Origin: Rubripirellula lacrimiformis
GTDB lineage: Bacteria; Planctomycetota; Planctomycetia; Pirellulales; Pirellulaceae
Direction of reading: 5' to 3'
Assembly (NCBI RefSeq): GCF_007741535.1
Contig: NZ_CP036525.1
Span: 7,998,001-8,062,000, forward strand
DNA length: 64,000 nucleotides
Shown here: piece by piece, positions 1 through 64,000 of the stretch
Layout: each line of letters begins with the position of its first letter
Position numbering within the stretch: the first letter of the stretch is position 1
Made by a program: the position numbers and the translations under genes
The notes under the pieces: generated by a model
What the model was told of the DNA's origin: nothing
What the model saw: the letters and a program-made list of their open reading frames with translations, nothing else
Databases searched by the model: none

Positions 1-627
1 GATCGTGATGGTTTGGATCGAGGGACCAATTTTGGGGATCAAATAGATCAGCGGTGCCAGATTCTGGATTCCGCCGACATTATTAAAGAACGCCCAGGTG
101 AAGCCACCGACGGTGCCAAAAAAGATCGACACGTACAACCAAAACCACAGCACGCCGCTGCCCCCGCGGAGCCCGAATCCCAAAATATCCGTCATCTGGC
201 CGCCGCCGGCCGGCGTCAGGATCCCCATCAGATAGATCAACAGCGAAAGCACCACGATCCCGCCGACAAGTTGCAGACCGGGAAGGGTGATCGAGCTGAT
301 GAACATCCGCCGTGTGCTGATCTGGCGTTGGAAGTGCTCGCTTAGCGCTAGCAGAGTCCGTTCCAGACGCCCGGTCGCTTCACCGACTCGCGTCATCGCC
401 GCCATCAATCGTGGGAAATAGGCGGAATTCTGGTCCATCACCGAACTCAGATGGTCACCCCGCCGGGCTCCTTCGGCCAACAATCGCATCGCTTGGCGTT
501 CGTTCGGGGCGCCGTGACTGGCTTCACTTTCCAGCAACCGAATCATATCGGCACCTGCCTTCAGCCCCGTTCCAAAACGGTGACAGAACTTCGATGCCGT
601 CGTAAGTTTCAATCGCTTGGAAAACAC
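1..627 (-). CDS. type II secretion system F family protein (C-terminal part beyond left edge)
   Basis: The minus strand is open from a GTG at 627 to the window edge, giving 209 residues. A GAGG about 12 bases upstream of the GTG is a plausible ribosome-binding site, and a stop codon lies just upstream. Residues 10-109 look like the first T2SSF domain, with the G-x-L-x-x-T/A-L type helix ending in VGEATGRLERTLLALSEHF. Two membrane segments follow (about 116-137 and 158-181), and then the start of a second domain (IPKIGPSIQTITI). This domain-membrane-domain order is typical of GspF/PilC inner-membrane platform proteins of about 400 residues, which connect the assembly ATPase to the pseudopilus. 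Whether it serves type II secretion or type IV pili cannot be told without its neighbours to the left. Confidence 0.85.
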   Translation of the reverse strand, partial: MFSKRLKLTTASKFCHRFGTGLKAGADMIRLLESEASHGAPNERQAMRLLAEGARRGDHLSSVMDQNSAYFPRLMAAMTRVGEATGRLERTLLALSEHFQRQISTRRMFISSITLPGLQLVGGIVVLSLLIYLMGILTPAGGGQMTDILGFGLRGGSGVLWFWLYVSIFFGTVGGFTWAFFNNVGGIQNLAPLIYLIPKIGPSIQTITI

Positions 628-783
628 GCGATGGTCGCCTCAGAGAAGAAAGGTCGTCAAAGCCGATCGAAGACCTTTGCGAATGTCCCAGCGATCAGCA
701 GCTGCCCCACCGAGTTTAGCGGATTTGGCGGCTAGCGGCCCACTGATTGATTGAGTCGTTCAGTCCAACGCTGGGAATCATCT

Positions 784-803
784 CGCAGCGGAAGTCGTCC
801 AAG
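784..803 (-). repeat. degenerate single copy of the GACTTCCGCTACG repeat (family B)
   Basis: Read on the minus strand this segment is CTTGGACGACTTCCGCTGCG. It differs from the core of the 38-bp array at 40535 by one inserted base and one substitution. It lies between two co-directional genes, so unlike most repeats in the window it is not at a convergent junction. Confidence 0.45.
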
Positions 804-857
804 GGCTGTCGATTGAATCAGCAGCCGGTCAACGAAGGGAACATCCAGCGACTCTGA

Positions 858-1178
858 TCAAGCAGCGTGGTCGGCCGGTACATCCTTTGGCGCCGCAGCA
901 ACCGAGACGTTGGATGTTTTCGCGGCGACATCGACCACGGAGGCGGCAGAATCAGATCGCTTTACCGAACCGGCAAATTCTCGCAGCGTCTCTTCAACCT
1001 GGGCAAGCTGTTCGGCTGCGGTTTGCGAAAGATTGACAAAAAGGATTCGCGTCGTTCCGACCTGACACCAAGTGGCCTGTTCGTCTTCGAGCACCTCCAT
1101 CCGAACCTTGAAACCGGCTTTGCGAGCCTGGTTCAAACGCTGTTTCAACCGTGCGACGACGTTCAAATTCTCGCTCAT
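858..1178 (-). CDS. small conserved-looking protein of unknown function
   Basis: I prefer the ATG at 1178 (protein starting MSENLNVVARLKQ, 106 aa), which is preceded by GGAAGCGAG. The frame stays open to a GTG at 1328, but the extra 50 residues look like read-through of non-coding DNA. The protein has a basic amphipathic N-terminal helix (residues 1-20), a compact alpha/beta-looking middle (VRMEVLEDEQATWCQVG then TRILFVNLSQTAAEQL), and an acidic/serine-alanine tail with no predicted structure. There is no signal peptide or membrane segment, so it should be cytoplasmic. I recognise no family. It follows the gspF-like gene's promoter side in the same orientation, but a 230-bp gap separates them and co-transcription is not implied. 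Confidence 0.6.
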   Translation of the reverse strand: MSENLNVVARLKQRLNQARKAGFKVRMEVLEDEQATWCQVGTTRILFVNLSQTAAEQLAQVEETLREFAGSVKRSDSAASVVDVAAKTSNVSVAAAPKDVPADHAA

Positions 1179-1486
1179 CTCGCTTCCATCGACGATTCCG
1201 GACGGGATGGCCGGGTGGTAGGCCCCGGCCTCTACAGGCGGTCGCCCCACAGCCTGTGCCCAATGCGATCGTTCACTCATTCGCCGAAACGAGAGCAGAA
1301 ATCGATGGGCCGGCGGTACCAAAATCACGAAGGTTCAGCGAGTTGGCAATCTGTGCGGGACTATCACCAAACGGTGTAGCAAGTTGCTGGGCGTCGACGA
1401 TAGGTCATTCAACGGGGCACGTTAGCATTTTAACGCTCGTCCCGATTTTGAGCTCCGCCGTTACTCTGCTGGCCACCTGAATCGAC

Positions 1487-2272
1487 ATGTCGAAGCAACC
1501 CAACGCCGCCCCCAACATCAACGAACAACAATTGCACATTCAGCAGCTGAAAGGCGAATTGCGTCGACTGCAATCGATGGCGGCTTTGGGCGAATTGACC
1601 GGCACGGCGACCCACGAATTCAACAATGTGTTGATGACAATCATCAACTACGCTCGTTTGGGCATCCGCAACAAAGACGAACCTAGCCGCGACAAAGCGC
1701 TCAGCAAAATCTTGGAAGCATCCGAACGAGCGGCTAAGATCACCAACACGATTCTTGCTCAAGCCAAGAACCGCAGCGAGTCTTTCGAACCGACTCAACT
1801 GGGCGAAATCATCGACAGTTCGATGATGCTGCTAGAACGCGAAATGCGAAATTATCGCATCGCCGTCGAAACCGAAATCGATCCGGCGACCCCCGCGGTT
1901 CAGGCCAGCGGCAATCAGATCGGACGCGTGCTGCTAAACCTGTTGATCAACGCCCGCCAAGCGATCGTCGAAGGCGGCACCATCCTGGTCCGATTGGCAC
2001 CCAGCAGCGAAGCCGGTTGGGTAGAGCTGACGGTCCGCGATTCCGGAAGTGGGATCCCTCAGGAATCACTGCCCAGGATTTTCGATTCGTTCTACAGCAC
2101 CAAGAGCGGACCAGATGAATCGGGCAAAGGCGGCACCGGCTTGGGCTTGGCGGCCTGCAAAGAAATCATTGACGCCCACGACGGACGCATCCGAGTCGAA
2201 AGCAGCGTCGGTGTTGGCACGGCTTTCATCATCCGATTGCCCGTCGCCGTCAGTGCTCAAGCAGCCGCATGA
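1487..2272 (+). CDS. soluble sensor histidine kinase
   Basis: The 261-residue protein is a minimal histidine kinase. A short coiled coil (about 12-30) leads into the dimerisation/phosphoacceptor helix with the H-box ELTGTATHEFNNVL, where His43 would be phosphorylated. The ATP-binding domain shows all standard boxes: N-box NLLINARQAI, G1 DSGSGIP, F-box IFDSFYSTK and G2 GTGLGLAACKEI. There is no membrane segment, PAS or GAF domain and no attached receiver. It must therefore sense through a partner or act as a downstream kinase, in the manner of NtrB/AtoS-type catalytic cores. No response regulator gene lies within reach, so it is an orphan. It converges on the 722-aa gene, and a palindromic repeat lies between the two. 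Confidence 0.93.
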   Translation: MSKQPNAAPNINEQQLHIQQLKGELRRLQSMAALGELTGTATHEFNNVLMTIINYARLGIRNKDEPSRDKALSKILEASERAAKITNTILAQAKNRSESFEPTQLGEIIDSSMMLLEREMRNYRIAVETEIDPATPAVQASGNQIGRVLLNLLINARQAIVEGGTILVRLAPSSEAGWVELTVRDSGSGIPQESLPRIFDSFYSTKSGPDESGKGGTGLGLAACKEIIDAHDGRIRVESSVGVGTAFIIRLPVAVSAQAAA

Positions 2273-2376
2273 AGAGCCACCGATGCCGGCACGGCAACGG
2301 CAAGGACCGCGATTGCGGACCACGCCAGCACGCCGTCCACGTCACCATCCGACGTCGACTAAGTCCCCCCACTTCC

Positions 2377-2398
2377 GTAGTGGGATTCGCCAGAATTC
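2377..2398 (-). repeat. dispersed repeat F, single copy
   Basis: On the minus strand this reads GAATTCTGGCGAATCCCACT followed by AC. Near-identical copies occur at 26056-26079, 52891-52914 and 52961-52985. Here it forms a small hairpin with the flanking bases (CCCACT, five bases, AGTGGG). Confidence 0.6.
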
Positions 2399-2400
2399 GC

Positions 2401-2470
2401 CCCCCTCACCCCAACCCTCTCCCCCAATCCCATCCAAGTCGAACTTGGATGAAACCGGGGGAGAGGGGGC
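2401..2470. repeat. palindromic repeat family A, single copy
   Basis: This is a 70-bp imperfect palindrome. The outer arms CCCTCTCCCCC and GGGGGAGAGGG enclose an inner arm CATCCAAGT, the loop CGA, and ACTTGGATG. The same element is tandemly repeated at 6651-7293 and 8880-8949. It lies in the 266-bp gap between the convergent kinase and 722-aa genes, where it could fold in transcripts from either side. A short A-run follows on the plus strand (TAAAAAAGG), but there is no clear T-tract, so I do not call it a terminator. Confidence 0.85.
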
Positions 2471-2538
2471 TAAAAAAGGCACCTGTGAGCGCGTAGCACG
2501 CCCTGCTTGAATCTCCCCCACCGAAATAACTCTCTGGC

Positions 2539-4707
2539 TCAGTTGGCCACCAAGCGCTGAGTCACCTTGGGCAACTGTCTGGCCACGAAGCGTGGCAGCA
2601 TCATCAGGGCGCGATCCGAGATGGGGTCGATCACCAAGCGAAAGTCTTCGCCGCCCGCGTCGCTCATGATCCGTGAAATCTGATCCACGAAAACCTCGCG
2701 ATGCTTCCCCAGCGGCGGACTGGCCACCACCAACGGCAACCGATCGTATGTCACATCGCTGCCAACCCACCAATGGTTTGCGTCGACCTGCCGAACATAC
2801 AACCCCATCGGTTCCAGCGACCGGATCAACATCGGTGCCAGCCCGCCGTGGTTGTCGGGCAATAACAGTCGTTCCGGTGTTGCCCGGCGGCGATTGGCGT
2901 CGTACCAATTGACCAGACAGGACGCATCGTTGCGACGCGCCGTCCGCTTCAGAAAACCAGCCAATGCGATCGGCGTGTCCACCGGTTCGCCGGCTTCCCC
3001 GGATTGAATCTTTGGCCAATCGGTCGTCTGTCCCGGACCGACTTGGATCCAGCGGTTCATGCTGGCATCGGGAACCAACGGATCGATGCCTCGCATCCGC
3101 CGCAACGTCTCGGCGGCCAACGCCGCCAACTGCTGGTTCTGGCGTTGATTGACGATCGCACCCACTGGCCCACCGGCGTTGGCAACCTCTGCGGTTTCGT
3201 CATCCGCTTCACCATCCGCGGCCGCGTCGATTGCGTCGCCGCCTAATTCCACGGCGGCATCGGTGTTCGCCGCCGACGGTATCGATCCCTTCAGGAAATC
3301 GGCCAACACACCGGCGGCTGATTCAGCATCGTTTCCCATGTCATCGGTGTTGACGATTTGTTCGTATCGGGCAGCAAACGGTTCGTCGGCGATGGTCAGC
3401 ACCAACAACGTTTCTTCTTCGCGAATCTCGGCGTCCACCTGGGCGGCGATCTGATCCAAAACCTGCCGAGCCGAAACAGCCGTCTTGGGCGGTTTGATCG
3501 ATTGGCCCACGTCGCGACCCACCAAATCAAAGGACACCCAATCGATCTGAATCGGCACGCCGGTGATCTGGCTGATCATCAAGACCATATCCGTCAACGG
3601 ATACTGATCGGATCGGAACGCTAGTTTCAGGGCTAGGTCGGACTTCAGATTCAATTTACGTGGCTGAACTTTTGCCAGCGGATCCAGATCGTCTTCCGCG
3701 GCGTCATCCAACGGCGCCTGTTCCAACGTCGGTGGCGCCTTCAATGTCGGCTTCTCCGTCGGCCCCTCTTGCAACAGAAACGGCGTGTACTGAGCCAGCC
3801 CAGGCGGCAGATCCATCAGACTAGCGACGTCCGCATCCTCGCTGGATTTTGTCGCGTCATCTTCGGGTCCCTGGACCGCGGCGAAATCGGGGATCAGCGA
3901 ATCGAGCGGAGCGACCGACGATCCACCCGGTTCCGAATCGGCTGCGCCGGTTGGATTGGACGGCTCCGACATCGCGACTGACGGTTGCGTCCCTGGATCC
4001 TGCCCCGCTGGTTCCTGCCCGGCCGCCGCAGCGTCCGGATCAGCAGCGGCCGCCGGCGCGGCATCGATCGTCGAACCAGCGACCGAATCGGCGGGCAATT
4101 CGCCGTTTGCGGGTCCCGGTTCCATCGCATCCGGTGGGACGGTGTTCGAATTTCCAGAGTCCGGTATCGGATCGCCAGCGTCTTCGCCCGGCGACGATGC
4201 ATCGGCGGGCGTCCCCTCGACCACCACGTCCGGCCCGGATCCATAGGTCATGACAAACCATCCAAACGCCACGGCAGCCACCAACAACGTGGCAACCGAA
4301 ATGGTCGTCACCAGAGCGATTTGGCGAGTTCGGCGGGTACGGTCGCTCTGCCAATCCATCGGCGCGGCGGCCCCCGCAGCCTGGTTGGCGAACCCTTCGG
4401 ACCCCGAGAACCCTTCGGCGGGCAATTCGCTTGGATCCAGAGGTGGCCCATCCCCCGGCTGACCGTTGGGCGCAATCGCATCCTCGGTGATTGCACCGCT
4501 ATCGACCGATGACGACCCGGCTTGCAACTGCGCCGGTGGCGACTCGATTTGCACCATCGACTGGCAACTGGGACACGCGGCGATCGTGCCGATCAAACTG
4601 GGATCGGTCACTCGCAGGCGGCTGTCACAAGTCGGGCACTGAACGGCAAAAGGTTGAAAAGGCAAAGAGAACTTTCGTTGACAAGGGTTCGCCCGACCCA
4701 ACACCAC
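2539..4707 (-). CDS. zinc-ribbon and single-span membrane protein with secretin-like periplasmic region
   Basis: The N-terminus carries two CxxC knuckles (CPTC about 24-27, CPSC about 45-48), matching the small zinc ribbons common on planctomycete membrane proteins. A single membrane span lies at about 133-152 (ALVTTISVATLLVAAVAF). After it comes a long Pro/Asp/Ala-rich linker (about 160-330). Then comes an alpha/beta region (about 340-440) that resembles the STN/secretin short domain: PLTDMVLMISQITGVPIQID, then ARQVLDQIAAQVDAEI. The remainder is unclassified. The linker and C-terminal part would lie outside the cytoplasmic membrane. The start is uncertain: GTG at 4707 gives 722 aa, and a TTG at 4665, just ahead of the zinc ribbon, is equally plausible. 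No function is assigned. The 176-aa gene at 54005 has the same zinc ribbon-plus-membrane design. Confidence 0.75.
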   Translation of the reverse strand: MVLGRANPCQRKFSLPFQPFAVQCPTCDSRLRVTDPSLIGTIAACPSCQSMVQIESPPAQLQAGSSSVDSGAITEDAIAPNGQPGDGPPLDPSELPAEGFSGSEGFANQAAGAAAPMDWQSDRTRRTRQIALVTTISVATLLVAAVAFGWFVMTYGSGPDVVVEGTPADASSPGEDAGDPIPDSGNSNTVPPDAMEPGPANGELPADSVAGSTIDAAPAAAADPDAAAAGQEPAGQDPGTQPSVAMSEPSNPTGAADSEPGGSSVAPLDSLIPDFAAVQGPEDDATKSSEDADVASLMDLPPGLAQYTPFLLQEGPTEKPTLKAPPTLEQAPLDDAAEDDLDPLAKVQPRKLNLKSDLALKLAFRSDQYPLTDMVLMISQITGVPIQIDWVSFDLVGRDVGQSIKPPKTAVSARQVLDQIAAQVDAEIREEETLLVLTIADEPFAARYEQIVNTDDMGNDAESAAGVLADFLKGSIPSAANTDAAVELGGDAIDAAADGEADDETAEVANAGGPVGAIVNQRQNQQLAALAAETLRRMRGIDPLVPDASMNRWIQVGPGQTTDWPKIQSGEAGEPVDTPIALAGFLKRTARRNDASCLVNWYDANRRRATPERLLLPDNHGGLAPMLIRSLEPMGLYVRQVDANHWWVGSDVTYDRLPLVVASPPLGKHREVFVDQISRIMSDAGGEDFRLVIDPISDRALMMLPRFVARQLPKVTQRLVAN

Positions 4708-4883
4708 CGTGTGTCCGAGGCCGGCCGACGATCCGCTTCACCCCTTCATGATGGCTCTTGCCGGCGATTAAACCAAGCTGTTTTCGGGTGCAAAACCAGA
4801 TTGGCCGCCTGGGGGGGAACGAAAAAAGGAACACTGTGTTTGCGGGATCGGGGCACTTTGACTTGCATCCGCCCCACTCCAGA

Positions 4884-4916
4884 AGACATAATGTCTAGCG
4901 AGACACCACCGGTGTC
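4884..4916. promoter_or_regulatory. candidate BlaI-type operator pair
   Basis: Two dyads lie side by side upstream of the BlaI-like gene. AGACATAATGTCT (4884-4896) is a 6-1-6 palindrome, and GACACC-ACC-GGTGTC (4902-4916) is a 6-3-6 palindrome. Both contain GACA...TGTC, close to the ACA...TGT core of known BlaI/MecI/CopY operators. Autoregulation of the downstream pair is the natural reading, but it is inferred. Confidence 0.5.
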
Positions 4917-4968
4917 CCGCCCAGTCAGACTAACATTCTTCCGCAAACGCCAAAACTACAATTCGCTG

Positions 4969-5370
4969 ATGGCACGCAAGGCTCAAGACGTCACCGAAGC
5001 CGAACTGGCAATTCTAGAACAACTGTGGGCCGATGGTCCGCTGAGCGTCAAATCGCTGTCGTCGACGCTCTACGGCGAGGCTACCACATCGACCACGGCC
5101 ACGGTCCAGAAGCTGCTGGGCCGATTGGAAAGTAAAAACTGTGTTAGCCGTGATCCGACCGTCTGGCCACGCTTGTTTCAGGCGTCGATCCAGCGTTCGG
5201 AACTGATCAGCCGTCGACTGCAAAACACAGCGGATGAGTTGTGCGAAGGCTCGCTCGGCCCGCTGCTGACCCATCTGGTCCGCAGTTCGCTGCTATCGCG
5301 ATCGGATCGTTCCCAACTGCAGACGATGCTGAACGAACTCCGCGAAGACCCTAAACAGGGACCTCAATAG
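4969..5370 (+). CDS. BlaI/MecI/CopY family transcriptional repressor
   Basis: From the ATG at 4969 the protein has 133 residues, close to the usual 120-140 of the family. It begins with the characteristic winged helix: VTEAELAILEQLWADGPLSV, then STTATVQKLLGRLESKNCV, the recognition helix and wing. The C-terminal helical part would mediate dimerisation and hold the proteolysis site. An in-frame ATG at 4891 would add 26 residues, but it sits inside the proposed operator, so the later start is preferred. The stop is one base from the start of the M56 protease gene, a classic repressor-sensor pair in which the membrane protease triggers cleavage of the repressor. No beta-lactamase or other target gene is adjacent, so the regulon is unknown. 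Confidence 0.9.
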   Translation: MARKAQDVTEAELAILEQLWADGPLSVKSLSSTLYGEATTSTTATVQKLLGRLESKNCVSRDPTVWPRLFQASIQRSELISRRLQNTADELCEGSLGPLLTHLVRSSLLSRSDRSQLQTMLNELREDPKQGPQ

Positions 5371-5371
5371 C

Positions 5372-6607
5372 ATGTCCCCTTGGGTCGCATGGATTGAACC
5401 GATTGCCATCTGGGACTGGCTCGTATCCGGGTCGATGACGCAGTGGTTGGTCAGCAATACGGTGGTCGCCATTCTGATCGCCTGTGTGGCCATCATCGCA
5501 GATCGCTTTGTCCGCCGCCCCGCGTTGACGCATCTGTTGTGGGTGATGGTGTTGGTCAAACTGTTGACGCCGCCAATCGCCAGCTTGCCGATCACCATTG
5601 ATTCGGGAGCCATCGAATCGATGGTTCGGACGACGGGGGCCAAGTTGACGATCGTCGATTCCGTCGACGCTGCTCATCTGAACGACATGGCGGCCGGGAT
5701 GGGTGCGGCGGCCGATGCCCCGACCCTGCTGACGACGCCCGCCCTGTTGACCGCCGCGTGGATCGTCGGCAGTTTGATGATGTTGGTCTGGATCCTGCGA
5801 GCCTCATGGCGAGTTCATCAATTGATCGAACGACGCGGTCGTTTCGACATCACCGCGACCCGACAACTCGCATCGCTGGTGCCCGCCAACGGATTCCATT
5901 CTCCTCGCCGAAAGAGCCCTCCGCCGGTTTGGTTGGTCGATGCCGTGGTGTCACCAATGTTGGTGTCCCCCATGTTCCGACGATTCGGTGGCGAGGTTCG
6001 GATCGTATTCCCGAAAGCCTTGTGGGCTCGTTTGGACGAACCCGCTCGCGGATCCCTGCTGCTGCACGAATTGGAACATTGGCGTCGCCAAGACTGGATC
6101 GTGCGTTTTATCGAAGTCACGACGATGACCGCTCTGTGGTGGCACCCGCTAGTATGGATTGCCAAACTGCAGATCGAATACTGCGAGGAATGCTGCTGTG
6201 ACCTTGCCGCATCCGGTGGCAAACAAGGGTCACCGCGAATCTATGCCGAAGCCATCCTGCAGACGCTGGACTTCTTGTGTGAACCAGTTGAACGACATCA
6301 CTGCGAAGTCGAACCGAGGCCGATCGCCAGCGGGGTCGGGCATCTTCCCAAACTTCAGTATCGGCTGCGACAGATCATCAAACCCACCATCCACCGCAAC
6401 GTCGGGCGTTCCGGTTTCGCCATGATCACTGCCGTGTTGATCCTGTTGCCGATCTATCCCGTGATCGTCCTGAACCGGACCAGCAAGGCTTCGGAGGAAA
6501 CGCGAGTTGCCAAGCCGAACCAGCCAGAGGTGCTGACGGCCGGATCCGAAGTCGATCCCGATTGGTCCAGGCGACGCATCGAAATCCCCGCAGCAAGCAA
6601 CAACTAA
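5372..6607 (+). CDS. M56 family (BlaR1-like) membrane metalloprotease
   Basis: This 411-aa protein has the BlaR1/MecR1 membrane-protease layout. Hydrophobic spans lie near 28-48, 53-72, 122-140 and 350-370. The zinc site HELEH is at about 231-235 in LLLHELEHWRRQDW, and a conserved ALWWHPLVW and a downstream acidic CEECCCDLA segment follow. The large penicillin-binding sensor domain of BlaR1 is absent: only about 45 residues follow the last span. The inducing signal must therefore reach it another way, as in the many M56 proteins of planctomycetes that are paired with BlaI-like regulators. Translation is coupled or nearly so to the repressor, with one base between them. Its 3' end is followed by repeat array A. 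Confidence 0.92.
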   Translation: MSPWVAWIEPIAIWDWLVSGSMTQWLVSNTVVAILIACVAIIADRFVRRPALTHLLWVMVLVKLLTPPIASLPITIDSGAIESMVRTTGAKLTIVDSVDAAHLNDMAAGMGAAADAPTLLTTPALLTAAWIVGSLMMLVWILRASWRVHQLIERRGRFDITATRQLASLVPANGFHSPRRKSPPPVWLVDAVVSPMLVSPMFRRFGGEVRIVFPKALWARLDEPARGSLLLHELEHWRRQDWIVRFIEVTTMTALWWHPLVWIAKLQIEYCEECCCDLAASGGKQGSPRIYAEAILQTLDFLCEPVERHHCEVEPRPIASGVGHLPKLQYRLRQIIKPTIHRNVGRSGFAMITAVLILLPIYPVIVLNRTSKASEETRVAKPNQPEVLTAGSEVDPDWSRRRIEIPAASNN

Positions 6608-6650
6608 ACGCTGCCCAAGAGACGACGTGCGTTTCGCCAGCGCAGGCTGC

Positions 6651-7293
6651 CCCCAACCCCCAACCCCTCTCCCCCAATTCCATCCAAGTCGAACTTGGAT
6701 GAAACCGGGGGAGAGGGGGCTAAAAAGGCAGCTGCACGCGGAGCCGAGGTAGGCCGGATCAAGGAGCGCAGCGACGCTGATCCGGCAACCACAAACCCCC
6801 AAGCATCGCCCCCTCACCCCAACCCTCTCCCCCAATTCCATCCAAGTCGAACTTGGATGGAACCGGGGGAGAGGGAGCTAAAAAGGCAGCTGCACGCGGA
6901 GCCGATGTAGGCCGGATCAAGGAGCGCAGCGACGCTGATCCGGCAACCACTCACCCCAAGCATCGCCCCCTCACCCCAACCCTCTCCCCCAATTCCATCC
7001 AAGTCGAACTTGGATGGAACCGGGGGAGAGGGGGCTAAAGAAGGCAGCTGCACGCGGAGCCGATGTAGGCCGGATCAAGGAGCGCAGCGACGCTGATCCG
7101 GCACCCACTCACCCCCAAGCATCGTCCCCCGACCCCCAACCCCTCTCCCCCAATTCCATCCAAGTCGAACTTGGATGGAACCGGGGGAGAGGGGGCTAAA
7201 AAGGCAGCTGCACGCGGAGCCGAGGTAGGCCGGATCAAGGAGCGCAGCGACGCTGATCCGGCAACCACTCACACCAAGCATCGCCCCCTCACC
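6651..7293. repeat. tandem palindromic repeat array A, left part
   Basis: Four units of 157-161 bp begin here, with homologous points at 6671, 6829, 6986 and 7147, and a fifth is cut by the IS. Each unit has the family A palindrome (outer arms CCCTCTCCCCC/GGGGGAGAGGG, inner CATCCAAGT-CGA-ACTTGGATG). A second dyad, GCCGGATCA...TGATCCGGC, follows with 16 bases between the arms. Units differ by a few substitutions. The array fills the gap between the convergent M56 protease and giant surface-protein genes. Short open frames through it on both strands are by-products of the repetition. Confidence 0.92.
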
Positions 7294-7365
7294 CAACGCC
7301 GTTAAGGAAATTTTTCGAGTGAATTAGGTAACCAGGATAGCTTTTGGAGGGCCATAAATGAAATA

Positions 7366-7421
7366 AGCCAGGCTCCCCCCAAAATCCTCGACTACATCGT
7401 CGAAAGAAAAGGAGCCTGGCT
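7366..7421 (+). promoter_or_regulatory. hairpin that can mask the transposase ribosome-binding site (copy 1)
   Basis: AGCCAGGCTCC (7366-7376) is the exact complement of GGAGCCTGGCT (7411-7421), and the loop holds a second stem, TCGAC/GTCGA. The Shine-Dalgarno AAGGAG (7409-7414) is 7 bases from the ATG at 7422 and is mostly inside the right arm. A transcript that enters from outside the IS would fold and hide it, while one starting inside the loop would not. IS10 and IS50 use such a mechanism against read-through expression; here it is inferred. Confidence 0.7.
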
Positions 7422-8858
7422 ATGAGTAACAGTGGCAAGGATGCTGCTTCGAAACAGAAGCAATCAATGACTCAAGGTGAACAGCTGGCCAAAGCGATTC
7501 GCTGGATCGCCAACGACCAATTATTCGCAAAGGTTCGTGTTCACGGCAATGCCAATTGGGTGCCGACTCACTTGATGCAGGTCGCAATTCTATGGGTTTG
7601 GAGTAGTCAATCATTGCTCGTCGAATCCACCAAAGACGCGATCAAAAGTGTCGAGAGCTTATTCGGTACGACCGGGATTCATTCGTATCAGACGCTGATC
7701 ACTGCACTGCAGAAGTACACCGAGCAAATCCTTCCGCCACTGGTCCAACGAATGCATCATTTGATGGAGAAGACAGATCAAGCAAGTTTTCGCATTGGGA
7801 TTTGGTTGGTGTTGGCCGTCGACGGTTCCCGCTTGGATGCTTGTCGAACCCTGGCCAACGAGAAGCGGTTCTGCAAGCCAAAGAACAAAAGGGGATCGAA
7901 GAAGAACAAGAAGAACAAGCGTGGTCGACACGCCAACAAACGAAAACCGGTGAGCAAAAAGAAGAACTACAATCCGCAGCCCGTCGGTCCGCAAGTCTGG
8001 CTCACGCTACTGTGGCATGTCGGACAACGATTGCCATGGGCATGGAAAATCGGACCGAGTTATTCCAGCGAACGAGCCCATCTGTTGGAAATGCTGAATG
8101 CTTTAGACCTACCGAAAAACACGCTCATCTGCGGTGATGCTGGTTTCGTCGGCTACGACTTTTGGAACGCGATCGACAGCCACGGCCATCACTTCCTGAC
8201 GCGTGTCGGAAGCAATTGTCGCTTCCTGAAGCAACTTGGACGGGTTCGCGAACGTGATGGCATCGTGTACTGCTGGCCGAAAGAAAAACAGCAACGCAAG
8301 CAGCCGCCGTTGGTCCTTCGGCTACTTCGCTTTAACGACGGACGTGGCGAAGTCTATCTCGTCACCAACGAATTGAACTTACGCAAGTTAAGTGATTCGC
8401 GTGCTGGGGAAATTTATCGAAAACGCTGGGGAATCGAAGTGCAATTCCGATCCTTAAAGCAAACTTACGGTCGTTCGAAACTGCTCGGGCGAACGCCGGA
8501 TGTCGTCGAGCACGAGTTAACCTGGTCGCTTGTCGGTCTTTGGATGGCGCAGTTACTGGCGCTTCGCGAACAAATCGATCGGATCGAACCGGCGGCTCAA
8601 ACGAGCGTCGCGATGGTGTTACGAATATTGCAAAACATCCTGCACTGCCCCAACGAGATACCCGCGCGGGGCGAATCGCTTCGGAGTCTCTTGGCCGGTG
8701 CGTTGACGGATACATACGACCGCGCAAGTAAAAAGAAAAGTCGCAACTACCCACGCCGAAAAGAGGAACCCCGGACCGGCCCACCCACAATTGAACTCGC
8801 CACCGCAGAGCAACAGAAGCTTGCCAAAGCTACACTGGACCTCTCAAATGCAGCATGA
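7422..8858 (+). CDS. IS4-family DDE transposase, copy 1
   Basis: The 478-aa protein carries the DDE catalytic core of the IS4 family. The first aspartate lies in LAVDGSRLD (about 133), the second in ICGDAGFVGYDFW (about 238), and the glutamate in YRKRWGIEVQFRSLK (about 339). That last segment fits the family YREK signature exactly (Y-2-R-3-E-6-K). A lysine/asparagine-rich insertion (about 155-180) lies between the first two catalytic residues and contains an AAGAAGAAC DNA repeat, two units here and six in copy 2. The ATG follows an AAGGAG ribosome-binding site. The frame is intact with all catalytic residues present, so the enzyme should be active. Confidence 0.95.
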   Translation: MSNSGKDAASKQKQSMTQGEQLAKAIRWIANDQLFAKVRVHGNANWVPTHLMQVAILWVWSSQSLLVESTKDAIKSVESLFGTTGIHSYQTLITALQKYTEQILPPLVQRMHHLMEKTDQASFRIGIWLVLAVDGSRLDACRTLANEKRFCKPKNKRGSKKNKKNKRGRHANKRKPVSKKKNYNPQPVGPQVWLTLLWHVGQRLPWAWKIGPSYSSERAHLLEMLNALDLPKNTLICGDAGFVGYDFWNAIDSHGHHFLTRVGSNCRFLKQLGRVRERDGIVYCWPKEKQQRKQPPLVLRLLRFNDGRGEVYLVTNELNLRKLSDSRAGEIYRKRWGIEVQFRSLKQTYGRSKLLGRTPDVVEHELTWSLVGLWMAQLLALREQIDRIEPAAQTSVAMVLRILQNILHCPNEIPARGESLRSLLAGALTDTYDRASKKKSRNYPRRKEEPRTGPPTIELATAEQQKLAKATLDLSNAA

Positions 8859-8879
8859 AAAATTTCCTTAACGGCGTTG

Positions 8880-8949
8880 CCCCTCACCCCAACCCTCTCC
8901 CCCAATTCCATCCAAGTCGAACTTGGATGGAACCGGGGGAGAGGGGGCC
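8880..8949. repeat. array A, right remnant of the unit split by the IS
   Basis: Starting with the target duplication CCCCTCACC, this is the remainder of the fifth palindrome up to GGGGGAGAGGGGGC. The second dyad of the unit is missing here, so the array ends in a half unit, like the single copy at 2401. Confidence 0.88.
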
Positions 8950-9024
8950 GTTGCTCGCCTGCCACCTACCGCCGCCACTCACCACCGCCCTTCCACCATC
9001 CTCGACCGACCATCTGCGTCGAAA

Positions 9025-9060
9025 CGAAAAAAGCCCGTTACGACTTTCGTAACGGGCTTC
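9025..9060 (-). terminator. rho-independent terminator of the giant surface-protein gene
   Basis: A perfect 12-bp stem, AAGCCCGTTACG (9031-9042) with CGTAACGGGCTT (9048-9059), and a 5-base loop are followed on the minus strand by a run of T (complement of the A-run 9027-9032). It lies 35 bases after the stop of the gene ending at 9094. Confidence 0.9.
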
Positions 9061-9093
9061 TTGAATTCTTTGGCTTGAAGCCGCGGGGTGTGA

Positions 9094-12000
9094 CTAGCTC
9101 CACAACCCCGAGACGTCATCGGCCAACAACCGGATCACGTCGGTGGGGTCGGTTTCGTCGTCGGCGTCGTCATTGATCGAAACAACCGCAGAGGACTGAG
9201 CGATCTGGTTTTCGCTAGACGATGCATCGGAGATCAAGTCGGCTTCGGCGAAGTCGGCAAACACTTCATCGCTAATCGCTCGTGACGACCGGTAGGTTGG
9301 CGTGGATGCCATCACCTGCGGCACCACTTGTTCGCCTTCGCCCGAGGTCAGTGCGGCTTGGTTCTTTTGACGTGACAGGTAATTGATGACTTGCAAGGCG
9401 TCCAATGCGGTCACCCGTTCGTCGCCATTGACGTCCGTAAAGTAGCTGACGCCCGCCGATCCGCTTCCGGCTTCGCCTTCGGCCGACAAGCGACTCATCG
9501 CGTTGATGATCACCAGAGCGTCGATCGGCGAAACAAACCCGTCGTTATTGACGTCTTGAGCAAGCGATGGGTTCTGGAACGCAGTACGCGTTCCCGCACC
9601 GACATCGATGACCAGTTTGTCGTAACGAATTCGTGACACGTCGATCGGGTCATCTTCGTTGAACAACAAGGTGTCTTGGAATGGGAACAGGTCGGCCGGC
9701 GATCCAGTGACCTCGGCAGTTCCCGGTGCGATCGCATCGAAGAACAGAGTAGCCAACCGAGCCGGATTGACTCCCACCCCGTTGCTGCTGAGCAGGGTTC
9801 CAAATTCGTTGATGATGCCCGGCGTTGATGCGGTTCCAACGGCGGCATCGTCTTCAAAGCCTGTACCGAAATCAACGTCGAAGTTCAATTCGTCGCTGGT
9901 AATGGTGTTGGCTGGACGAATCACACCCTGGCTATAAAGCACATCCAAGTAGCCGGCAAAGACGTAAGTCGAACCGAGCGATCGCAGGTCTTCGACGTCG
10001 ACTCGGATCCCGAAGCGATCGCCAACATTCACCTCGCTGATCGGTGTGACACCGTCAACGCCGACCAATTCAAAGTCGATTGCGACTTCTGCGTTAGCTT
10101 GCGAATCGCCCAATGCGATCGTGGCTTCAGCGATGCTACGGATGCCGTCGTCAGTGACGATCACATAGGTGAATCGTTCCAGACCATTGGCATTGACGTT
10201 TGCACGATAGCTGAAGAAGTCATCATTCAGGTTATCAGGTGTGCCATTGTCATCGATGACCAGACTGCCCAGAGTTGGCTGCGTCACCAATCCGAATTCA
10301 CGGACGGTTCCGGTCGATCCTAAGTTGTCGTTTTCCAGAACGTCGATCACCGCACGATCGACCGTCGATGCACTGATTAGATCGCCGTTGCTGTCACGTC
10401 CATCGGGGAACGAGTCGTCCAAGGCTGCGGTAAAGTTGCCGGTATCCGCAACGATCAACAGTTCCGTTCGGCCCAGTCGCAACTGATTGACCAACAGGGC
10501 GACATCCGATGCCAAGACAACGGTTTCGCTTTCAGCATCGTCGGCTGGGTTGGCCAAGAACTGTGCCACACCGGGTGACAACGCTTTCATCGTGATCGTG
10601 AACAATTCGGTCGGGCCGTTATGTTCCGTTTGGCCACCGATACCGATCTGTTGGACTCCCCCAACCTCGTCGATCAAACCAGGAGTTTGTGCACTTGCTC
10701 GTTGCAACCCATCGGTGCGGCTAAACAGCGGTCCGAAAGAGATGTCAAACGGGAAGTCATCGCTGCTGTCGGTATCCTGAGTCGACACCAAGGCATCGGT
10801 GTAAAGCAGGTCCAAGAACGCAGACGCCACTCCCTCGGGGTTGGCAAAGGCACGCAGGTCTTCGACTGAAACGCGAACCTTGAATTCCTTCCCAACTGGG
10901 ATGCTGGAAATCTCGCGTCCATCGACACTGTCCAAGATATCGATCGAAAACGCGACGACATCGTCGTTGCGAGTGCCTGGCAACAGGTTGACCGTGACAG
11001 TCGCACTGCTGACCGAACCAGCCGAATCCTGGATGCTATAAGTGAACTCTTCGGTTCCGTCAAAGCCAGGCTGCGGCGTGTAACGCAGCGATTGACCGCC
11101 ACCGATGATTTGAACGTTTCCGCCAGCCGATCCCGGCGTGACGCTGGTGATCGAGATGCCGCCCGACAGGCTAGGCACGTCGTTGTTGAGAACATTCAGC
11201 GGACGCTGAGACGAATCCTGAGCGACCTCGAACGAATCGTCGACCGCGATCGGCACGTTCGACTGGAACGTCACATTGACCACGACCGTAGCCGTCGATC
11301 GATTGCCAAACTGATCAACGACGGTGTACTGGAACACGTCACGACCGGTGAAACCGTTCGGCGGTGTGTACAGCAACAGTTTCTGGTCATTGGAAATCGA
11401 AACCGAACCGACGGTTTTGACCGAAGTGTTGTTGGGATCTTCCTTCGTCAGCGTTTCGATCGTCAGCGGGTTGTCGACGGTTTGGAAATCATTGCCCAAG
11501 ACGTCCAGCATCTGTGACAACGAATTTCGCGGCACCGAAAAACTATCGTCGTTGGCGATCTCGGCAGCGTTCAGAATCGGGAACGCGTAATCTTCGACTT
11601 CACCCGTGGCAGTGAAACCGGCCGATCCAAGATTCGCTTGCTGGCTCAGACGGAATCGAACATAGGTCGTTCCGACCGATGCGTCCGCTGGCACGTTCAC
11701 ATTGACGGTCAAATCTTGAGCGCCGGTCGAGCTGTTGACCGGAAGGTTGGTCACAAATTGCTCGCCCACGTCCAAGAAATCGCCGTCACGGTTAAAGTCC
11801 ATGAAGGCTTGCAGGAACGCGGGAACGCCCGTCGTGTTGGTCACGTTGACGCGGAATGTGGCTGAATCGCCAGGTCCCAGCGGCGAAGTCAGCTGGACGC
11901 CATCTTCGTCGTCAACGTTTCCGTTATTGTCATCGCCATCGGCCAATTCCGATGGTTGACCGCTCAGTTCGCGGTCGATGTTGGAACCCAGAGTCAGACC

Positions 12001-14175
12001 CTGAATGATGCCGTGGGCGGCTCCACCGGCGGCGACACTGGTCTTGTATTCGTCGGGTGCGTCACCGTAATCGCTCGACGACAGGAACCCAAAGTTGAAG
12101 TTATCGGTCAACGACGTGCCATTGAAATCGACGATGTGTTCGCCAAGCGTCGGCTCGCTAAGACCGGGGTAGGTCTGTTCAAATCCAGCCGGGGTGACGA
12201 CGCGAACCGTGTAGGTTCCCGGACCGGGGAAGTTGATCGCATAGCTGCCATTGGCAGCCGATTGGGCACTCGGTTCGCCCAGGTCGGGACGGTTGTCTCC
12301 ATCCAAATCGGCGTAGACATAAACGCCCGACAACCCGGTATCGCCCGAATCACGCTCGCCATCGCCATCGTTATCGACAAAGACGGTGCCGGTGATGTTG
12401 GACGTGAGCTGGCTGAATCCAAACTTAATCGCACCACTGGTGGAACTGGATACCGACGATGCAGTCGTGGCCACAAAGTTGGTCGGAGTCACCGCACGAA
12501 TGTTGACCGATCCCGGTGGCAACGTCAGAGAGTACGAACCATCCGCACCGGTCACAGCACGCGGTTCGCTTGTATCGAAGACACCGTTGTTGTTGACGTC
12601 GGCATAGACCGTAACGCCAGCCAATCCGGATTCGCTGTTGTCCGCACCGTTGCGATTGACGTCATTGAAAACGCGACCGGTCTGTCCGACTCCGCCCTTG
12701 GTGCCGCTGGAAAGTGCATGCGCCATGCTGGCGGTGACTTTCTCGAATCCGGAATAAACTTCTGGGTGATAAAAGTCATTTCGGAAGATCGGTTTCACGT
12801 CGTCCAACGTGCCAAAGATCCCGTCTGGGCCCACGCCCATATTGTTGGCGTTGGCAAGCAGCGTGCCGCCGGCATCCGAGATCGTCGCGATCGAGTTGGA
12901 GTTCAGCGTGTGCAGCATGCCGAAGGTGTGACCAGCTTCGTGAGCAATCACGCTGGACAAAAATTGGATCGTTGCATCCACTTCGCTAGCGGCCGGAGCG
13001 ATCGGGAATCCCAATAGCGAACCTTGGAATCCGTCCAGCGCAAACAGACCGAATTCGGTCAGGTCAAAGTTACCCACGTCCACCGATTGAGCGATTCCGT
13101 AGACACCGGGAACACCGATGTCCAACCCAGTCCCACCGATCAGCAAGCGGGTCATCCGCGGGTCTTGGGTATTGTTTTCGAACCAAGCACGGTGCGAAGG
13201 AATGTGGCTGTTCAGAATTCGGATCGCGTAATCACCAGCGACGCCGGTATCCGAGAAATCGCCATTGTTGCCGGAATTGCCGAGGTCTTCGAAGACCCGA
13301 ATGACGTCCTCGTAGGTTTCGGTGATGATCCGGTCGGCTGTGACGCTGTCACCGTATTCAAGCCCCAAGAACGGCAACGAATCGGTGAAAGTAGGCACCA
13401 CGGTGAAACCGAAAGTCGGTAGCCCGGGGACCAACAAATCATTATTGAACAGGTTATTGTCGACAACGCCGCCCTCGAAATCGAGGTACAGAATCTGGGC
13501 GTCACCATACGCCAGCGACTCCGTCGTGGGACGATACGTCCGCAGACCGACGGTGTAGTTGTTGACAACGTCGATCGAACCGACGGTTAAGTAATAGCGA
13601 CCGTCTTCGGGGATCACCATCGTTGCATTGGCGTTGGCCACCGTTTGCAACGGGTACGCCAATCCGCCAACCGGAACACTGCTGGTCAGCGCGACGGATC
13701 CGCGAAAATCGCGAATCGTCAACTGGCCGGCACTGCCGGTGGTGGCAACATCCAGGATGTCGCCGGCTTTCAGGTCAAACGAGAAAGTATCCAGATCGGA
13801 CGAAAAACCGCTGGTGGCCGATGTGCTGTTCGTGATCGGCAGCGTGCCAGTCACGTCAATCGTGCTCTCTTGCCCCGGGCCATTGCCCAAGGGGATGAAA
13901 TCAGCGTTGGACCGGAAGTCGTTCTGACCGGTGTCGCTGAATCCCTCCGATTCGAAGAACGATGCCGCGGGGACCGTCCCGATATTGCGAGGCGACGTGT
14001 AGACGGGCAAATCCGTCGGCGCCGGCTGGATCGGAGGCTCGGTCAAAACCGCCATCAGCCGGCGGCTTTCCAGCCCTTCCAGCGTCAAACGCCGCTTCTT
14101 GGCCCGTTCGATCTTAGATCGCTCGGAAGCTTTACGGCTGGAATGTTTCGATTTCGAATCGTTTCGTTTGATCAT
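9094..14175 (-). CDS. giant multidomain surface protein: metalloprotease, SdrD-like, GEVED, cadherin-like, cohesin-like and dockerin regions
   Basis: This 1693-aa protein starts with a basic segment and LEGLESRRLM (residues 32-41), the planctomycete N-terminal motif found on large exported proteins in place of a usual signal peptide. HEAGHTFGMLH (about 409-419) fits the zinc site HExxHxxGxxH of metzincin proteases. Two SdrD-type B domains follow (about 495-665, with VFNDVNRNGADN and VFVDNDGDGERD), then a GEVED domain (about 700-860). Three cadherin-like blocks come next with NDDSF/DDSFEV and VLxND motifs, alternating with two cohesin-like beta regions (about 1065-1230 and 1370-1500). A type I dockerin with two calcium loops (DVNNDGFVSPIDAL and DVNGDERVTALDAL, about 1550-1620) and an acidic tail end the chain. 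A calcium-dependent cell-surface or matrix role is likely. A terminator lies just past the stop. Confidence 0.88.
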   Translation of the reverse strand: MIKRNDSKSKHSSRKASERSKIERAKKRRLTLEGLESRRLMAVLTEPPIQPAPTDLPVYTSPRNIGTVPAASFFESEGFSDTGQNDFRSNADFIPLGNGPGQESTIDVTGTLPITNSTSATSGFSSDLDTFSFDLKAGDILDVATTGSAGQLTIRDFRGSVALTSSVPVGGLAYPLQTVANANATMVIPEDGRYYLTVGSIDVVNNYTVGLRTYRPTTESLAYGDAQILYLDFEGGVVDNNLFNNDLLVPGLPTFGFTVVPTFTDSLPFLGLEYGDSVTADRIITETYEDVIRVFEDLGNSGNNGDFSDTGVAGDYAIRILNSHIPSHRAWFENNTQDPRMTRLLIGGTGLDIGVPGVYGIAQSVDVGNFDLTEFGLFALDGFQGSLLGFPIAPAASEVDATIQFLSSVIAHEAGHTFGMLHTLNSNSIATISDAGGTLLANANNMGVGPDGIFGTLDDVKPIFRNDFYHPEVYSGFEKVTASMAHALSSGTKGGVGQTGRVFNDVNRNGADNSESGLAGVTVYADVNNNGVFDTSEPRAVTGADGSYSLTLPPGSVNIRAVTPTNFVATTASSVSSSTSGAIKFGFSQLTSNITGTVFVDNDGDGERDSGDTGLSGVYVYADLDGDNRPDLGEPSAQSAANGSYAINFPGPGTYTVRVVTPAGFEQTYPGLSEPTLGEHIVDFNGTSLTDNFNFGFLSSSDYGDAPDEYKTSVAAGGAAHGIIQGLTLGSNIDRELSGQPSELADGDDNNGNVDDEDGVQLTSPLGPGDSATFRVNVTNTTGVPAFLQAFMDFNRDGDFLDVGEQFVTNLPVNSSTGAQDLTVNVNVPADASVGTTYVRFRLSQQANLGSAGFTATGEVEDYAFPILNAAEIANDDSFSVPRNSLSQMLDVLGNDFQTVDNPLTIETLTKEDPNNTSVKTVGSVSISNDQKLLLYTPPNGFTGRDVFQYTVVDQFGNRSTATVVVNVTFQSNVPIAVDDSFEVAQDSSQRPLNVLNNDVPSLSGGISITSVTPGSAGGNVQIIGGGQSLRYTPQPGFDGTEEFTYSIQDSAGSVSSATVTVNLLPGTRNDDVVAFSIDILDSVDGREISSIPVGKEFKVRVSVEDLRAFANPEGVASAFLDLLYTDALVSTQDTDSSDDFPFDISFGPLFSRTDGLQRASAQTPGLIDEVGGVQQIGIGGQTEHNGPTELFTITMKALSPGVAQFLANPADDAESETVVLASDVALLVNQLRLGRTELLIVADTGNFTAALDDSFPDGRDSNGDLISASTVDRAVIDVLENDNLGSTGTVREFGLVTQPTLGSLVIDDNGTPDNLNDDFFSYRANVNANGLERFTYVIVTDDGIRSIAEATIALGDSQANAEVAIDFELVGVDGVTPISEVNVGDRFGIRVDVEDLRSLGSTYVFAGYLDVLYSQGVIRPANTITSDELNFDVDFGTGFEDDAAVGTASTPGIINEFGTLLSSNGVGVNPARLATLFFDAIAPGTAEVTGSPADLFPFQDTLLFNEDDPIDVSRIRYDKLVIDVGAGTRTAFQNPSLAQDVNNDGFVSPIDALVIINAMSRLSAEGEAGSGSAGVSYFTDVNGDERVTALDALQVINYLSRQKNQAALTSGEGEQVVPQVMASTPTYRSSRAISDEVFADFAEADLISDASSSENQIAQSSAVVSINDDADDETDPTDVIRLLADDVSGLWS

Positions 14176-14770
14176 CGAGGGTCTCTACCAAACTGAAGAC
14201 CAACAACCGCCTGCGGGCGCTGGACCGATCGACTTGGGGTGGATGAACTGGGTCACTAAACGTTGTATGCCAAAGCCAACAGCAAAACACGATATTTCGT
14301 TCGCGAATGTTCGCCAAAACGAAGCCAAGGCAATTGGCGTCTTGACTAGCATCGGCCGAAAGATTCGCTGTCGTTTGCCAAATGGCCAGTGCCGTCCCAT
14401 TCGGAAGCAGGAAAAATGGGCAAGCTGTGCGTTCTTGATAAGCTGCGAGTGCGATTCTAGTTAGACCCACAAGGGTGTCAACGAAACGCAAGGGTTCGGA
14501 CGGGATCACCGCAATCAAAGTTCCCAAGCGATTGAGTAAAATCTGTCAAGACACCTGCAAACGGTGCACAAACACCCACTGCGAATCCCCCGAAAACCAG
14601 CTAACGGCGATCCAAAACACCTAAACCGGGTACCCGAGCATAAAAAAAGCCCGTCCGAGTCTGATCTCGGGACGGACTTTCAAAGTTTTTTGACGTTTCC
14701 GTCGGCTTGTAACAATCAGACAAAGCTGAAGGCCACAATCACACGCTGATCACCCCGTCGGGCGGGCCGA
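14176..14770. other. intergenic region between two minus-strand surface-protein genes
   Basis: This 595-bp stretch must hold the promoter and leader of the giant surface-protein gene and the terminator of the BBP7 gene (14642-14680). I see no convincing coding frame: the frames present have compositions unlike their neighbours and lack ribosome-binding sites. No repeat of families A-F is found here. Confidence 0.6.
14642..14680 (-). terminator. rho-independent terminator of the BBP7 gene
   Basis: On the minus strand a stem of GTCCGTCCCGAG with CTCGGACGGGC (one bulge, one wobble, 6-base loop) is followed by seven T. It lies about 90 bases after the stop of the gene at 14771. Confidence 0.85.
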
Positions 14771-16576
14771 TTACCAGAGGTATTCGGCACCGAAGGAGAA
14801 TCCGTTGAGGACCAGCGAGTCGAATTCCATGCCTGGCTTGCCAGCCGTCGACGGTGATGCCACCGCGTCGCGGATGAATTCACCGTTCAATTCGGGGCTG
14901 CCAACTTCGTCGATCGCGATCAGGTAGTAGGCCGACTTGAACGACCAGCTGTGGCTGAAGCGGTAGACCAGTTGAGTCGAGAACTCCAGGGCCAGGGTGC
15001 CATCGTCTTCGCGGTATCGATCTCGGATCGTGCCAGGACCGCCGCCGGCGATCGAGTTGGCCGAGATGCTGTATTGGCGAGTCGCTTCGTTCTTCAACCA
15101 AGCTCCCTTGGCTTCCATGCCCAATTGGACGCCGGGGATGACGTTCCACCACAGGTCGCCACCGATTTGAGCACCGAACATGTTGTTCTTGACGCCGTCG
15201 GATGAACTGAAGAACCGCTGGGTACCGTCGGTCAACGTTGCGTCGGTGCCGTCGTTGTTCAAACCAACGATGTCCAGCCCCAGGCTGTTGTCATAGCGAA
15301 GGTATCGCATTCCGACCAACCAAGACCCTTGGAACCGGCAATAGGGTCCAACGGTGCGGCGTCGGTAGTTCAGTTCGCCGCTGTGGAATCGAGCTACGCT
15401 AGTCGCGGTTTGCGAGATCGAACGGTCGGTATCGTCAAAGCCGCCCACTGGATTGGTCCCGAACTCGCTGATGAAGGAGTACAGGTCGGCTCCCGACGAG
15501 ATCACGAAGGGGAACGAAGTCGGCCCGGATGTGGCCAGCGGATCAAAAGCACCGTTGGCGACCAGAGTTGCCGGTGAACTTGCCGATGCGCTGCCCTTCC
15601 ATTCCTGGCCACCCATGTAGGTACCTTCGATGTTGCCGCCGGCTCCGAAAATCAGCGATCCAGAGAGTCGGATGCCTTCTTCGAGGTCATCATTGATGGC
15701 GTCTTCGCCGCGAATCACTGGGGTCCCACCGGGGCCAGCACCGCGTTGTGTCAGCACTCCTGATACTCCTTCGGCTCCCGATCGGCTCATGAACAAGCCT
15801 TCGACCGACACGTCATACCATCGCTGAGCACACTTTCCGGCTTCGGTGTAAGGCATCAGAGCCCCCAAGCATCCCACCAGCGAACGCCCGTTGAACATTT
15901 GACAGGCTTCGCAGCCGTCGCCACGGCAGAAAACACACATGTGACGCAGGTTAGATAGCCCGCCACAGTGGCCACAGCCCTGTTGGCCGCAACCGCCACA
16001 CGCTGAACCGCCGCCGTACATCTTTCCGAGCACGCCGCCGTTGCTGAGCACGCCGCCGCCACCCATGCCACAGGCACCGGTTCCGCCGCACGCACCGCCA
16101 CAGGCACCATCGCACCCGCCGTACATCGCGCCGCCATACCCCATGCCTCCGTAAGCCATGTTCGGGTCCATCCCATAGGATGCCCCGCAGGCTCCGTCGC
16201 AGCCGCCGCCGCAACTGTCACAGCTGCTGCCACCACCGCCAAAGAATCCGACTTGTTGGACGGATCCCTGCTGCATGGAATGCTGCGGTGCGTAACCACC
16301 GGCTTGGGCCTGCATTGGTGGGACGTATCCCGGTCCGGCTTGGGCCGTATAACCGGTGCGTTGCACCGGCCCTTGTTGTGTTAATCCCGCGATCGCTCCG
16401 GGCGGCATCTGGCCGCTGGCCGGCATCACAAAGCCACTGGCCTCGTAATCAATGTCGGCGTGCTGAACGCGTGGGGGTTGTGCGGAGACAGGTCGGATCC
16501 CCGCGAATGCGCCAATGACCAGCGTCACTGCGGCGACCAAGGTTGTGATTGATTTCATATGAGTCATTCGGTGCAT
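14771..16576 (-). CDS. BBP7-family outer-membrane beta-barrel protein with Gly/Cys-rich N-terminal region
   Basis: A signal peptide is evident (MKSITTLVAAVTLVIGAFAG, cleavage near VSAQ). The ATG codons at 16576, 16567 and 16558 are all possible starts, and the third gives the most typical signal peptide. Residues 110-235 are extremely rich in Gly and Cys (CDSCGGGCDGACG, CGGCGQQGCGHCGG), ending in a ribbon-like CVFCRGDGCEAC. The C-terminal 350 residues alternate short beta strands and end in FSFGAEYLW, a typical barrel terminus ending in an aromatic residue. The arrangement matches the BBP7 family found in Planctomycetes (named from the Blastopirellula barrel proteins). The cysteine-rich part would be exposed or periplasmic and could be disulfide-linked or bind metal; this is inference. 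A terminator follows at 14642. Confidence 0.88.
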   Translation of the reverse strand: MHRMTHMKSITTLVAAVTLVIGAFAGIRPVSAQPPRVQHADIDYEASGFVMPASGQMPPGAIAGLTQQGPVQRTGYTAQAGPGYVPPMQAQAGGYAPQHSMQQGSVQQVGFFGGGGSSCDSCGGGCDGACGASYGMDPNMAYGGMGYGGAMYGGCDGACGGACGGTGACGMGGGGVLSNGGVLGKMYGGGSACGGCGQQGCGHCGGLSNLRHMCVFCRGDGCEACQMFNGRSLVGCLGALMPYTEAGKCAQRWYDVSVEGLFMSRSGAEGVSGVLTQRGAGPGGTPVIRGEDAINDDLEEGIRLSGSLIFGAGGNIEGTYMGGQEWKGSASASSPATLVANGAFDPLATSGPTSFPFVISSGADLYSFISEFGTNPVGGFDDTDRSISQTATSVARFHSGELNYRRRTVGPYCRFQGSWLVGMRYLRYDNSLGLDIVGLNNDGTDATLTDGTQRFFSSSDGVKNNMFGAQIGGDLWWNVIPGVQLGMEAKGAWLKNEATRQYSISANSIAGGGPGTIRDRYREDDGTLALEFSTQLVYRFSHSWSFKSAYYLIAIDEVGSPELNGEFIRDAVASPSTAGKPGMEFDSLVLNGFSFGAEYLW

Positions 16577-17055
16577 CGCAAACGTCTCCGCGGCCGTTGC
16601 CGCCTCGCTGTGGGCCGGTTATCAACTGATTGGGGTGATCCTGGGCATGAGGATGTGCAAAACACAGCCGCATGACGTTGCCGATCCAAAACACGTCACA
16701 AGCAACGGATGCTCGGACGCGCCGAAGAAACCGTCACCCAGCTAGTCGCGTCTTCGGCGACAAACCATGGCGGCGTTTTCTTCCCTCCCCCTTACTTTCT
16801 CTGGCTCCTTTGGAAACAGCTGCTCTGATTCGTCTTGTTGAATCATCCAGGTTTTTCAGTCCCCGATGATCCAACCGTTCAGAACAACCGCTCCAAGCGG
16901 AGTTATCGGCACGACCGGCCGCAAAGATTTGGTTATTCCGCTGGAACCGGGTAGGAAAACTTTGCCGAACGCGCCCCGCAGCACCCCGCCAGTCCGATAA
17001 AATTGTCGGAAAATCAACGCTTTCGCTCATCTTCCTTCCGTTGTGAGCCGACGCC
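16577..17055. other. divergent promoter region
   Basis: The 479 bp separate the BBP7 gene (minus) from the 679-aa gene (plus), so both promoters should lie here. No clear -35/-10 pair, operator palindrome, RNA gene or repeat is visible to me. Confidence 0.5.
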
Positions 17056-19095
17056 GTGCTTGATCGCAAAATCATCGAATCGACGCTGGAAAAGATCCAC
17101 TCGGGCCAACTGACCACCGACGAAGCCACCGACTTTTTGCTGGGACTCGGCGACCACACGTCCGTCGTCCCGCCAGCGGCCGAGTCCACGCTGGCTGACG
17201 ATTCCGCGCCGCCAGACGGTGAACCGCTGGCATCGCTGGTCCAGCGACTGGGACATCCGCCCCCAGCGATCATCCAATACTGGTGCCAACACCTGCGCCG
17301 CGTTGCGGCCGACCTCGAATCCAAGACCGCCCGCCCGCTGCCCGCCATCGCCGTCTCGGATTGCCACATCGACGGCAACGGCCAACTGGTCTGGAACCGA
17401 TACGATCTGGCGACCGACCAAACACACGGCAATGCACCGGAGCCGATCACGCAAGAATCCGAAGCCAGCATTGCAGACTTCACGGCGTCACTCACAGCGG
17501 ACGTCCCCGGTGACCATCGGGCCACGAGCCTTCGATCCGCCTCCGACAAATTCCCGTCAGTCGATCCCAAGCCCGCCATCCGCAGTGATCCGTCGTCTCG
17601 ACATCGCCGCGGCCGCTCTCGTTCGCATCATCTTCGAACCTGCATCATCGCGGCAGCACTCATCGGATGCGCAGCAGCGGCCTACCATGTACTGACGCAA
17701 GCGTCGTCAAACTCCGACGTGGCAAGCACCGACGGGGCAGGCTCGGATACGGCGGCCAACAACCACTCGCAGCGTTCCGCCACCTCGCCCTCATCGAAGC
17801 GGCCCATCGGGCCAACGGACCGCAGCGAGGACATCTTTTACTTTTCGGAAACCGCCTCCGATGGCGATGGAGCTGACGAGTTGGATCCTGTCGCTGACAC
17901 CTCGGAACGCGAACTGGCACCGCTGGAACCAGAGTTGTCGATGGCTCCGTCTTCCGTTTCGATGGAAGTCGCTCCGCCGGAAAACATTTCCTTGGACGCG
18001 TTCATCCCCGTTTCCGGAGATCCGGGTAGCGTCCCAACACCGGAACCAATCGGACCGATCGAACCCGCGGATTCCACTGAATCGATCGTGGTCCCACAAC
18101 TAGCCACGATCGACGAACAGCAGCCACCACCAACCGAATCCGAGCAGTCGATCGCCATCGTCGACGATGATGTTGGGGCAAGCTCCACCGCGATCGAACT
18201 TGCGGATGCCGACCACCTAGAACCGGTCCTGATCACGTCGCGTCGTCCCACGCAATTGACATTGGACTTCCCCTTCGACGTCCCACTATCGTCCAGCGAA
18301 TCGGCTACTCCGCCATGGCAAGTCATGGACTCACAGAAGGACACCGTCATCGCCGACTTCACTTTGGTCGACGACAGTTTGGCGATGACCTGGGCTGAAT
18401 CAGCCGCGCGGTCGGTCAACGCAAAACGACTGGTCCATGGTCGACTTCGCGACGGATCCGGCACCACCACGTACCTGCGGCCAATCATCCAAGCCGATCC
18501 GTATGCCCTGCGACTGCAGTCGCCCGATTCGATGCCCACTTGGAATCTGCACGCGCCCATACCACCGCAAGCAGCACGCATCACGATCGACGTCGATCTC
18601 CCCGAAGGCATCGACCTGACCTGGGTCGAACCGATCTCGCCTGATTCGGTCCGACGAACGCGAGGCTTAGCGGTGCTCAGCAACGAAGAATACGAACACG
18701 TCTCGCTGGGCATCCGCATGGACATTCGCTGCAGCCGCAAATTGCAATGTCGGATTCGCTATGCCGGGCGATTGGATTCGTCGCTTCCATGGAATGCAGT
18801 TTCCGTTCCCACGCTCGAAGCGTACAGCCAGCAACTTGATTACCAAACCCAGCGAGTCCACCGCGAAGCGATCCGCCTATCCGACGTACACGACATGGCC
18901 GATTCCACAGGCCGACGAATCATCAAAGCCAAACAGAAGCACAACGACGCCCTAGCCGAGAACCTAAAGCAAGCCACCACGCGAGTCGCCCAGCTACAAA
19001 CCCTCATCGCCACCATCGAATCCAAAGCCCAGCTAAAAATACGAATCTGGGTCCAATGGCCAGACACCGAACAAACGATCCTAACGATGAACTAA
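17056..19095 (+). CDS. single-span membrane protein of unknown function
   Basis: This 679-aa protein starts at GTG (17056). The N-terminal 190 residues are cytoplasmic and begin with a small helical unit (LDRKIIESTLEKIHSGQLTT). A basic stretch (RHRRGRSRSHHLR) precedes the only membrane span (about 198-216, IIAAALIGCAAAAYHVL). A long acidic, Pro/Ser/Glu-rich linker follows (about 220-400), then a beta-rich domain (about 400-590). The chain ends in a coiled coil (about 600-660, RIIKAKQKHNDALAENLKQ). The topology places the linker and domain outside the cytoplasm. I recognise no family. It is transcribed away from the BBP7 gene and is followed, 212 bp on, by a lipoprotein gene. Confidence 0.7.
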   Translation: MLDRKIIESTLEKIHSGQLTTDEATDFLLGLGDHTSVVPPAAESTLADDSAPPDGEPLASLVQRLGHPPPAIIQYWCQHLRRVAADLESKTARPLPAIAVSDCHIDGNGQLVWNRYDLATDQTHGNAPEPITQESEASIADFTASLTADVPGDHRATSLRSASDKFPSVDPKPAIRSDPSSRHRRGRSRSHHLRTCIIAAALIGCAAAAYHVLTQASSNSDVASTDGAGSDTAANNHSQRSATSPSSKRPIGPTDRSEDIFYFSETASDGDGADELDPVADTSERELAPLEPELSMAPSSVSMEVAPPENISLDAFIPVSGDPGSVPTPEPIGPIEPADSTESIVVPQLATIDEQQPPPTESEQSIAIVDDDVGASSTAIELADADHLEPVLITSRRPTQLTLDFPFDVPLSSSESATPPWQVMDSQKDTVIADFTLVDDSLAMTWAESAARSVNAKRLVHGRLRDGSGTTTYLRPIIQADPYALRLQSPDSMPTWNLHAPIPPQAARITIDVDLPEGIDLTWVEPISPDSVRRTRGLAVLSNEEYEHVSLGIRMDIRCSRKLQCRIRYAGRLDSSLPWNAVSVPTLEAYSQQLDYQTQRVHREAIRLSDVHDMADSTGRRIIKAKQKHNDALAENLKQATTRVAQLQTLIATIESKAQLKIRIWVQWPDTEQTILTMN

Positions 19096-19307
19096 CCCCC
19101 AATCCATCCAGCCCCACCTCCTCACAAAGATCTTGTGGAGTTTGCGTTCCAGCGAGATATCGCTTCGCGATTCGCCAGCGAATACAAATAGTGGCGTTCA
19201 CATTGCATGCCCCGCTCCTTAGTCAGATCGTCATCGCCATGATTCCTTAACAAATCGAACGCACCGTTGACACTTTCCTGAATCGCGATTTGCTGTTTGA
19301 CCTACCT

Positions 19308-20114
19308 ATGAAAAATCTTGTTGTGTTGCTGCTGTTGGCGATTGTTTGGGCGGGGGCTTCTGGGTGTGGGCGGGCGGGTGGTCGGGGGGAGGAACTTTCT
19401 TTTCTTCGCCGGATCATGTCGGACGATCTGGCTGTGCATGCGAGTCTGGATGTGCCGAGTCGTGAGTGCCTTGTTCGGGCGGATTCGGATGGGGAGACTT
19501 GCCTAGGGTTTCGACTGCTGCCTGGCCAACCAAAGTTGCATGGTGGTGTTCGCGCGGAAGTTAGCGTCGACTTCCCGCACTGCGAGGGTGATGTGGTCCG
19601 CTATGAATGGCGGTTCAAACTTGCCGAAGACTTCGTTTCGGATTCCCCGGACAATCGATGGTGGGTGATCGCTCAATGGCATGACCAACCTGACCCGCTG
19701 AAAAACGAAACCTGGCAAAATCACACTTCCCTCAGCCCACCAATCTCGCTGAACATCGGCGAAGTCGACGGCTCACTAGCGATCGGCCTGACCTATGGAC
19801 TGACTCGCGACGGACACCAACAAACAGTATCGGACCCGGTCGCGATCAAGCGGAACGTTTGGTACCGCGTTGTCGCAAACGTCCATTGGTCACAAACCGA
19901 GACCGGAATGGCGGAGTGCTTCCTGGACGATTCGCCTGAACCCATCTTCGTTGCCAATGGACCCAACATGAACAACGGGTTCCGTCACTACCTAAAGCTT
20001 GGCATGTACCGACACCCGGACATCGATACAGAGAACACCATTTTCGTAGATGATGTCGCCATCGAAATCAGCCACCCAACCTCCTCTGCCGGACCGTCGC
20101 AAGCCGACCGGTGA
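19308..20114 (+). CDS. lipoprotein, polysaccharide-lyase-like (heparin lyase I fold)
   Basis: The ATG at 19308 gives a 268-aa protein with a clear lipoprotein signal (KNLVVLLLLAIVWAGASGC, Cys about residue 20). A TTG 18 bases upstream is possible but gives a poorer leader. The mature part looks like the concanavalin-like jelly roll of the heparin lyase I-type family: YEWRFKLAEDFVSDS, RWWVIAQWHDQPD, then VWYRVVANVHWSQTETGMAE and a final FVDDVAIEI strand. Such enzymes cleave uronic-acid polysaccharides by beta-elimination, which suits a marine planctomycete living on algal sugars. Substrate and activity cannot be judged from sequence, and a binding-only role is possible. The first 150 bases are unusually G/T-rich compared with the rest of the gene. 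Confidence 0.7.
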   Translation: MKNLVVLLLLAIVWAGASGCGRAGGRGEELSFLRRIMSDDLAVHASLDVPSRECLVRADSDGETCLGFRLLPGQPKLHGGVRAEVSVDFPHCEGDVVRYEWRFKLAEDFVSDSPDNRWWVIAQWHDQPDPLKNETWQNHTSLSPPISLNIGEVDGSLAIGLTYGLTRDGHQQTVSDPVAIKRNVWYRVVANVHWSQTETGMAECFLDDSPEPIFVANGPNMNNGFRHYLKLGMYRHPDIDTENTIFVDDVAIEISHPTSSAGPSQADR

Positions 20115-20524
20115 CACGTCCGGCGACAGCGCGGGCCGGGACCGATTTTTGCAATCGGCGGAGGTCACGTGGATTTGCGGAGCGGAACGGATCACGGGGG
20201 GGAGAGGCAGTGACCAAGTTTGGCCTGCCGCCAAGGGGCCAGCGAGACTCGATCGCGGGATGTCCCTGGTGGCTCCCAAAGACGATTGCAGCCGCTGTCG
20301 TGACGGGACCGGCGATTTTGCTGGATTGACACCACCGGACACCTTAGGGCGCCGATCCCGGCGGTAGCCGAATTGTGGGGCCTCTGCTGGTTCCCGAGCA
20401 TTCGCACTCGGGCGAGCCTGGCCGCCGAGCCATTGCGTCTGGCATGCCGGGCGGCGGCGATCGCGTGTACAATCCTGCCTTCATTAAACGTTAACCATTT
20501 CCGAGCACTCCGCATTCCTGGTTT
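20115..20524. other. intergenic region upstream of the Na/Pi symporter
   Basis: This 410-bp gap holds a small stem just after the lyase gene (CCGATT/AATCGG, 20142-20158) without a T-run. No gene or repeat is visible. The symporter promoter should lie in the A+T-richer 20465-20520 part (ATTAAACGTTAACC), but I cannot place it. Confidence 0.45.
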
Positions 20525-22222
20525 TTGGACGTCAATCCGTTGGATTCATCTACGCTGATCAAGATGGTTTTCGAGCTCGCCGGCGGCCTCGGCATTTTCC
20601 TGCTGGGCATGAAGCACATGTCCGATGGGATGCAGGCGGTGGCCGGCAATAGCCTTCGGCGTCTGATCGGGACGGTCACCAACCACCGATTATTTGCGAC
20701 GACGGTGGGTGTCGTCGTGACCTGCATCGTTCAGTCCAGTTCCATCACGACCGTGATGGTGGTGGGGTTCGTCAACAGTGGGGTGATGGAACTATCCCAA
20801 GCGGTCGGCGTGATCATGGGCGCCAATGTTGGCACCACGATCACCGGCTGGATCCTGGTGCTGAAAGTCGGCAAGTACGGACTGCCGCTGCTGGGCTTTT
20901 CTGCGTTCATCTATCTGTTTGCGAGACGCGATCGGTGGCGTTATTGGGCGATGTTTGCGATGGGCATCGGGATGGTGTTCTTTGGCTTGGAAGTGATGAA
21001 GGACGCATGTTCGACGATCAAGGACATGCCCAGCTTCGAAGCATGGTTTGCCAGGTTCAGCGCTGACACTTACTTGGGCGTCTTGAAGTGCGCGATGGTT
21101 GGATGCGTGCTGACGACGTTGGTGCAATCATCGTCAGCCACACTGGGCATCACGATCTCGCTAGCGACGCAGGGACTGATTTCTTACCCGACCGCAGCTG
21201 CGTTGATCTTAGGCGAGAATATCGGCACGACAATCACTGCCTTCCTGGCGTCACTGGGGACAACCACCAACGCGCGACGTGCGGCCTACTTTCACGTCAT
21301 TTTCAATCTGGTGGGCGTGTTCTGGATCACGCTGATCTTTCAATGGTATATCCGGCTGATTCAGGCGATCATCGGCGTTGACGTTTCCCAGGCGGTGATG
21401 GTCGACGGTAACGCAACGTATCCACATACCGTAGCGGCCATCGCGGCCACTCACAGCGTGTTCAATGTTTGCAACATGTTGCTGTTCATGCCGTTCGTGA
21501 CGCCCATGGTCCGGTTACTAGAGCGAATACTGCCGTCGCTGCCATACAAGGAAAAGTCACGGCTGACCGACCTCGACATTCGCATCCTTGAATCCCCGCT
21601 GATGGCGATCGAGCAATCGCGCAAAGAGATCCTGAAGATGGGCGACGGCTGCCTGAAAATGCTGGAATGGCATCGCACATTGATGCTGGCCGACAGCCCG
21701 GACCCCAAACTTGCCGAGCGATTGAAACACCGCGAGAAGGTTCTGGATTCGGTCCAAGACGAGGTGGCAGAATTCATCACGAACCTATTGTCGGGGAACG
21801 CATCGCACGCGACCGCCGAAGAAGCACGTCGTCAAATCCGTCTGGCGGACGAGTACGAATCGATCAGCGATTACATCCTGAACCTGGACAAGTTCGACCG
21901 AAAACTTCGCCGCAATGAATTCCGATTCACCGAGGCGCAACGCACGGATTTGGAGGCGCTGAACCGACTGGTTTACACGTACGTTTCTGAAGTGCATCAA
22001 GCGTTGACGAACTACAATCCGAACGTGTTGAAAGACACTGACGCAAGCAATAAGCGGATCCGCGACCAGGTCAAGATTTTGCGTCGCAAGCATCTGGAAG
22101 AATTATCGGCCGGAACCATCCCGCCGGTTGTCAGCGTTGCGTTCATGGCGTCGCTGAACGCCTACATCCGCGTCCGCGACCACGCCTGCAACATTGCCGA
22201 AACGATCGCGAACCAGAAGTAG
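20525..22222 (+). CDS. Na/Pi-cotransporter family protein with PhoU-like C-terminus
   Basis: The protein (565 aa from a TTG at 20525; ATG at 20564 is an alternative) has the inverted-repeat architecture of NptA/SLC34-type sodium-phosphate symporters. Two QSSS motifs mark the two halves: VTCIVQSSSITTVMVVGF and TTLVQSSSATLGITISLA. Each is followed by a GxNxGTTIT segment (MGANVGTTITGW and LGENIGTTITAF). About eight to nine membrane spans occupy residues 10-330. The C-terminal 220 residues are a PhoU-like helical domain, thought to regulate transport. It would import phosphate using the sodium gradient. No pho genes lie nearby. Its 3' end runs into repeat array B and IS copy 2. Confidence 0.93.
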   Translation: MDVNPLDSSTLIKMVFELAGGLGIFLLGMKHMSDGMQAVAGNSLRRLIGTVTNHRLFATTVGVVVTCIVQSSSITTVMVVGFVNSGVMELSQAVGVIMGANVGTTITGWILVLKVGKYGLPLLGFSAFIYLFARRDRWRYWAMFAMGIGMVFFGLEVMKDACSTIKDMPSFEAWFARFSADTYLGVLKCAMVGCVLTTLVQSSSATLGITISLATQGLISYPTAAALILGENIGTTITAFLASLGTTTNARRAAYFHVIFNLVGVFWITLIFQWYIRLIQAIIGVDVSQAVMVDGNATYPHTVAAIAATHSVFNVCNMLLFMPFVTPMVRLLERILPSLPYKEKSRLTDLDIRILESPLMAIEQSRKEILKMGDGCLKMLEWHRTLMLADSPDPKLAERLKHREKVLDSVQDEVAEFITNLLSGNASHATAEEARRQIRLADEYESISDYILNLDKFDRKLRRNEFRFTEAQRTDLEALNRLVYTYVSEVHQALTNYNPNVLKDTDASNKRIRDQVKILRRKHLEELSAGTIPPVVSVAFMASLNAYIRVRDHACNIAETIANQK

Positions 22223-22377
22223 CGTTTCCGCCTCTTCCTGATCCCTAGGCCCGCAGATCGGATGCGAGTGGAATTCGGATTCGCGGGTTCTGCTGTGCCG
22301 CCCGGTAGCGAGACTCGCCGAGAGCTTTGGCGCGTGTTGGGTGGTTGGGTTTTTTAACCACGAATGACGCGGATGGG

Positions 22378-22430
22378 TGGCCGAAAGTCTTGGCGACTTG
22401 CGCTACGGGATTGAATGTGGGGGTGCGGGG
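22378..22430. repeat. repeat family B (54-bp form), first unit
   Basis: The unit has the core CCGAAAGTCTTGGCGACTTG then CGCTACGGGA and a G-rich linker ending GGTGCGGGG, which is the left target duplication of the IS. AAGTC-TTGGC-GACTT inside the core is an inverted repeat. The homologous points before and after the IS are 54 bases apart once the IS is removed. Confidence 0.85.
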
Positions 22431-22502
22431 CAACGCCGTTAAGGAAATTTTTCGAGTGAATTAGGTAACCAGGATAGCTTTTGGAGGGCCATAAATGAAA
22501 TA

Positions 22503-22558
22503 AGCCAGGCTCCCCCCAAAATCCTCGACTACATCGTCGAAAGAAAAGGAGCCTGGCT
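22503..22558 (+). promoter_or_regulatory. hairpin that can mask the transposase ribosome-binding site (copy 2)
   Basis: Identical to the structure in copy 1: arms AGCCAGGCTCC (22503-22513) and GGAGCCTGGCT (22548-22558) enclose the Shine-Dalgarno just before the ATG at 22559. Confidence 0.7.
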
Positions 22559-24031
22559 ATGAGTAACAGTGGCAAGGATGCTGCTTCGAAACAGAAGCAA
22601 TCAATGACTCAAGGTGAACAGCTGGCCAAAGCGATTCGCTGGATCGCCAACGACCAATTATTCGCAAAGGTTCGTGTTCACGGCAATGCCAATTGGGTGC
22701 CGACTCACTTGATGCAGGTCGCAATTCTATGGGTTTGGAGTAGTCAATCATTGCTCGTCGAATCCACCAAAGACGCGATCAAAAGTGTCGAGAGCTTATT
22801 CGGTACGACCGGGATTCATTCGTATCAGACGCTGATCACTGCACTGCAGAAGTACACCGAGCAAATCCTTCCGCCACTGGTCCAACGAATGCATCATTTG
22901 ATGGAGAAGACAGATCAAGCAAGTTTTCGCATTGGGATTTGGTTGGTGTTGGCCGTCGACGGTTCCCGCTTGGATGCTTGCCGAACCCTGGCCAACGAGA
23001 AGCGGTTCTGCAAGCCAAAGAACAAAAGGGGATCGAAGAAGAACAAGAAGAACAAGAAGAACAAGAAGAACAAGAAGAACAAGAAGAACAAGCGTGGTCG
23101 ACACGCCAACAAACGAAAACCGGTGAGCAAAAAGAAGAACTACAATCCGCAGCCCGTCGGTCCTCAAGTCTGGCTTACGCTACTGTGGCATGTCGGACAG
23201 CGATTGCCATGGGCATGGAAAATCGGACCGAGTTATTCCAGCGAACGAGCCCATCTGTTGGAAATGCTGAATGCTTTAGACCTACCGAAAAACACGCTCA
23301 TCTGCGGTGATGCTGGTTTCGTCGGCTACGACTTTTGGAACGCGATCGACAGCCACGGCCATCACTTCCTGACGCGTGTCGGAAGCAATTGTCGCTTCCT
23401 GAAGCAACTTGGACGGGTTCGCGAACGTGATGGCATCGTGTACTGCTGGCCGAAAGAAAAACAGCAACGCAAGCAGCCGCCGTTGGTCCTTCGGCTACTT
23501 CGCTTTCACGACGGACGTGGCGAAGTCTATCTCGTCACCAACGAATTGAACTCACGCAAGTTAAGTGATTCGCGTGCTGGGGAAATTTATCGAAAACGCT
23601 GGGGAATCGAAGTGCAATTCCGATCCTTAAAGCAAACTTACGGTCGTTCGAAACTGCTCGGGCGAACGCCGGATGTCGTCGAGCACGAGTTAACCTGGTC
23701 GCTTGTCGGTCTTTGGATGGCGCAGTTACTGGCGCTTCGCGAACAAATCGATCGGATCGAACCGGCGGCTCAAACGAGCGTCGCGATGGTGTTACGAATA
23801 TTGCAAAACATCCTGCACTGCCCCAACGAGATACCCGCGCGGGGCGAATCGCTTCGGAGTCTCTTGGCCGGTGCGTTGACGGATACATACGACCGCGCAA
23901 GTAAAAAGAAAAGTCGCAACTACCCACGCCGAAAAGAGGAACCCCGGACCGGCCCACCCACAATTGAACTCGCCACCGCAGAGCAACAGAAGCTTGCCAA
24001 AGCTACACTGGACCTCTCAAATGCAGCATGA
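22559..24031 (+). CDS. IS4-family DDE transposase, copy 2
   Basis: The 490-aa protein is the same transposase as at 7422, with the DDE residues and the YREK segment YRKRWGIEVQFRSLK intact. It differs by a 12-residue expansion of Lys-Lys-Asn in the basic insertion between the first two catalytic residues, and by two visible substitutions (Asn to His before DGRGE and Leu to Ser before RKLSD). The expansion lies in a region that is probably a loop, so activity may survive. The reading frame is otherwise undamaged. Confidence 0.95.
   Translation: MSNSGKDAASKQKQSMTQGEQLAKAIRWIANDQLFAKVRVHGNANWVPTHLMQVAILWVWSSQSLLVESTKDAIKSVESLFGTTGIHSYQTLITALQKYTEQILPPLVQRMHHLMEKTDQASFRIGIWLVLAVDGSRLDACRTLANEKRFCKPKNKRGSKKNKKNKKNKKNKKNKKNKRGRHANKRKPVSKKKNYNPQPVGPQVWLTLLWHVGQRLPWAWKIGPSYSSERAHLLEMLNALDLPKNTLICGDAGFVGYDFWNAIDSHGHHFLTRVGSNCRFLKQLGRVRERDGIVYCWPKEKQQRKQPPLVLRLLRFHDGRGEVYLVTNELNSRKLSDSRAGEIYRKRWGIEVQFRSLKQTYGRSKLLGRTPDVVEHELTWSLVGLWMAQLLALREQIDRIEPAAQTSVAMVLRILQNILHCPNEIPARGESLRSLLAGALTDTYDRASKKKSRNYPRRKEEPRTGPPTIELATAEQQKLAKATLDLSNAA
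23036..23089 (+). repeat. in-frame AAGAAGAAC minisatellite within the transposase gene
   Basis: Six perfect 9-bp units, each coding Lys-Lys-Asn, occupy this stretch. Copy 1 of the IS has two units at 7899-7916. The change in number accounts exactly for the 36-bp size difference between the elements. Confidence 0.95.
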
Positions 24032-24052
24032 AAAATTTCCTTAACGGCGTTG

Positions 24053-24215
24053 GGTGCGGGGGTGGCCGAAAGTCTTGGCGACTTGCGCTACGGGGACTGA
24101 ATGTGGGGGTGCGGGGGTGGCCGAAAGTCTTGGCGACTTGCGCTACGGGATTGGATGCGGGGGAGCGGGGGTGGCCGAAAGTCTTGGCGACTTGCGCTAC
24201 GGGATTGGATGCTGG
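24053..24215. repeat. repeat array B (54-55-bp form), three units right of the IS
   Basis: Three units with the core CCGAAAGTCTTGGCGACTTG start their cores at 24066, 24121 and 24175. G-rich linkers (GGATGCGGGGGAGCGGGGG type) separate them. With the unit left of the IS there were four before insertion. The array fills the gap between the convergent symporter and phosphopantetheinyl transferase genes. Confidence 0.9.
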
Positions 24216-24980
24216 TTAGGACTGCTTCGATGATTGGGCGCCGACCCAGTCATCGAAACTGTGCAATTCGATCGTTGGTTTGGCGGTGCCGGTTTCGCTG
24301 GCTACTGCGATGGCCCCGATGAACCCTTGCCTTGGCGTGATCGAGAAGAACTGCCACTGCCGATCGCTGTGCAGTTTCGGGTCCAGCATCCGGATCGTGG
24401 GGCAGGGGGAATCGATGTCTTCGAAGGCAAAGTCGGCCAGGGGTGTTTGCAGGCCAGTGCCGATGGCCTTGATGAACGATTCCTTCAGCGTCCAGACTCG
24501 CAGGAACGCATTCCTGCGATCTGATTCGTTGCGGTACTGTTTCAGATAGTCGATCTCTGGCTTCGAAAAGTACCGATCAGCCAGTGCCGGATCCGTTCGC
24601 CGATTCAGGCATTCGACATCGACTCCGACTAGCCAATCCGATGGGTCGGCAATGCCACAGACCACCAGCCCGTCGGTATGGGCAACGTTGAAAGGCCGCC
24701 GTGCGACATCGGGACCGGTCACGAACGGCTTGCCGAAAGTCTCGGTATCAAAACTGATCGCGGCGGGTGAGATGTCGCCGACGCCCAATAGCCGCCGAGC
24801 CATCCCGCGGCCGATCACGTGTTGATTTCGACTGGTTGGTTGGCGGAACCGATCGGCACGAGTGCGTTCGGATTCGTCCAGACAGTCTTCGCAAAACTGT
24901 TCAATCGGCCCCGCGTCGGACGACGAACTGCTGGCGTGCCAGAGGCGAACAGGCACGGCGGGGACGTCATCGGGAATCAT
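24216..24980 (-). CDS. 4'-phosphopantetheinyl transferase superfamily protein
   Basis: From the ATG at 24980 (MIPDDVPAVPVRLWH) the protein has 254 residues, usual for Sfp-type enzymes. The frame continues upstream, but the extra residues lack family similarity. The family signatures are present: GVDVE (about 118-122), with its Mg-binding Asp and Glu, and WTLKESFIKAIGTGL (about 162-176), the W-x-x-K-E-x-x-x-K motif. KPFVTG and FNVAHTDG precede them, as in Sfp. The enzyme moves phosphopantetheine from CoA to a serine of carrier proteins. No carrier protein, polyketide or peptide synthetase gene is adjacent, so it may serve fatty-acid synthesis or distant clusters. It is divergent from the next gene. 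Confidence 0.9.
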   Translation of the reverse strand: MIPDDVPAVPVRLWHASSSSSDAGPIEQFCEDCLDESERTRADRFRQPTSRNQHVIGRGMARRLLGVGDISPAAISFDTETFGKPFVTGPDVARRPFNVAHTDGLVVCGIADPSDWLVGVDVECLNRRTDPALADRYFSKPEIDYLKQYRNESDRRNAFLRVWTLKESFIKAIGTGLQTPLADFAFEDIDSPCPTIRMLDPKLHSDRQWQFFSITPRQGFIGAIAVASETGTAKPTIELHSFDDWVGAQSSKQS

Positions 24981-25129
24981 GGCAACAAAACACTGCGGGG
25001 GAATGCGGGCGATCCCGCAACAACAAACAATCGATACAACCGACTTTACCGACGATGTCGATTTAATGCGAGCTTCTTCAACCGGGCTGGTTTTCGACGG
25101 CCCCGGCGGACGATCAAGCATAAGGACGT

Positions 25130-25693
25130 TTGACAATCGATGAAACGTCTCGCAACCTCGTACACATTCGACGGCTGATGACCTGGCACCTTCTGATCGC
25201 GATGGCCGACACCCAGCGGGCTCAGTACCTGGCTGTGGCCGGTTTTGTGATGCTGGGCTGGGTGCTGGCACGACGAACGCTCAAAGCCCGCAAACGGGTC
25301 AACACCGACACTCGGGTGGCCAAGAAAGAACTTGACCGGATCCGATCATCCAAGACACCGGTACTGCCGCTGGCCGACGCACCGCCCGAGGTCCAGCGAT
25401 GGCAGGTCGGGATGTTCGACCTGCAGCGTGAACTGAAAGCCGAACTGGACACTCGCATCGTCATCGTGCAGACGCTGTTGCGTCAAGTCGACGAAAGCGT
25501 CCGCCGTCTGGAAAAACTACAGGGTGTGGCCGACGACCAACAGACCGCGGTCACCGAATTTGACGCCGGCGTGCGGCGCAGCGAAGTCGAATCGATGGTT
25601 CAGGCTGGGCACACCGCCGAGGAGATCGCCGCGGCCACGGGGATGCCGATCGGCGATGTCGAAATCACAATTGCAACGATCCGCGTCGGCTAG
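25130..25693 (+). CDS. membrane-anchored coiled-coil protein of unknown function
   Basis: The frame opens at a TTG (25130, 187 aa). ATG codons at 25178 and 25202 are also possible starts, and the last gives the cleanest N-terminal anchor (MADTQRAQYLAVAGFVML). One membrane span is followed by a basic stop (ARRTLKARKR) and a helical, probably coiled-coil cytoplasmic region (about 85-150). The C-terminal 45 residues look like a small helix-turn-helix: EVESMVQAGHTAEEIAAATG then MPIGDVEITIATI. A membrane protein ending in an HTH-like helix pair is unusual, but DNA binding is only a guess. No known family is recognised. Its promoter region is shared with the divergent transferase gene. Confidence 0.65.
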   Translation: MTIDETSRNLVHIRRLMTWHLLIAMADTQRAQYLAVAGFVMLGWVLARRTLKARKRVNTDTRVAKKELDRIRSSKTPVLPLADAPPEVQRWQVGMFDLQRELKAELDTRIVIVQTLLRQVDESVRRLEKLQGVADDQQTAVTEFDAGVRRSEVESMVQAGHTAEEIAAATGMPIGDVEITIATIRVG

Positions 25694-25775
25694 TCGCGGT
25701 GGTTCAATCAGCCGCCTGCGCGTTAGCACACGGCGTTAGTACACGGCGCAAGCGCAGCCCCGTAGCTGCGGAGCA

Positions 25776-25952
25776 GCGACAGCTTTTTGCCGGTGGCCGG
25801 TGGCCGGTGGCCGGTGGCCACCGGAGCGACGTTAAAATCTCACTCTTCTTCCCCTGCTCCGATCGCCGCCAAAGGTGGCGATCGGAGCAGGGGAAGAAGA
25901 AGTCTGGCGCCGACTGACACGGCGGCCAAGGCCGCCGGCAGAAAGCTGTCGC
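25776..25952. repeat. nested inverted repeat with a perfect 24-bp-arm hairpin
   Basis: Outer arms GCGACAGCTTTTTGCCGG (25776-25793) and its complement with one mismatch (25935-25952) enclose several elements. These are a four-fold GGTGGCC tandem (25793-25822), a hairpin with perfect 24-bp arms (25844-25867 and 25877-25900), and a small palindrome GGCGGCCAAGGCCGCC (25921-25936). The hairpin centre (GCCAAAGGT) can pair further, leaving only a three-base loop. No T-run follows on either strand. The rest of the 442-bp gap 25694-26135 holds a copy of repeat F and no gene. Confidence 0.85.
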
Positions 25953-26055
25953 CACTGCGTGGCTAGAAAAACAAACTTGAACAAGCGATCGCCTGATCGA
26001 GGCGATTACCTCTCATGTCTGCAAAGTAGGTGGCATTGGGCGTGTGCCAGGACGC

Positions 26056-26079
26056 AGGAATTCTGGCAAATCCCACTAC
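26056..26079 (+). repeat. dispersed repeat F copy
   Basis: AGGAATTCTGGCAAATCCCA followed by CTAC matches the copies at 2377 (minus), 52891 and 52961 with one or a few changes. It lies about 57 bases upstream of the metallo-beta-lactamase-fold gene. Confidence 0.65.
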
Positions 26080-26135
26080 TGGCCGGCCGCTTGCACCTTT
26101 CCGGCTGGAAGTAAACGGGGGTACACTTCACCATC

Positions 26136-26906
26136 ATGGAAGTTATCCCTTTGCAATCTGGAAGCAGCGGCAACTGTGTCTTCGTCGAAGCCGACGGAGT
26201 CCGAATGCTGTTTGATGCTGGCATCAGTGCCCGCCAAGCCGAACTTCGCTTGGCCCAACACGGTCGCGACATTCGCGACGTCGACGCACTGATCATTTCT
26301 CACGACCACCGCGATCACACGACCGGCATGGGCGTTTTTCATCGCAAGTTTGGTCTGCCGGTCTACGTGACGCAAAAGACGTTTGTCGAGGTCCGGCGTC
26401 GGGTCAAGATCGGCGACATCTGCGATGTCCGCCATTTCGTTGCCGGCGAAACCCTTTCGTTTGGACCGGTATCCGTCGAAACCTATTCGACCCCGCACGA
26501 TGCCGCCGATGGGGTCGTGTTTGTGATCCAGGATTCGCGTCACCGGTTCGGCTTGCTGACGGACCTGGGGCACATCTTTGACGGGTTGGCCGAAACGATG
26601 GCGACACTGGACGCCGTGTTGGTCGAAAGCAATTACGACCCGGCGATGCTGGACGACGGACCGTACCCCGATTTCCTAAAACACCGTATCCGCGGCCCGC
26701 GGGGGCACCTGTCGAACATCGATGCAGCTGAACTATTGAAACTGGCATCACCCGACCGGCTGCGATGGGCCTGCCTGGCCCACCTTTCGGAACAGAACAA
26801 TTGTCCCGATGTGGCGATCCAAACGCATCACAAGATCCTGGGGTGCGACTTTCCGGTACGCTGTGCCGATCGCAAGGCGACGTCGGCGGCGATGACCATC
26901 GAATAG
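26136..26906 (+). CDS. MBL-fold metallohydrolase, YycJ/WalJ-like
   Basis: The 256-aa protein opens with LQSGSSGNCVFVEADG, the start typical of the YycJ/WalJ group. The di-metal motif HxHxDH appears as SHDHRDH (about 56-61). The remaining ligands are suggested by STPHDAADGV (His), LLTDLGH (Asp) and LAHLSEQNN (His), again matching this group. Relatives are zinc- or manganese-dependent exonucleases or phosphodiesterases acting on DNA, and YycJ itself has been connected with the cell-wall WalRK system and mismatch repair. Here the nearby genes give no pathway clue. The ATG at 26136 follows a weak purine-rich site. The gene converges on folC, with repeat D between them. Confidence 0.9.
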   Translation: MEVIPLQSGSSGNCVFVEADGVRMLFDAGISARQAELRLAQHGRDIRDVDALIISHDHRDHTTGMGVFHRKFGLPVYVTQKTFVEVRRRVKIGDICDVRHFVAGETLSFGPVSVETYSTPHDAADGVVFVIQDSRHRFGLLTDLGHIFDGLAETMATLDAVLVESNYDPAMLDDGPYPDFLKHRIRGPRGHLSNIDAAELLKLASPDRLRWACLAHLSEQNNCPDVAIQTHHKILGCDFPVRCADRKATSAAMTIE

Positions 26907-26960
26907 GTCGCGTGCCGGATCGGCATCAACGGAACAACAACTGCTGCATCGGATCCGTTT

Positions 26961-27039
26961 GTAGTACCGCCTTCAGGCGGAATCGGGCCCGAGCATCGAA
27001 TCAAATCGAGCCAAGAAATCCGGCTGAAGCCGGTACTAC
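26961..27039. repeat. palindromic repeat D
   Basis: GTAGTACCG (26961-26969) and CGGTACTAC (27031-27039) are complementary outer arms. Each has its own inner stem: GCCTTCAGGC on the left and CCGGCTGAAGCCGG on the right. The element lies between the convergent MBL-fold and folC genes. Only one copy is in the window. Confidence 0.75.
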
Positions 27040-27126
27040 GAACGGAACGAACGAACAAACAAGTTGACCGTCATTGCTGGCCACCGGACTTACAGGGCAT
27101 GATCAGGCTGTAACTTCTCCACTACG

Positions 27127-28734
27127 TCAGCGAGGACCTTCGTGGGCCGAGTTCATCCAACCGCGTGTTTCGGCGGCTAGGAAGAACGAACCACAAACCA
27201 CCATCGTGCCGCCGGGAGCGACCGCTTTTCGGGCGGCTTCACAAGCGGCGATCGGGTCTTCGTTGACCGTGGCCAGAGCGGCGATGGCCGGTGGCAGCGA
27301 CGCGATCAGATCGGACGTCGGCCGCCAACGTGGATTGCCGTGGAAACGAGTGATTTGCAACATCCGCAGGTCCACGTGATCAGCCAGGCTGGCGATTCGA
27401 TCCAACATCGGACCGGCCGATTTATCCAAACTGGTCCCAAAGACGATGGCTAGCGGACCATCGGCAGCACGTCGGCACAGACAATCGCACAGGGCGGCAA
27501 TCGAGTCTTCGTTGTGGGCAGCGTCGACAATCCCGATGACTTGGTCGGCAAGCTGGTACCGTTCGATCCGGCCTTCGCACCGGAGCCCCCCCATGCCGCG
27601 AACGATCGCTTGGTCATCCACCGCAATCCCACAACGTTTTCGCAGAATTTGCGTGACCGCGATTGCGATGGCAGCGTTGCCAGCCTGGTGCCGCCCCTCC
27701 ATCGCCATCTCGACATCGACCGGTCCGGCCAGGGGAGACGTGTGGCCGGTGAATTTGATCTTCGCCCCCCAACCTTCGGCTGGCTGCCAATCGACGCGGT
27801 AATCCCGATCGACTTGATACAGCGGCGCCGACTGGTCCGCCGCGATGCGTCCGATCACGTCCGCGGCCGCCCCCCCCGACACCCCGCTGACGACTGGCAC
27901 ACCAGGCTTGATGATGCCCGCTTTTTCCGCCGCGATTTCGCCCAGCGTATTTCCCAAGACGTGTTGGTGATCCAGCCCGATCGACGTGATCGCTGTCACG
28001 GTAGGCCAACACACATTGGTGCTATCCAATCGCCCGCCCAGTCCGGTTTCCAACACGACCGCATCACAGCGGCAAAGGTGAAAGTGCAGCAGTGCGATCG
28101 CCGTGGTCAGTTCAAAGAAGGACGGTGAACCGCCTGCTGCTGCGCCGCCGGTCTCCAAGGCGGCCGCTGGACTGCTTTCCCGTCCAGCGACTTGCTGGTC
28201 CGCCGGGACCGACTCTGCCACCATCGACTCTGCCACCATCGCCGCGGCGACCGGTCGCACGCGATCGACCAGGTCCACCAACGTGGATGGTTCGCAGAGT
28301 TCCCCATCGACGCGAAACCGTTCTTCCAGGCGATGCAAGTGCGGCGACGTGTACAGCCCCGTCTTCAGCCCGGACGCGGTCAAGGAAGCGGCCACCATGG
28401 CGGCCGTCGATCCTTTCCCCTTCGTGCCCGCGATGTGGATCAAAGTGGTCGCCGGAAGCCCCACCGCGGACGGCGACGAAGCAGCCCGCCCCGCGGCGCC
28501 GGACACAACCGGCGAATCCGCCGTCGCGGACGCAGGATACAAAAAATGCGCCAGCCCCAACCGATCCAGCAACTGGCGCATCCGAGCCAACCCGAACGGG
28601 TACTTGGACGCCCCAGCGGTCATACGCTCGTAATCGATCCGGTCGTACAGGAAACCGAGCGCGGCCTGGTACTGGGACGCATCCGAAGATCCCAGATCGT
28701 GCATCCCATCGTCGTTGCCAGGCGGTTGTGTCAA
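27127..28734 (-). CDS. folC: bifunctional folylpolyglutamate synthase / dihydrofolate synthase
   Basis: This Mur-ligase-type enzyme adds glutamate to folates (and probably to dihydropteroate) in the cytoplasm. The P-loop IAGTKGKGSTAAMV lies near residue 100, followed by GLYTSPHLHRLEERFRVDG, the folate-loop region. ETGLGGRLDSTN and TSIGLDHQHVLGNTL then GEIAAEKAGIIK are diagnostic of FolC. The C-terminal domain holds VDAAHNEDSI, matching the conserved DGAHNP-type segment. At 535 aa (TTG start at 28734; ATG at 28704 is an alternative) it is about 100 residues longer than E. coli FolC. The extra length lies in low-complexity Ala/Ser/Val insertions around 75-95 and 165-200, for example MVAESMVAESV. 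No folate gene is adjacent. Confidence 0.93.
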   Translation of the reverse strand: MTQPPGNDDGMHDLGSSDASQYQAALGFLYDRIDYERMTAGASKYPFGLARMRQLLDRLGLAHFLYPASATADSPVVSGAAGRAASSPSAVGLPATTLIHIAGTKGKGSTAAMVAASLTASGLKTGLYTSPHLHRLEERFRVDGELCEPSTLVDLVDRVRPVAAAMVAESMVAESVPADQQVAGRESSPAAALETGGAAAGGSPSFFELTTAIALLHFHLCRCDAVVLETGLGGRLDSTNVCWPTVTAITSIGLDHQHVLGNTLGEIAAEKAGIIKPGVPVVSGVSGGAAADVIGRIAADQSAPLYQVDRDYRVDWQPAEGWGAKIKFTGHTSPLAGPVDVEMAMEGRHQAGNAAIAIAVTQILRKRCGIAVDDQAIVRGMGGLRCEGRIERYQLADQVIGIVDAAHNEDSIAALCDCLCRRAADGPLAIVFGTSLDKSAGPMLDRIASLADHVDLRMLQITRFHGNPRWRPTSDLIASLPPAIAALATVNEDPIAACEAARKAVAPGGTMVVCGSFFLAAETRGWMNSAHEGPR

Positions 28735-29142
28735 CGTGTTAGTACCGGAAAGGATCGAAAATCGGGCTCAGATGCCCCGCTGAACAGCGACGCCCCATCG
28801 GCATCGCTGAATCTACCAGGCCCAATTTACACTGATCGGTGCATTCCGCTGCCGAGTGCAACCGACTTTATGGAGGAACGGTTGGTCGGATCAGCCGCAG
28901 TCGGTTCCAGCCCCCAGCCATCGACAGGTGCCCACCCCACCGAAGGAAACTCCCGCGGCCAGGAAGCCTCGCCAACCGAGTCACCTCCGATGGGGGTCAT
29001 CCGGTGCCGGATCGACGCGATTTCGGGGCATCGGGGTCCGCAAAGTTTTCCGAGGCAATGAACCGTTGCACTGGCCGCCCCGTAGCGTACAAATCCTATC
29101 CTTGCATTGATCCCCTATCGTCCTTTTTCCAGAAGCTTGCCC
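28735..29142. other. divergent promoter region between folC and the ABC operon
   Basis: The 408 bp hold no gene or repeat that I can see. Promoters for both directions are expected here. The ABC ATPase frame extends 36 bases into it from an alternative TTG at 29107. Confidence 0.5.
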
Positions 29143-30138
29143 GTGGATAACGAAGCAACTGCAGTCGCCGAGGCCCAAAACGCCGCCTCGTCGCAGACCG
29201 CCAACGACTCGGGTGTCGTGATTGAAACCCGCAACCTAAGCAAAATTTACCGTGACTTCTGGGGACGAAAGAAGGTCCACGCACTGAAATCGCTGGACAT
29301 CGAAGTCAAAAAGGGCGAAATCTTCGGCCTGCTTGGCCCCAACGGCAGTGGAAAATCGACCACGATCAAGCTGATCCTGGGTCTGTTGTTTCCCACCAGC
29401 GGCCGGGTGTTGGTGTTCGACAAGGACGCCACCGAAACCAAAAAGAATGAACGAATCGGGTACCTGCCCGAAGAATCGTATTTGTACAAGTTTCTGACAG
29501 CCGAAGAGACGTTGGACTTCTACGGACGCCTGTTCGACATGTCCAGCGCCGATCGCAAGCGACGGGTTGCCGAACTGATCGAATTGGTCGGTTTGAAGGG
29601 AGCCAAGCACCGTCAGCTTCGCGAATACAGTAAAGGGATGACCCGCCGCGTGGGTCTGGCCCAGGCGTTGATCAACGACCCCGACCTGATCCTGTTGGAC
29701 GAACCGACCACCGGTTTGGACCCCATCGGTACCCGCGAAATGAAGGACTTGATCCTGGCTCTTCGCGATCAAGGCAAAACGGTCTTGCTGTGCAGCCACC
29801 AACTGGCCGACGTCCAAGACGTTTGCGACCGGGTTGCGATTCTGCACCAGGGCGAACTGAAGGAATTGGGCCGAGTCACTGAATTGTTGAAGGTCCAGGA
29901 CGTCACCGAGGTGCACGCCACGGGACTGACCGACGCGGCCAAGACCGAGATCGCCGAAGTGATCGCCCGGCACGGTGGTGCGGTCAAGTCGATCGACAAC
30001 CCAACGGCGACCATGGAAGACTTGTTCCTGAACATCGTTCGCGAAAGCGAAGCCCGTCCGGGTGCTCGTCGTGTTTCCAGTTCCGATGGCGGCCAAGCCG
30101 GCGGCGACAATAGCCCCAGCAGTGAGGGCGGTCAATGA
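29143..30138 (+). CDS. ABC transporter ATP-binding protein
   Basis: From GTG 29143 the protein has 331 aa; a TTG at 29107 would add 12. After about 25 unstructured residues comes a full ATPase domain. It has Walker [16 protein letters not shown] (about 63-77), a Q-loop region, the signature as YSKGMTRR (an SKGM variant of LSGGQ, normal in this subfamily), Walker [14 protein letters not shown] (about 184-196), and the switch His in [10 protein letters not shown]. The C-terminal 80 residues resemble the accessory domain of CcmA/NatA/Gld-type exporters. The stop overlaps the permease start (ATGA), so the two are translationally coupled and form one transporter. The tail is Gly/Ser-rich. Confidence 0.93.
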
Positions 30139-32030
30139 ACCTTCAACCGGAAGATTTCTGGTCGTTCAACGAATGGTTGCTGCGCCCCAACGCGTTCCTC
30201 GAAAGCGCGGCTCTGCAGGGCATCGTGTTGTTCGTCCTGGCAATCGTGCTAGGACTGATCGTCGGCTATGTCGTATCGGCTGCCCGCTACGGGCCGGTCG
30301 AAGGATTCTACGCCGTTGCGCGTACCATCCGTGACTTGGTCCGGTTTGATTTGCCCGGCACATCGGCGCGGCGAATCCTGGCCTTGGCACGCTTGGCGTT
30401 CAAAGAAGCAATTCGACGCAAAGTCCTGTTTGTCGTCGGTCTGTTTTTGGTCGTACTGCTGCTAGCCGGTTGGTACCTGAACCCTGAAAGTGACGACCCG
30501 GCCCGTCTGTACATCAGCTTTGTGTTGACGGCCACGAACTACCTGGTTTTGGCGTTGGCGTTATTCATCAGTGCGTTTTCGCTGCCCGCCGACATCAAGA
30601 ACAAGACGATCTACACGATCGTGACCAAACCGGTTCGCCCCACGGAAATCGTGCTGGGTCGAATGCTGGGATTCATCGCGATGGGCACGCTTGTGCTGAT
30701 CCCGATGGGGTTGGCCAGTTTCCTGTTTGTCACTCGTGGGCTGCGGCACACGCACCAGGAAGTGGTCGATGTTGTCGAGATGTCCGACGGTGCGTTGGTC
30801 GGCGAAACCGATCACGTCCGAAACCACAAACACGGATTCACCATCGAACCGGACGCGGGCGGCATCGGGCTGACCGACAACGTTCGTGGCCACCAACACG
30901 TGGTCACTCGCAACGAAGACGGATCGTTCAGCATCGGGGCCCCCAACGGTGCCCTGCGTGCACGGATTCCATCCTACGGTGACATCCAATTTTATGATCG
31001 ACGCGGCGAACCCAAAGACGAGGGCATCGACGTCGGCAACGAACGACTGGCCGGCGGTTACGGCAGTTCGGGCGTTTCGCGACTGATCGGACTCTCCCAA
31101 GGGGCACGCAAGACCGAACACGGTTACGTCGAAGGCGGCACGCTGGGATCGGCGGAGTACACGTTTTACAACGTGACACCCGACCGCTATCCCGATGGGA
31201 TCCCCATCGACCTATCGGTGCGAGCCTACCGTTCCTACAAGGGTGACATCGAATCGGGCATCCGTGGTTCGATCACGATGAAGCACCCCAGCAAGTCGAT
31301 CGAAACCAATCCAATCGCCTTTGTCGTTGACGAATACACGGTCGACGAAAAAGTGCTGGATCTAGAGATGGAAGGCACCGACAACAACGATACACGTGTG
31401 CTTAACGTGTTCGACGACTTGGTCGACGACGAAGGTCGATTGACCGTCGTCATTCGCTGTCTGGATCGCAGCCAGTATTTGGGCATGACGCGCAGCGGTG
31501 TGTACCTGCGTCCTGCCGAAAACCCATTCTGGTGGAACCTGATCAAAGCCTACATTTCGATCTGGTTGCAGATGACGATGGTGATCGCCTTCGGTGTCAT
31601 GTTCAGTACGTTCCTAAGCGGCCCGGTCGCCATGGTGGCCACGTTCGTCTGCGTGCTGTTGGGCTTTTCTGCGGAACAGGTTTACGACACACGTCACTAC
31701 ATCGACCAAGGCGTTTCGCGTGGGGGTGGCCCGATCGAATCGCTGGTTCGATTGTTGCGGCAAGATGCGATGACGACGGAACTGGATGTCGACACGGTCG
31801 CCGCTAGCGTGATCAAGACGGTCGATGCGGGGATCGTTTACACATTGGACGCGATCGCGACCGCGCTGCCCAACCTGCCCAAGATGGTAGGCACGGCAGA
31901 GTACGCGGCCAGCGGTTTTGACATTTTTGGTGCGTTGCTGCTGCGACACGCCGCCGCGACGTTGGGCTACTGCGTCCTGGCCTTCATGGTCAGTTACTTC
32001 TTCCTGAAATCGCGTGAGATCGCGGCATGA
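30135..32030 (+). CDS. ABC-2-type permease with large extracytoplasmic insertion
   Basis: This 631-aa protein overlaps the ATPase gene by four bases and the next gene by four. Membrane spans lie near 25-48, 97-114, 134-152 and 178-200 ([19 protein letters not shown]). A second group lies near 475-515 ([20 protein letters not shown]) and a last span near 605-625. Between the groups, residues 205-470 form a large soluble insertion that should face the periplasm or paryphoplasm. It starts with a His-rich stretch ([18 protein letters not shown]) that could bind a metal. The insertion is beta-rich and unclassified. It would make the membrane channel of the exporter with the upstream ATPase; the substrate is unknown. 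Confidence 0.85.
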
Positions 32031-34021
32031 ATCGTACGACAACTCTTCGCCGAAAACTTACTTACCTGGTGATCTTGGTCGCCATGTTGATCCCGCTGTA
32101 TCTGCTGGGTCAGCCATCCGGCGGTAAAGGCGATCTGGGCGGGCAACTGTCCGAGATGCGGATCAAGTACAACATCGCCGAAAGCGATCTGGGCGAAATC
32201 AGCCCGGCCAGCGAAACGATGAAATTGGCATCGCTGGGGCTGCGTGGGGTAGCGGCGACGCTGCTGTGGAACAAAGCCCACGAGTATCGTGTGATGCACG
32301 AATGGGACCGTTTGAAGGCGACGCTGAACAACATCGCGCTGTTGCAACCGCACTTCGACAAGGTCTGGGAACACCAAGCGCACAACTTGGCGTACAACGT
32401 TTCGACCGAATTCGACGATTACCGTCAACGTTATGAAATGGTTCGCGAAGGCACCGAGTTCCTGACCCGTGGCGTGCGACAGAACCGCAACGCGCCACGA
32501 TTGATCTGGTACACCGGTTGGTTCTACGGATCCAAGATGGGGATGTCCGACGAAAAGGATCAGTTCCGTCGTCTGTTCGCTGACGACGAAGTTCTGCACG
32601 AAGAACTGGTCAACGAAAACATCGCCGTCGACAGCCCCGAAGCACGGGGGCCGCTGGGCAAACCCGACAACTGGTTGGTTGGCCGACTATGGCTAAACCA
32701 TGGCTATGACATGGTCGATGCCGGCGTCAAAATTCGTCGACAAACACCGCTGAACTTTTACGAAACCGGACCCAAGTGGCGTTTCAAACACGCCGAAGCA
32801 ATCGAACGCGAAGGCATCCTGGACGACCGCGCCCAGAACGCTTGGGAAATGGCGGCCGCGGATTGGAACGGATTCGGCAACCGCAGTATCCCCACCACTT
32901 CGCCGTTCACGATCAAGTTGGACCAACTGGATGTTCTGCAGCGTCAAAAGGACGAAAAGATCGAACAGTTCGGTGCACTGATCGGCGATAAGTTCACCGA
33001 AGAACGTGACCTGCTGATCCAGGCTCTGCCGCCGGAATGGCGAGCAATCTATCTTGGGTCACGCGAAAACCTAACGGGCCGTGACCAAGACGTTCTGAAA
33101 TCGGCCAAGCAGTCAACCATTCCAAACTTGCCCAACCTGGCTCGCGAAGCGGATCCGTCGATTCGACTGCAAGCGATTCAGATGGTGGGTGAACTGGATG
33201 ATTTGCAAGAACGGATCATCAAAACCGATGGCTACCGAACGCAGATCAATTACCCCTATTGGAAAACGCTGGCACAGGCCGAACAGGAAGAACGAACCGT
33301 ACGGGCTCGCAGCCTGATCTATGAAGCCGAAAAAGCCAACGCAGACGCCGAACTAGACAAGGCGATCGAGTTGTACGAAGAAGCGTTCGCCGTCTGGGCA
33401 GATATCTTCGATGACTATCCGTTGCTGACGATCGATGACACCGCGCAGGACCTGTTGGAGTCCATCAAACGCTATTCGGTTGCGATCGATAGCGAAGACA
33501 TGCCCGAAGATTTCCCACTGATGACCTTTGTTCAGATGATGGGCGAATACGGCAGCATCGACCCCAGTGTGTACATGGACATCCGGAACGGAGCCGAAGC
33601 AAGCGTGGAGGCTCGCAAGAAGGAGCTAGCCGACGAAGAGCGACGCCGCGAAGAAGAAGCGCGTGCGGCCGAGAAGGCAGCGATGGAAAAGGCGGCCGAG
33701 GACAAGAAGCAAGCTGAAATGGCGGAAGCCAAAGCGGCTGAAGAGAAAGCGGCTGCCGAGAAGATGGCTGCCGAGAAGATGGCAGCCGAAAAAGAAGCGG
33801 CAGCGAAGAAAGCCGAAGCTGAAAAAGCTGAAGCCGACAAGGCCAAGGCTGACAAAGCCGACGCGGAAGCCGCCGATTCGGATCCGAAGTCCGACGAACC
33901 GAAGACCGATGAATCATCCGATTCGGCCAGCGATTCGCAGCCGTCGGACGAACCCGAAGCGGGCGATGACACGGCCAGCGACGAAGCGGGCGATGGTGAC
34001 ACCGCCGATACGCAGGACTGA
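32027..34021 (+). CDS. membrane-anchored helical-repeat protein with Lys/Glu/Ala-rich tail
   Basis: The 664-aa product has an N-terminal anchor (about 11-28, LVILVAMLIPLYLLG). A helical domain follows, with TPR-like character in its first part (LKATLNNIALLQPHFDKVWE, then a row of Trp/Tyr-rich helices to about 320). Residues 525-600 are a nearly uninterrupted charged helix of EEARAAEKAAMEK and AEKMAAEKMAAEKEA type, probably a long coiled coil. The end is acidic and Asp/Ser-rich (about 610-664). It overlaps the permease gene by four bases, so it very likely belongs to the same transporter as an accessory or periplasmic bridging part. I recognise no named family. The repetitive tail has the same base composition as the rest. 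Confidence 0.75.
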   Translation: MNRTTTLRRKLTYLVILVAMLIPLYLLGQPSGGKGDLGGQLSEMRIKYNIAESDLGEISPASETMKLASLGLRGVAATLLWNKAHEYRVMHEWDRLKATLNNIALLQPHFDKVWEHQAHNLAYNVSTEFDDYRQRYEMVREGTEFLTRGVRQNRNAPRLIWYTGWFYGSKMGMSDEKDQFRRLFADDEVLHEELVNENIAVDSPEARGPLGKPDNWLVGRLWLNHGYDMVDAGVKIRRQTPLNFYETGPKWRFKHAEAIEREGILDDRAQNAWEMAAADWNGFGNRSIPTTSPFTIKLDQLDVLQRQKDEKIEQFGALIGDKFTEERDLLIQALPPEWRAIYLGSRENLTGRDQDVLKSAKQSTIPNLPNLAREADPSIRLQAIQMVGELDDLQERIIKTDGYRTQINYPYWKTLAQAEQEERTVRARSLIYEAEKANADAELDKAIELYEEAFAVWADIFDDYPLLTIDDTAQDLLESIKRYSVAIDSEDMPEDFPLMTFVQMMGEYGSIDPSVYMDIRNGAEASVEARKKELADEERRREEEARAAEKAAMEKAAEDKKQAEMAEAKAAEEKAAAEKMAAEKMAAEKEAAAKKAEAEKAEADKAKADKADAEAADSDPKSDEPKTDESSDSASDSQPSDEPEAGDDTASDEAGDGDTADTQD

Positions 34022-34106
34022 TCGGGTGACGACGGTTTCGCGATCTGTGGGCGCTGGCGATCACGCCAGCTGATGGACCGGACGATCTTTTTCACGGGGT
34101 GGAACG

Positions 34107-34799
34107 ATGGACGCGATGGATATCTTGGGCGCGCTGCTAGGCAAAAAAGCCGGTGGCGGTAGTCCTGGCGGTGCTGTCCTGAAGGATATTTTGGGTGGCA
34201 AACGCCCCCAACCCAAGCCGCAATCGCCCGCTCGCCAACACCCGCAGGCACGGCGACCGCAAACCATCGACGATGCCGCCAAGAGCCTGGAAGACTTGCT
34301 AGGTGTCAGTCACGACCACCACCAACGACAACGCGAAACGGCTCGCCAATCGGCACCGCGATCGAATCAACCGGCGCCGCAAGCAGCCCCCAGACGTTCC
34401 CCCAGCCCAGCACCGTCCTGGTCGCCGAAAGAGGTGGAATCGATGAATGCTCAGTCGAAAATCCTGGTTCGCGGGATGGTCAATGCAGCCAAATCGGATG
34501 GGCAGATCACGCAAGCCGAACAGGATGCGATCCTGAAACAATTGGATCACGTATCGCAGGAAGAAATTGAATTCCTACGCTCGACGTTCAAAGAAAAACT
34601 GGACGTGCGAGACTTCACCTGGTCGGTACCGCTAGGCATGGAAGAACAGGTCTACACCGTGTCGCTGATCGCGATCGACCTGGACGACCAGAAGGAAGCC
34701 AACTACCTGGCCGATCTGGCACAGGGACTACGCTTGGCCTCAAGCCGATGCAACGAGATCCACCGGAGCCTGGGCGCGCCGATCATCTTCCAGAGTTGA
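34107..34799 (+). CDS. DUF533/TerB-like (YebE-type) protein
   Basis: The 230-aa protein begins with a Gly-rich helix (MDAMDILGALLGKKAGGG), then a basic Pro/Gln/Arg linker (about 35-110). It ends with a helical domain (about 115-230): ILVRGMVNAAKSDGQITQAE, ILKQLDHVSQEEIEFLRS, then VYTVSLIAIDLDDQKEANYL. The domain fits DUF533, which belongs to the TerB-like clan; the AAKSDGQI segment is its acidic motif. E. coli YebE is a membrane-linked member induced by envelope stress. No membrane span is present here. It lies 85 bases after the ABC operon, with a perfect 7-bp stem (GCTGGCG/CGCCAGC) between them, and could be its last gene. Confidence 0.85.
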   Translation: MDAMDILGALLGKKAGGGSPGGAVLKDILGGKRPQPKPQSPARQHPQARRPQTIDDAAKSLEDLLGVSHDHHQRQRETARQSAPRSNQPAPQAAPRRSPSPAPSWSPKEVESMNAQSKILVRGMVNAAKSDGQITQAEQDAILKQLDHVSQEEIEFLRSTFKEKLDVRDFTWSVPLGMEEQVYTVSLIAIDLDDQKEANYLADLAQGLRLASSRCNEIHRSLGAPIIFQS

Positions 34800-34867
34800 T
34801 CGGCGGTCGCCACGCGTGAGTGTGGAGTTTCGTATAGCCGCGGGTATGGACTCGTGAGTATCGGTGT

Positions 34868-36760
34868 GGGCACGCGGTTAAACGTCAGTGCACCGGGGCA
34901 GCTTGCGAATGCTCGTTTCGCCGTGTGGGCATCGCCCCGTCTGGTTGGGTGATGGACGCGCGGCCCGATGGGCACGCGGTTAAACGATGGATACCGGGGC
35001 TGCTTGCGAATGCTCGTTTAACCGCGTGGGCATCGCCCCGTGCGTTTGGGTGATGGACGCGCGGCCCGGTGGGCACGCGGTTAAACGATGGATACCGGGG
35101 CTGCTTGCGAATGCTCGTTTAACCGCGTGGGCATCGCCCCGTGCGTTTGGGTGATGGACGCGCGGCCCGGTGGGCACGCGGTGAAACGATAGATACCGGG
35201 GCTGCTTGCGAATGCTCGTTTAACCGCGTGGGCATCGCCCCGTGCGTTTGGGCGATGGACGCGCGGCCCGCTGGGCACGCGGTGAAACGATGGGTACCGG
35301 GGCTGCTTGCGAATGCTCGTTTAACCGCGTGGGCATCGCCCCGTGCGTTTGGGCGATGGACGCGCGGCCCGCTGGGCACGCGGTGAAACGATGGGTACCG
35401 GGGCTGCTTGCGAATGCTCGTTTAACCGCGTGGGTACCGCCCCGGGTGTTTGGGCGATGGACGCGCGGCCCGCTGGGCACGCGGTTAAACGATGGGTACC
35501 GGGGCTGCTTGCGAATGCTCGTTTAACCGCGTGGGCATCGCCCCGTGCGTTTGGGCGATGGACGCGCGGCCCGCTGGGCACGCGGTGAAACGATGGGTAC
35601 CGGGGCTGCTTGCGAATGCTCGTTTAACCGCGTGGGTACCGCCCCGGGTGTTTGGGCGATGGACGCGCGGCCCGCTGGGCACGCGGTTAAACGATGGGTA
35701 CCGGGGCTGCTTGCGAATGCTCGTTTAACCGCGTGGGCATCGCCCCGTGTGTTTGGGCGATGGACGCGCGGCCCGGTGGGCACGCGGTTAAACGATGGGT
35801 ACCGGGGCTGCTTGCGAATGCTCGTTTAACCGCGTGGGCATCGCCCCGTGTGGTTGGGCGTGGACGCGCGGCCCGATGGGCACGCGGTGAAACGATGGAT
35901 ACCGGGGCTGCTTGCGAATTTTCGTTTCGCCGTGTGGGTATCGCCCCGTCTGGTTGGGTGATGGACGCGCGGCCCGGTGGGCACGCGGTTAAACGATGGG
36001 TACCGGGGCTGCTTTCGAATGCTCGTTTAACCGTGTGGGTATCGCCCCGTGTGTTTGGGTGATGGACGCGCAGCCCGCTGGGCACGCGGTTAAACGATAG
36101 ATACCGGGGCAGCTTGCGAATGCTCGTTTCGCCGTGTGGGTATCGCCCCGTCTGGTTGGGTGATGGACGCGCGGCCCGATGGGCACGCGGTTAAACGATG
36201 GGTACCGCCCCGGGTGTTTGGGCGTGGACGCGCGGCCCGATGGGCACGCGGTTAAACGATGGGTACCGGCCCGTGTGTTTGGGCGCGGACGCGCGGCCCG
36301 GTGGGCACGCGGTTAAACGATGGGTACCGGGGCTGCTTGCGAATTTTCGTTTAACCGCGTGGGCATCGCCCCGTGTGTTTGGGTGATGGACGCGCGGCCC
36401 GATGGGCACGCGGTTAAACGATGGGTACCGGGGCTGCTTGCGAATGCTCGTTTAACCGCGTGGGCATCGCCCCGTGCGTTTGGGTGATGGACGCGCGGCC
36501 CGCTGGGCACGCGGTTAAACGATGGATACCGGCCCGTGTGGTTGGGCGTGGACGCGCGGCCCGATGGGCACGCGGTTAAACGATGGGTGCCGCCCCGTGT
36601 GGTTGGGCGTGGACGCGCGGCCCGATGGGCACGCGGTTAAACGATGGGTACCGCCCCGTCTGGTTGGGTGATGGACGCGCGGCCCGGTGGGCACGCGGTG
36701 AAACGATGGGTACCGGGCCGGGTGTTTGGGCGTGGACGCGCGGCGCGGTGGGCACGCGGG
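34868..36760. repeat. tandem array C: about 21 hairpin-forming units of 101 and 61 bp
   Basis: The landmark GACGCGCGG recurs 21 times from 34955 to 36735. Twelve successive spacings of 101 (one of 100) are followed by a mix of 61-62 (six) and 101 (two). A full unit contains a perfect 15-bp inverted repeat, CACGCGGTTAAACGA and TCGTTTAACCGCGTG (for example 35478-35492 with 35519-35533) with a 26-base loop. Short units lack about 40 bp including the right arm, so they cannot form the hairpin. The unit lengths are not multiples of three, so open frames on both strands change register from unit to unit and are not genes. It separates the convergent DUF533 and 389-aa genes. Confidence 0.95.
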
Positions 36761-36773
36761 TCGCCGGTGCGAA

Positions 36774-37943
36774 CTACGCGGCCTGTCGGTCTTCGCCCGT
36801 TCGCTGGATGCCTGTGGGCTTTAGGGCTTCGGCATTGATGTTGGCAACTAGGGCGTCGTATTCGGTTGCCAGCTGCTGGAAATCGGCGGCATCGGGCGAC
36901 CGCATCGAGAGCTTTTCTCCGACCCGGTCGGCGCGGCGGCGCAATCGATAGTCGTGATAGATTTCGACGGCTTCGCGAAGTTCGTCCATGTGAGCCGAAT
37001 CGAATCCGGCGTCGCTGGTCAAATCGCTTAGCATCAGCGAGACCGCGCTTTGTGACATGAAGTGATTCAGTTCATCGTTGCATCGGCCATCCAGACTGAT
37101 CACGACGTAGGGGATATCGCCATCGTAGGGACGTCCAGTTTCTGCATGCGTCAACTTCCCGCCCGAAATCACGTGCGTTTTCAGCACCTGCCGTTCGTCT
37201 TCGTCATCCTGCATCATCAATGCAAAATTGGCGACCGGGATCGTTGATCCAGGACGAGCAAAGGTAATCCCTTCGGTCGCTCGAAAGGCCGCACGGCGGT
37301 CGAATAGAGTGTCGCCCAACCGGCCCACCAAGGTGGCGATCGCAGAGGCGCCATGCAGATGCAAACTGGCGGGTGCGAACAAAGGCAGCCCGGCCGCACT
37401 GGAAAGCACTTCGGCGAACTGTTGAAATTCGTCGCCTGGAAATTCATCAAACCCGAACTTGATCGTCAACGACGAATTCCGCTGCGTCAGCGCGGGCGAA
37501 TAAAACACGACGGGCGTGCCAAGTTCATCAGCGTGCGGTGTTGAAAATCCGCTGTGGGCGGCCACGTTGCGGCGCAGCAGATTGACCGCCGTCGTCGCTT
37601 CGCCGAGCACCGGGGAACTCTTGATTGCCGAGGTGACAATCATGTCCGCCGAACGGCGAAACAGATTTCGCTTTGGAAAGCGGCCGGTGTAGACATGTCG
37701 AATTTCGATCGTCAGCGGCTTGCCAATGCCAATCGGTTCGAAAGGAGTCCGTGTGGCGACGGGCGAGACCATGGAACCACGCAGATCGGCAACGGTCAGC
37801 CGACCGGTCGAAAATTCAAGCGCGGCATCCGCTGGCGAATCCGAGGCATGGTGCGAAAAGCTGGCGAATTCACCACTTTCGGTCTTCGCAAGAATCTCGT
37901 CTTCATCGATCAAGGCACCGCCGTAGGCGTAAAACATTCCCAT
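36774..37943 (-). CDS. protein of unknown function (389 aa)
   Basis: The protein starts MGMFYAYGGALIDEDEIL at an ATG (37943) and shows no signal peptide or membrane span. It appears as a globular alpha/beta protein with several beta-rich stretches: VVFYSPALTQRNSSLTIKFG, then HLHGASAIATLVGRLGDTL and DIPYVVISLDGRCNDEL. The C-terminal helices (about 310-370) are strongly charged (YHDYRLRRRADRVGEKL). No motif that I can tie to an enzyme family is visible. The stop lies about 14 bases from the end of repeat array C. The 56-bp gap to the lipoprotein gene upstream, in the same direction, is compatible with co-transcription. Confidence 0.7.
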   Translation of the reverse strand: MGMFYAYGGALIDEDEILAKTESGEFASFSHHASDSPADAALEFSTGRLTVADLRGSMVSPVATRTPFEPIGIGKPLTIEIRHVYTGRFPKRNLFRRSADMIVTSAIKSSPVLGEATTAVNLLRRNVAAHSGFSTPHADELGTPVVFYSPALTQRNSSLTIKFGFDEFPGDEFQQFAEVLSSAAGLPLFAPASLHLHGASAIATLVGRLGDTLFDRRAAFRATEGITFARPGSTIPVANFALMMQDDEDERQVLKTHVISGGKLTHAETGRPYDGDIPYVVISLDGRCNDELNHFMSQSAVSLMLSDLTSDAGFDSAHMDELREAVEIYHDYRLRRRADRVGEKLSMRSPDAADFQQLATEYDALVANINAEALKPTGIQRTGEDRQAA

Positions 37944-37998
37944 CGAAATTGACTCTCACGTGACGCGATGGTGGATTGCCAAGGATCGTGCGATGGCC

Positions 37999-38979
37999 TT
38001 AGTACTGTGTTCCAGGCCGACGCCACAACAGGTTGTCGTTGGACGATGCAGGCGTGGGATTGGTGCTCGGTCCGCTGGAAACAGGTCCGCTAGAAACCGG
38101 GACACTGGTATTGGTTTGGAAATTCGATTGATTCCGAATGGGCACTGCACCAGCGGCGACCGACTGGGGCAGGGGAGTCAGTGAGGTGGCGGCCACCTGG
38201 GCGGGCTGATTTCCATAGGCCTGTTGATTTGCATAGTCAGCGGTGTTGAAGGACTGCGGGTTCGATGGCGGCAGGTTCGATGGCGCCACGTACGGGTTCG
38301 CTGCCATAGCGGGCGTAGTCGATTGCCATGCAGCGTTGGCCCCCGGATTCACGCCGGGCTGATACTGCTGTGGACTGGGATAGCCTGCCACGGGCGGGTT
38401 CCCGGTTTGGTAGCCGTTCGTCGGAAACGCTTGATAGGTCACCGGGGCTGTCGGTCGGTATCCCGGTGGGCTCGGGGCACCGGTCAGATCGATCACTTGC
38501 ATTCCCCCTGCCCGCGGGTTGCTAGGCGGTGTTGGGGCTGTCGCCGGTGCATTCGGCAGCGCCGGGCCACTGGCAATGTTGGATGTCGTTTCGGTCCACG
38601 ATGCGGGGCGAACGCCGGAACCGATCGGGGCGGCGTTGGCCAACGATGGGTTCATGGCGGCGGGCGCCATTGCCGGATTGGTTTGGTTGAAAGGTATCGT
38701 CGGTGCGCCGCTGCCCAGTGCGGCAGATGCCTGAGGTGCCGGAGCCAGATAGCCGTTGTTGGGTTGGCTGAATGAACCTGTGGGCGGCGGGGCGACCCGC
38801 GTCGGTCCACCAAACGGTCCCAAGCTGGGCGATTGGCCAGGCGACACGGGAGACAGCGGCCCCACGGGAGCAAGAGACCCCGCCGAAGCGGATCCCGTCG
38901 TTTGCCGACAGCCAGCCATCCCGATCGCCATCATGGCAAGCAGGGCAGAGGCAATCATGGGGAATTCAATATTTCGCAT
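37999..38979 (-). CDS. Pro/Ala/Asn-rich lipoprotein of unknown function
   Basis: The ATG at 38979 gives 326 aa (a TTG two codons upstream is an alternative). The leader MIASALLAMMAIGMAGC ends in a lipobox (GMAG-C, Cys about 24). The mature chain is low in complexity: Pro, Ala, Gly, Asn, Ser and Gln dominate, with PSNLPPSNPQSFNTADY-like stretches and no stable domain. It would be a flexible, membrane-anchored envelope protein. Its open frame and signal support a real gene. It is probably followed by the 389-aa gene in one transcript. Confidence 0.75.
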   Translation of the reverse strand: MRNIEFPMIASALLAMMAIGMAGCRQTTGSASAGSLAPVGPLSPVSPGQSPSLGPFGGPTRVAPPPTGSFSQPNNGYLAPAPQASAALGSGAPTIPFNQTNPAMAPAAMNPSLANAAPIGSGVRPASWTETTSNIASGPALPNAPATAPTPPSNPRAGGMQVIDLTGAPSPPGYRPTAPVTYQAFPTNGYQTGNPPVAGYPSPQQYQPGVNPGANAAWQSTTPAMAANPYVAPSNLPPSNPQSFNTADYANQQAYGNQPAQVAATSLTPLPQSVAAGAVPIRNQSNFQTNTSVPVSSGPVSSGPSTNPTPASSNDNLLWRRPGTQY

Positions 38980-39292
38980 GTCCAAACACCGTCGCGGTGA
39001 GGAGTTTCAGTGACCGACTTCCGAGCTTTAACAAAAATCAAGATTTTGTCGAAAGACCAGATAAAACACTTCTGGCCAGTAAAACACGATACGAAGCGTC
39101 AAAATTCGATTGCGAAGCAGCAGAGTTCCGCTGCGGCGTTGCCGGACCAGGCCGCATGTGGATCGCCAAACCAGCCCCGCACGACGATCTGGGCCAATCT
39201 TGCCTGCGAGCCTATAATGACCAAATCCAACCTGGACGATGGCCCAGCGGCATCGCCCGTTTCTCTCGTAAACTCTGGACAAAACCTGAACC
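38980..39292. other. divergent promoter region
   Basis: The 313 bp between the lipoprotein gene (minus) and the HMA gene (plus) contain an A-rich stretch at 39025-39100 but no repeat, RNA gene or identifiable operator. Confidence 0.45.
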
Positions 39293-39679
39293 ATGCGTGG
39301 ACTTGCATACGCCGTCGCCGCGATCGCCGCGGTCGGAATCATGATCGCCATCGGCACCGGCCCCACCAGCGAACCCACCGCACCGGCCAGCTCTGCATCG
39401 GCCACCACGGCGGACGTCTCGCTCGCTTCGACCGACAGCCCCGGCACGCTGACGATTAGCGTTCCCGAAATGCACTGTGCTGTGTCGTGTTTCCCACGCG
39501 TCAAAGCCGCCTTGGAAAACACTGCTGCGGTCAAAAGCGTCGAACTGGGCCCGCAAAAAGAAGAAGGCCTGATCGACAATCGCCAAGTGATCGTCAGCTA
39601 CGATGCCGGATTCAGTCCTAAGGGAGCCTTGGACCTGCTTCAAGAAGAAGGCTTCACCGATTCGACGGTCATCCAGTAA
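39293..39679 (+). CDS. exported heavy-metal-associated (HMA) domain protein with CxxxC site
   Basis: The 128-aa protein has an N-terminal hydrophobic segment (MRGLAYAVAAIAAVGIMIAI) acting as a signal or anchor, a Ser/Thr/Ala linker, and an HMA fold in residues 50-128: GTLTISVPEMHCAVSCFPRV, KAALENTAAVKSVEL, then GFSPKGALDLLQEEGF. The metal loop reads MHCAVSC, so the cysteines are CxxxC instead of the usual CxxC of copper chaperones such as CopZ. It would bind a soft metal outside the cytoplasm. The GTG of the CbiX-like gene is nine bases after its stop, so both are probably one operon devoted to metals. Confidence 0.82.
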   Translation: MRGLAYAVAAIAAVGIMIAIGTGPTSEPTAPASSASATTADVSLASTDSPGTLTISVPEMHCAVSCFPRVKAALENTAAVKSVELGPQKEEGLIDNRQVIVSYDAGFSPKGALDLLQEEGFTDSTVIQ

Positions 39680-39688
39680 CCAGCGATC

Positions 39689-40507
39689 GTGAATTCACCA
39701 GCCTCGATCGACGTGAACGTTTCGCCTGGACAGTCGACCGCCGCTGGTCTGTTGCTGATCGGACACGGGACCCGTGACCAGACGGGCACCGATCAGTTTT
39801 TCGAACTCGGACGGATCCTGGCTGATCGGCTGGGTTCGGTACCGGTCGCAGTGTCGCTGCTGGAATTCCAAGAGCCGACGATCCCGCAGGCCTTTCAGGA
39901 ATTGATCGACCGAGGCGTCCAGAGAGTCCACGTGGCGCCTTTGTTGCTGTTCGCCGCAGGGCATGCCAAAGACGATATACCGGCCATCATCCGCCAGTGC
40001 ATTGGTGAATCGCCCGAGGTCACCACCGAGCAATCACGGCCGCTATCGCGTCACCCATCGATCGTCGAATTGATGGTCGAACGGATATCGGAATCGTTGG
40101 CGATGACCAATTCGCCGCCATCACGAACGGCGCTGATCGCCGTAGGTCGTGGCAGCCGCTGGCCATGTGCATCGACCGACATGCGAATGTTGACCGAGAT
40201 CGTTGCCCAACGCTTTGCGTTTGCAGCATCTGCCACTGCCTTCTATGCGATGGCATCCCCTTCGCTGCCGGAAGTCATCGACCAGGTGGCCGGATCCGGC
40301 CAATTTGATTCGATCGTGATCCACCCGCACCTGCTGTTCGAGGGCCGGCTGTACCAAGCGATCATGGATCAGGTCAACGAGGCAGGCATGAAGCATGCCG
40401 ATGTCAAGTTCATCGTTTCCAACTATCTGGGACCGCATGCCAATGTCGCCGATGCAATCATCGACCGCAGCGGACTTGGTGCAACGCAGAATCCAGAGCG
40501 GGCCTAG
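39689..40507 (+). CDS. CbiX/SirB-type sirohydrochlorin chelatase
   Basis: This 272-aa protein begins at GTG 39689. It has two class II chelatase-like halves. The first holds LLLIGHGTRDQTGTDQFFEL, with the catalytic His in GHGTR, then the second conserved His in PLLLFAAGHAKDDIP. The second half begins LIAVGRGSRWP, where the first His is replaced, and has VIHPHLLFEGRLY. Such long CbiX proteins insert cobalt, nickel or iron into sirohydrochlorin for cobalamin, F430 or siroheme. The metal cannot be read from sequence. No other tetrapyrrole genes lie in the window; the HMA protein just upstream suggests linked metal supply. Confidence 0.9.
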   Translation: MNSPASIDVNVSPGQSTAAGLLLIGHGTRDQTGTDQFFELGRILADRLGSVPVAVSLLEFQEPTIPQAFQELIDRGVQRVHVAPLLLFAAGHAKDDIPAIIRQCIGESPEVTTEQSRPLSRHPSIVELMVERISESLAMTNSPPSRTALIAVGRGSRWPCASTDMRMLTEIVAQRFAFAASATAFYAMASPSLPEVIDQVAGSGQFDSIVIHPHLLFEGRLYQAIMDQVNEAGMKHADVKFIVSNYLGPHANVADAIIDRSGLGATQNPERA

Positions 40508-40534
40508 TGCTAGCCGTAATGTTGATTGGATTCG

Positions 40535-40951
40535 GAGAACACCGAAAGTCTTGGCGACTTCCGCTACGAAACGAGAACACCGAAAGTCTTGGCGACTTCC
40601 GCCACGAAAGGAGAACACCGAAAGTCTTGGCGACTTCCGCTACGAAAGGAGAACACCGAAAGTCTTGGCGACTTCCGCTACGAAAGGAGGACACCGAAAG
40701 TCTTGACGACTTCCGCTACGAAATGAGAACATCGAAAGTCTTGGCGACTTCCGCTACGAAACGAGGACACCGAAAGTCTTGGCGACTTCCGCTACGAAAG
40801 GAGGACACCGAAAGTCTTGACGACTTCCGCTACGAAACGAGGACACCGAAAGTCTTGGCGACTTCCGTTACGAAAGGAGGACACCGAAAGTCTTGGCGAC
40901 TTCCGCTACGAAATGAGGACATCGAAAGTCTTGGCGACTTCCGCTACGAAT
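40535..40951. repeat. tandem array of 38-bp units, family B core (11 units)
   Basis: Eleven contiguous units of 38 bp start GAGAACACC or GAGGACACC and share the core CGAAAGTCTTGGCGACTTCC then GCTACGAAA. AAGTC-TTGGC-GACTT forms a small stem in each. Variation is limited to a few positions. The core is the same as in the 54-bp array beside IS copy 2, while the linkers are unrelated. The array separates the convergent CbiX and 907-aa genes. It has no spacers, so it is not a CRISPR. Confidence 0.95.
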
Positions 40952-40974
40952 GATTCATGGCATGGGGCTGAACG

Positions 40975-43698
40975 CTAGCGGGCCACATCGATCACTGCAT
41001 CGGCGACCAACCGGTCGGCGTACTGGGTCACGGTCGCGGCGGATCCGCGGAACCATTTCATCGGTGGCGCCACATAGTCGGCCGGAGCCACCAGGGGTGC
41101 GACCTCGCCTCGCCATGCGGTGCTGATCCACTGGCCAGTGGCCGGCGAATACTGGTAGTCGCCTCCCAAGGTGCACTGCAATGGCACGCCCAGGACTCGC
41201 TGAACTTCGGCCAGACAATGCTCCGGCCTGGCACCCAGCTGCCGTGTCATCAACGACAACAAGCTGGCCCCGGCGATGCTGCTTTCTCTGGCATGGCTAT
41301 ACAATTGCGCATTGACCCAGCCTTCGATCTGGCTGCCGCTCAGGTTGCCGACTTGGGCGCGGATCTGAGCCAGATCGGATGCTTCGGTCGCCGCTAGATG
41401 CGGCAGGCTGGCCTGCAGCACTTCGGGCTGGAACGACAGCACGCTGAACTGACCATCGCTGTAGCGGTACATACCGCCGATCAAACGATTGATGCCGGGT
41501 GCAACCGGCTGACCTCGCCCCAACCCCAGCGGCAACCGGTCTAGCATCCCCGGCTGCGGCCAAGCCCCTAGGTAACCTGGGATCCCCTGGATCGATCGAT
41601 AGATATTCAACAGACCTTGGAAATCGTCGGGATTCGGCGGATGCGAATCTTTGATCGCGGCGAACACGTGAGTCGGCGGGCCCAGCCGATCCGACGCGAC
41701 GTGAGCCTGGGCAGCGATGATGTCATCGGGTGCAAAATTCATCGCCACGCGGGTCGGTGGCCCTAAGTACTTGGACCATTTGCCGTACTTTTCCGGCCCC
41801 AGTGGTGCGACTTCGGCGTGCACCATGATTCGTTCCCCGCCGTCACCACCATCGACGCCTTCCATCGGCTGGCGTCCGACGCCGACCATGATTGGATCGA
41901 TCGTTGGAAATCGTGTTTCATATTGCCGTGCGATCTGGGCATACCAACGGGCTTCGTCCGGCGTGACCAAATCAATCGGAACATCGGCAATCGGCAGAAA
42001 CTGTCCTCGTGCACCACGCCGGGTATCCATGACCTGATCGCCCACACTGATAGCCCCACTGCCGTCGGGACGCACACCAAAACCGACCGGCAAGAATCCA
42101 CCGTCGATCCAATCGTCGACACCCACCAAGTTCGTCCCCGTGGCTTTGGATTCATGATCCGCCGCCATCCGTGCCAGATGCATCATCGCGACCTCGGCAT
42201 TGGCCGACAAACGACGACGAAGTTCGATCAGATACCGTGGTGACACCAACCCGCGAAGCATCTCGGGCGAGAAATAGGCAAAGACCGTGTCCTCGCGATC
42301 CAGCGGCATCAATTGACGGGCCAGCCGAAACGACGACGACGCCCCCAGAGACTGTTTCGACTTTCCGACTTCCAAAAACCGTTCCGCCAAGGTTCGACTG
42401 TTGGTGACGAAAAAGAAATCGCCATCCTGAACCATGAACGATCGAACGCGGTTGTCGGCGGAACTCAGCAGCGTCGCCGCCTGCCCACCGACCGTTACTT
42501 TCTTGAGCGTGACTTCGGAATCACTGCCAGCCAACTGGCTGCGATCATTGTTGAAGGACGTCCGCAGGGCGAACGCATTCTTGGCCTGGAACATGACTCC
42601 TAAACTCGCGCCATCGGTCATGAACAAGTCACGGCCGACGATCGCCTGGTCCTGGATCACTTGCGGTCCCAGCATCCGGGACAGTTCGGTGGTTTTCAAA
42701 TTCAACTGCTGCTCGATCCGCTTGCTGGCCCCCAGTTCGAATCCACGCAGCATTGCCATGTTCGAGATGTCACCACCATAGTCACGCGACAGATCCGCAA
42801 ACCAGGTGTAGTTTTGGAACGAACCGTAGCGAATGTAGAAGCACTCTGGCGGCACTCGCGTCGCCATCGGTTCGACCGGAATATCGGCCAACTGTGGGTC
42901 ATCAAACAGGGGTGCCCACGCCGGTGGCGCAGGCAAGGGCAGGGTGGCCTCGGGTGCCGGTCGCCCACTTTGATCGATGAATCCGACGGCCGATCGGCGA
43001 TAGATCGAACGCCCGATTTCCTCGGCCCCAGCGACCAACTTCAATGCGCTTAGCAGGTCGTCATCTTGAGATTCGGTGGCGTCGAACCAGGCTGGTATCG
43101 GCATCCGAAGCCGGCGAGCCAGCATGGCGATCAAGTAATCTTCGACCCACGTTGGATAGTCCGCCGCATTGATCTGGTCGCGGGTCGCTGCGGTGTAACC
43201 GTTCCACCACCCGACCAAAGCCTGCTGGTGTCCGGCCGGATTCTGCTCGGGCACCACATCGTAGGAACCGATCGTCGCGGTGGCGTCCGTGATCTGCACT
43301 CGCAGCGGCGCGTCCCCGACGAACAGGAACCGGACCCGGCGAGCGACCGTTTGATCGACTGGCGGTTCCGGATCGGCGATCTCGCGGATCAACTGGCCCA
43401 AACGGCCTAGCAAGCGACCGTTTCCCGGCGGCGGGACCGGCGTCTCGCTAGCCCGTGGCACGTCGATTTTGATGTCTTCCGAATACGAATACAGCACTCG
43501 CCCGTCGGCCGATTGGGCCTGAATCGGCGGTGGAGTCTGGCCCACAATCGGACGGGCCAATGGGATTTCGACGGTCGCCACCCCCAATGGCTGACCCGCG
43601 ATGGCACTGACGTACACGTCCACCGCGTGGGCCGAAGAAGCCCCAAAATCACCGACCAGCACCAAGGACAACACCATCACAGACAGCAGAGAACGCAT
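40975..43698 (-). CDS. large secreted protein of unknown function (907 aa)
   Basis: A signal peptide is clear (MRSLLSVMVLSLVLVGDFGA, cleavage near AHAV). The mature protein has a beta-rich N-terminal part (about 25-160). A long alpha/beta body follows, including YTAATRDQINAADYPTWVED, then a segment FLFVGDAPLRVQITDATATI. Residues 400-500 resemble a self-contained domain (LMPLDREDTVFAYFSPEMLR, DVPIDLVTPDEARWYAQIA). A C-terminal region ends RLVADAVIDVAR. No catalytic motif is evident. Large exported proteins of this kind without known domains are common in planctomycetes. It stands alone, with promoters shared divergently with argH. Confidence 0.75.
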   Translation of the reverse strand: MRSLLSVMVLSLVLVGDFGASSAHAVDVYVSAIAGQPLGVATVEIPLARPIVGQTPPPIQAQSADGRVLYSYSEDIKIDVPRASETPVPPPGNGRLLGRLGQLIREIADPEPPVDQTVARRVRFLFVGDAPLRVQITDATATIGSYDVVPEQNPAGHQQALVGWWNGYTAATRDQINAADYPTWVEDYLIAMLARRLRMPIPAWFDATESQDDDLLSALKLVAGAEEIGRSIYRRSAVGFIDQSGRPAPEATLPLPAPPAWAPLFDDPQLADIPVEPMATRVPPECFYIRYGSFQNYTWFADLSRDYGGDISNMAMLRGFELGASKRIEQQLNLKTTELSRMLGPQVIQDQAIVGRDLFMTDGASLGVMFQAKNAFALRTSFNNDRSQLAGSDSEVTLKKVTVGGQAATLLSSADNRVRSFMVQDGDFFFVTNSRTLAERFLEVGKSKQSLGASSSFRLARQLMPLDREDTVFAYFSPEMLRGLVSPRYLIELRRRLSANAEVAMMHLARMAADHESKATGTNLVGVDDWIDGGFLPVGFGVRPDGSGAISVGDQVMDTRRGARGQFLPIADVPIDLVTPDEARWYAQIARQYETRFPTIDPIMVGVGRQPMEGVDGGDGGERIMVHAEVAPLGPEKYGKWSKYLGPPTRVAMNFAPDDIIAAQAHVASDRLGPPTHVFAAIKDSHPPNPDDFQGLLNIYRSIQGIPGYLGAWPQPGMLDRLPLGLGRGQPVAPGINRLIGGMYRYSDGQFSVLSFQPEVLQASLPHLAATEASDLAQIRAQVGNLSGSQIEGWVNAQLYSHARESSIAGASLLSLMTRQLGARPEHCLAEVQRVLGVPLQCTLGGDYQYSPATGQWISTAWRGEVAPLVAPADYVAPPMKWFRGSAATVTQYADRLVADAVIDVAR

Positions 43699-43808
43699 AT
43701 CGAAAGTTTCTTAGAGTTAGCGGGGTCGCCCACCCGCAGGGCGCCGACGATAATGCCGGTTGAATCGTTCTATTATTGAAGTTGTCGCCCATTCGGGATA
43801 GTCACGCA

Positions 43809-45212
43809 GTGAGCACCGATCAAAATCCTTCTCAACAAGCCAGCCCCTCGCGTAGCGGGGTTTTCCACGCTGAAACCGATCAACGGCTGGAATCCTTTGC
43901 CGAAAGCATCAGTTTCGATCGCCGCCTGTATCAACACGACATCCGCGGATCGATCGCCCACAGCGATATGCTGGCAAGCGTCGGCTTGATTTCCCGAGAC
44001 GAAGCGACCGAAATCCAGAAAGCCCTTCGCGAAATCGAAGTCGAACTGGACACTGACCGGCTTCCGATCCGTTTCGAGCTCGAAGACATCCACATGCACG
44101 TCGAGCAAGCGTTGATCGACCGCATCGGCGACGTCGGCCGGAAACTGCACACCGCCCGCAGTCGAAATGACCAAGTCAGCACCGACATCCGCATGTGGAT
44201 CCGTGACGCACTGGACCGCTTGGACAGTTCGCTGGCAGCATTGCAGGCGGCATTCCTGGGCCGCTGCGACGCCGACTTTGACGTCGTGCTGCCAGCTTAC
44301 ACCCACCTGCAACGCGCCCAACCGGTGCTGGCACCGCACTACTGGTTGGCGTACATCGAAAAGTTCGCTCGCGACCGTGACCGATTGGCCGATTGCCGCG
44401 CCCGCGTCAACCAATGTCCGCTGGGGGTGGCCGCCGTGGCTGGCACGACGCTGCCGATCGATCGCGACCAAACGGCCAAGGCGCTGGATTTCGACGGCGT
44501 TACCGCCAACAGTCTGGACACCAGCAGCGACCGCGACTTCATGCTGGAAACGGCGTTCGTCCTATCGGTCGTGGCATCGCACCTGAGCGGTTGGGCCGAG
44601 GAATGGATTTTGTGGAGCACCGTTGAATTCAATTTCATCAAAATGCCGCACGCCTTCTGTACCGGCAGCAGCATCATGCCCCAGAAGGTCAATCCGGACA
44701 CGCTAGAATTGACCCGCGGCAAATCGGCACGCGTGATGGGCAATCTGCAAACGTTGATGTTGTTGGTCAAGAATCTGCCGATGGCGTACAACCGCGATTT
44801 ACAAGAAGACAAACCCCCGTTGTTCGATTCGTTCGACACCGTGCTGGCGATGTTGGAACTGGCCACCCCGATCGTCCAAGGCAGCGTGTTGCAGCGAGAA
44901 TCGATTGCCAGCCGATTGGAACGCGGCTACCTGGATGCCACCACGCTGATGGAATGGATGATCGCCAAGGGCATGCCTCAGCGAAGGGCCCACCACTTGG
45001 TCGGCGCGATCGTCGGCGAAGCGATGCAGCGTGACGTGCCGCTTGCCGATCTGCCAATCGATGTGCTGCAATCCCATGCACCGGAGATCGACAAAACGAT
45101 TTACGAATGCTTGGGCAGCCGAAATGCGGTCGACGCCTTTGTCAGCTATGGCAGCACGGCACCCGACCAAGTCCGCGCCCAAATCGATCGCTGGAAGAAA
45201 CAACTGGGTTAG
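43809..45212 (+). CDS. argH: argininosuccinate lyase
   Basis: The enzyme splits argininosuccinate into arginine and fumarate, the last step of arginine synthesis. The fumarase/ASL signature GSSIMPQKVNP (about 287-297) is present and holds the catalytic serine loop. It is preceded by HTARSRNDQVSTD (about 118-130) and TYxH-type PAYTHLQRAQPVL, which also line the active site. GTG 43809 gives 467 aa, usual for ArgH; an in-frame TTG at 43776 would add 11 residues. No other arg gene is near. The gene ends 27 bases from a relic of repeat B and converges on the DUF3467 gene. Confidence 0.95.
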   Translation: MSTDQNPSQQASPSRSGVFHAETDQRLESFAESISFDRRLYQHDIRGSIAHSDMLASVGLISRDEATEIQKALREIEVELDTDRLPIRFELEDIHMHVEQALIDRIGDVGRKLHTARSRNDQVSTDIRMWIRDALDRLDSSLAALQAAFLGRCDADFDVVLPAYTHLQRAQPVLAPHYWLAYIEKFARDRDRLADCRARVNQCPLGVAAVAGTTLPIDRDQTAKALDFDGVTANSLDTSSDRDFMLETAFVLSVVASHLSGWAEEWILWSTVEFNFIKMPHAFCTGSSIMPQKVNPDTLELTRGKSARVMGNLQTLMLLVKNLPMAYNRDLQEDKPPLFDSFDTVLAMLELATPIVQGSVLQRESIASRLERGYLDATTLMEWMIAKGMPQRRAHHLVGAIVGEAMQRDVPLADLPIDVLQSHAPEIDKTIYECLGSRNAVDAFVSYGSTAPDQVRAQIDRWKKQLG

Positions 45213-45239
45213 TCCCTGCAACGTAACGTTCGAAAAAAA

Positions 45240-45259
45240 TTCGTAGCGGAAGTCGTCAA
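45240..45259 (-). repeat. single copy of the family B core
   Basis: On the minus strand this is TTGACGACTTCCGCTACGAA, identical to the GACGACTTCC variant found in two units of the 38-bp array at 40535. It lies between the convergent argH and DUF3467 genes. Confidence 0.7.
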
Positions 45260-45301
45260 CGGTTTGTCGAGTTCCGTTATCCGGAAACACAGGTTGTGAA
45301 C

Positions 45302-45358
45302 GAAAAAAGCCACGCTTCCGAGTTCCCGATGTTGATCGAGATCTCGAAGACGTGGCTT
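45302..45358 (-). terminator. terminator of the DUF3467 gene
   Basis: Arms AAGCCACG (45307-45314) and CGTGGCTT (45351-45358), with further pairing inside (CTTCCGAG with CTCGAAG), are followed on the minus strand by six T. It lies about 30 bases after the stop at 45390. Confidence 0.8.
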
Positions 45359-45389
45359 GTCGCTTGAGTGCGGTCAAGAATGGCCGTCT

Positions 45390-45779
45390 CTAGCTTTTCT
45401 TTTCTTGGCCAGCTTGCTGTTGCATCAGACCTGGACGAACTCGTTTGTTGATGTCCGTTTCCAGAACGCCGAACACCGATTCGTGACGTGCAACCGACAT
45501 TTGCAGTGCGGCTAGCAATCGCTTGGCGGTGAAGAAGTTCAGGATGATGCGTTGCTTGACTTGGATTGGGTCCTTCGGCACGCCGATTGGCTGTGGGTTC
45601 AAACCAAAGTCAACAATCAACTCTTCAGGCGAACCGGTGACGCGGCAAAAGTTCGCGTAACAAGCGGCGGCTTGGTCGTCTTCGACCTGAACCTGAACAG
45701 GTTGCTGAGCTTGAGTCTGAGCGGCGGCGGCTGGTGCGGCGGCTGGTTTCTCAGCTTCAGGGGTCTTGGCGTCTGCCAT
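45390..45779 (-). CDS. DUF3467 family protein
   Basis: The 129-aa protein has an Ala/Pro/Gln-rich leader (about 1-28), then the DUF3467 domain: VQVQVEDDQAAACYANFCRV, TGSPEELIVDFG, and the helix RIILNFFTAKRLLAALQMSV. The domain is small, cytoplasmic and of unknown function; it is often annotated in planctomycetes and archaea. The gene lies 284 bp downstream of the export-like operon and on the same strand. A start at ATG 45779 follows a GAGAGATC purine site. A terminator follows, so it is the last gene of its transcript. Confidence 0.85.
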   Translation of the reverse strand: MADAKTPEAEKPAAAPAAAAQTQAQQPVQVQVEDDQAAACYANFCRVTGSPEELIVDFGLNPQPIGVPKDPIQVKQRIILNFFTAKRLLAALQMSVARHESVFGVLETDINKRVRPGLMQQQAGQEKKS

Positions 45780-46063
45780 CGATGATCTCTCCGAGAGTAA
45801 AAAAAGGGAAGAAGGAGCGGTGGCTCGGATGCAACAGGCAGCCGAATTAGACTCGCATCTAGAACGTGTAAAGTGGGCGGTGTTTCAATCGTCTGAAGTG
45901 CTGCCCATTAAAAGCACCTAGCCCCAGCCGGGTCGTATCCTAACGAACGACAACGTGGCTGTAACATAAGACGACCGTGTACGGAATTGAAAAACTGCAT
46001 GAATCCATGGCCCCAGTGTTAAACGGCGAAGGATGCGTAAACTGGTGCCATGTTCATGTGCGA

Positions 46064-48301
46064 TCAGAGTTCGAAGTTAAAGGTTTGTGCGATCACGCGC
46101 CACAAGCGGCTGCCCAGCGACATCGGGTCCACATGGATCTTGGCGGACCCGCGATAACCGGGCCGCATCACAATCGAATCCATGTTCAATGGGACTCTGG
46201 CTTGATAGGAAACACTGCGGGGTTTGACCTGGCCGGTGGCCGGATCGATCTCGGTCTGCAGGTCGCCACCGGTTTGGCTAGACATGGATACCGAGGTGGA
46301 ATCGATCGGTTCGTTGGACTTCTCTGTGATCACACCGCTGAACGTTTCCAATCGTTGTGCGTCTAGTTTCATATCGACCGATTGGCCTTCTCGCACCATT
46401 TGCACATCGCCTTGATCGATGATCAAAACAGCTTCGTGCGCGTCGGGTTTGCCGATTTCGCAGATCACGTCATCGGGGGTCAATAGCGCGCCACGATTGT
46501 TCGGTTCTAGCGGCGACCCGACCCAGCCTGGCAGACGACCATCTTGGGCCTTCTGGGGTTGGCGAATCGGTGGCGGAATGATGTAACCTTCGCGTTTGGC
46601 GCGAACCACCAATCGGTCAATTTCTTCCTGCGTCTTGGCTCGCAACTGTTGAATCGATTCCAACAGTTCCGACTGGGTTTCGATCTGTGCTTTCAGCGCC
46701 ATGTCGTCACGACTTCGGCGCGACATGTTGTCCAACTTGACCTTCGAAAGGACTTCTTCCCCCTTCAGGTCGGCCAAACGAATCTGCAGGTCGGGATTCT
46801 TCAGCACGGCGATCGGGTCGCCTTCTTGAACGATGGCATTCGCATCGACGGTCCATTCGATACGTCCCGGGACACCGGCGTAGACGGCACCGGCCTGGCT
46901 GGGGCGGACTTCAAATGCACAATCAATGTGGTGGGGCAAAGGGATGTAGCAAACGCCCGCGACTGCTAAAGAGAAGATGGCGATTGTTGGCAACAGGTGA
47001 GTGCGTTTCACTTTCGCTAATCTCCCAGGAGTGCGACAGAACTTCCAAGTTTGAATGACCGGTTGAGCGACTAGGCCGAAGAATCCGACCACCGCTACCA
47101 TCCGACCGACCGCTTGCAAACCATAAGGTTCAAGCACTTTGATGACGAACCAACAAATCGAAAACACCACGACCCAGCGATAGATCACACTGGCGATCGT
47201 GAACATTCCGAACATGAACCGGCCGCGGGTGGGCAAGAACGGATCGTCTTGCAATTCCAGTCCCAAGCAGGTTTGTTGAAACCATCGTTTCAACACTTCG
47301 GTACTTTTTTGACGGAGGTTCGGGATCTCCAATGCATCCATCAGGATGTAATAACCGTCGAATCGCAACAGCGGGTTCCCGTTGACCAGGACCGTGCTGA
47401 CGACGTTCAAGAACATCATGTTCAAACACAAGTCATTGATCGTCGTGCCCGATTCGGTGAACCACCAAACATAAGCCGCCACCGACGCAAGGATCATTTC
47501 GACATAGATCCCGGCCGCACCGATCCAAACGCGTTTCCATTTGTTGGGCAACATCCACGAATCGGACACGTTGCAGTACAAACAGGGCGTGAAGACCAAC
47601 AGCATGAAGCCGATTTCGTGGCACTCGCCGCCGAACTTCTTACAGCTCAACCCGTGCCCGAATTCGTGCAGCACTTTGACGATCGCCATCGTGCCTGCCA
47701 AAATCAGCCAACGATCAGCAGCAAAGAACTGCTGGAAGGTCGGCAGCTTTGCGTACACCGTCTCGTACTGGCTGGCCAGCAACAGAGCGGACGACAAGAT
47801 CAACATCAAAAAGAACAGCAGCGCCGGGACGGTGAAAATCCATCCAAACGGTTTCAGCATCCAATTCAGAATGCGTTCGGGGTCGAATCCCCGATAGCGA
47901 AGGGCAAAGACGTTGGCAAATTTGCCCATCACTTCTTTGTTCTTCTTTTTGCGCCCGCGTTCCCGCAGCGCTTTGCCCTGTCCGGGCGAATTGCTGATCA
48001 CCAAACCGCTGCGGTGCAGCATTCCGATGAACTGTTGCAAATCGCCAAAGGTGATCTTTTGCGGCGCGAACCGCCGCTCGAAACCGTCTTTGATCTGCTG
48101 CAGCGAGACGTGCCCATCCAACATATTCAGGATGAAGTACTCTTCGTCGTGAAAACGAAAGTACTGCAGACCCACTGGCTCTTTGACGACCCAGTAGCCG
48201 GTTCCCTGATAACGCTGGCGGTTGGCCGACAGGTCGGGGCGTTTTCGGACCGTCAGCGGTCGCGATGAACTGCTGACGAGTGATTCGGCAAGTGTTGGCA
48301 T
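46064..48301 (-). CDS. PqqD-like / M50 metalloprotease / HlyD-like membrane protein
   Basis: The 745-aa protein fuses three parts. Residues 25-105 resemble PqqD, a peptide-binding winged helix (YFRFHDEEYFILNMLDGHVS). Residues 145-440 are a site-2 protease-type membrane domain with HEFGHGLSCKKFGGECHEIG (about 212-231; HExxH gives two zinc ligands), and LLRFDGYYILMDALEIPNLR, which supplies the third, Asp. The C-terminal part (about 465-745) after a further span is an HlyD-like adaptor: a split lipoyl domain (GRIEWTVDANAIVQEGDPIA) with a helical hairpin between. This resembles the putative peptide zinc metalloproteases (YydH-like). It is last in the operon, eight bases after the HlyD gene, and would act in the cytoplasmic membrane with its adaptor outside. 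Confidence 0.88.
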   Translation of the reverse strand: MPTLAESLVSSSSRPLTVRKRPDLSANRQRYQGTGYWVVKEPVGLQYFRFHDEEYFILNMLDGHVSLQQIKDGFERRFAPQKITFGDLQQFIGMLHRSGLVISNSPGQGKALRERGRKKKNKEVMGKFANVFALRYRGFDPERILNWMLKPFGWIFTVPALLFFLMLILSSALLLASQYETVYAKLPTFQQFFAADRWLILAGTMAIVKVLHEFGHGLSCKKFGGECHEIGFMLLVFTPCLYCNVSDSWMLPNKWKRVWIGAAGIYVEMILASVAAYVWWFTESGTTINDLCLNMMFLNVVSTVLVNGNPLLRFDGYYILMDALEIPNLRQKSTEVLKRWFQQTCLGLELQDDPFLPTRGRFMFGMFTIASVIYRWVVVFSICWFVIKVLEPYGLQAVGRMVAVVGFFGLVAQPVIQTWKFCRTPGRLAKVKRTHLLPTIAIFSLAVAGVCYIPLPHHIDCAFEVRPSQAGAVYAGVPGRIEWTVDANAIVQEGDPIAVLKNPDLQIRLADLKGEEVLSKVKLDNMSRRSRDDMALKAQIETQSELLESIQQLRAKTQEEIDRLVVRAKREGYIIPPPIRQPQKAQDGRLPGWVGSPLEPNNRGALLTPDDVICEIGKPDAHEAVLIIDQGDVQMVREGQSVDMKLDAQRLETFSGVITEKSNEPIDSTSVSMSSQTGGDLQTEIDPATGQVKPRSVSYQARVPLNMDSIVMRPGYRGSAKIHVDPMSLGSRLWRVIAQTFNFEL

Positions 48302-48309
48302 GGGGTTCC

Positions 48310-49278
48310 CTACTTAATCAGGATTTGGGCCTTCATGCCGGGCTTGAACTTCCAGTCATCGCCGACTTTTTGGTTATCGATTTCCACCCACACGCGGTAG
48401 CGATCGTTCAGGTCGATTTCCATGCTGACAAAGCCCAACTGGCCTTGGATGCGGGTTCCGTCATTGACTTGGTCTTCGATGATGACTTCGACGGGAGTTC
48501 CTTTGCGTACCTGACCGACGTAGCGGAGCGCGTCGATGTCGCCTTCGACACGAAGTTTGTCCATTTGGATCAGGCTAGCCATGGGAGTCCCGGGCTGGAC
48601 CCATTGGCCCAACTGCGACATGCGAGCTTCGATGATTCCGGTGTGCGGCGCGATGATGGTCCGTTTGGTCAGTTCGAATTTGGCCATTTCCAATTCGCTG
48701 CCTTTGCCGATCATTTTGACCTGGGCAATCTTTTGTTCCTGTTCGGCCAGTTCGATCCGCAATTCCGAACGTCCCGCTTCCAGCCGTTTCTTTTCCATTT
48801 CCCAGTACGGGATGGCGCCCTCTTTACGCAGTTCTTCGAACGACTTGGCTTCGGCGATCGCAACCTTGGCGGCTTCGCGAGCGTCACGCAGGTTGACGTC
48901 GTTGGATGCCGTCAACATGGCCTCCTTCTCTTCGGCCTTCTTCAGTTCGACGGCCAGACGAGCCGCGGTGTCGTCAATCACCGCCATCACGTCGCCCTTC
49001 GAAACCTCGTCGCCTTCTTCGAAGCGAAGTTCATTCAGCAAGCCTTCGGCCGTGGCAGGCACATCGACTTTGTTGATGTATTGGACGTAGCAGTTTTCGG
49101 CACTGATTTGGCCAGCGACCGATGACGTGCGGGACTGAAACTGATTGCCCTGCGGTGTCGTCGGCGGCTGCTGGAACGATCGCGGCTGAGACAACGTGGA
49201 TGCCGGCGGCGTGAACTGTTGGGCAGACACCGTCGCAGTAACCAACAAGGCGACTGGCGCTAGAAAAGTAAGACGCAT
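48310..49278 (-). CDS. HlyD/RND-type periplasmic adaptor protein
   Basis: From ATG 49278 (MRLTFLAPVALLVTATVSAQ, a cleavable signal peptide) the protein has 322 aa; an in-frame start at 49302 adds eight residues. The membrane-fusion layout is visible. A lipoyl half (NKVDVPATAEGLLNELRFEE, GDEVSKGDVMAVID) leads into a long helical hairpin (about 110-190, KVAIAEAKSFEELRKEG). The second lipoyl half follows (IIAPHTGIIEARMSQLGQWV), then the beta barrel and a final strand. Adaptors of this kind link inner-membrane pumps to outer-membrane channels, but no RND, ABC or MFS pump gene is beside it. Its neighbours are two other HlyD-domain proteins. Confidence 0.88.
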   Translation of the reverse strand: MRLTFLAPVALLVTATVSAQQFTPPASTLSQPRSFQQPPTTPQGNQFQSRTSSVAGQISAENCYVQYINKVDVPATAEGLLNELRFEEGDEVSKGDVMAVIDDTAARLAVELKKAEEKEAMLTASNDVNLRDAREAAKVAIAEAKSFEELRKEGAIPYWEMEKKRLEAGRSELRIELAEQEQKIAQVKMIGKGSELEMAKFELTKRTIIAPHTGIIEARMSQLGQWVQPGTPMASLIQMDKLRVEGDIDALRYVGQVRKGTPVEVIIEDQVNDGTRIQGQLGFVSMEIDLNDRYRVWVEIDNQKVGDDWKFKPGMKAQILIK

Positions 49279-49342
49279 CTGGCGAAGCTCCGAAGAGATC
49301 AAAGGTTTGAATCAGGATGGGGTGGTGATTTCGCGACCGGTT

Positions 49343-51406
49343 CTAGAAGAAGAACTTGTAACACCACTCGATGATTTCGTGGAAGAAAACGAAACCGCTG
49401 GATCGGCGACCGCAGTAAACCTTGGCGATCACCTTGGCACCCGGACGCGGCTTCAGTTCGCGAAGCGGTTCTTGATCGGGAACCGCACGCATCTTGATCA
49501 CCGCACCGTGTTCTTCGTTGGCTTCGGCGCGAGTCGAAACGGTATTGACGAACATCACTGCATCGAGCGGCTTGTCGGGGTCGGTCGCCAAGATGTACGA
49601 CACATCCAACTTGGAATCGGGTTGATCGAGGTTGTTCTTGGCGATGTATTGGTCCAAGTGACCTTCGCGTTTCTCGGGAAGGTCCAATTCCAGATACATC
49701 GGCTGGTTCAGGTCGGCGACCTCCAGCAATACTTGCCCAGTCATGATCGGTCGGCTGCGGAGCGTCTTTTCGACGTCCCATGAAACCACGACTCCATCGA
49801 TCGGCGAGCGGATTTCGAGGTCATTGCGACGTTCTTCTTGCAATGCGAGTTTCTGCTGCAGCACGCGATGTTTGACTTCTAGTTCGTTTTGCTCGGCCAT
49901 CAACGCCCGCTTTTCCGAATCATCCAATTGGCGACGGAGTCCCAGTTGGCCTTGGACGCGAGTCTTTTCAGCAAGTGCGGTTAGGATCTGACCTTTGATC
50001 TCGGTCAGCTGGACTTCCATGTCCGGGTTCCGCAGCCGGACCAAGACGTCTCCCTCGGCCACAACCTGGTTGTGATCCACCAAGACTTCGATGACTTCGC
50101 CATCGATCGGTGCAAAGACTTCGCGGCGAACATCGGGAATCAATGTTCCCTCGGCTTCCAGGTTGAAGTCCTTGGGAATGAAGACCAGTCCCAGAGCCAC
50201 CGCGGCGATGGCGGCCAAAACGGCCAATGTTTTCGGTAGCGTGCGAGCGCGAACGATCCACGTGGCATGACCAAGCGTCCGCCATAGCGGCATCAGAAAC
50301 AGGTTCGTGTGCGAGCGGGCGTTGGCGATCGCGCGGGTACCGTGCTCGTACACCAAGTCGACTCGCGCCTTGTAAACGTCGGGCGGAATATCGCTTTCGA
50401 TCTGTTCGACAATCAATGCACCGATCACTTCGCCACGGTGTGCGTTGTCGCGATCAATCGTGCCGGCGGCACCCGCCTCTTCGCCGGTTCCCAATCGTCG
50501 TTCGGGTTCGCGAAGCGGCAACACGACAATGTTTCGGCCGTACGATTCGTCGACGTAATCTTCCAGCGCCTCTTCAATTTGCGGCGGCAAGTCTTCGGTG
50601 GAACCATCGTGCCACAGCGGTTCGCCCGCGGCGACCACTCGCGTTGCCAGGTTGTTCAGGGCGGTGACGATGTTGGACCGATTTTCGATCGTGTCTTGGC
50701 CGCTGATCGCTTGGACCCTGCACTTGCCACCCCGTTTCATCGCCACACTGACTCGGTCGCATCCGATCAGGCGACGACCTTCGTTGGCAACGATGTAACA
50801 GGTTTCTTTCAGATCCAAGGATTCGTGCGATGCTCGCGCAAACGAATCGGCCTGTTGCCAAAGGAGTTGGCGATCACCCAAGGTTCGTAGTTTCTGGCTG
50901 CGGAGCCATTCCGACGCCAGATCGCACATCTGTTGCAGGAACCGCAGGTAACCCCGTTGGGTGTCGGGAGCCGTATCGGGTCGCTGAAAGATCTCGATCA
51001 GGCCATCGTTTTGGCCTTCGTGTTTCAGTGCCCCCAAGACCAGCAAGTAGCGGGTCGGGTTGCCTTCGGCCTCGCCATCGGTGGTTCCCGAATAGGGCGG
51101 AACCAGCAGCGATTGACCGCTGTTGGCGACTCGCTGCAGCAACCGTGTGTGCCGCGTCGCGTCGTCGGTGTCGCTGGCCAGAATCGAAGGCTCGGCGTTG
51201 ATTTGGTACTGCAAACGCAACTGGCGATCTTCGTCCAACAACCAGATCGCACCGCCGGCAGCGGCCAGAGCGGTGATGATTCGCGACAGCAACTCTGAAT
51301 AGAACTCTTCCGCCGTAGCGCCGCTTTTTGCCAACGCAGCGATCTCGTTGACCAAGCCACGGATCTGGGCTTTCGTTTCTTCAACAGTTTGTTGATTGAC
51401 CGACAT
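49343..51406 (-). CDS. GAF-domain / HlyD-like membrane adaptor fusion
   Basis: First gene of the operon, 687 aa from ATG 51406. The cytoplasmic N-terminal half has two GAF-like sensory domains, about 25-170 (AAAGGAIWLLDEDRQLRLQY) and about 195-370 (ICYIVANEGRRLIGCDRVSV is close to the second). One membrane span (about 398-416, TLAVLAAIAAVALGLVFI) leads to an HlyD-type adaptor: VFAPIDGEVIEVLVDHNQVV, a helical hairpin (about 490-550), then the second lipoyl half (LEIRSPIDGVVVSWDVEKTL). A chain with cytoplasmic ligand sensors and an extracytoplasmic adaptor is unusual and suggests that export is controlled by a small molecule. No pump component is present. Confidence 0.85.
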   Translation of the reverse strand: MSVNQQTVEETKAQIRGLVNEIAALAKSGATAEEFYSELLSRIITALAAAGGAIWLLDEDRQLRLQYQINAEPSILASDTDDATRHTRLLQRVANSGQSLLVPPYSGTTDGEAEGNPTRYLLVLGALKHEGQNDGLIEIFQRPDTAPDTQRGYLRFLQQMCDLASEWLRSQKLRTLGDRQLLWQQADSFARASHESLDLKETCYIVANEGRRLIGCDRVSVAMKRGGKCRVQAISGQDTIENRSNIVTALNNLATRVVAAGEPLWHDGSTEDLPPQIEEALEDYVDESYGRNIVVLPLREPERRLGTGEEAGAAGTIDRDNAHRGEVIGALIVEQIESDIPPDVYKARVDLVYEHGTRAIANARSHTNLFLMPLWRTLGHATWIVRARTLPKTLAVLAAIAAVALGLVFIPKDFNLEAEGTLIPDVRREVFAPIDGEVIEVLVDHNQVVAEGDVLVRLRNPDMEVQLTEIKGQILTALAEKTRVQGQLGLRRQLDDSEKRALMAEQNELEVKHRVLQQKLALQEERRNDLEIRSPIDGVVVSWDVEKTLRSRPIMTGQVLLEVADLNQPMYLELDLPEKREGHLDQYIAKNNLDQPDSKLDVSYILATDPDKPLDAVMFVNTVSTRAEANEEHGAVIKMRAVPDQEPLRELKPRPGAKVIAKVYCGRRSSGFVFFHEIIEWCYKFFF

Positions 51407-51718
51407 GGGCGTTCAAATTCGGCTGGGGTGATGGAATCAAATGGGGCGGATCTACAGATCGCTAAGGCGACAGTACTGAATCGCCTGACCTGTTGCCATG
51501 TTGACCTTGAACGGAACCGCCAAAAGCCAGAGAGTCCCGTTGGGGACTGCGGATTCTGGCGACTGGATGCCGTGTTGCGTTTTCGCCACAGCCACGAAAT
51601 CCGGCCTCGTCACTGGACACTTTATACAAATTGTATAAACTCGTCCAGAGTCGAATGCTGATTTCCCCCCGATTGGCTCGTTCCCTTCGCCAGCCCTCCC
51701 TGTTTGCCTGGATCCTGG
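51407..51718. other. divergent regulatory region of the GAF-HlyD operon
   Basis: The 312 bp between the export-like operon (minus) and the 174-aa gene (plus) are dominated by the palindrome at 51613-51648. No coding frame is convincing and no repeat of families A-F occurs. Confidence 0.6.
51613..51648. promoter_or_regulatory. candidate operator: perfect 19-bp palindrome
   Basis: TTTATACAAATTGTATAAA (51621-51639) is a 9-1-9 perfect dyad in otherwise G+C-rich DNA. It is flanked almost symmetrically by CTGGAC (51613-51618) and GTCCAG (51643-51648). Both strands contain TATAAA, so it may overlap -10 elements for the divergent transcripts. No regulator gene is adjacent. Confidence 0.6.
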
Positions 51719-52243
51719 ATGCCCAAATCATCGCAAGACGCATCCGCCGGGCCATCGCCGCACACAACCGGTGCGTCTTCCGCCACGGAACCTGGTGCAC
51801 CTGGGGCAGCAGAAAACGAGCCGACATCACGCCCATCAGCACCGCGTGAATCAGCCGCTTGCGAAACGACTCACCCCGCCTTTGCCGAACTGGACCAAGA
51901 ACTCAATCGACTGCAGCGGGCGATCCGGCTGGCCATCCAGGACCAATTGGCGAAGTTGACCGGCCAGTCGATGGGCAGTTTGAAAGAGAACCGGGACCTA
52001 GCGGACGCGATCCACCGGCTGCTGGATAGCCACGGGCTTCGCGTGCGATGCGTCGAATGTGGCCACCCAGCGATCTTGCGGGTATCGCCACGCGGGGGCA
52101 CCGCCAAGGGTGCGTTCGTGTTCGACCACAGCATCGACGGGCGGCGAACGTTTCATGGCGGACGCGGGACGGTTCCCGAAATCCGCCTGGTCGCCAAACC
52201 GCCTCGGAAGAAGCGAGCTTCCGGAACAACCTCGGTCGCCTAG
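51719..52243 (+). CDS. small protein of unknown function with Cys-pair and coiled-coil segment
   Basis: From ATG 51719 (MPKSSQDASAG) the product has 174 aa; in-frame codons upstream could extend it slightly. A disordered Ser/Pro/Ala/Glu-rich leader (1-55) precedes a helix (about 60-100, FAELDQELNRLQRAIRLAIQ). A compact C-terminal region follows with VRCVECGHPAILRVSPRG, where CxxC could be half a metal site. A basic tail ends it (KPPRKKRAS). No family is recognised. Sixty bases separate it from the DinB gene, so they may be co-transcribed. Confidence 0.6.
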   Translation: MPKSSQDASAGPSPHTTGASSATEPGAPGAAENEPTSRPSAPRESAACETTHPAFAELDQELNRLQRAIRLAIQDQLAKLTGQSMGSLKENRDLADAIHRLLDSHGLRVRCVECGHPAILRVSPRGGTAKGAFVFDHSIDGRRTFHGGRGTVPEIRLVAKPPRKKRASGTTSVA

Positions 52244-52302
52244 CGCGTCGTCGTCGGGGCCACCCGATCTGCAAACCGGGGACCAGAGGTTATCATCGCG
52301 GC

Positions 52303-52839
52303 ATGAAAACGCCGCCCATTCCCGACGCCGCCGACGCACAAGTGATGTTGCGTGGGGCGATCGGCCAAATCGAATTCGCTCGCCGCTACACCCTTGAACT
52401 GCTCGACGCGACACCGCGACAGCATTGGTTCGAGATACCGGCTGGATACCAGACCAACATTGCCTGGCAGGTCGGCCACCTGACGGTCAGCCAATACGGA
52501 CTGCTGCTGTTCCGCGTCCGTGGTCGGCAACCCGAGGATTTGGAATTGATCCCCGGCAAGTTTCGCAAAGCGTACGGACGGGCAACGGTACCGACGGCGG
52601 ACCAATCCAAGCAACCCAGCCCCGACGAACTGCTGCAGCGGATGGCCGAGGTTTACGATCGCGCCAGCCGAGAACTGCCGGGGGTTTCATCGGACGTCTT
52701 GCTGGAACCGGTCGAGATGCCGTTTGCGGCTTTCCCGAACAAGTTGGGGGCGATCCTGTTTTGTCCGCTGCACGAACAGATCCATTGTGGTCACATCGGC
52801 ATGCTTCGCCGCGGGCTTGGTTTGGATCCGATCCGGTAA
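52303..52839 (+). CDS. DinB-family protein
   Basis: ATG 52303 gives 178 aa, the usual size of DinB-like four-helix bundles. The open frame extends upstream without similarity, so the shorter start is preferred. The likely metal triad of the family is seen as the His in WQVGHLTVSQYG (about 50) and the two in LHEQIHCGHIGMLRRGLG (about 155-165). Members bind a divalent metal and include thiol-dependent transferases (bacillithiol or mycothiol type) and DNA-damage-induced proteins. The substrate here is unknown. It sits between a small unknown gene and a methyltransferase in the same direction. Confidence 0.82.
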   Translation: MKTPPIPDAADAQVMLRGAIGQIEFARRYTLELLDATPRQHWFEIPAGYQTNIAWQVGHLTVSQYGLLLFRVRGRQPEDLELIPGKFRKAYGRATVPTADQSKQPSPDELLQRMAEVYDRASRELPGVSSDVLLEPVEMPFAAFPNKLGAILFCPLHEQIHCGHIGMLRRGLGLDPIR

Positions 52840-52890
52840 CCGACCGGTCGTGGGATTGGTTGGTCGCTTGCGGGGCGTCACGCGCGAAAC

Positions 52891-52985
52891 AGGAATCCCG
52901 GCGAATCCCACTACCGCAGGAAGCACGGCCCTTGGTGCGTTTCCAGACACGTCACAGACAAGGGAATTCTAGCGAATCCCAATAC
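52891..52985 (+). repeat. two direct copies of dispersed repeat F
   Basis: AGGAATCCCGGCGAATCCCA then CTAC (52891-52914) and AGGGAATTCTAGCGAATCCC then AATAC (52961-52985) are direct repeats 70 bases apart in the 164-bp gap between the DinB and methyltransferase genes. The copies at 2377 and 26056 are closer to each other than to these. Confidence 0.6.
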
Positions 52986-53003
52986 ACTCATTACAGGACT
53001 GCC

Positions 53004-53870
53004 GTGAGCGACCTCGACGCTTTCTCCGACACTGACGAAGCCATGGCGGACGATCATGGCGCCGCCCCATCGGCCGGCGGCTTGGAAACGATCGATGAAT
53101 CGATCTACGACCACCCGAAGTATTACGACTTGGTGTTCGGTGCTGACTGCGCGGCCGAGATCAAGTTCATCACGGGCTGCGCGGCGAAGCACTGTTCGGG
53201 CAAGACCCAACGGATGTTCGAACCGGCCTGTGGGACTGGCCGGCTGTTGTACGCATTGGCCAAACGGGATTACGAGGTTGGTGGCTTGGACTTGAACGCC
53301 AAGGCCGTCGATTTCTGCAATGCGCGTTTCCGCAAACACGACCGGCCCGAACCAGCCTTTGTCGCCGACATGTCCGACTTTCGAGTCAAGCGGCGTTACG
53401 ACATCGCATTCAATACGATCAACAGCTTTCGACATTTGGGCACCGAAAAGGCTGCTCGCCAACACCTCGAGTGCATGGGCCAAGCGGTTCGCGTCGGCGG
53501 GCTGTATTTGTTGGGCGTGCACTTAACGCCGACCGATGTACCGCCAAGCGAAAGCGAATCTTGGTCGGCGCGTCGCGGCCATCTTTCGATCAACACCCAC
53601 ATGTGGACCAATTCACGCGACAAGAAAACTCGCATCGAAAAGTTCGGAATCCGGTTTGATGTCCATAGCCCATCGCGCAGCTTTCGCATCGCTGACGAAC
53701 TGGTACTGCGCAGCTATACACCCAAGCAGATGGATCGACTGATCGCGTCGAGCGAGTGCTGGGAAGTCGTCGAGACGTACGACTTTGCGTACGAATTGAA
53801 TGAACCGATCGAAGTCGATTCGACCACCGAAGACGTTGTCTACGTGATGAAGCGAAAGAAGAATCGCTAG
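53004..53870 (+). CDS. class I SAM-dependent methyltransferase
   Basis: GTG 53004, preceded by AGGA, gives a 288-aa protein; the frame runs far upstream but overlaps the DinB gene without similarity. The Rossmann-type motif I is MFEPACGTGRLLYALAKRDY (about 73-92), with the E/DxGxGxG-like EPACGTG. Motif II follows (VGGLDLNAKAVDFC, acidic ligand Asp), then DIAFNTINSFRHL in the position of motif IV and VRVGGLYLLGVHL as motif VI. The C-terminal part has a beta-rich lid (about 190-260). It methylates an unknown small molecule or protein. It converges on the zinc-ribbon gene at 54005. Confidence 0.88.
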   Translation: MSDLDAFSDTDEAMADDHGAAPSAGGLETIDESIYDHPKYYDLVFGADCAAEIKFITGCAAKHCSGKTQRMFEPACGTGRLLYALAKRDYEVGGLDLNAKAVDFCNARFRKHDRPEPAFVADMSDFRVKRRYDIAFNTINSFRHLGTEKAARQHLECMGQAVRVGGLYLLGVHLTPTDVPPSESESWSARRGHLSINTHMWTNSRDKKTRIEKFGIRFDVHSPSRSFRIADELVLRSYTPKQMDRLIASSECWEVVETYDFAYELNEPIEVDSTTEDVVYVMKRKKNR

Positions 53871-54004
53871 TCACCGGCAGGGCTGCGGCGGATTTTGGCG
53901 AACACATTGACACGGGCACCGAGACGCCTGTGGGGCCCGACGAGGCATAGCGGCCACCGGTGAACAGGCATCCCAAGTGTCCGCTTGATCGGCCACCTGG
54001 AATT

Positions 54005-54535
54005 TTACTTTCGCTTTCGCCCCGACACGCCGATCGCGACGGCCCCTAGGACCGCCAACAGCCCGACCGAAGCGGCGGCCAATCCGCTGCGTCCCCAGCG
54101 GGTCTTGTCGTCTTCGATCTGTTTGTATTTGTAGCGAGGGCCCAGATCGATGCCGTATTCTTCCATCTGTTCATATTCGCGGATCAGTTGGGCAGGATCC
54201 AGCCCCTGATAGGCCTTTCCGAATTCTTCGATATGGACTTCGGTCGTCAGCGGAACTTCGATCAAAGCCCAGCGAATCCCGCAAAAACCGGCCATCAACA
54301 GGGCTCCGGTCGCAATCAACCCTAGGATCGCGAACCCGACGGAACCGTTGCCGGTTTCGCCTGCGGGGGGACCAGCGTCCGCCCCGGGCTGATCGGCCTC
54401 GGGCAGCTGGCGAAGCTTCCCCAAAGTGGGTACATCGATCGGGCGCTGGCACCCTGAACAGGTGATTCGTTCCCCCGCTTGGCTATTGGCAACCGGGATC
54501 GAAAGCTCGCAGGATGGGCAGGTGAGCAAATGCAT
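54005..54535 (-). CDS. zinc-ribbon protein with two membrane segments
   Basis: This 176-aa protein begins MHLLTCPSCELSIPV, with a four-cysteine ribbon (CPSC about 6-9, CSGC about 26-29). A Pro/Gly/Asp linker leads to a membrane span (about 65-88, VGFAILGLIATGALLMAGF), then an acidic helical middle (HIEEFGKAYQGLDPAQLIRE). A second span (about 151-170, AAASVGLLAVLGAVAIGV) ends in a basic tail. Both termini should be cytoplasmic. The ribbon-plus-span design is shared with the 722-aa protein at 2539. Function unknown. The gap to the preceding convergent gene (53871-54004) holds no repeat. Confidence 0.72.
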   Translation of the reverse strand: MHLLTCPSCELSIPVANSQAGERITCSGCQRPIDVPTLGKLRQLPEADQPGADAGPPAGETGNGSVGFAILGLIATGALLMAGFCGIRWALIEVPLTTEVHIEEFGKAYQGLDPAQLIREYEQMEEYGIDLGPRYKYKQIEDDKTRWGRSGLAAASVGLLAVLGAVAIGVSGRKRK

Positions 54536-55793
54536 GGGCGTTAAAGAATGAAGAAGATTTGCGACGCGGACGCCTGGACCATAGAGACGACCGGACTAGA
54601 ATCCAATTGAGCAAACGGCACCACCGGCCTAAACGCTCCGTTCCCGCCAAAATCGACAGAACAGCTGTGTTCACCACAAACCGTTCTCGACCCGATGGCC
54701 GGACACCCAGACGGGTGATTCACGGGCGTACCAACAACGAACTGTATTGTTCGAATCAGTTTCTCAAAGGACGTGAGGAAATTCTCGAGTGGATGATATT
54801 TGCTAGAGACCATTGGAGGGTAGGAGAGGCCGCAAGGCAAAGAAGTGATGACAGAAACAGAAGCGGTGTGAATCGATTACGTGTGATCTGGCGACCTAGT
54901 TCGCTGGCAACGCAGCCTTCGGTCCACCTTAGGGGCGATTTTCCAAACTCAGACGCCAATGGCTTGCGCCCTCGGTTCGTACGAATTTGATCGAACGCCC
55001 CTACGCTGAATGATTCATTGCGACTTTCTTGCGGGCGAAGGGCATTTCCCGTGATTATCCTGGGGGATCGTTCTGCTGCGGCTTGCTCGGAGGTTCGGCC
55101 ATCATGCCCAACCGCCAGAATCCGCGTGAAGCACAGCGACACCCCAACCACAATATTTTTCCAATTGCTCTGCGAAGACAGCCTGACAGTACGGTGGTGG
55201 TACAGTTCATAGTGAACGAGCCACTTTCGATGCTGATGAATTTTCCATCAGAGAGCCAGAAGGGGCTGTCAACAAGAGATCGTTCACGAACCAACGTTTT
55301 GCCAGGAACCGGATCGCGGTGAAAAACATCGCGATCGGGTACGACGGTCGAACAACACTTTGACTCGGCAGGGTCATCGCCACGGTGTGATATTCGCATC
55401 ACCAGCGATGGATCGGAAATTGGGAATGCCTCAATCGCGCAGGATGTGCAACTTCGACTGACTTCGTTCCTGTGTTCGTATAATTCAATTCTGTTCTGTA
55501 TTTATCCCAACTTTCACTCGCTCCATTTACCTGACGCCGACCTTCCCGCGCTGTTAAACCGCGCAGCTTGTTCGGGACACGATTCGCTCCCTTAGCCGAT
55601 CTCGGGCTGCCCTCGATGGATTTATCCTTCGCATGTGGCTTCCGCCTGACGGCGCTTTACCGTACACCGCGAATCTGACCTGACCTGCTAAACGCCATGG
55701 TCACCGAACGCCCACCGGGGTATTCGATGACCGCCCGGGATGCCAGCGTCCGACACTCATTACACCATTCTGCTTTCGCCAGGAGTCCCACCC
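54536..55793. other. long region without a recognisable gene
   Basis: These 1258 bp lie between the divergent zinc-ribbon and sigma-factor genes. Three overlapping open frames of about 100-145 codons exist (54559-54990 plus, 54756-55151 minus, 55055-55402 minus). None has a ribosome-binding site, a domain or a neighbour-like composition, and the two minus-strand frames overlap in different registers. A decayed gene or an untranslated RNA is possible. TATAAT at 55479-55484, 310 bases before the sigma-factor start, is the best visible -10 candidate, but without a good -35. Confidence 0.5.
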
Positions 55794-57356
55794 TTGTTCG
55801 ACACCCTATTGGACGACTTCGAGTCAGTCGACGCACAGAGCACCGAAGCCATGACCGGCGGCTTTCGTAAGTTGCCCGTTGACGAAAACGAAGAAGGCGG
55901 CGCAGCCGTCGAAATCGCCGGCCAAGCCGATGGCGAAGTCCAACTGGACAGCCCCGATGAATTGCTTTCCGTCGACGAAACCGAAACCTGGTCCGACGAC
56001 CCGGTTCGCATGTACCTGACGCAAATGGGCGAAATCCCATTGCTGACCCGCAAGCAAGAGATCGAACTGGCCAAACGGATCGAGGAAACTCGCCGTCGCT
56101 TCCGCACGAAACTGCTTGAAAACCACTACGTGCTGGTCGAAGCCTACAAGACGCTGAAGAAGGTCTACCGAGGCCAACTGCCATTCGACCGCACCGTCCA
56201 AGTCTCGGTCACCGACCGCTTGGAAAAAGAACAGATCCTGGGTCGATTGCCGCATAACCTGCGTACCCTGCAAACCCTGCTTCGACGCAACCGCCATGAC
56301 TGGAAGGTTTCGTTGTCCAAGAGTGCGTCCCAACGTCGTCGTGCGGAAGCTTGGCGATCCTTGGCTCGCCGCCGACGCCGCGCCGTTCGGCTGATCGAAG
56401 AACTGGGTCTGCGTACCCAGCGAATCGAAACTCGGATCGAACTGCTCGAAAAGTTCTCGCACCGTTTGACGCAGATCGAAAACGAAATCAGCGACCAAAA
56501 ACGCACCAAGCACGGTCGCGAAGTTCGTGAAGACCTGCTGCGTGAACGTCGCCAAATCCTGACCGCGTGTCAAGAAACACCGACTTCGCTGCGGAACCGC
56601 GTTCAAATGTTGAACAAGGTTTACGGCGAATACCAGCAAGCCAAACGCGAACTGAGCGAAGGCAACCTGCGATTGGTGGTTTCGATCGCCAAGAAGTATC
56701 GCAACCGTGGCCTGTCGTTCTTGGACCTGATCCAAGAGGGCAACGCCGGCCTGATGCGTGCTGTGGACAAATTTGAATACCGTCGTGGATTCAAGTTCTG
56801 TACCTACGCAACTTGGTGGATCCGTCAAGCGATCACTCGCGCCGTCGCCGATCAAAGTCGTACGATCCGAATTCCGGTTCACATGGTCGAAACGATGTCG
56901 CGAGTCCGCAACGTCGCTCGTCAATTGCTGCAAGAACTCGGTCGCGAACCCACGATCGAAGAAACCGCTCGACGTGCCGACGTTACCGTCGAAGAAGCTC
57001 GCCGCGTACTGACCATGTCTCGCTTCCCGATCTCGCTGGATCGTCCAGTGGGCAACAGCGAAGACAGCCAGTTCGGCGACCTGCTACCCGATGGAACAGC
57101 GGAAAGCCCGCAGATCGGTGCGACCCAAGAAATGCTTCGCGATCGTATCGCCGGTGTGCTGAAATCGCTGTCCTATCGTGAACGCGAAATCATCAAACTG
57201 CGTTACGGCCTCGGTGACGGATACAGCTATACGCTGGAAGAAGTCGGACACATCTTCAAGGTGACCCGCGAACGAATCCGCCAGATCGAAGCCAAAGCGG
57301 TTCGCAAACTGCAACAGCCAAGCCGCAGCCAAGACCTGGTCGGTTTCCTCGACTAA
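55794..57356 (+). CDS. RNA polymerase sigma-70 family factor, primary-type (RpoD/SigA-like)
   Basis: TTG 55794 is preceded at eight bases by AGGAG and gives 520 aa; ATG 55740 would add 18 residues. Region 1.2 is [20 protein letters not shown]. Region 2 shows [20 protein letters not shown], then [20 protein letters not shown] and [20 protein letters not shown], the RpoD-box and -10-recognition helices. Region 3 begins [15 protein letters not shown]. Region 4 has [20 protein letters not shown] and the [20 protein letters not shown]. An unusual, very basic helical block of about 200 residues (about 110-300) separates regions 1.2 and 2, while region 1.1 is short and acidic. A strong terminator follows. 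Confidence 0.93.
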
Positions 57357-57376
57357 GCCAGCATCGCGAATCTTCA

Positions 57377-57415
57377 AAAGCGACGTGAACCACTTCGGTT
57401 CACGTCGCTTTTTTT
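57377..57415 (+). terminator. rho-independent terminator of the sigma-factor gene
   Basis: A perfect 14-bp stem (AAGCGACGTGAACC, 57378-57391, with 57397-57410) and a 5-base loop is followed by seven T. It is 21 bases after the stop codon. Confidence 0.95.
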
Positions 57416-57571
57416 GTGCCTGTCCATCGGCGCCAAGCACCCACAAAACAGCCGACATCGGGAAACCGCCGAGCCCCCCCGGCTGGATAATAAATTGACC
57501 AGCATTGTTCGCCTCACTAGGATCCGAAGTTTCCCCACGACGCCGAAGCCACCCAAACTTACGGACGCCAG

Positions 57572-58318
57572 ATGAGCTTAAAGACTGCCATGACGGGCTT
57601 TGCCTGCGCACTGCTAACAATCCTCAGCAGCTCTGCGGATGCTGCGATCGTCCGATTTGATTTCGATGGAACGGTCTTCCGTCGATTCAACAACGGCTTG
57701 CCCGACGCATCGGACATTTTCGGCTTATCCGTCACGACCGGCGATGCGGTCAGCGGATCATTCACCATCGATACCGCCGCCACAGTGTTCGGCAGCCTTA
57801 CCGGATCAGTAAGCGGCGCAGCGGCCGGCTACACTCAAACGCTTCCCGGCGGGATCCGGGTTGAACTCGCAGGTGGGACCTTCACATCCGATGGTGACTA
57901 CGCAACGTCCATCGCCCATGACTTCCAAGACGGAACGAACCCCACTGCATTTGAACAATTCGCACTTAGCGACGGTGTCTCGTCGGGCAGCCAAAACATC
58001 ACTGGCGACACAATCCTCTTGAATGCCAATCCGGAAACCGCTCGCCTGGGCTTCACCTTTCAAGACAACGACTTTGCCGCGTTCAGCTCCACCACGCTGC
58101 CCACTTCGCTGGACCTCAGCTTGTTCGAGATCGCCAGTGGCGCCATCAGCGGGACTCGACCGAGCGGCCAGACGAATCCATTCTTCTATAGTGTCGAGTT
58201 TAGTATCGACTCGATCACCGCAACCGCAGTGCCGGAACCATCATCAATGGCGTTGCTGGCCAGTGTCGCAGGGGTAGCAATGGTACTTCGACGTCGCCGT
58301 CACTCCCGAACCCATTGA
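57572..58318 (+). CDS. PEP-CTERM sorting-domain protein
   Basis: A signal peptide (MSLKTAMTGFACALLTILSS, cleavage near ADA) starts this 248-aa protein. The C-terminal 30 residues form the sorting tripartite signal: VPEPSS, a hydrophobic stretch (MALLASVAGVAMVL) and the basic end RRRRHSRTH. Proteins with this tail are handled by exosortase and linked to exopolysaccharide or surface attachment; the exosortase is not in this window. The middle is a beta-rich, Gly/Thr/Ser-rich domain typical of such substrates (FTIDTAATVFGSLTGSVSG) with no enzyme motif. It is 18 bases upstream of the TPR-glycosyltransferase gene, so the two may be co-transcribed. Confidence 0.9.
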   Translation: MSLKTAMTGFACALLTILSSSADAAIVRFDFDGTVFRRFNNGLPDASDIFGLSVTTGDAVSGSFTIDTAATVFGSLTGSVSGAAAGYTQTLPGGIRVELAGGTFTSDGDYATSIAHDFQDGTNPTAFEQFALSDGVSSGSQNITGDTILLNANPETARLGFTFQDNDFAAFSSTTLPTSLDLSLFEIASGAISGTRPSGQTNPFFYSVEFSIDSITATAVPEPSSMALLASVAGVAMVLRRRRHSRTH

Positions 58319-58336
58319 TCGCCACGTCCGCTTTTC

Positions 58337-59722
58337 ATGTCGATACAGTCAGAAAATCCCGCAGCGACGCTGCAACAAGCATGGCGAATTCATCAGGCCG
58401 GTGATGTTGAACGCGCCGCAGCGATGTACCGGAGCGTCATCGCGAGTGATGCCAAGAACGCGGATGCCTGGGTCTATCTGGGCATCGCCCTTTTCGATCA
58501 GCGACGCTTTGACGAGTCCGCCGATGCCTACCGGCGGGCGATCGAGATCAAACCGATCTACCCGATCGCATGGAACAACCTGGGCAACTCGCTGCGGATG
58601 TTGGGGCAGGTGGATGCTGCGGATGATTGCTTTGACAAATCACTCGGGCAGGACCCGCGATACCTTTCGGCGCTTAAGAACCGCGGCACACTGTGGATCT
58701 GGTCGGGCGAAATCGAACGAGGAATGCAGTGGTATCAAAAGGGACTGCTGATCGACCCTGACAATGCCGAACTGCATCGCAACCTGGGCGTCATCGAACT
58801 GCTGCGAGGCAATTACACGGCGGGCTGGGATCACTATCGATGGCGATGGCGAATGCCGGGCACGTACCGACCACGCACCAGTGCACCGAGGTGGAATGGC
58901 GAATCGCTGACGGGGAAGACGTTCCTGCTGTATCCCGAACAGGGACTCGGTGACGCGATCCATTTCGTTCGCGTTGCGGCGACACTCCGAGATCGCGGTG
59001 CAACGGTGGTGTTGCAGTGCGGTAAGAAACTGATCCCTCTGTTTAGCTCGACCATGGCGACGCTGGGCGTGCATCAATTGATCGAGGATACGGCGACGCC
59101 CCCACCGGTCGATTTTCATGGATCGATGATCGAAGCCATCGATGTCTTGTACCAGATCGATGGAAAGATTGACTTTCGCACCGATTTGATCGCACCCGAT
59201 CGTGGCTACCTACACGTATCGCAACCCTTGGTCGATTACTGGAAGACCTGGTTGGATGCCAACACGACGGGACGGCGAATCGGCATCAATTGGCAGGGGA
59301 ACCCCGAACACCACGCCGACGTGTACCGCAGTGTGGCGTTGGAAACCCTGCGACCGCTTTCAGAAACCGCTGATGCAACGCTCGTGAATCTGCAGTTCGG
59401 GTATGGATCCGAGCAGTTGGAAACGTGCGGGTTCGGCGACAAGATCGTTCGACTTCCCAGCCACGTCGACGCGACCGAAGGCGCGTTCACCGATACGATC
59501 GCGATCCTGGCCAACCTGGACCAAGTCATCACGACCGACACTTCGATCGCGCATCTGGCTGGCGCGGCGGGCGCCGACGTGACGTTGATGCTGGGACGAG
59601 TGCCGGATTGGCGGTGGCTAGAATCCGGGGACACCACGCCTTGGTATCCGACGATGCGGCTAGCCCGACAACAGAGACTCGGTCACTGGGACGACGTAGT
59701 CGCTCAAGTCGCCGGCCGCTAG
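58337..59722 (+). CDS. TPR protein with glycosyltransferase (GT9/GT41-like) domain
   Basis: The 461-aa protein has about four tetratricopeptide repeats in residues 8-160: AWRIHQAGDVERAAAMYRSV, ADAWVYLGIALFDQRRFDES, then AWNNLGNSLRMLGQVDAADD. A GT-B-like domain follows (about 185-460) with LLYPEQGLGDAIHFVRVA, IGINWQGNPEHHADVYRSVA and TDTSIAHLAGAAGADVTLML, the usual motifs of heptosyltransferase-like TPR enzymes. It probably transfers a sugar to a protein or glycan on the cytoplasmic side. Being directly after a PEP-CTERM gene, it may glycosylate that surface protein, which is speculation. It converges on lipA with two units of repeat C between. Confidence 0.88.
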   Translation: MSIQSENPAATLQQAWRIHQAGDVERAAAMYRSVIASDAKNADAWVYLGIALFDQRRFDESADAYRRAIEIKPIYPIAWNNLGNSLRMLGQVDAADDCFDKSLGQDPRYLSALKNRGTLWIWSGEIERGMQWYQKGLLIDPDNAELHRNLGVIELLRGNYTAGWDHYRWRWRMPGTYRPRTSAPRWNGESLTGKTFLLYPEQGLGDAIHFVRVAATLRDRGATVVLQCGKKLIPLFSSTMATLGVHQLIEDTATPPPVDFHGSMIEAIDVLYQIDGKIDFRTDLIAPDRGYLHVSQPLVDYWKTWLDANTTGRRIGINWQGNPEHHADVYRSVALETLRPLSETADATLVNLQFGYGSEQLETCGFGDKIVRLPSHVDATEGAFTDTIAILANLDQVITTDTSIAHLAGAAGADVTLMLGRVPDWRWLESGDTTPWYPTMRLARQQRLGHWDDVVAQVAGR

Positions 59723-59728
59723 GCGACG

Positions 59729-59930
59729 CCCTCGTTTCGCCGCGTGGGCATCGACTCGTGTGTTTGGGCGTGGACGCGCGGCCCGGTGGGCACGCGGTTA
59801 AACGATGGGTACTGGGGTCGATTTCGAATTTTCGTTTAGCCGCGTGGGCATCGCCCCGTGTGTTTGGGCGATGGACGCGCGGCCCGGTGGGCACGCGGTT
59901 AAACGATGGGTACCGCACACATGTGACGGA
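59729..59930. repeat. repeat C, two further units
   Basis: GACGCGCGGCCCGGTGGGCA followed by CGCGGTTAAACGATGGGTAC occurs twice here, as in array C at 34868-36760. Only the first copy keeps both hairpin arms, with the right one as TTTAGCCGCGTG. The pair lies between the convergent TPR-glycosyltransferase and lipA genes. Confidence 0.92.
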
Positions 59931-59958
59931 TCGTGGCCGGGCGGCTAAACGGGCTTGT

Positions 59959-60879
59959 TTAGACTTCGGTTTCGGCCATGTCACGGGCGTGATAGCTGCT
60001 GCGGACGAACGGGCCGCTGGCGACCTTTTTGAAGCCCATGGACTTTGCGATCTCACCCAGTTCGTCAAACTCTTCAGGTGGCACATAGCGAACGACGGGC
60101 AGATACTTTTCTCCTGGCTGCAGATACTGTCCCAGGGTCAAGAAGTCGACGTCGTATTCTCGCAAATCGGCCAACGCGTCCAGCAGTTCTGCACGCTGTT
60201 CACCCAAGCCCAACATCAATCCGCTCTTGGTCTTGACGGCCGGGTTGTAGGCTTTGACCTGACGCATCATTTCCAGCGTCCAACGGTAATCGCTTTTCGG
60301 CCCCCGCACGCGGCGGTACAGTCGCGGCACCGTTTCCATGTTGTGATTGAACACGGTGGGGAACGCGTCGATGACGGTTTTCAGCGCCGGTTTGCAGTGC
60401 ACAAAGTCGGGTGTCAGGACTTCGGTCGACGCACCGGTACGATCCCGCACCGCGGTCACACAATCGTGAAAGTGCTGGGCACCGCCATCGGGAAGATCGT
60501 CGCGGGTCACCGAGGTGATGACGACGTGTTTCAGTCCCAAGCGGGCGGCTGCCTCGGCGACTCGTGCCGGTTCGTCGGTTTCAGGCAACTGAGGTGGTCG
60601 GCCGCGATGCACCGCACAGAACCCACAGGGGCGAGTGCAGACAGCCCCCAGGATCATGAACGTCGCGGTTTGCTGACTGTAACACTCCATCCGATTGGGG
60701 CATTTCGCGTTCTCACAGACCGTTTCGAGCTTCAATTCGTCCAGCAGTTCGGACGTCATGTGGTTCGAATTGCTCTTGGGGATCGGACGCTTCAGCCACC
60801 GGGGCAATCGGCCAGAGGCGCTGATTTCGGTGCCTTCGGGGATTTCGGGCTCGGCGACAACAGGTAAACGAAATGCCAT
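59959..60879 (-). CDS. lipA: lipoyl synthase
   Basis: This radical SAM enzyme inserts two sulfurs into octanoyl groups on lipoate-dependent enzymes. Both iron-sulfur sites are visible. The auxiliary cluster motif is CENAKCPNRMEC (about 55-66), and the SAM cluster CTRPCGFC (about 81-88) is a CxxxCxxC. Downstream are VVITSVTRDDLPDGGAQHF and GLMLGLGEQRAELLDAL, both strongly conserved in LipA, and the C-terminal serine region FVRSSYHARD, which ligates the auxiliary cluster. At 306 aa it has the usual length, with a short N-terminal extension starting MAFRLPVVAEPE. No lipB is adjacent. Confidence 0.96.
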   Translation of the reverse strand: MAFRLPVVAEPEIPEGTEISASGRLPRWLKRPIPKSNSNHMTSELLDELKLETVCENAKCPNRMECYSQQTATFMILGAVCTRPCGFCAVHRGRPPQLPETDEPARVAEAAARLGLKHVVITSVTRDDLPDGGAQHFHDCVTAVRDRTGASTEVLTPDFVHCKPALKTVIDAFPTVFNHNMETVPRLYRRVRGPKSDYRWTLEMMRQVKAYNPAVKTKSGLMLGLGEQRAELLDALADLREYDVDFLTLGQYLQPGEKYLPVVRYVPPEEFDELGEIAKSMGFKKVASGPFVRSSYHARDMAETEV

Positions 60880-61014
60880 GGATGACGACTAAACAAAGGA
60901 AAACGAAAAAGCGAGCCGAACCAAACCGGCACTCAGTACGCATTGTAGTGCGAATACCAGTTCGGAAAGAGGCGACATCGACTTTCGGCGGCAGTGCCGT
61001 ACAATCCCCCCGTC

Positions 61015-61521
61015 ATGGCCAAAAAGAACAAAAACGCAAAATCCGCTGCCGGCAAGTCCAAGACCCCATCAGGGATCACGCCCGTATCGGAAAATCGGAA
61101 AGCGAAACACCGTTATGAGATCGTTGATTCGGTCGAATGCGGCATGATGCTGATTGGCAGCGAAGTCAAATCGATGCGTGACGGAAAACTGTCACTCGAC
61201 GAGGCCTACATCCGCGTCCAGGGCAAAGAACTGTGGCTGATCGGTGCTGATATCGGCCATTACAAGAACGCCGGTATGTGGAACCACGATCCCCGGCGTC
61301 CACGCAAACTGCTCGTCCATGCACGCGAGTACGACAATTTTGCGGGCAAGGCACACGAACGCGGGCTGACGCTGATCCCACTGCGGGTGTACTTCAACGA
61401 ACGCGGCATCGCCAAATGCGTGATGGGCTTGGTCCGCGGCAAAAAGCTGCACGACAAACGTGAATCGATCAAAAAACGTGACACCGACCGCGGCCTCCGC
61501 CGCGCGATGAGGGGACGATGA
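61015..61521 (+). CDS. smpB: SsrA-binding protein
   Basis: ATG 61015 gives 168 aa, typical of SmpB. The protein binds tmRNA and brings it to stalled ribosomes in trans-translation. The OB-fold motifs are clear: NRKAKHRYEIVDSVECGMML, IGSEVKSMRDGKLSLDEAYI, then RKLLVHAREYDNFAGKAHER and GLTLIPLRVYFNERGIAKCV. The tail GKKLHDKRESIKKRDTDRGL is the basic C-terminal helix that enters the mRNA channel. A Lys-rich leader precedes the fold. Its stop overlaps the ABC ATPase start (ATGA), coupling two unrelated functions. The tmRNA gene is not in the window. Confidence 0.97.
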   Translation: MAKKNKNAKSAAGKSKTPSGITPVSENRKAKHRYEIVDSVECGMMLIGSEVKSMRDGKLSLDEAYIRVQGKELWLIGADIGHYKNAGMWNHDPRRPRKLLVHAREYDNFAGKAHERGLTLIPLRVYFNERGIAKCVMGLVRGKKLHDKRESIKKRDTDRGLRRAMRGR

Positions 61522-62201
61522 CCAACCTGCTAGAAGTCAACGACGTGATCAAGACCTTCGCCCAACCGGGTGGCGGCCGATTGACGGTGCTGGACATCCC
61601 CCAATTTCGAATCGAGGAAGGCGAACAAGTTGCGTTGGTAGGAACCAGCGGCGGTGGCAAGACCACTCTGCTGCACTTGATCGCTGGCTTGCTGACTCCC
61701 GATTCGGGATCGCTGACGTTGGACGGAACCGAGCTGACGCGGTTAAGCGAACAAGGCCGCGATCGTTTCCGTGCGTCCAAGATTGGCTACGTCTTCCAAA
61801 CATTCAACTTGCTGCCCGCATTCTCGGCGATCGAAAACGTTCGCTTGGGGATGACGTTTGGAAGCGGTCGACAAGACACCGAACGCGCCAAAGATCTGCT
61901 GGGCCGTGTCGGGCTGGCCGATCGTGCGAACTATCGCCCAAGCCAACTGAGCGTCGGCCAACAACAGCGGGTCGCCATCGCCAGGGCCCTGGCTGGCAAA
62001 CCCAGGCTACTGCTCGCCGACGAACCCACCGCCAACGTGGATCCGGTCAGTGCCGAAAGCGTGCTTGAACTGATTCGATCGTCCTGTCGTGACGAAGACA
62101 TCGCGATGTTGATCGTGACACACGACATGGATATCGCCGCAAAGTTCGATCGAATCGAACGGCTTGAAGACATCAATCGAGCGCTCGCGCCGACCGCCTA
62201 A
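61518..62201 (+). CDS. ABC transporter ATP-binding protein (MacB/LolD-type)
   Basis: The 227-aa ATPase has Walker A LVGTSGGGKTTLLH (about 39-52), Q-loop GYVFQTFNLLPAFSAIENV, a signature reading LSVGQQQRVAIARAL (Gly to Val in LSGGQ), Walker B LLLADEPTANVDP (about 163-175), and the His switch in LIVTHDMD. QTFNLLPAFS and the length are typical of the MacB/LolD group, which drive extrusion or lipoprotein release with FtsX-type permeases. The permease follows 143 bp downstream. The altered signature may be tolerated, since the first Gly varies in working transporters. Overlap with smpB suggests shared transcription. Confidence 0.92.
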   Translation: MTNLLEVNDVIKTFAQPGGGRLTVLDIPQFRIEEGEQVALVGTSGGGKTTLLHLIAGLLTPDSGSLTLDGTELTRLSEQGRDRFRASKIGYVFQTFNLLPAFSAIENVRLGMTFGSGRQDTERAKDLLGRVGLADRANYRPSQLSVGQQQRVAIARALAGKPRLLLADEPTANVDPVSAESVLELIRSSCRDEDIAMLIVTHDMDIAAKFDRIERLEDINRALAPTA

Positions 62202-62344
62202 GCCCACCACGATGAACGCGACGTTCATCCAACCGACCGCCATTGGGTTCCATTCGACCAGCTTTCCCATGCAGCAGGTCTGCCGCTGTATCGACACTTG
62301 ATTCCCAACGCCTCCCCCACCTGCCTACAGACCCGTTTGACGTT

Positions 62345-63757
62345 ATGTCGTTACTGCAAATCGCCTGGCGAAATTTTTGGCACCGATCGCTATCCAGCAT
62401 TCTGACGACGCTGTCGCTTGCTCTCGGAGTCGGTTTGGTGGTGCTTGTGTTGTCGATCTACGGCGTGATCCACGAAGCATTCACTCGCAATTCCTACGTC
62501 GGGTACAACCTAGTGGTTGGCCCCAAGGGCAGCCCCCTGCAGTTGACGCTGAACAGCGTTTTCTACCTAAGCCAGCCGATCGAAAACCTGCCGTACACCG
62601 AGTACATGGAGTTTTTCAGTCAAGAAGAACGCGCGGCGATGGTGAAGAAATTTGGCGGCGATGAAGAACTCGCTCAGCGAGGCGGTCGATACGCCCCCTT
62701 CATTGCCGGTGGCTTTGCCATCCCGCTAGCACTTGGCGATTACTTCGGCGAGTTCCGTGTGGTCGGCACGACACCTCAGTTCTTTGAAAAACTTCGGCAC
62801 GGTGAAAATCTTGACCAAGAGTTCACGTTCCGCGAAGGCCGTGCGCTGAAAGAACATTCCAAGGAATACGGATACTTCGAAGCCGTCGTGGGTGCCCGCG
62901 TCGCCCATGACATGAATGTCGGCGTCGGCGATACATTCAACCCGACCCATGGTGACCCGAGCGGCCACGGACACGATCTTGGTTTCACCATTGTCGGCGT
63001 CATGGACCCCACCGGCACGCCGAATGACCGCGCAGCGTTCGTGAACCTAGAAGGTTTTTACCTGATGGACGGTCACGCCAAGCCGGTCGAATCCGACGAC
63101 GAGGAAACGTCAACGGACGAGACGACGAATGGCGCAGCCGTTGGTGACACGACCATCGATGCCGAATTGCCGGCGACCAATCCGGGCGAGTTCAAACTGC
63201 TTTCGATCCCACAGCGCGAGGTCACGTCGATCTTGGTTCGAAACGGCAACATCATGTTTGCCCCCGGCATGCAAAACGCGATCAACGAAGGCATCCGGGC
63301 CCAGGCGGCCGCTCCGGTCGGCGAAATCAACAAGCTGATGAACCTGATTGTCGGACCGCTGATGTCCGCGATGTTGGCGATCACGTTGATCACCTGTTTT
63401 GTCGCTGCCGTCGGTGTCCTGGTCGCGATCTACAACTCGATGAACGATCGCCGCCGCGACATTGCCGTGATGCGGGCCCTGGGTGCCCGCCGCGAAACCG
63501 TGACCGCGATCATCGTCATCGAAAGCATGATCGTTGCGGTGATCGGTGGGATCCTGGGCTGGATCCTAGCGCACGCCGCGATCGCAATGGCCAGCCAAAG
63601 GATCGAAGATCAAACCGGCATCCAAGTCGGTTTCCTAAGCACCAGCGGATACGAGCTTTACATTTTGCCGGTTGTCATCTGTCTTGCCCTGTTTGCCGCG
63701 TTGCTTCCAGCATGGTCGGCCTATCGCACCGACGTGGGCACAAACCTGTCTGCCTAG
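62345..63757 (+). CDS. FtsX-like ABC transporter permease (MacB-type)
   Basis: ATG 62345 gives 470 aa (an upstream extension of the frame to 62243 is unlikely). The topology is that of MacB/FtsX permeases: one span near the start (about 18-40, LTTLSLALGVGLVVLVLSIY), a periplasmic region (about 45-345), then three spans. These lie near 340-365 (MLAITLITCFVAAVGVLVAI), 390-412 (TAIIVIESMIVAVIGGILGW) and 440-460 (LPVVICLALFAALLPAW). The segment MNDRRRDIAVMRALGARRET between spans two and three is the conserved coupling motif. With the ATPase before it, it would pull lipoproteins or small molecules from the membrane. The stop overlaps the convergent GGDEF gene stop by three bases. Confidence 0.9.
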   Translation: MSLLQIAWRNFWHRSLSSILTTLSLALGVGLVVLVLSIYGVIHEAFTRNSYVGYNLVVGPKGSPLQLTLNSVFYLSQPIENLPYTEYMEFFSQEERAAMVKKFGGDEELAQRGGRYAPFIAGGFAIPLALGDYFGEFRVVGTTPQFFEKLRHGENLDQEFTFREGRALKEHSKEYGYFEAVVGARVAHDMNVGVGDTFNPTHGDPSGHGHDLGFTIVGVMDPTGTPNDRAAFVNLEGFYLMDGHAKPVESDDEETSTDETTNGAAVGDTTIDAELPATNPGEFKLLSIPQREVTSILVRNGNIMFAPGMQNAINEGIRAQAAAPVGEINKLMNLIVGPLMSAMLAITLITCFVAAVGVLVAIYNSMNDRRRDIAVMRALGARRETVTAIIVIESMIVAVIGGILGWILAHAAIAMASQRIEDQTGIQVGFLSTSGYELYILPVVICLALFAALLPAWSAYRTDVGTNLSA

Positions 63758-64000
63758 TTGCGGAACGCGACCACCCGGTTTCGCCCACTGGCCTTGGCGA
63801 CGTACAGCGATTCGTCGGCCTGTGCGATCAATCCGCTGGGAGTCGATGCGCCGAAGCGAGTCTCCGACACTCCCACGCTAGCGGTTAGGCGAAGGCTTTC
63901 GATGTCGGCCAAGCGGAGGTCTTCGATCGCTTGGCGAAGTTCACCGGCCTGTTTCACCGCGTATTCCAAGGGCGTATTGGGAAGAATCACACAGAATTCT
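63754..64000 (-). CDS. GGDEF-domain protein, C-terminal end (start beyond right edge)
   Basis: Eighty-odd residues of a diguanylate cyclase domain are present, read from the right edge. The window starts within the active-site motif: EF at the very edge, followed by CVILPNTPLEYAVKQAGELR, is the segment that follows GGD/E in GGDEF enzymes. The end shows LTASVGVSETR, the conserved TxSxGVA-like strand, then ADESLYVAKASGRNRVV, matching ADxALYxAKxxGRNxV. Whether the GGD(E) itself is intact cannot be seen, so activity (making cyclic di-GMP) is not certain. Sensory parts, if any, lie off-window. Convergent with the permease gene, with stops overlapping. Confidence 0.92.
   Translation of the reverse strand, partial: EFCVILPNTPLEYAVKQAGELRQAIEDLRLADIESLRLTASVGVSETRFGASTPSGLIAQADESLYVAKASGRNRVVAFRN

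Follow-up and report, generated by a model that had tools for sequence, protein, structure and literature searches.

Palindromic repeats behind convergent gene ends in Rubripirellula lacrimiformis are probably REP/BIME-type elements that accumulate at gene 3′ ends

The window, the whole stretch of DNA analysed here, comprises 64,000 nucleotides (contig NZ_CP036525.1, positions 7,998,001–8,062,000) of the single-contig genome of Rubripirellula lacrimiformis, which has 8,542,491 bases. Among 80 named loci listed for the argH protein, the highest identity, 84%, is to Rubripirellula obstinata. A first-pass annotation of its sequence counted ten tail-to-tail gene junctions, and all ten were recovered with identical stop coordinates by a home-made gene caller combining an in-frame hexamer model with dynamic programming. 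The annotation also placed palindromic repeats at eight of these convergent junctions, which was borne out by direct reading and Tandem Repeats Finder (TRF); the remaining two are a gap free of repeats and an overlap (63754–63757). Two junctions, 6607/9094 and 22222/24216, additionally enclose the transposase gene of an insertion sequence (IS) on the plus strand. The features of the window are listed below.

About 2377–2398, plus strand: family E REP with GTAG tag and GCCA loop, junction 2272/2539 (reading; de novo cluster 8)
About 2401–2470, plus strand: family A palindrome (reading; nested stems, z −5.5)
6651–7294, plus strand: four 158-bp units in an array, every unit combining a family A palindrome with an A2 GTAG hairpin (TRF, reading, folding)
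7295–8878, plus strand: IS4-family IS of 1584 bp, transposase 7422–8858, inserted at CCCCTCACCC of family A
8880–8949, plus strand: family A copy right of the IS (reading, pattern search)
9027–9063, unstranded: terminator-like hairpin, distinct from the repeats, one side of which has an A run (reading)
22378–22407, minus strand: family B REP left of the IS (reading)
22432–24051, plus strand: second IS copy, transposase 22559–24031, in a family B spacer resembling the family A target
24052–24212, minus strand: three family B copies, 54-bp unit (TRF, reading)
26961–27039, unstranded: family D inverted pair with GTAG at both outer ends, junction 26907–27126 (reading; z −6.2)
34867–36760, unstranded: family C array of 101-bp and shorter units, junction 34800–36773 (TRF, reading)
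40534–40951, minus strand: family B array, 11 copies of a 38-bp unit, junction 40508–40974 (TRF, reading)
45243–45283, plus strand: family B relic, junction 45213–45389 (first 17 bases identical to a B variant)
45302–45358, unstranded: separate terminator-like hairpin, junction 45213–45389 (reading)
53871–54004, unstranded: convergent junction without repeat (0 repeat bp)
59729–59930, unstranded: family C copies, 101-bp unit, 1.8 copies, junction 59723–59958 (TRF, reading)

On reading, junction 6608–9093 contains five A copies, four A2 copies and one IS, and junction 22223–24215 four B copies and one IS. Two elements had been overlooked in the earlier annotation, namely the family E copy that shares junction 2272/2539 with family A and the second palindrome, A2, inside the 158-bp family A unit. 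The window is denser in repeats than the genome, with eight of ten convergent junctions occupied compared with about a third. The claim that large arrays lie only at convergent sites holds in the window for all TRF rows scoring above 200 and fails genome-wide, where such sites make up 21 of the 44 family-sites with at least four copies in a 2.06-Mb sample (17 are tandem, 3 divergent and 3 edge or coding). The smaller tandem repeats of the window occur outside convergent junctions according to TRF. One tandem-gene gap, at 25720–25819, has small tandem repeats with 13-bp and 7-bp units that are not of the REP kind.

About ten repeat families are present in the 2.06-Mb sample. They had been described as unrelated families, and in this the first-pass annotation was mistaken: B, D, E and A2 are short hairpins that share a 5′ GTAG, F is one that starts with GTGG, and the folded sequences of B, E and F have a GCCA loop in common, while no GTAG tag was seen in family A and a tag is equivocal in C, f1, f4, f6, f7 and H. 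The family B pattern has 469 matches in the genome and none for a reversed-pattern control, and the family C arm pattern has 915 matches, again with a control of 0. For the family B relic of junction 45213–45389, none of 200 shuffles folded equally well. The E interval and one C interval folded no better than shuffles, the B interval chosen for the shuffle test cut through the element, and the consensus units of B, E and C were folded without shuffle comparison. Rfam gave no match at gathering scores within the window. Short, high-copy, extragenic palindromes are typical of REP/BIME elements, and the repeats have these properties; they very probably belong to this type. The presence of several families at one type of site thereby changes from a puzzle into a known kind of element.

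This identity of the window repeats went unrecognised in the earlier annotation, and the bias to convergent and 3′-end sites is itself a published one. In the parts of Di Nocera (2013; PMC3733652) drawn on here, the REPs of several REP-rich genomes are mostly located near 3′ ends, in the gaps of unidirectional and convergent gene pairs, and Planctomycetes are among the reported sources of GTAG repeats. The GTAG REPs/BIMEs of those parts resemble the repeats described here in their GTAG hairpins, high copy number, occurrence as singles, dimers and tandem groups, and several families per genome. They differ in that family A is without GTAG, and the likeness to the 24 published families is one of tag, copy number and layout. 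Relative to the same parts of that paper, the present analysis gives the 3′-end effect per kb, with length controlled and against a relative without the repeats. No literature joining Rhodopirellula with ‘repetitive extragenic palindrom’ was found in the open-licence literature. As far as the passages used here go, both REPs at convergent 3′ ends and REP-targeting ISs are already published; the bias reported here is unusually strong and lineage-specific.

The enrichment was measured in a sample of 100 systematic 20-kb stretches plus the window, together 2.064 Mb of the 8.54-Mb chromosome. Repeats were defined independently of the families named before, as 14-mers present in at least 6 of the 101 stretches. 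In intergenic DNA their coverage is 19.5% at convergent, 4.2% at tandem and 1.3% at divergent sites, and in coding DNA it is 0.1%. Outside the window, and among gaps of positive length, at least 20 bp of repeat is present in 61 of 192 gaps at convergent, 59 of 719 at tandem and 16 of 207 at divergent gene pairs; by the last figure, an absence from divergent sites does not hold genome-wide. Mantel-Haenszel odds ratios, stratified by non-repeat gap length and with the window excluded, are 6.6 for convergent versus tandem gaps (z 8.9), 15.2 for convergent versus divergent (z 8.5) and 2.5 for tandem versus divergent (z 3.1). The first-pass annotation had wished to see the enrichment tested with gap length controlled, and would have taken its loss under that control, or frequent copies in divergent and coding DNA, as evidence to the contrary. 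The enrichment is present genome-wide, and it stands.

The same tendency is seen family by family. In twelve family patterns, with the window included and 9 edge or coding sites omitted, the convergent share of sites is 0.33–0.63 and exceeds the 0.151 share of non-repeat intergenic DNA in all twelve; the excess has p<0.05 (one-sided, uncorrected) in nine of the 12 patterns, which are not independent since A with A2 and f4 with f6 form joint units. Divergent gaps hold 4 of the 14 sites of A2, which is no depletion, and 8 of the 41 sites of B, for which depletion is not significant. In tandem gaps, the upstream stop is the nearer gene end for 50 of 61 repeats. Different families share one gap in 29 cases against 21.6 expected (p 0.02), to which cross-matches between patterns perhaps contribute.

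Insertion density was then related to the distance from stops and starts, with repeats taken as 16-mers seen at least 3 times in the intergenic sample and excised as coordinates, and with possible missed ORFs masked. Divergent gaps have 0.17 insertions per kb up to 100 bp from a start (7 in 41.0 kb) and 0.22 beyond that (13 in 59.2 kb), and tandem DNA within 100 bp of a start also has 0.22 per kb. Where tandem DNA is 150 bp or more from the stop and 200 bp or more from the next start, it has 0.17 per kb (8 in 48.3 kb), as opposed to 1.09 (37 in 33.9 kb) within 150 bp of the stop and no closer than 150 bp to a start. Convergent DNA has 1.93 per kb close to one stop (20 in 10.3 kb), 4.43 close to both stops (52 in 11.7 kb; 4.20 without the window) and 0.19 near neither, in the interior of long gaps (2 in 10.7 kb). 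With a limit of 100 bp, the convergent values are 2.25 for one stop, 5.17 for both and 0.80 for neither (11 in 13.8 kb). Long gaps may contain unrecognised genes or regulators, and starts are less certain than stops in these figures. The repeats thus track gene 3′ ends, at about 0.2 insertions per kb far from stops, 1.1–1.9 near one stop and 4.4 near two. The two-stop density is 2.0 times the doubled one-stop tandem density (1.4–3.0 by bootstrap over stretches). This more-than-additive excess is not what simple tolerance predicts.

These densities bear on two simple accounts of the pattern. One is a pure safe harbour, in which insertion is random and copies are purged only from promoters or coding DNA. 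The low coverage of coding DNA (0.1%) and the low densities less than 100 bp from starts (0.22 per kb in tandem, 0.17 in divergent gaps) are as this account expects. It is incomplete as an absence of promoters, because DNA far from both starts and stops holds only 0.17 per kb against 1.09 near a stop; long convergent interiors likewise hold 0.19 against 4.43, a contrast that unrecognised genes or regulatory DNA could explain in part. We regard it as possible and not the favoured account. An early result in its favour, a tandem near-stop density of 2.34 per kb at start distances of at least 400 bp compared with 2.75 for convergent DNA, was set aside; the rise is an artefact because repeats lengthen their own gap, and with the repeats excised the tandem near-stop density remains near 1 per kb. 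The other account is insertion targeted to transcript ends (through single-stranded DNA, R-loops or terminator hairpins at points of stopping or colliding transcription), which would make convergent junctions hot spots. It agrees with the dose response from 0.2 through 1.1–1.9 to 4.4 per kb, yet selection could yield an identical pattern, and we hold it to be about as tentative a candidate as the pure safe harbour.

The comparison with relatives concerns the question of whether the repeats are needed. Across 40 stretches from two contigs of G018, a genome of the same genus, 800 kb in all, a single 14-mer recurs in at least 4 of the stretches, versus 229 in an equal-sized sample of the present genome. 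The gene pair of junction 40507/40975 lies side by side in 11 of 30 named loci compared. Its family B repeats are absent from all 11 orthologous junctions. In ten of these the gap measures −49 to +37 bp, and in the remaining one another gene lies within a 1.9-kb insert. An enlarged orthologous junction of Rubripirellula obstinata (L121:5630–5690) has a different hairpin, possibly another repeat. Family C, with its 915 arm matches here, has 453 in the same-genus genome G021, and no more than 2 were counted in any of 20 other genomes of the genus; family A has 77 matches here and 0 in 21 relatives; and family B, with 469 here, has 84 in G021, the maximum for any other genome of the genus being 14. 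Judged from these counts, A, B and C, the three families tested in relatives, are expanded in this lineage.

A general need for the repeats, including a general role in termination, seems unlikely, because G018 is without such repeats in 800 kb and the 11 orthologous junctions are all without them. This weighs on the proposal that selection at convergent junctions favours the repeats as bidirectional terminators or as a block to antisense read-through. Such a proposal would fit hairpins at gene 3′ ends and a two-stop density that is more than additive. It is opposed by the structure of the units, since reading of the window junctions found no T run 3′ of the stems such as an intrinsic terminator would carry. 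Terminator-like hairpins outside the repeats are also equally frequent in convergent gaps with repeats (20 of 68) and without them (30 of 96), although by a weak detector that scored 11 and 9 in shuffles; in the window, reading identified such a hairpin besides the repeats at two junctions. With the relatives lacking the repeats as well, we consider the proposal improbable.

Gyrase-binding BIMEs are said to relieve positive supercoils in E. coli. A similar task between convergent genes would agree with the density being highest, and more than additive, between two close stops, but several different stem sequences occur at these sites and none of the repeats was found in the 800 kb of G018, which makes relief of supercoils as improbable as termination. 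A functional role at some individual sites is possible. The first-pass annotation had left a choice between a function and a shared safe harbour; the enrichment underlying that choice is real, while a needed housekeeping function is disfavoured and a simple safe harbour is incomplete.

The explanation that we prefer is that the repeats are mobile. REP/BIME palindromes would be spread by single-strand HUH enzymes, the Y1 transposases (RAYT or IS200-like), and local multiplication of the palindromes as tandem units would produce the arrays. Insertions would persist where they are least harmful or where entry is easiest, that is, behind stop codons and away from starts. The interval between two convergent stops would be densest per base because insertions favour DNA just behind stops and away from starts. 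Later insertion of an IS4-family element would have taken place at the family A edge and, in one case, in a B spacer of similar sequence. This account as a whole, from mobile REP/BIME elements through the 3′-end bias to later IS insertion, is in our judgement highly probable; it draws directly on the palindromes, their copy numbers, the 3′-end bias, the three families that flank Y1 genes, the lineage specificity of A, B and C, and the IS target. Points that tell against it are the sub-threshold model scores of the Y1-like proteins, the lack of a flanking Y1 gene for A, B, D and E, the missing GTAG tag of A, the absence of clear depletion of B and A2 in divergent gaps, and the more-than-additive density between two stops. 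The analysis puts in quantitative form the old question of whether 3′ ends tolerate REPs, attract them or make use of them. The genus offers a good test system, with a repeat-rich and a repeat-poor member, Y1-like genes within their own families and an IS that seeks out one family.

From the cumulative GC skew of 101 stretches, replication starts near 0 and terminates near 4.09 Mb. Across the 12 family patterns sampled, the orientation of sites varies with the replichore (chi-square 42.3, 12 df, p 3e-5), mixed-orientation sites being excluded and composite families making the test somewhat dependent. Rotation of the axis lowers the chi-square to 11–13, the chance level, at a quarter turn and gives 36.5 at a half turn. 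The complete list of A2, with 89 copies, has 43 sites against 12 in the opposite sense (p 3e-5). Family B has a strong orientation bias in the sample (26 versus 6 sites, 10 mixed), and one variant of it followed genome-wide has 29 versus 20 sites (p 0.25; 100 of 119 places). A single direction for all families was dropped as the bias of B is not clearly repeated genome-wide; the sense varies from family to family, and most of them fall short of significance when taken singly.

In the parts of Quentin (2018; PMC6006769) that were used, single-strand transposition at forks is documented for relatives of IS200/IS605. Transposition of this kind at replication forks would predict a replichore bias of orientation, for which other causes are possible. 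Among the titles and abstract openings listed from the open-licence literature, we recognised no published report of a replichore, leading-strand or lagging-strand orientation of REPs, RAYTs or REPINs. REPINs are likewise REPs in paired and tandem form, and a replichore statistic is given here and in none of the passages on REPINs considered (Bertels and Rainey, 2011; PMC3116915). For insertion targeted to transcript ends, the replichore-linked orientation points to single-strand substrates, and the variation of sense by family speaks against it. It would be a more speculative step still to suppose that REPs enter in single-stranded form while the chromosome is replicated and favour transcript ends, which would make convergent ends true hot spots and not refuges. 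If this were true, replichore-linked orientation and a more-than-additive two-stop density would be readable traces of single-strand entry. Further work would best follow up the insertion-density rule and the link between orientation and replichore.

Returning to mobile REP/BIME elements, candidate enzymes are encoded in the genome. Three Y1-like genes each lie between copies of one repeat family, which is C for L005 (5.22 Mb), H for L004 (7.486 Mb) and f4 for L271 (0.407 Mb). The genome search found no Y1 gene flanked by A, B, D or E, and within about 3.3 kb each the Y1 loci L001 and L002/L003 have no de novo repeat. HUH-type motifs (NHVH, NHMH and QHVH) and Y motifs can be read in the Y1-like proteins. 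The Pfam model Y1_Tnp is matched above its cut-off by L004, L001 and L002 and below it by L005 (21.6 of 23 bits) and L271 (15.8). The best NCBIfam match of L005 is NF047646, REP-associated tyrosine transposase, with E 4.3e-12 and below the cut-off. The bit scores against this model are 46 for L005, 15 for L271, 54 for L001 and 56 for L002, L004 having no match, so that none of the five proteins passes the NCBIfam RAYT cut-off of 80. The matches of these proteins to Y1_Tnp, IS200 and REP-associated tyrosine transposase models are mostly below curated cut-offs, and for this reason they are called RAYT-like. Searched against PDB sequences, the L005 protein has 8 matches, the best with E 0.37; one weak match is annotated as a putative transposase, and none is given weight here.

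The sequences of L004 and L271 read as the Y----Q type and that of L005 as the Y---NP type, which would fit classes 3 and 2, respectively, as these are set out in the parts of PMC6006769 cited. There, class 3 Y1 proteins are found principally in Planctomycetes, Acidobacteria and Proteobacteria. The RAYT/TnpA-REP systems of the same parts agree with the present loci in HUH motif, Y motif types and repeated hairpins flanking the genes, and differ in that the Y1-like proteins here are below the curated RAYT cut-off. A two-sequence Y1 profile matches 7 of the 22 genomes searched, including R. lacrimiformis, and has no match in G018. We infer that Y1 enzymes mobilise the repeats, those of A, B, D and E included. 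At L002/L003 (2.854 Mb), the Y1 transposase gene adjoins a truncated duplicate of itself. At L004 (7.485–7.486 Mb), an H repeat supplies the stop codon of family H's Y1 gene, and a partial duplicate of that gene lies downstream between H repeats.

The two transposases of the window belong to one IS4-family element, and NF033592 scores above its cut-off for each; the one at 7422–8858 also matches DDE_Tnp_1. The element has a DDE transposase, 22-bp terminal ends that match in inverted orientation and a target duplication, as expected for the IS4 family. The motif CCCC(T/G)CACCC adjoins all 14 IS left ends in the genome. At thirteen of these the adjoining sequence is the family A edge, CCCCTCACCC or its complement, and at the fourteenth, window position 22432, it is a CCCCGCACCC-type spacer of the B array; a family A pattern match lies 2 bp from an IS end in 8 of the 14 copies. 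Among 7 copies with enough right flank, the target duplication is direct in 6 and inverted in 1, which belongs to a head-to-tail series, and the copy at 22432 has a direct duplication on reading. Given this target at the edge of family A and in its B look-alike, the two in-array copies of the window are secondary insertions.

The passages of Tobes and Pareja (2006; PMC1525189) used here describe REP-targeting IS elements, such as ISRm22 of the IS4 family, and propose convergent gaps as safe places for transposition. The present element is similar to ISRm22 as an IS4-family element with copies at a REP sequence, and differs in its target, which is the CCCCTCACCC edge of family A plus one look-alike spacer of family B. 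Within the transposase gene, an in-frame 9-bp AAGAAGAAC repeat is present in unequal numbers in the two copies of the window. Three IS copies are arranged head to tail at 2.587–2.592 Mb, and 6 of the 14 left ends lie between 2.53 and 2.60 Mb. This region is inside a dense cluster of family A at about 2.49–2.72 Mb, perhaps a repeat island.

Follow-up and report, generated by a model that had tools for sequence, protein, structure and literature searches.

The three-adaptor gene run analyzed here, together with the DUF3467 gene downstream of it, probably supplies the inner-membrane and periplasmic components of a machine dedicated to the secretion of giant surface proteins bearing an N-terminal LExR leader. 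This reading, which is based on sequence comparison and structure prediction, is supported by the conserved gene set, its co-occurrence with a SecA-type ATPase and with the leader, its adjacency to leader-bearing giant genes, the domain folds, and the intact catalytic residues. As part of the same reading, the leader (PF07595 Planc_extracel/NF012209 LEPR-XLL) would substitute for a Sec signal peptide, and the exporter is best read as leader-directed, SecA-powered, and type-I-like.

The set lies within a 64,000-nucleotide stretch of the Rubripirellula lacrimiformis genome, referred to as the window (Table 1). A first-pass annotation had described three consecutive genes with HlyD domains and gaps of 64 b (adaptor 1/adaptor 2) and 8 b (adaptor 2/adaptor 3), and had noted that no ABC, RND, or MFS pump gene was adjacent. 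Both points were confirmed, the former by the open reading frames, Pfam matches, and an AlphaFold2 model, and the latter by inspection of the stretch on either side of the set (40–58 kb). The Pfam matches were GAF_3, GAF, Biotin_lipoyl_2, and HlyD_3 for adaptor 1, HlyD_D23 and HlyD_3 for adaptor 2, and Peptidase_M50 and HlyD_3 for adaptor 3. Adaptor 2 has a clear Sec signal peptide (MRLTFLAPVALLVTATVSA), with its frame being open up to a TTG at 49302. No TolC-type gene adjoins the window set, and a scan for promoters and terminators gave no excess over shuffled sequences. Elsewhere in the window, a tandem array of 38-bp units (GGAGGACACCGAAAGTCTTGGCGACTTCCGCTACGAAA, 94% matches) is placed directly after the gene at 39689-40507 and ahead of a gene for a 907 aa protein, and another protein ends in a PEP-CTERM-like sorting tail (VPEPSSMALLASVAGVAMVLRRRR).

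Table 1. Coordinates of the features discussed; positions are those of the window unless a genome position, locus, contig, or accession is given.
Feature	Position	Strand	Description
GAF-GAF-TM-HlyD adaptor 1	49343-51406	minus	687 aa; first in transcription order; GAF 33-165 and 198-333, one TM helix ~389-407, then periplasmic HlyD domain
Exported HlyD/RND-type periplasmic adaptor 2	48310-49278	minus	322 aa from ATG 49278
RRE/PqqD-M50-HlyD adaptor 3	46064-48301	minus	745 aa
DUF3467 protein	45390-45779	minus	129 aa; 284 b downstream of adaptor 3; Pfam
Candidate cargo	9094-14175	minus	1693 aa; Big_9/SdrD_B/GEVED/dockerin/cadherin surface protein
Leader motif LESRRLM of candidate cargo	14053-14073		
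Tandem array	40534-40950		eleven 38-bp units
Protein with PEP-CTERM-like tail	57572-58318		
Secondary SecA of the window genome	L065:9249-11468 (6.23 Mb)		739 aa
Paralogous set	2.07 Mb		three genes, same order as window; TolC-type gene divergent beside it
Paralogous set	2.23 Mb		three genes, same order as window
Paralogous set	3.71 Mb		TolC-type gene precedes
Paralogous set	4.03 Mb		two genes
Second DUF3467 protein of the genome	G000:C1:5818395-5818901		254 aa frame; two DUF3467 domains
E. coli plasmid set (L058)	NZ_CP081687.1 44829-64580		complete TolC/adaptor/HlyD/RRE-M50-HlyD set

The window genome holds five paralogous sets in all, the window set included, and the gene order of the window set is kept in all 20 orthologous family loci, where the adaptor 1 orthologue always comes first; for these two reasons, the set is far beyond what chance would give. 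TolC genes adjoin the sets L007, L009, L043, L049, and L056, of which L007 and L009 are paralogous sets of the window genome, and no GAF domain was detectable in related sets. M50-HlyD proteins are present in 59 of 60 family genomes and in 57 of 195 Planctomycetota genomes. Eighty named genomic loci (Alpha-, Beta-, Gamma-, and Deltaproteobacteria, Nitrospirae, Desulfobacterota, Myxococcota, and Phycisphaerae) served as an independent sample, and an adaptor gene was found upstream of the M50 gene in 72/72 of those having that flank. The fullest set found was that of a Nitrospiraceae locus (L125), where a giant frame, two tandem DUF3467 genes, an adaptor, M50, a secondary SecA, two small adaptors, and TolC form one run.

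The suggestion of the first-pass annotation that the DUF3467 gene may belong to the set was borne out by its adjacency in 17 of the 20 orthologous loci and by its presence in 44/57 Planctomycetota genomes bearing M50-HlyD versus 14/138 without it. On this comparative evidence, DUF3467 is regarded as a conserved member of the set. It was present in 26 of 65 loci of the 80-locus sample, and in proteobacteria, it sits between the giant gene and the adaptors; it was found together with a secondary SecA (SecA2) in 22 loci and without one in a single locus, an association that was not significant (Fisher P 0.13). A role as a SecB-like chaperone was considered and found no support, the structural model being weak (pLDDT 61.7) and Foldseek giving no significant match (top rows, PC4/Whirly-like, E ~0.5). 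The second DUF3467 protein of the genome lies far from any M50 set, and proteins with two DUF3467 domains recur in the class.

The likely cargo is indicated by the neighbors of the set, which abuts giant genes of up to 49 kb in Proteobacteria, Nitrospirae, Planctomycetes, and E. coli plasmids. In most of the annotated plasmid loci read, a giant gene of 11–49 kb lies directly upstream in the same direction (E. coli, Pontibrevibacter, Methylosinus, Azospirillum TSA2s, Variovorax, Alisedimentitalea, Pseudosulfitobacter, Thalassospira, Niveispirillum, Eleftheria, and Mesorhizobium), the exceptions being Azospirillum B510 (a lone M50 gene), Magnetospirillum (a 1.5 kb ELWxxDGT gene), and A. argentinense (3.5 kb genes); two of the plasmid giants carry the annotation LEPR-XLL. 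In the 80-locus sample, a long same-strand frame abutted the set upstream in 34/57 loci, compared with an opposite-strand frame in 15/57. Because opposite-strand frames of 1000 codons or more also exist beside the sets (15/57 upstream and 8/54 downstream), the N-terminal motif and the annotated plasmid genes were used rather than frame length alone. Counting only giants with a readable start, and with two antisense frames set aside from the genomic loci, the LExR motif was found at the start of 22 of 26 abutting giants (14/16 in genomic loci and 8/10 on plasmids) versus 1 of the 248 other genes of these loci that served as controls (P 2e-27). The giants counted with the motif begin with a basic stretch and a sequence like LEPRYLLSAD, LEPRLLFSAD, or MEPRILLSAD, and the curated LEPR-XLL HMM agreed for 8 of the 9 giants tested. 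Two abutting giants, those of Azospirillum TSA2s and Alisedimentitalea, have no motif at the annotated start, and two of the visible downstream giants (L166 and L173) resemble membrane sensors.

The leaders fall into variants that may follow the exporter. The four readable sets without SecA2 (E. coli, Variovorax, Niveispirillum, and Eleftheria) have the variant ALExRxxFDxA in common, as opposed to (L/M/F)EPRxLL(S/N)AD in Pontibrevibacter, Methylosinus, Pseudosulfitobacter, and Mesorhizobium, which suggests, within this small sample, that the leader class tracks the exporter class. The giant gene of the E. coli plasmid set (L058) is 13.4 kb long and Ig-like, and an LExR leader (MTTIKNRRLRPRAHRFALESRQLFDGAAL) stands at the start of its product. 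Among 5,426 complete genomes of E. coli, 24 were found to carry the M50 gene of this set, which is mostly plasmid-borne in them, at an identity of at least 99%. A DUF4347 domain comes right after the LExR motif in the giants of L120, L142, and L043; as other adjacent giants appear similar on visual inspection, such cargo may commonly have DUF4347 as an N-terminal domain.

Within the 195 Planctomycetota genomes, LEPR-XLL matches were found in 28/57 genomes with M50-HlyD versus 3/138 without it (P 7e-15; within-family P 9e-4), and matches to either Planc_extracel or LEPR-XLL in 37/57 versus 10/138, the second figure being in line with the 8 or so expected by chance at the thresholds used; Planc_extracel alone showed no within-family association with M50-HlyD. 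Of the control genomes, that of Deinobacterium chartae matched LEPR-XLL. Motif genes lay within 15 kb of M50-HlyD genes in 8 cases against 2.9 expected (P 0.009; positions read by hand). A LEPR giant, GAF-HlyD, and M50 form one run in two genomes (G199 and G159), which includes the secondary SecA in G199, and a motif-bearing frame of 7,909 codons follows DUF3467 in a third (G048). The window genome has 34 Planc_extracel matches, many of them in frames of about 5,000–9,900 codons, and the 17 leaders read were basic, almost all of them being without a Sec-type hydrophobic core. The candidate cargo of the window likewise has a basic, non-hydrophobic N-terminus, with its leader scoring 25.8 bits for Planc_extracel (cut-off 25.5). 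No cargo gene abuts the window set itself, the nearest motif gene being ~32 kb off. The idea that absence of the set explains absence of Planc_extracel within the family was not supported, as there is a draft family genome (G022) that has four Planc_extracel matches and neither M50-HlyD nor a second SecA.

The window set is probably not without an energizer, its likely motor being the secondary SecA encoded in trans, 1.8 Mb from the set, as judged from the distribution of the genes. This protein matched SecA_DEAD with 338 bits and had no SecA_SW (wing/scaffold) match, and its TGEGKT, DEAD, GMTGT, and GRGTD motifs are intact. A second SecA_DEAD protein is present in 59 of 60 family genomes, the sole genome without one being also without M50-HlyD, and its gene adjoins the orthologous set in 20 of the 59. 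The unlinked copies, including that of the window genome, fall into a single clade (13 rows, 99%), which is grouped with the linked copies, as expected if the linkage of SecA with the set was lost once; the unlinked copies of two genomes (G032 and G019) lie outside this clade. Phylum-wide, more than one SecA_DEAD protein was found in 44/57 genomes with M50-HlyD versus 4/138 without it (P 3e-27; stratified by family, P 8e-4). In the plasmid-borne proteobacterial sets, the gene right after M50 is annotated as "DEAD/DEAH helicase," "prepilin peptidase," "translocase," or "SecA," and two such proteins as well as a planctomycete one were identified by Pfam as SecA_DEAD without the wing/scaffold domain. 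A secondary SecA also follows M50 in 60/72 loci of the 80-locus sample. None was found beside the sets of the E. coli plasmid type, and 13 of the 57 planctomycete genomes with M50-HlyD lack a second SecA, indicating that the secondary SecA is not the motor everywhere; in these cases, a different motor or the housekeeping SecA may be used.

The protein linking the adaptors to a leader would be adaptor 3, for which an AlphaFold2 model (mean pLDDT 84.5) was obtained. In this model, residues 16-105 matched leader-peptide-binding RRE folds (TbiB1 and lasso B1; Z 10.3–10.6, rmsd 2.5–2.9), the solved lasso-peptide RRE structures being complexes with leader peptides, and PqqD scored above the Pfam cut-off in a relative (L059). 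The predicted fold of residues 140-387 matched the site-2 proteases RseP, SpoIVFB, and MjS2P (M. jannaschii S2P) with Z of 9–11, and that of residues 443-733 matched the MacA, EmrA, and MexA adaptors with Z up to 16.6. The motifs HEFGH (HExxH; 212-216) and NPLLRFDG (NPxxxxDG; 309-316) are present, and H212, E213, H216, and D315 are invariant across 43 relatives, in agreement with the earlier description of an intact site-2 protease joined to a PqqD-like peptide-binding domain.

These features may be combined into a working scheme. Binding of the leader would fall to the cytoplasmic RRE/PqqD domain of adaptor 3, as its predicted fold suggests, and the wing-less secondary SecA could drive the unfolded chain, given its co-occurrence with the set, its adjacency, and its intact motifs. 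The site-2 protease, whose active site is conserved, would clip the leader at or in the membrane. From their domain identity, GAF-HlyD, the exported HlyD, and M50-HlyD could form a mixed ring docking to a TolC-type channel, which is encoded next to some copies of the set. More speculatively, the GAF domains might gate or regulate the machine from the cytoplasm. It is rather unlikely, but the strongest of the alternatives, that the giants cross by SecYEG with the secondary SecA replacing or assisting SecA, and that M50, HlyD, and TolC act only afterwards in leader clipping and passage to the outer membrane. Gram-positive SecA paralogues do work with SecY, the secondary SecA retains the preprotein-binding domain, and the E. 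coli-type sets, which have no SecA of their own, could use the housekeeping SecA. However, the leaders are without a hydrophobic core, and the secondary SecA is without the wing/scaffold domain, which was tied to SecY contact by Kamneva et al. (PMC4452313). A general SecYEG-independent route is conceivable, though less likely than not. In it, an RRE-S2P-adaptor fusion as the inner-membrane gate, a wing-less SecA motor, and a mixed HlyD ring with TolC would pass chains of up to ~16,000 residues, and the route would be used for the largest planctomycete surface proteins and have a SecA2-less variant on E. coli plasmids.

The RRE-M50 fusion could instead process a small precursor peptide in a RiPP-type maturation like that of daptide/epipeptide clusters. 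The lasso-peptide RRE-like fold of the N-terminal domain would be consistent with this, as would the best NCBIfam matches of adaptor 3, namely, the daptide intramembrane metalloprotease (NF041824; 176.5 bits) and YydH/LiaK (NF058609; 59.8 bits), which share the RRE/PqqD and M50 architecture. Both scores are, however, far under the curated equivalog cut-offs of 300 and 225 bits, respectively, and adaptor 3, unlike those proteases, is fused to an HlyD adaptor. In addition, the recurrent adjacent frames are giants and not small peptides, and no RiPP-modifying enzyme recurs beside the set, making such maturation quite improbable. Of the export machine envisaged in the first-pass annotation, the three adaptors, the peptide-reading domain, and the protease stand, whereas the small peptide gives way to giant LExR proteins as the likely cargo. 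Regulated intramembrane proteolysis, in which GAF sensors and the site-2 protease free a membrane-bound regulator and the HlyD domains act as periplasmic sensors, would suit the RseP/SpoIVFB-like fold and the cytoplasmic GAF domains, but it is very improbable, as three adaptors, a secondary SecA, TolC, and leader-bearing giants as recurrent neighbors fit secretion, and no conserved sigma/anti-sigma pair lies beside the set in the loci read. Ordinary efflux through an ABC, RND, or MFS pump encoded elsewhere is hardly credible: 44 HlyD_3 and 30 OEP matches in the genome mean that other pumps exist, but none adjoins the set in any paralogous, orthologous, or annotated plasmid locus read, and the recurrent gene is the secondary SecA. 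The conserved pairing pump gene elsewhere that the first-pass annotation had held to speak against its proposal has thus largely been found in this SecA, which is not an ordinary efflux pump.

The proposed leader-directed machine resembles type I secretion (HlyB-HlyD-TolC) in its HlyD adaptors and, putatively, in a TolC-type channel and giant repeat adhesins as cargo. It differs in that type I secretion has an ABC transporter, which is not adjacent in the window set or the annotated plasmid loci, whereas a SecA-like ATPase and a site-2 protease are found instead and the leader is at the N-terminus. RND/MFS tripartite pumps differ by their transporter, which is absent from the vicinity of the set in the window and orthologous loci. 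Peptidase-containing ABC transporters read and clip an N-terminal leader during export; by analogy, they would work alike, with an unrelated protease and motor.

The first-pass annotation had taken the system to be undescribed, but Kamneva, Poudel & Ward reported the same gene set in 2015 (PMC4452313), with GAF-HlyD/M50-HlyD/HlyD loci and a "secondary SecA_DEAD" ATPase spread over Planctomycetes, Verrucomicrobia, Proteobacteria, Nitrospirae, and Chlorobi. They suggested SecA as the ATPase and M50 as the membrane part, left the biological role open, named no cargo, and made no mention of DUF3467. Among the operons they give is META1p2402-2399 of Methylobacterium extorquens AM1. The window agrees with their locus in having GAF-HlyD, M50-HlyD, and HlyD together and a secondary SecA without SecA_SW in the genome, and differs in that this SecA lies outside the locus; as they also reported unlinked cases, linkage was not treated as defining. 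The motif is known as well: Planc_extracel (Studholme et al, 2004) and LEPR-XLL describe the same N-terminal motif as that of the adjacent giants and of the window genome's matches, and PMC8567305 quotes RRLxxExLExRxLLA as the proposed novel export signal of Studholme 2004 and gives it for 8 of the 10 longest Tuwongella immobilis proteins. In the open literature that was searched, no named exporter for the motif and no later paper tying the locus to LEPR-XLL were found. With the locus type published in 2015 and the motif known, what is new is the likely substrate, for which LExR giants are identified here; judged by the open literature that could be searched, the comparative link of locus and motif, the regular membership of DUF3467, and the separation of the motor from the locus in this clade also appear to be new. 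The motif of giant planctomycete surface proteins has, in the literature searched, been without a named exporter since 2004 and the locus without a cargo since 2015, and the data join both questions, which become directly testable, also in amenable hosts such as Methylobacterium and with the E. coli plasmid set. If the reading is true, bacteria would have a further secretion route for adhesin-like proteins of very large size, with a SecA relative instead of an ABC transporter as its power source. The secondary SecA is found in a 1436-codon frame between GAF-HlyD and M50 in a betaproteobacterial MAG (L111), and M50 lies inside a 2004-codon frame in a Myxococcota MAG (L155); these long frames are possibly fusions or odd frames.
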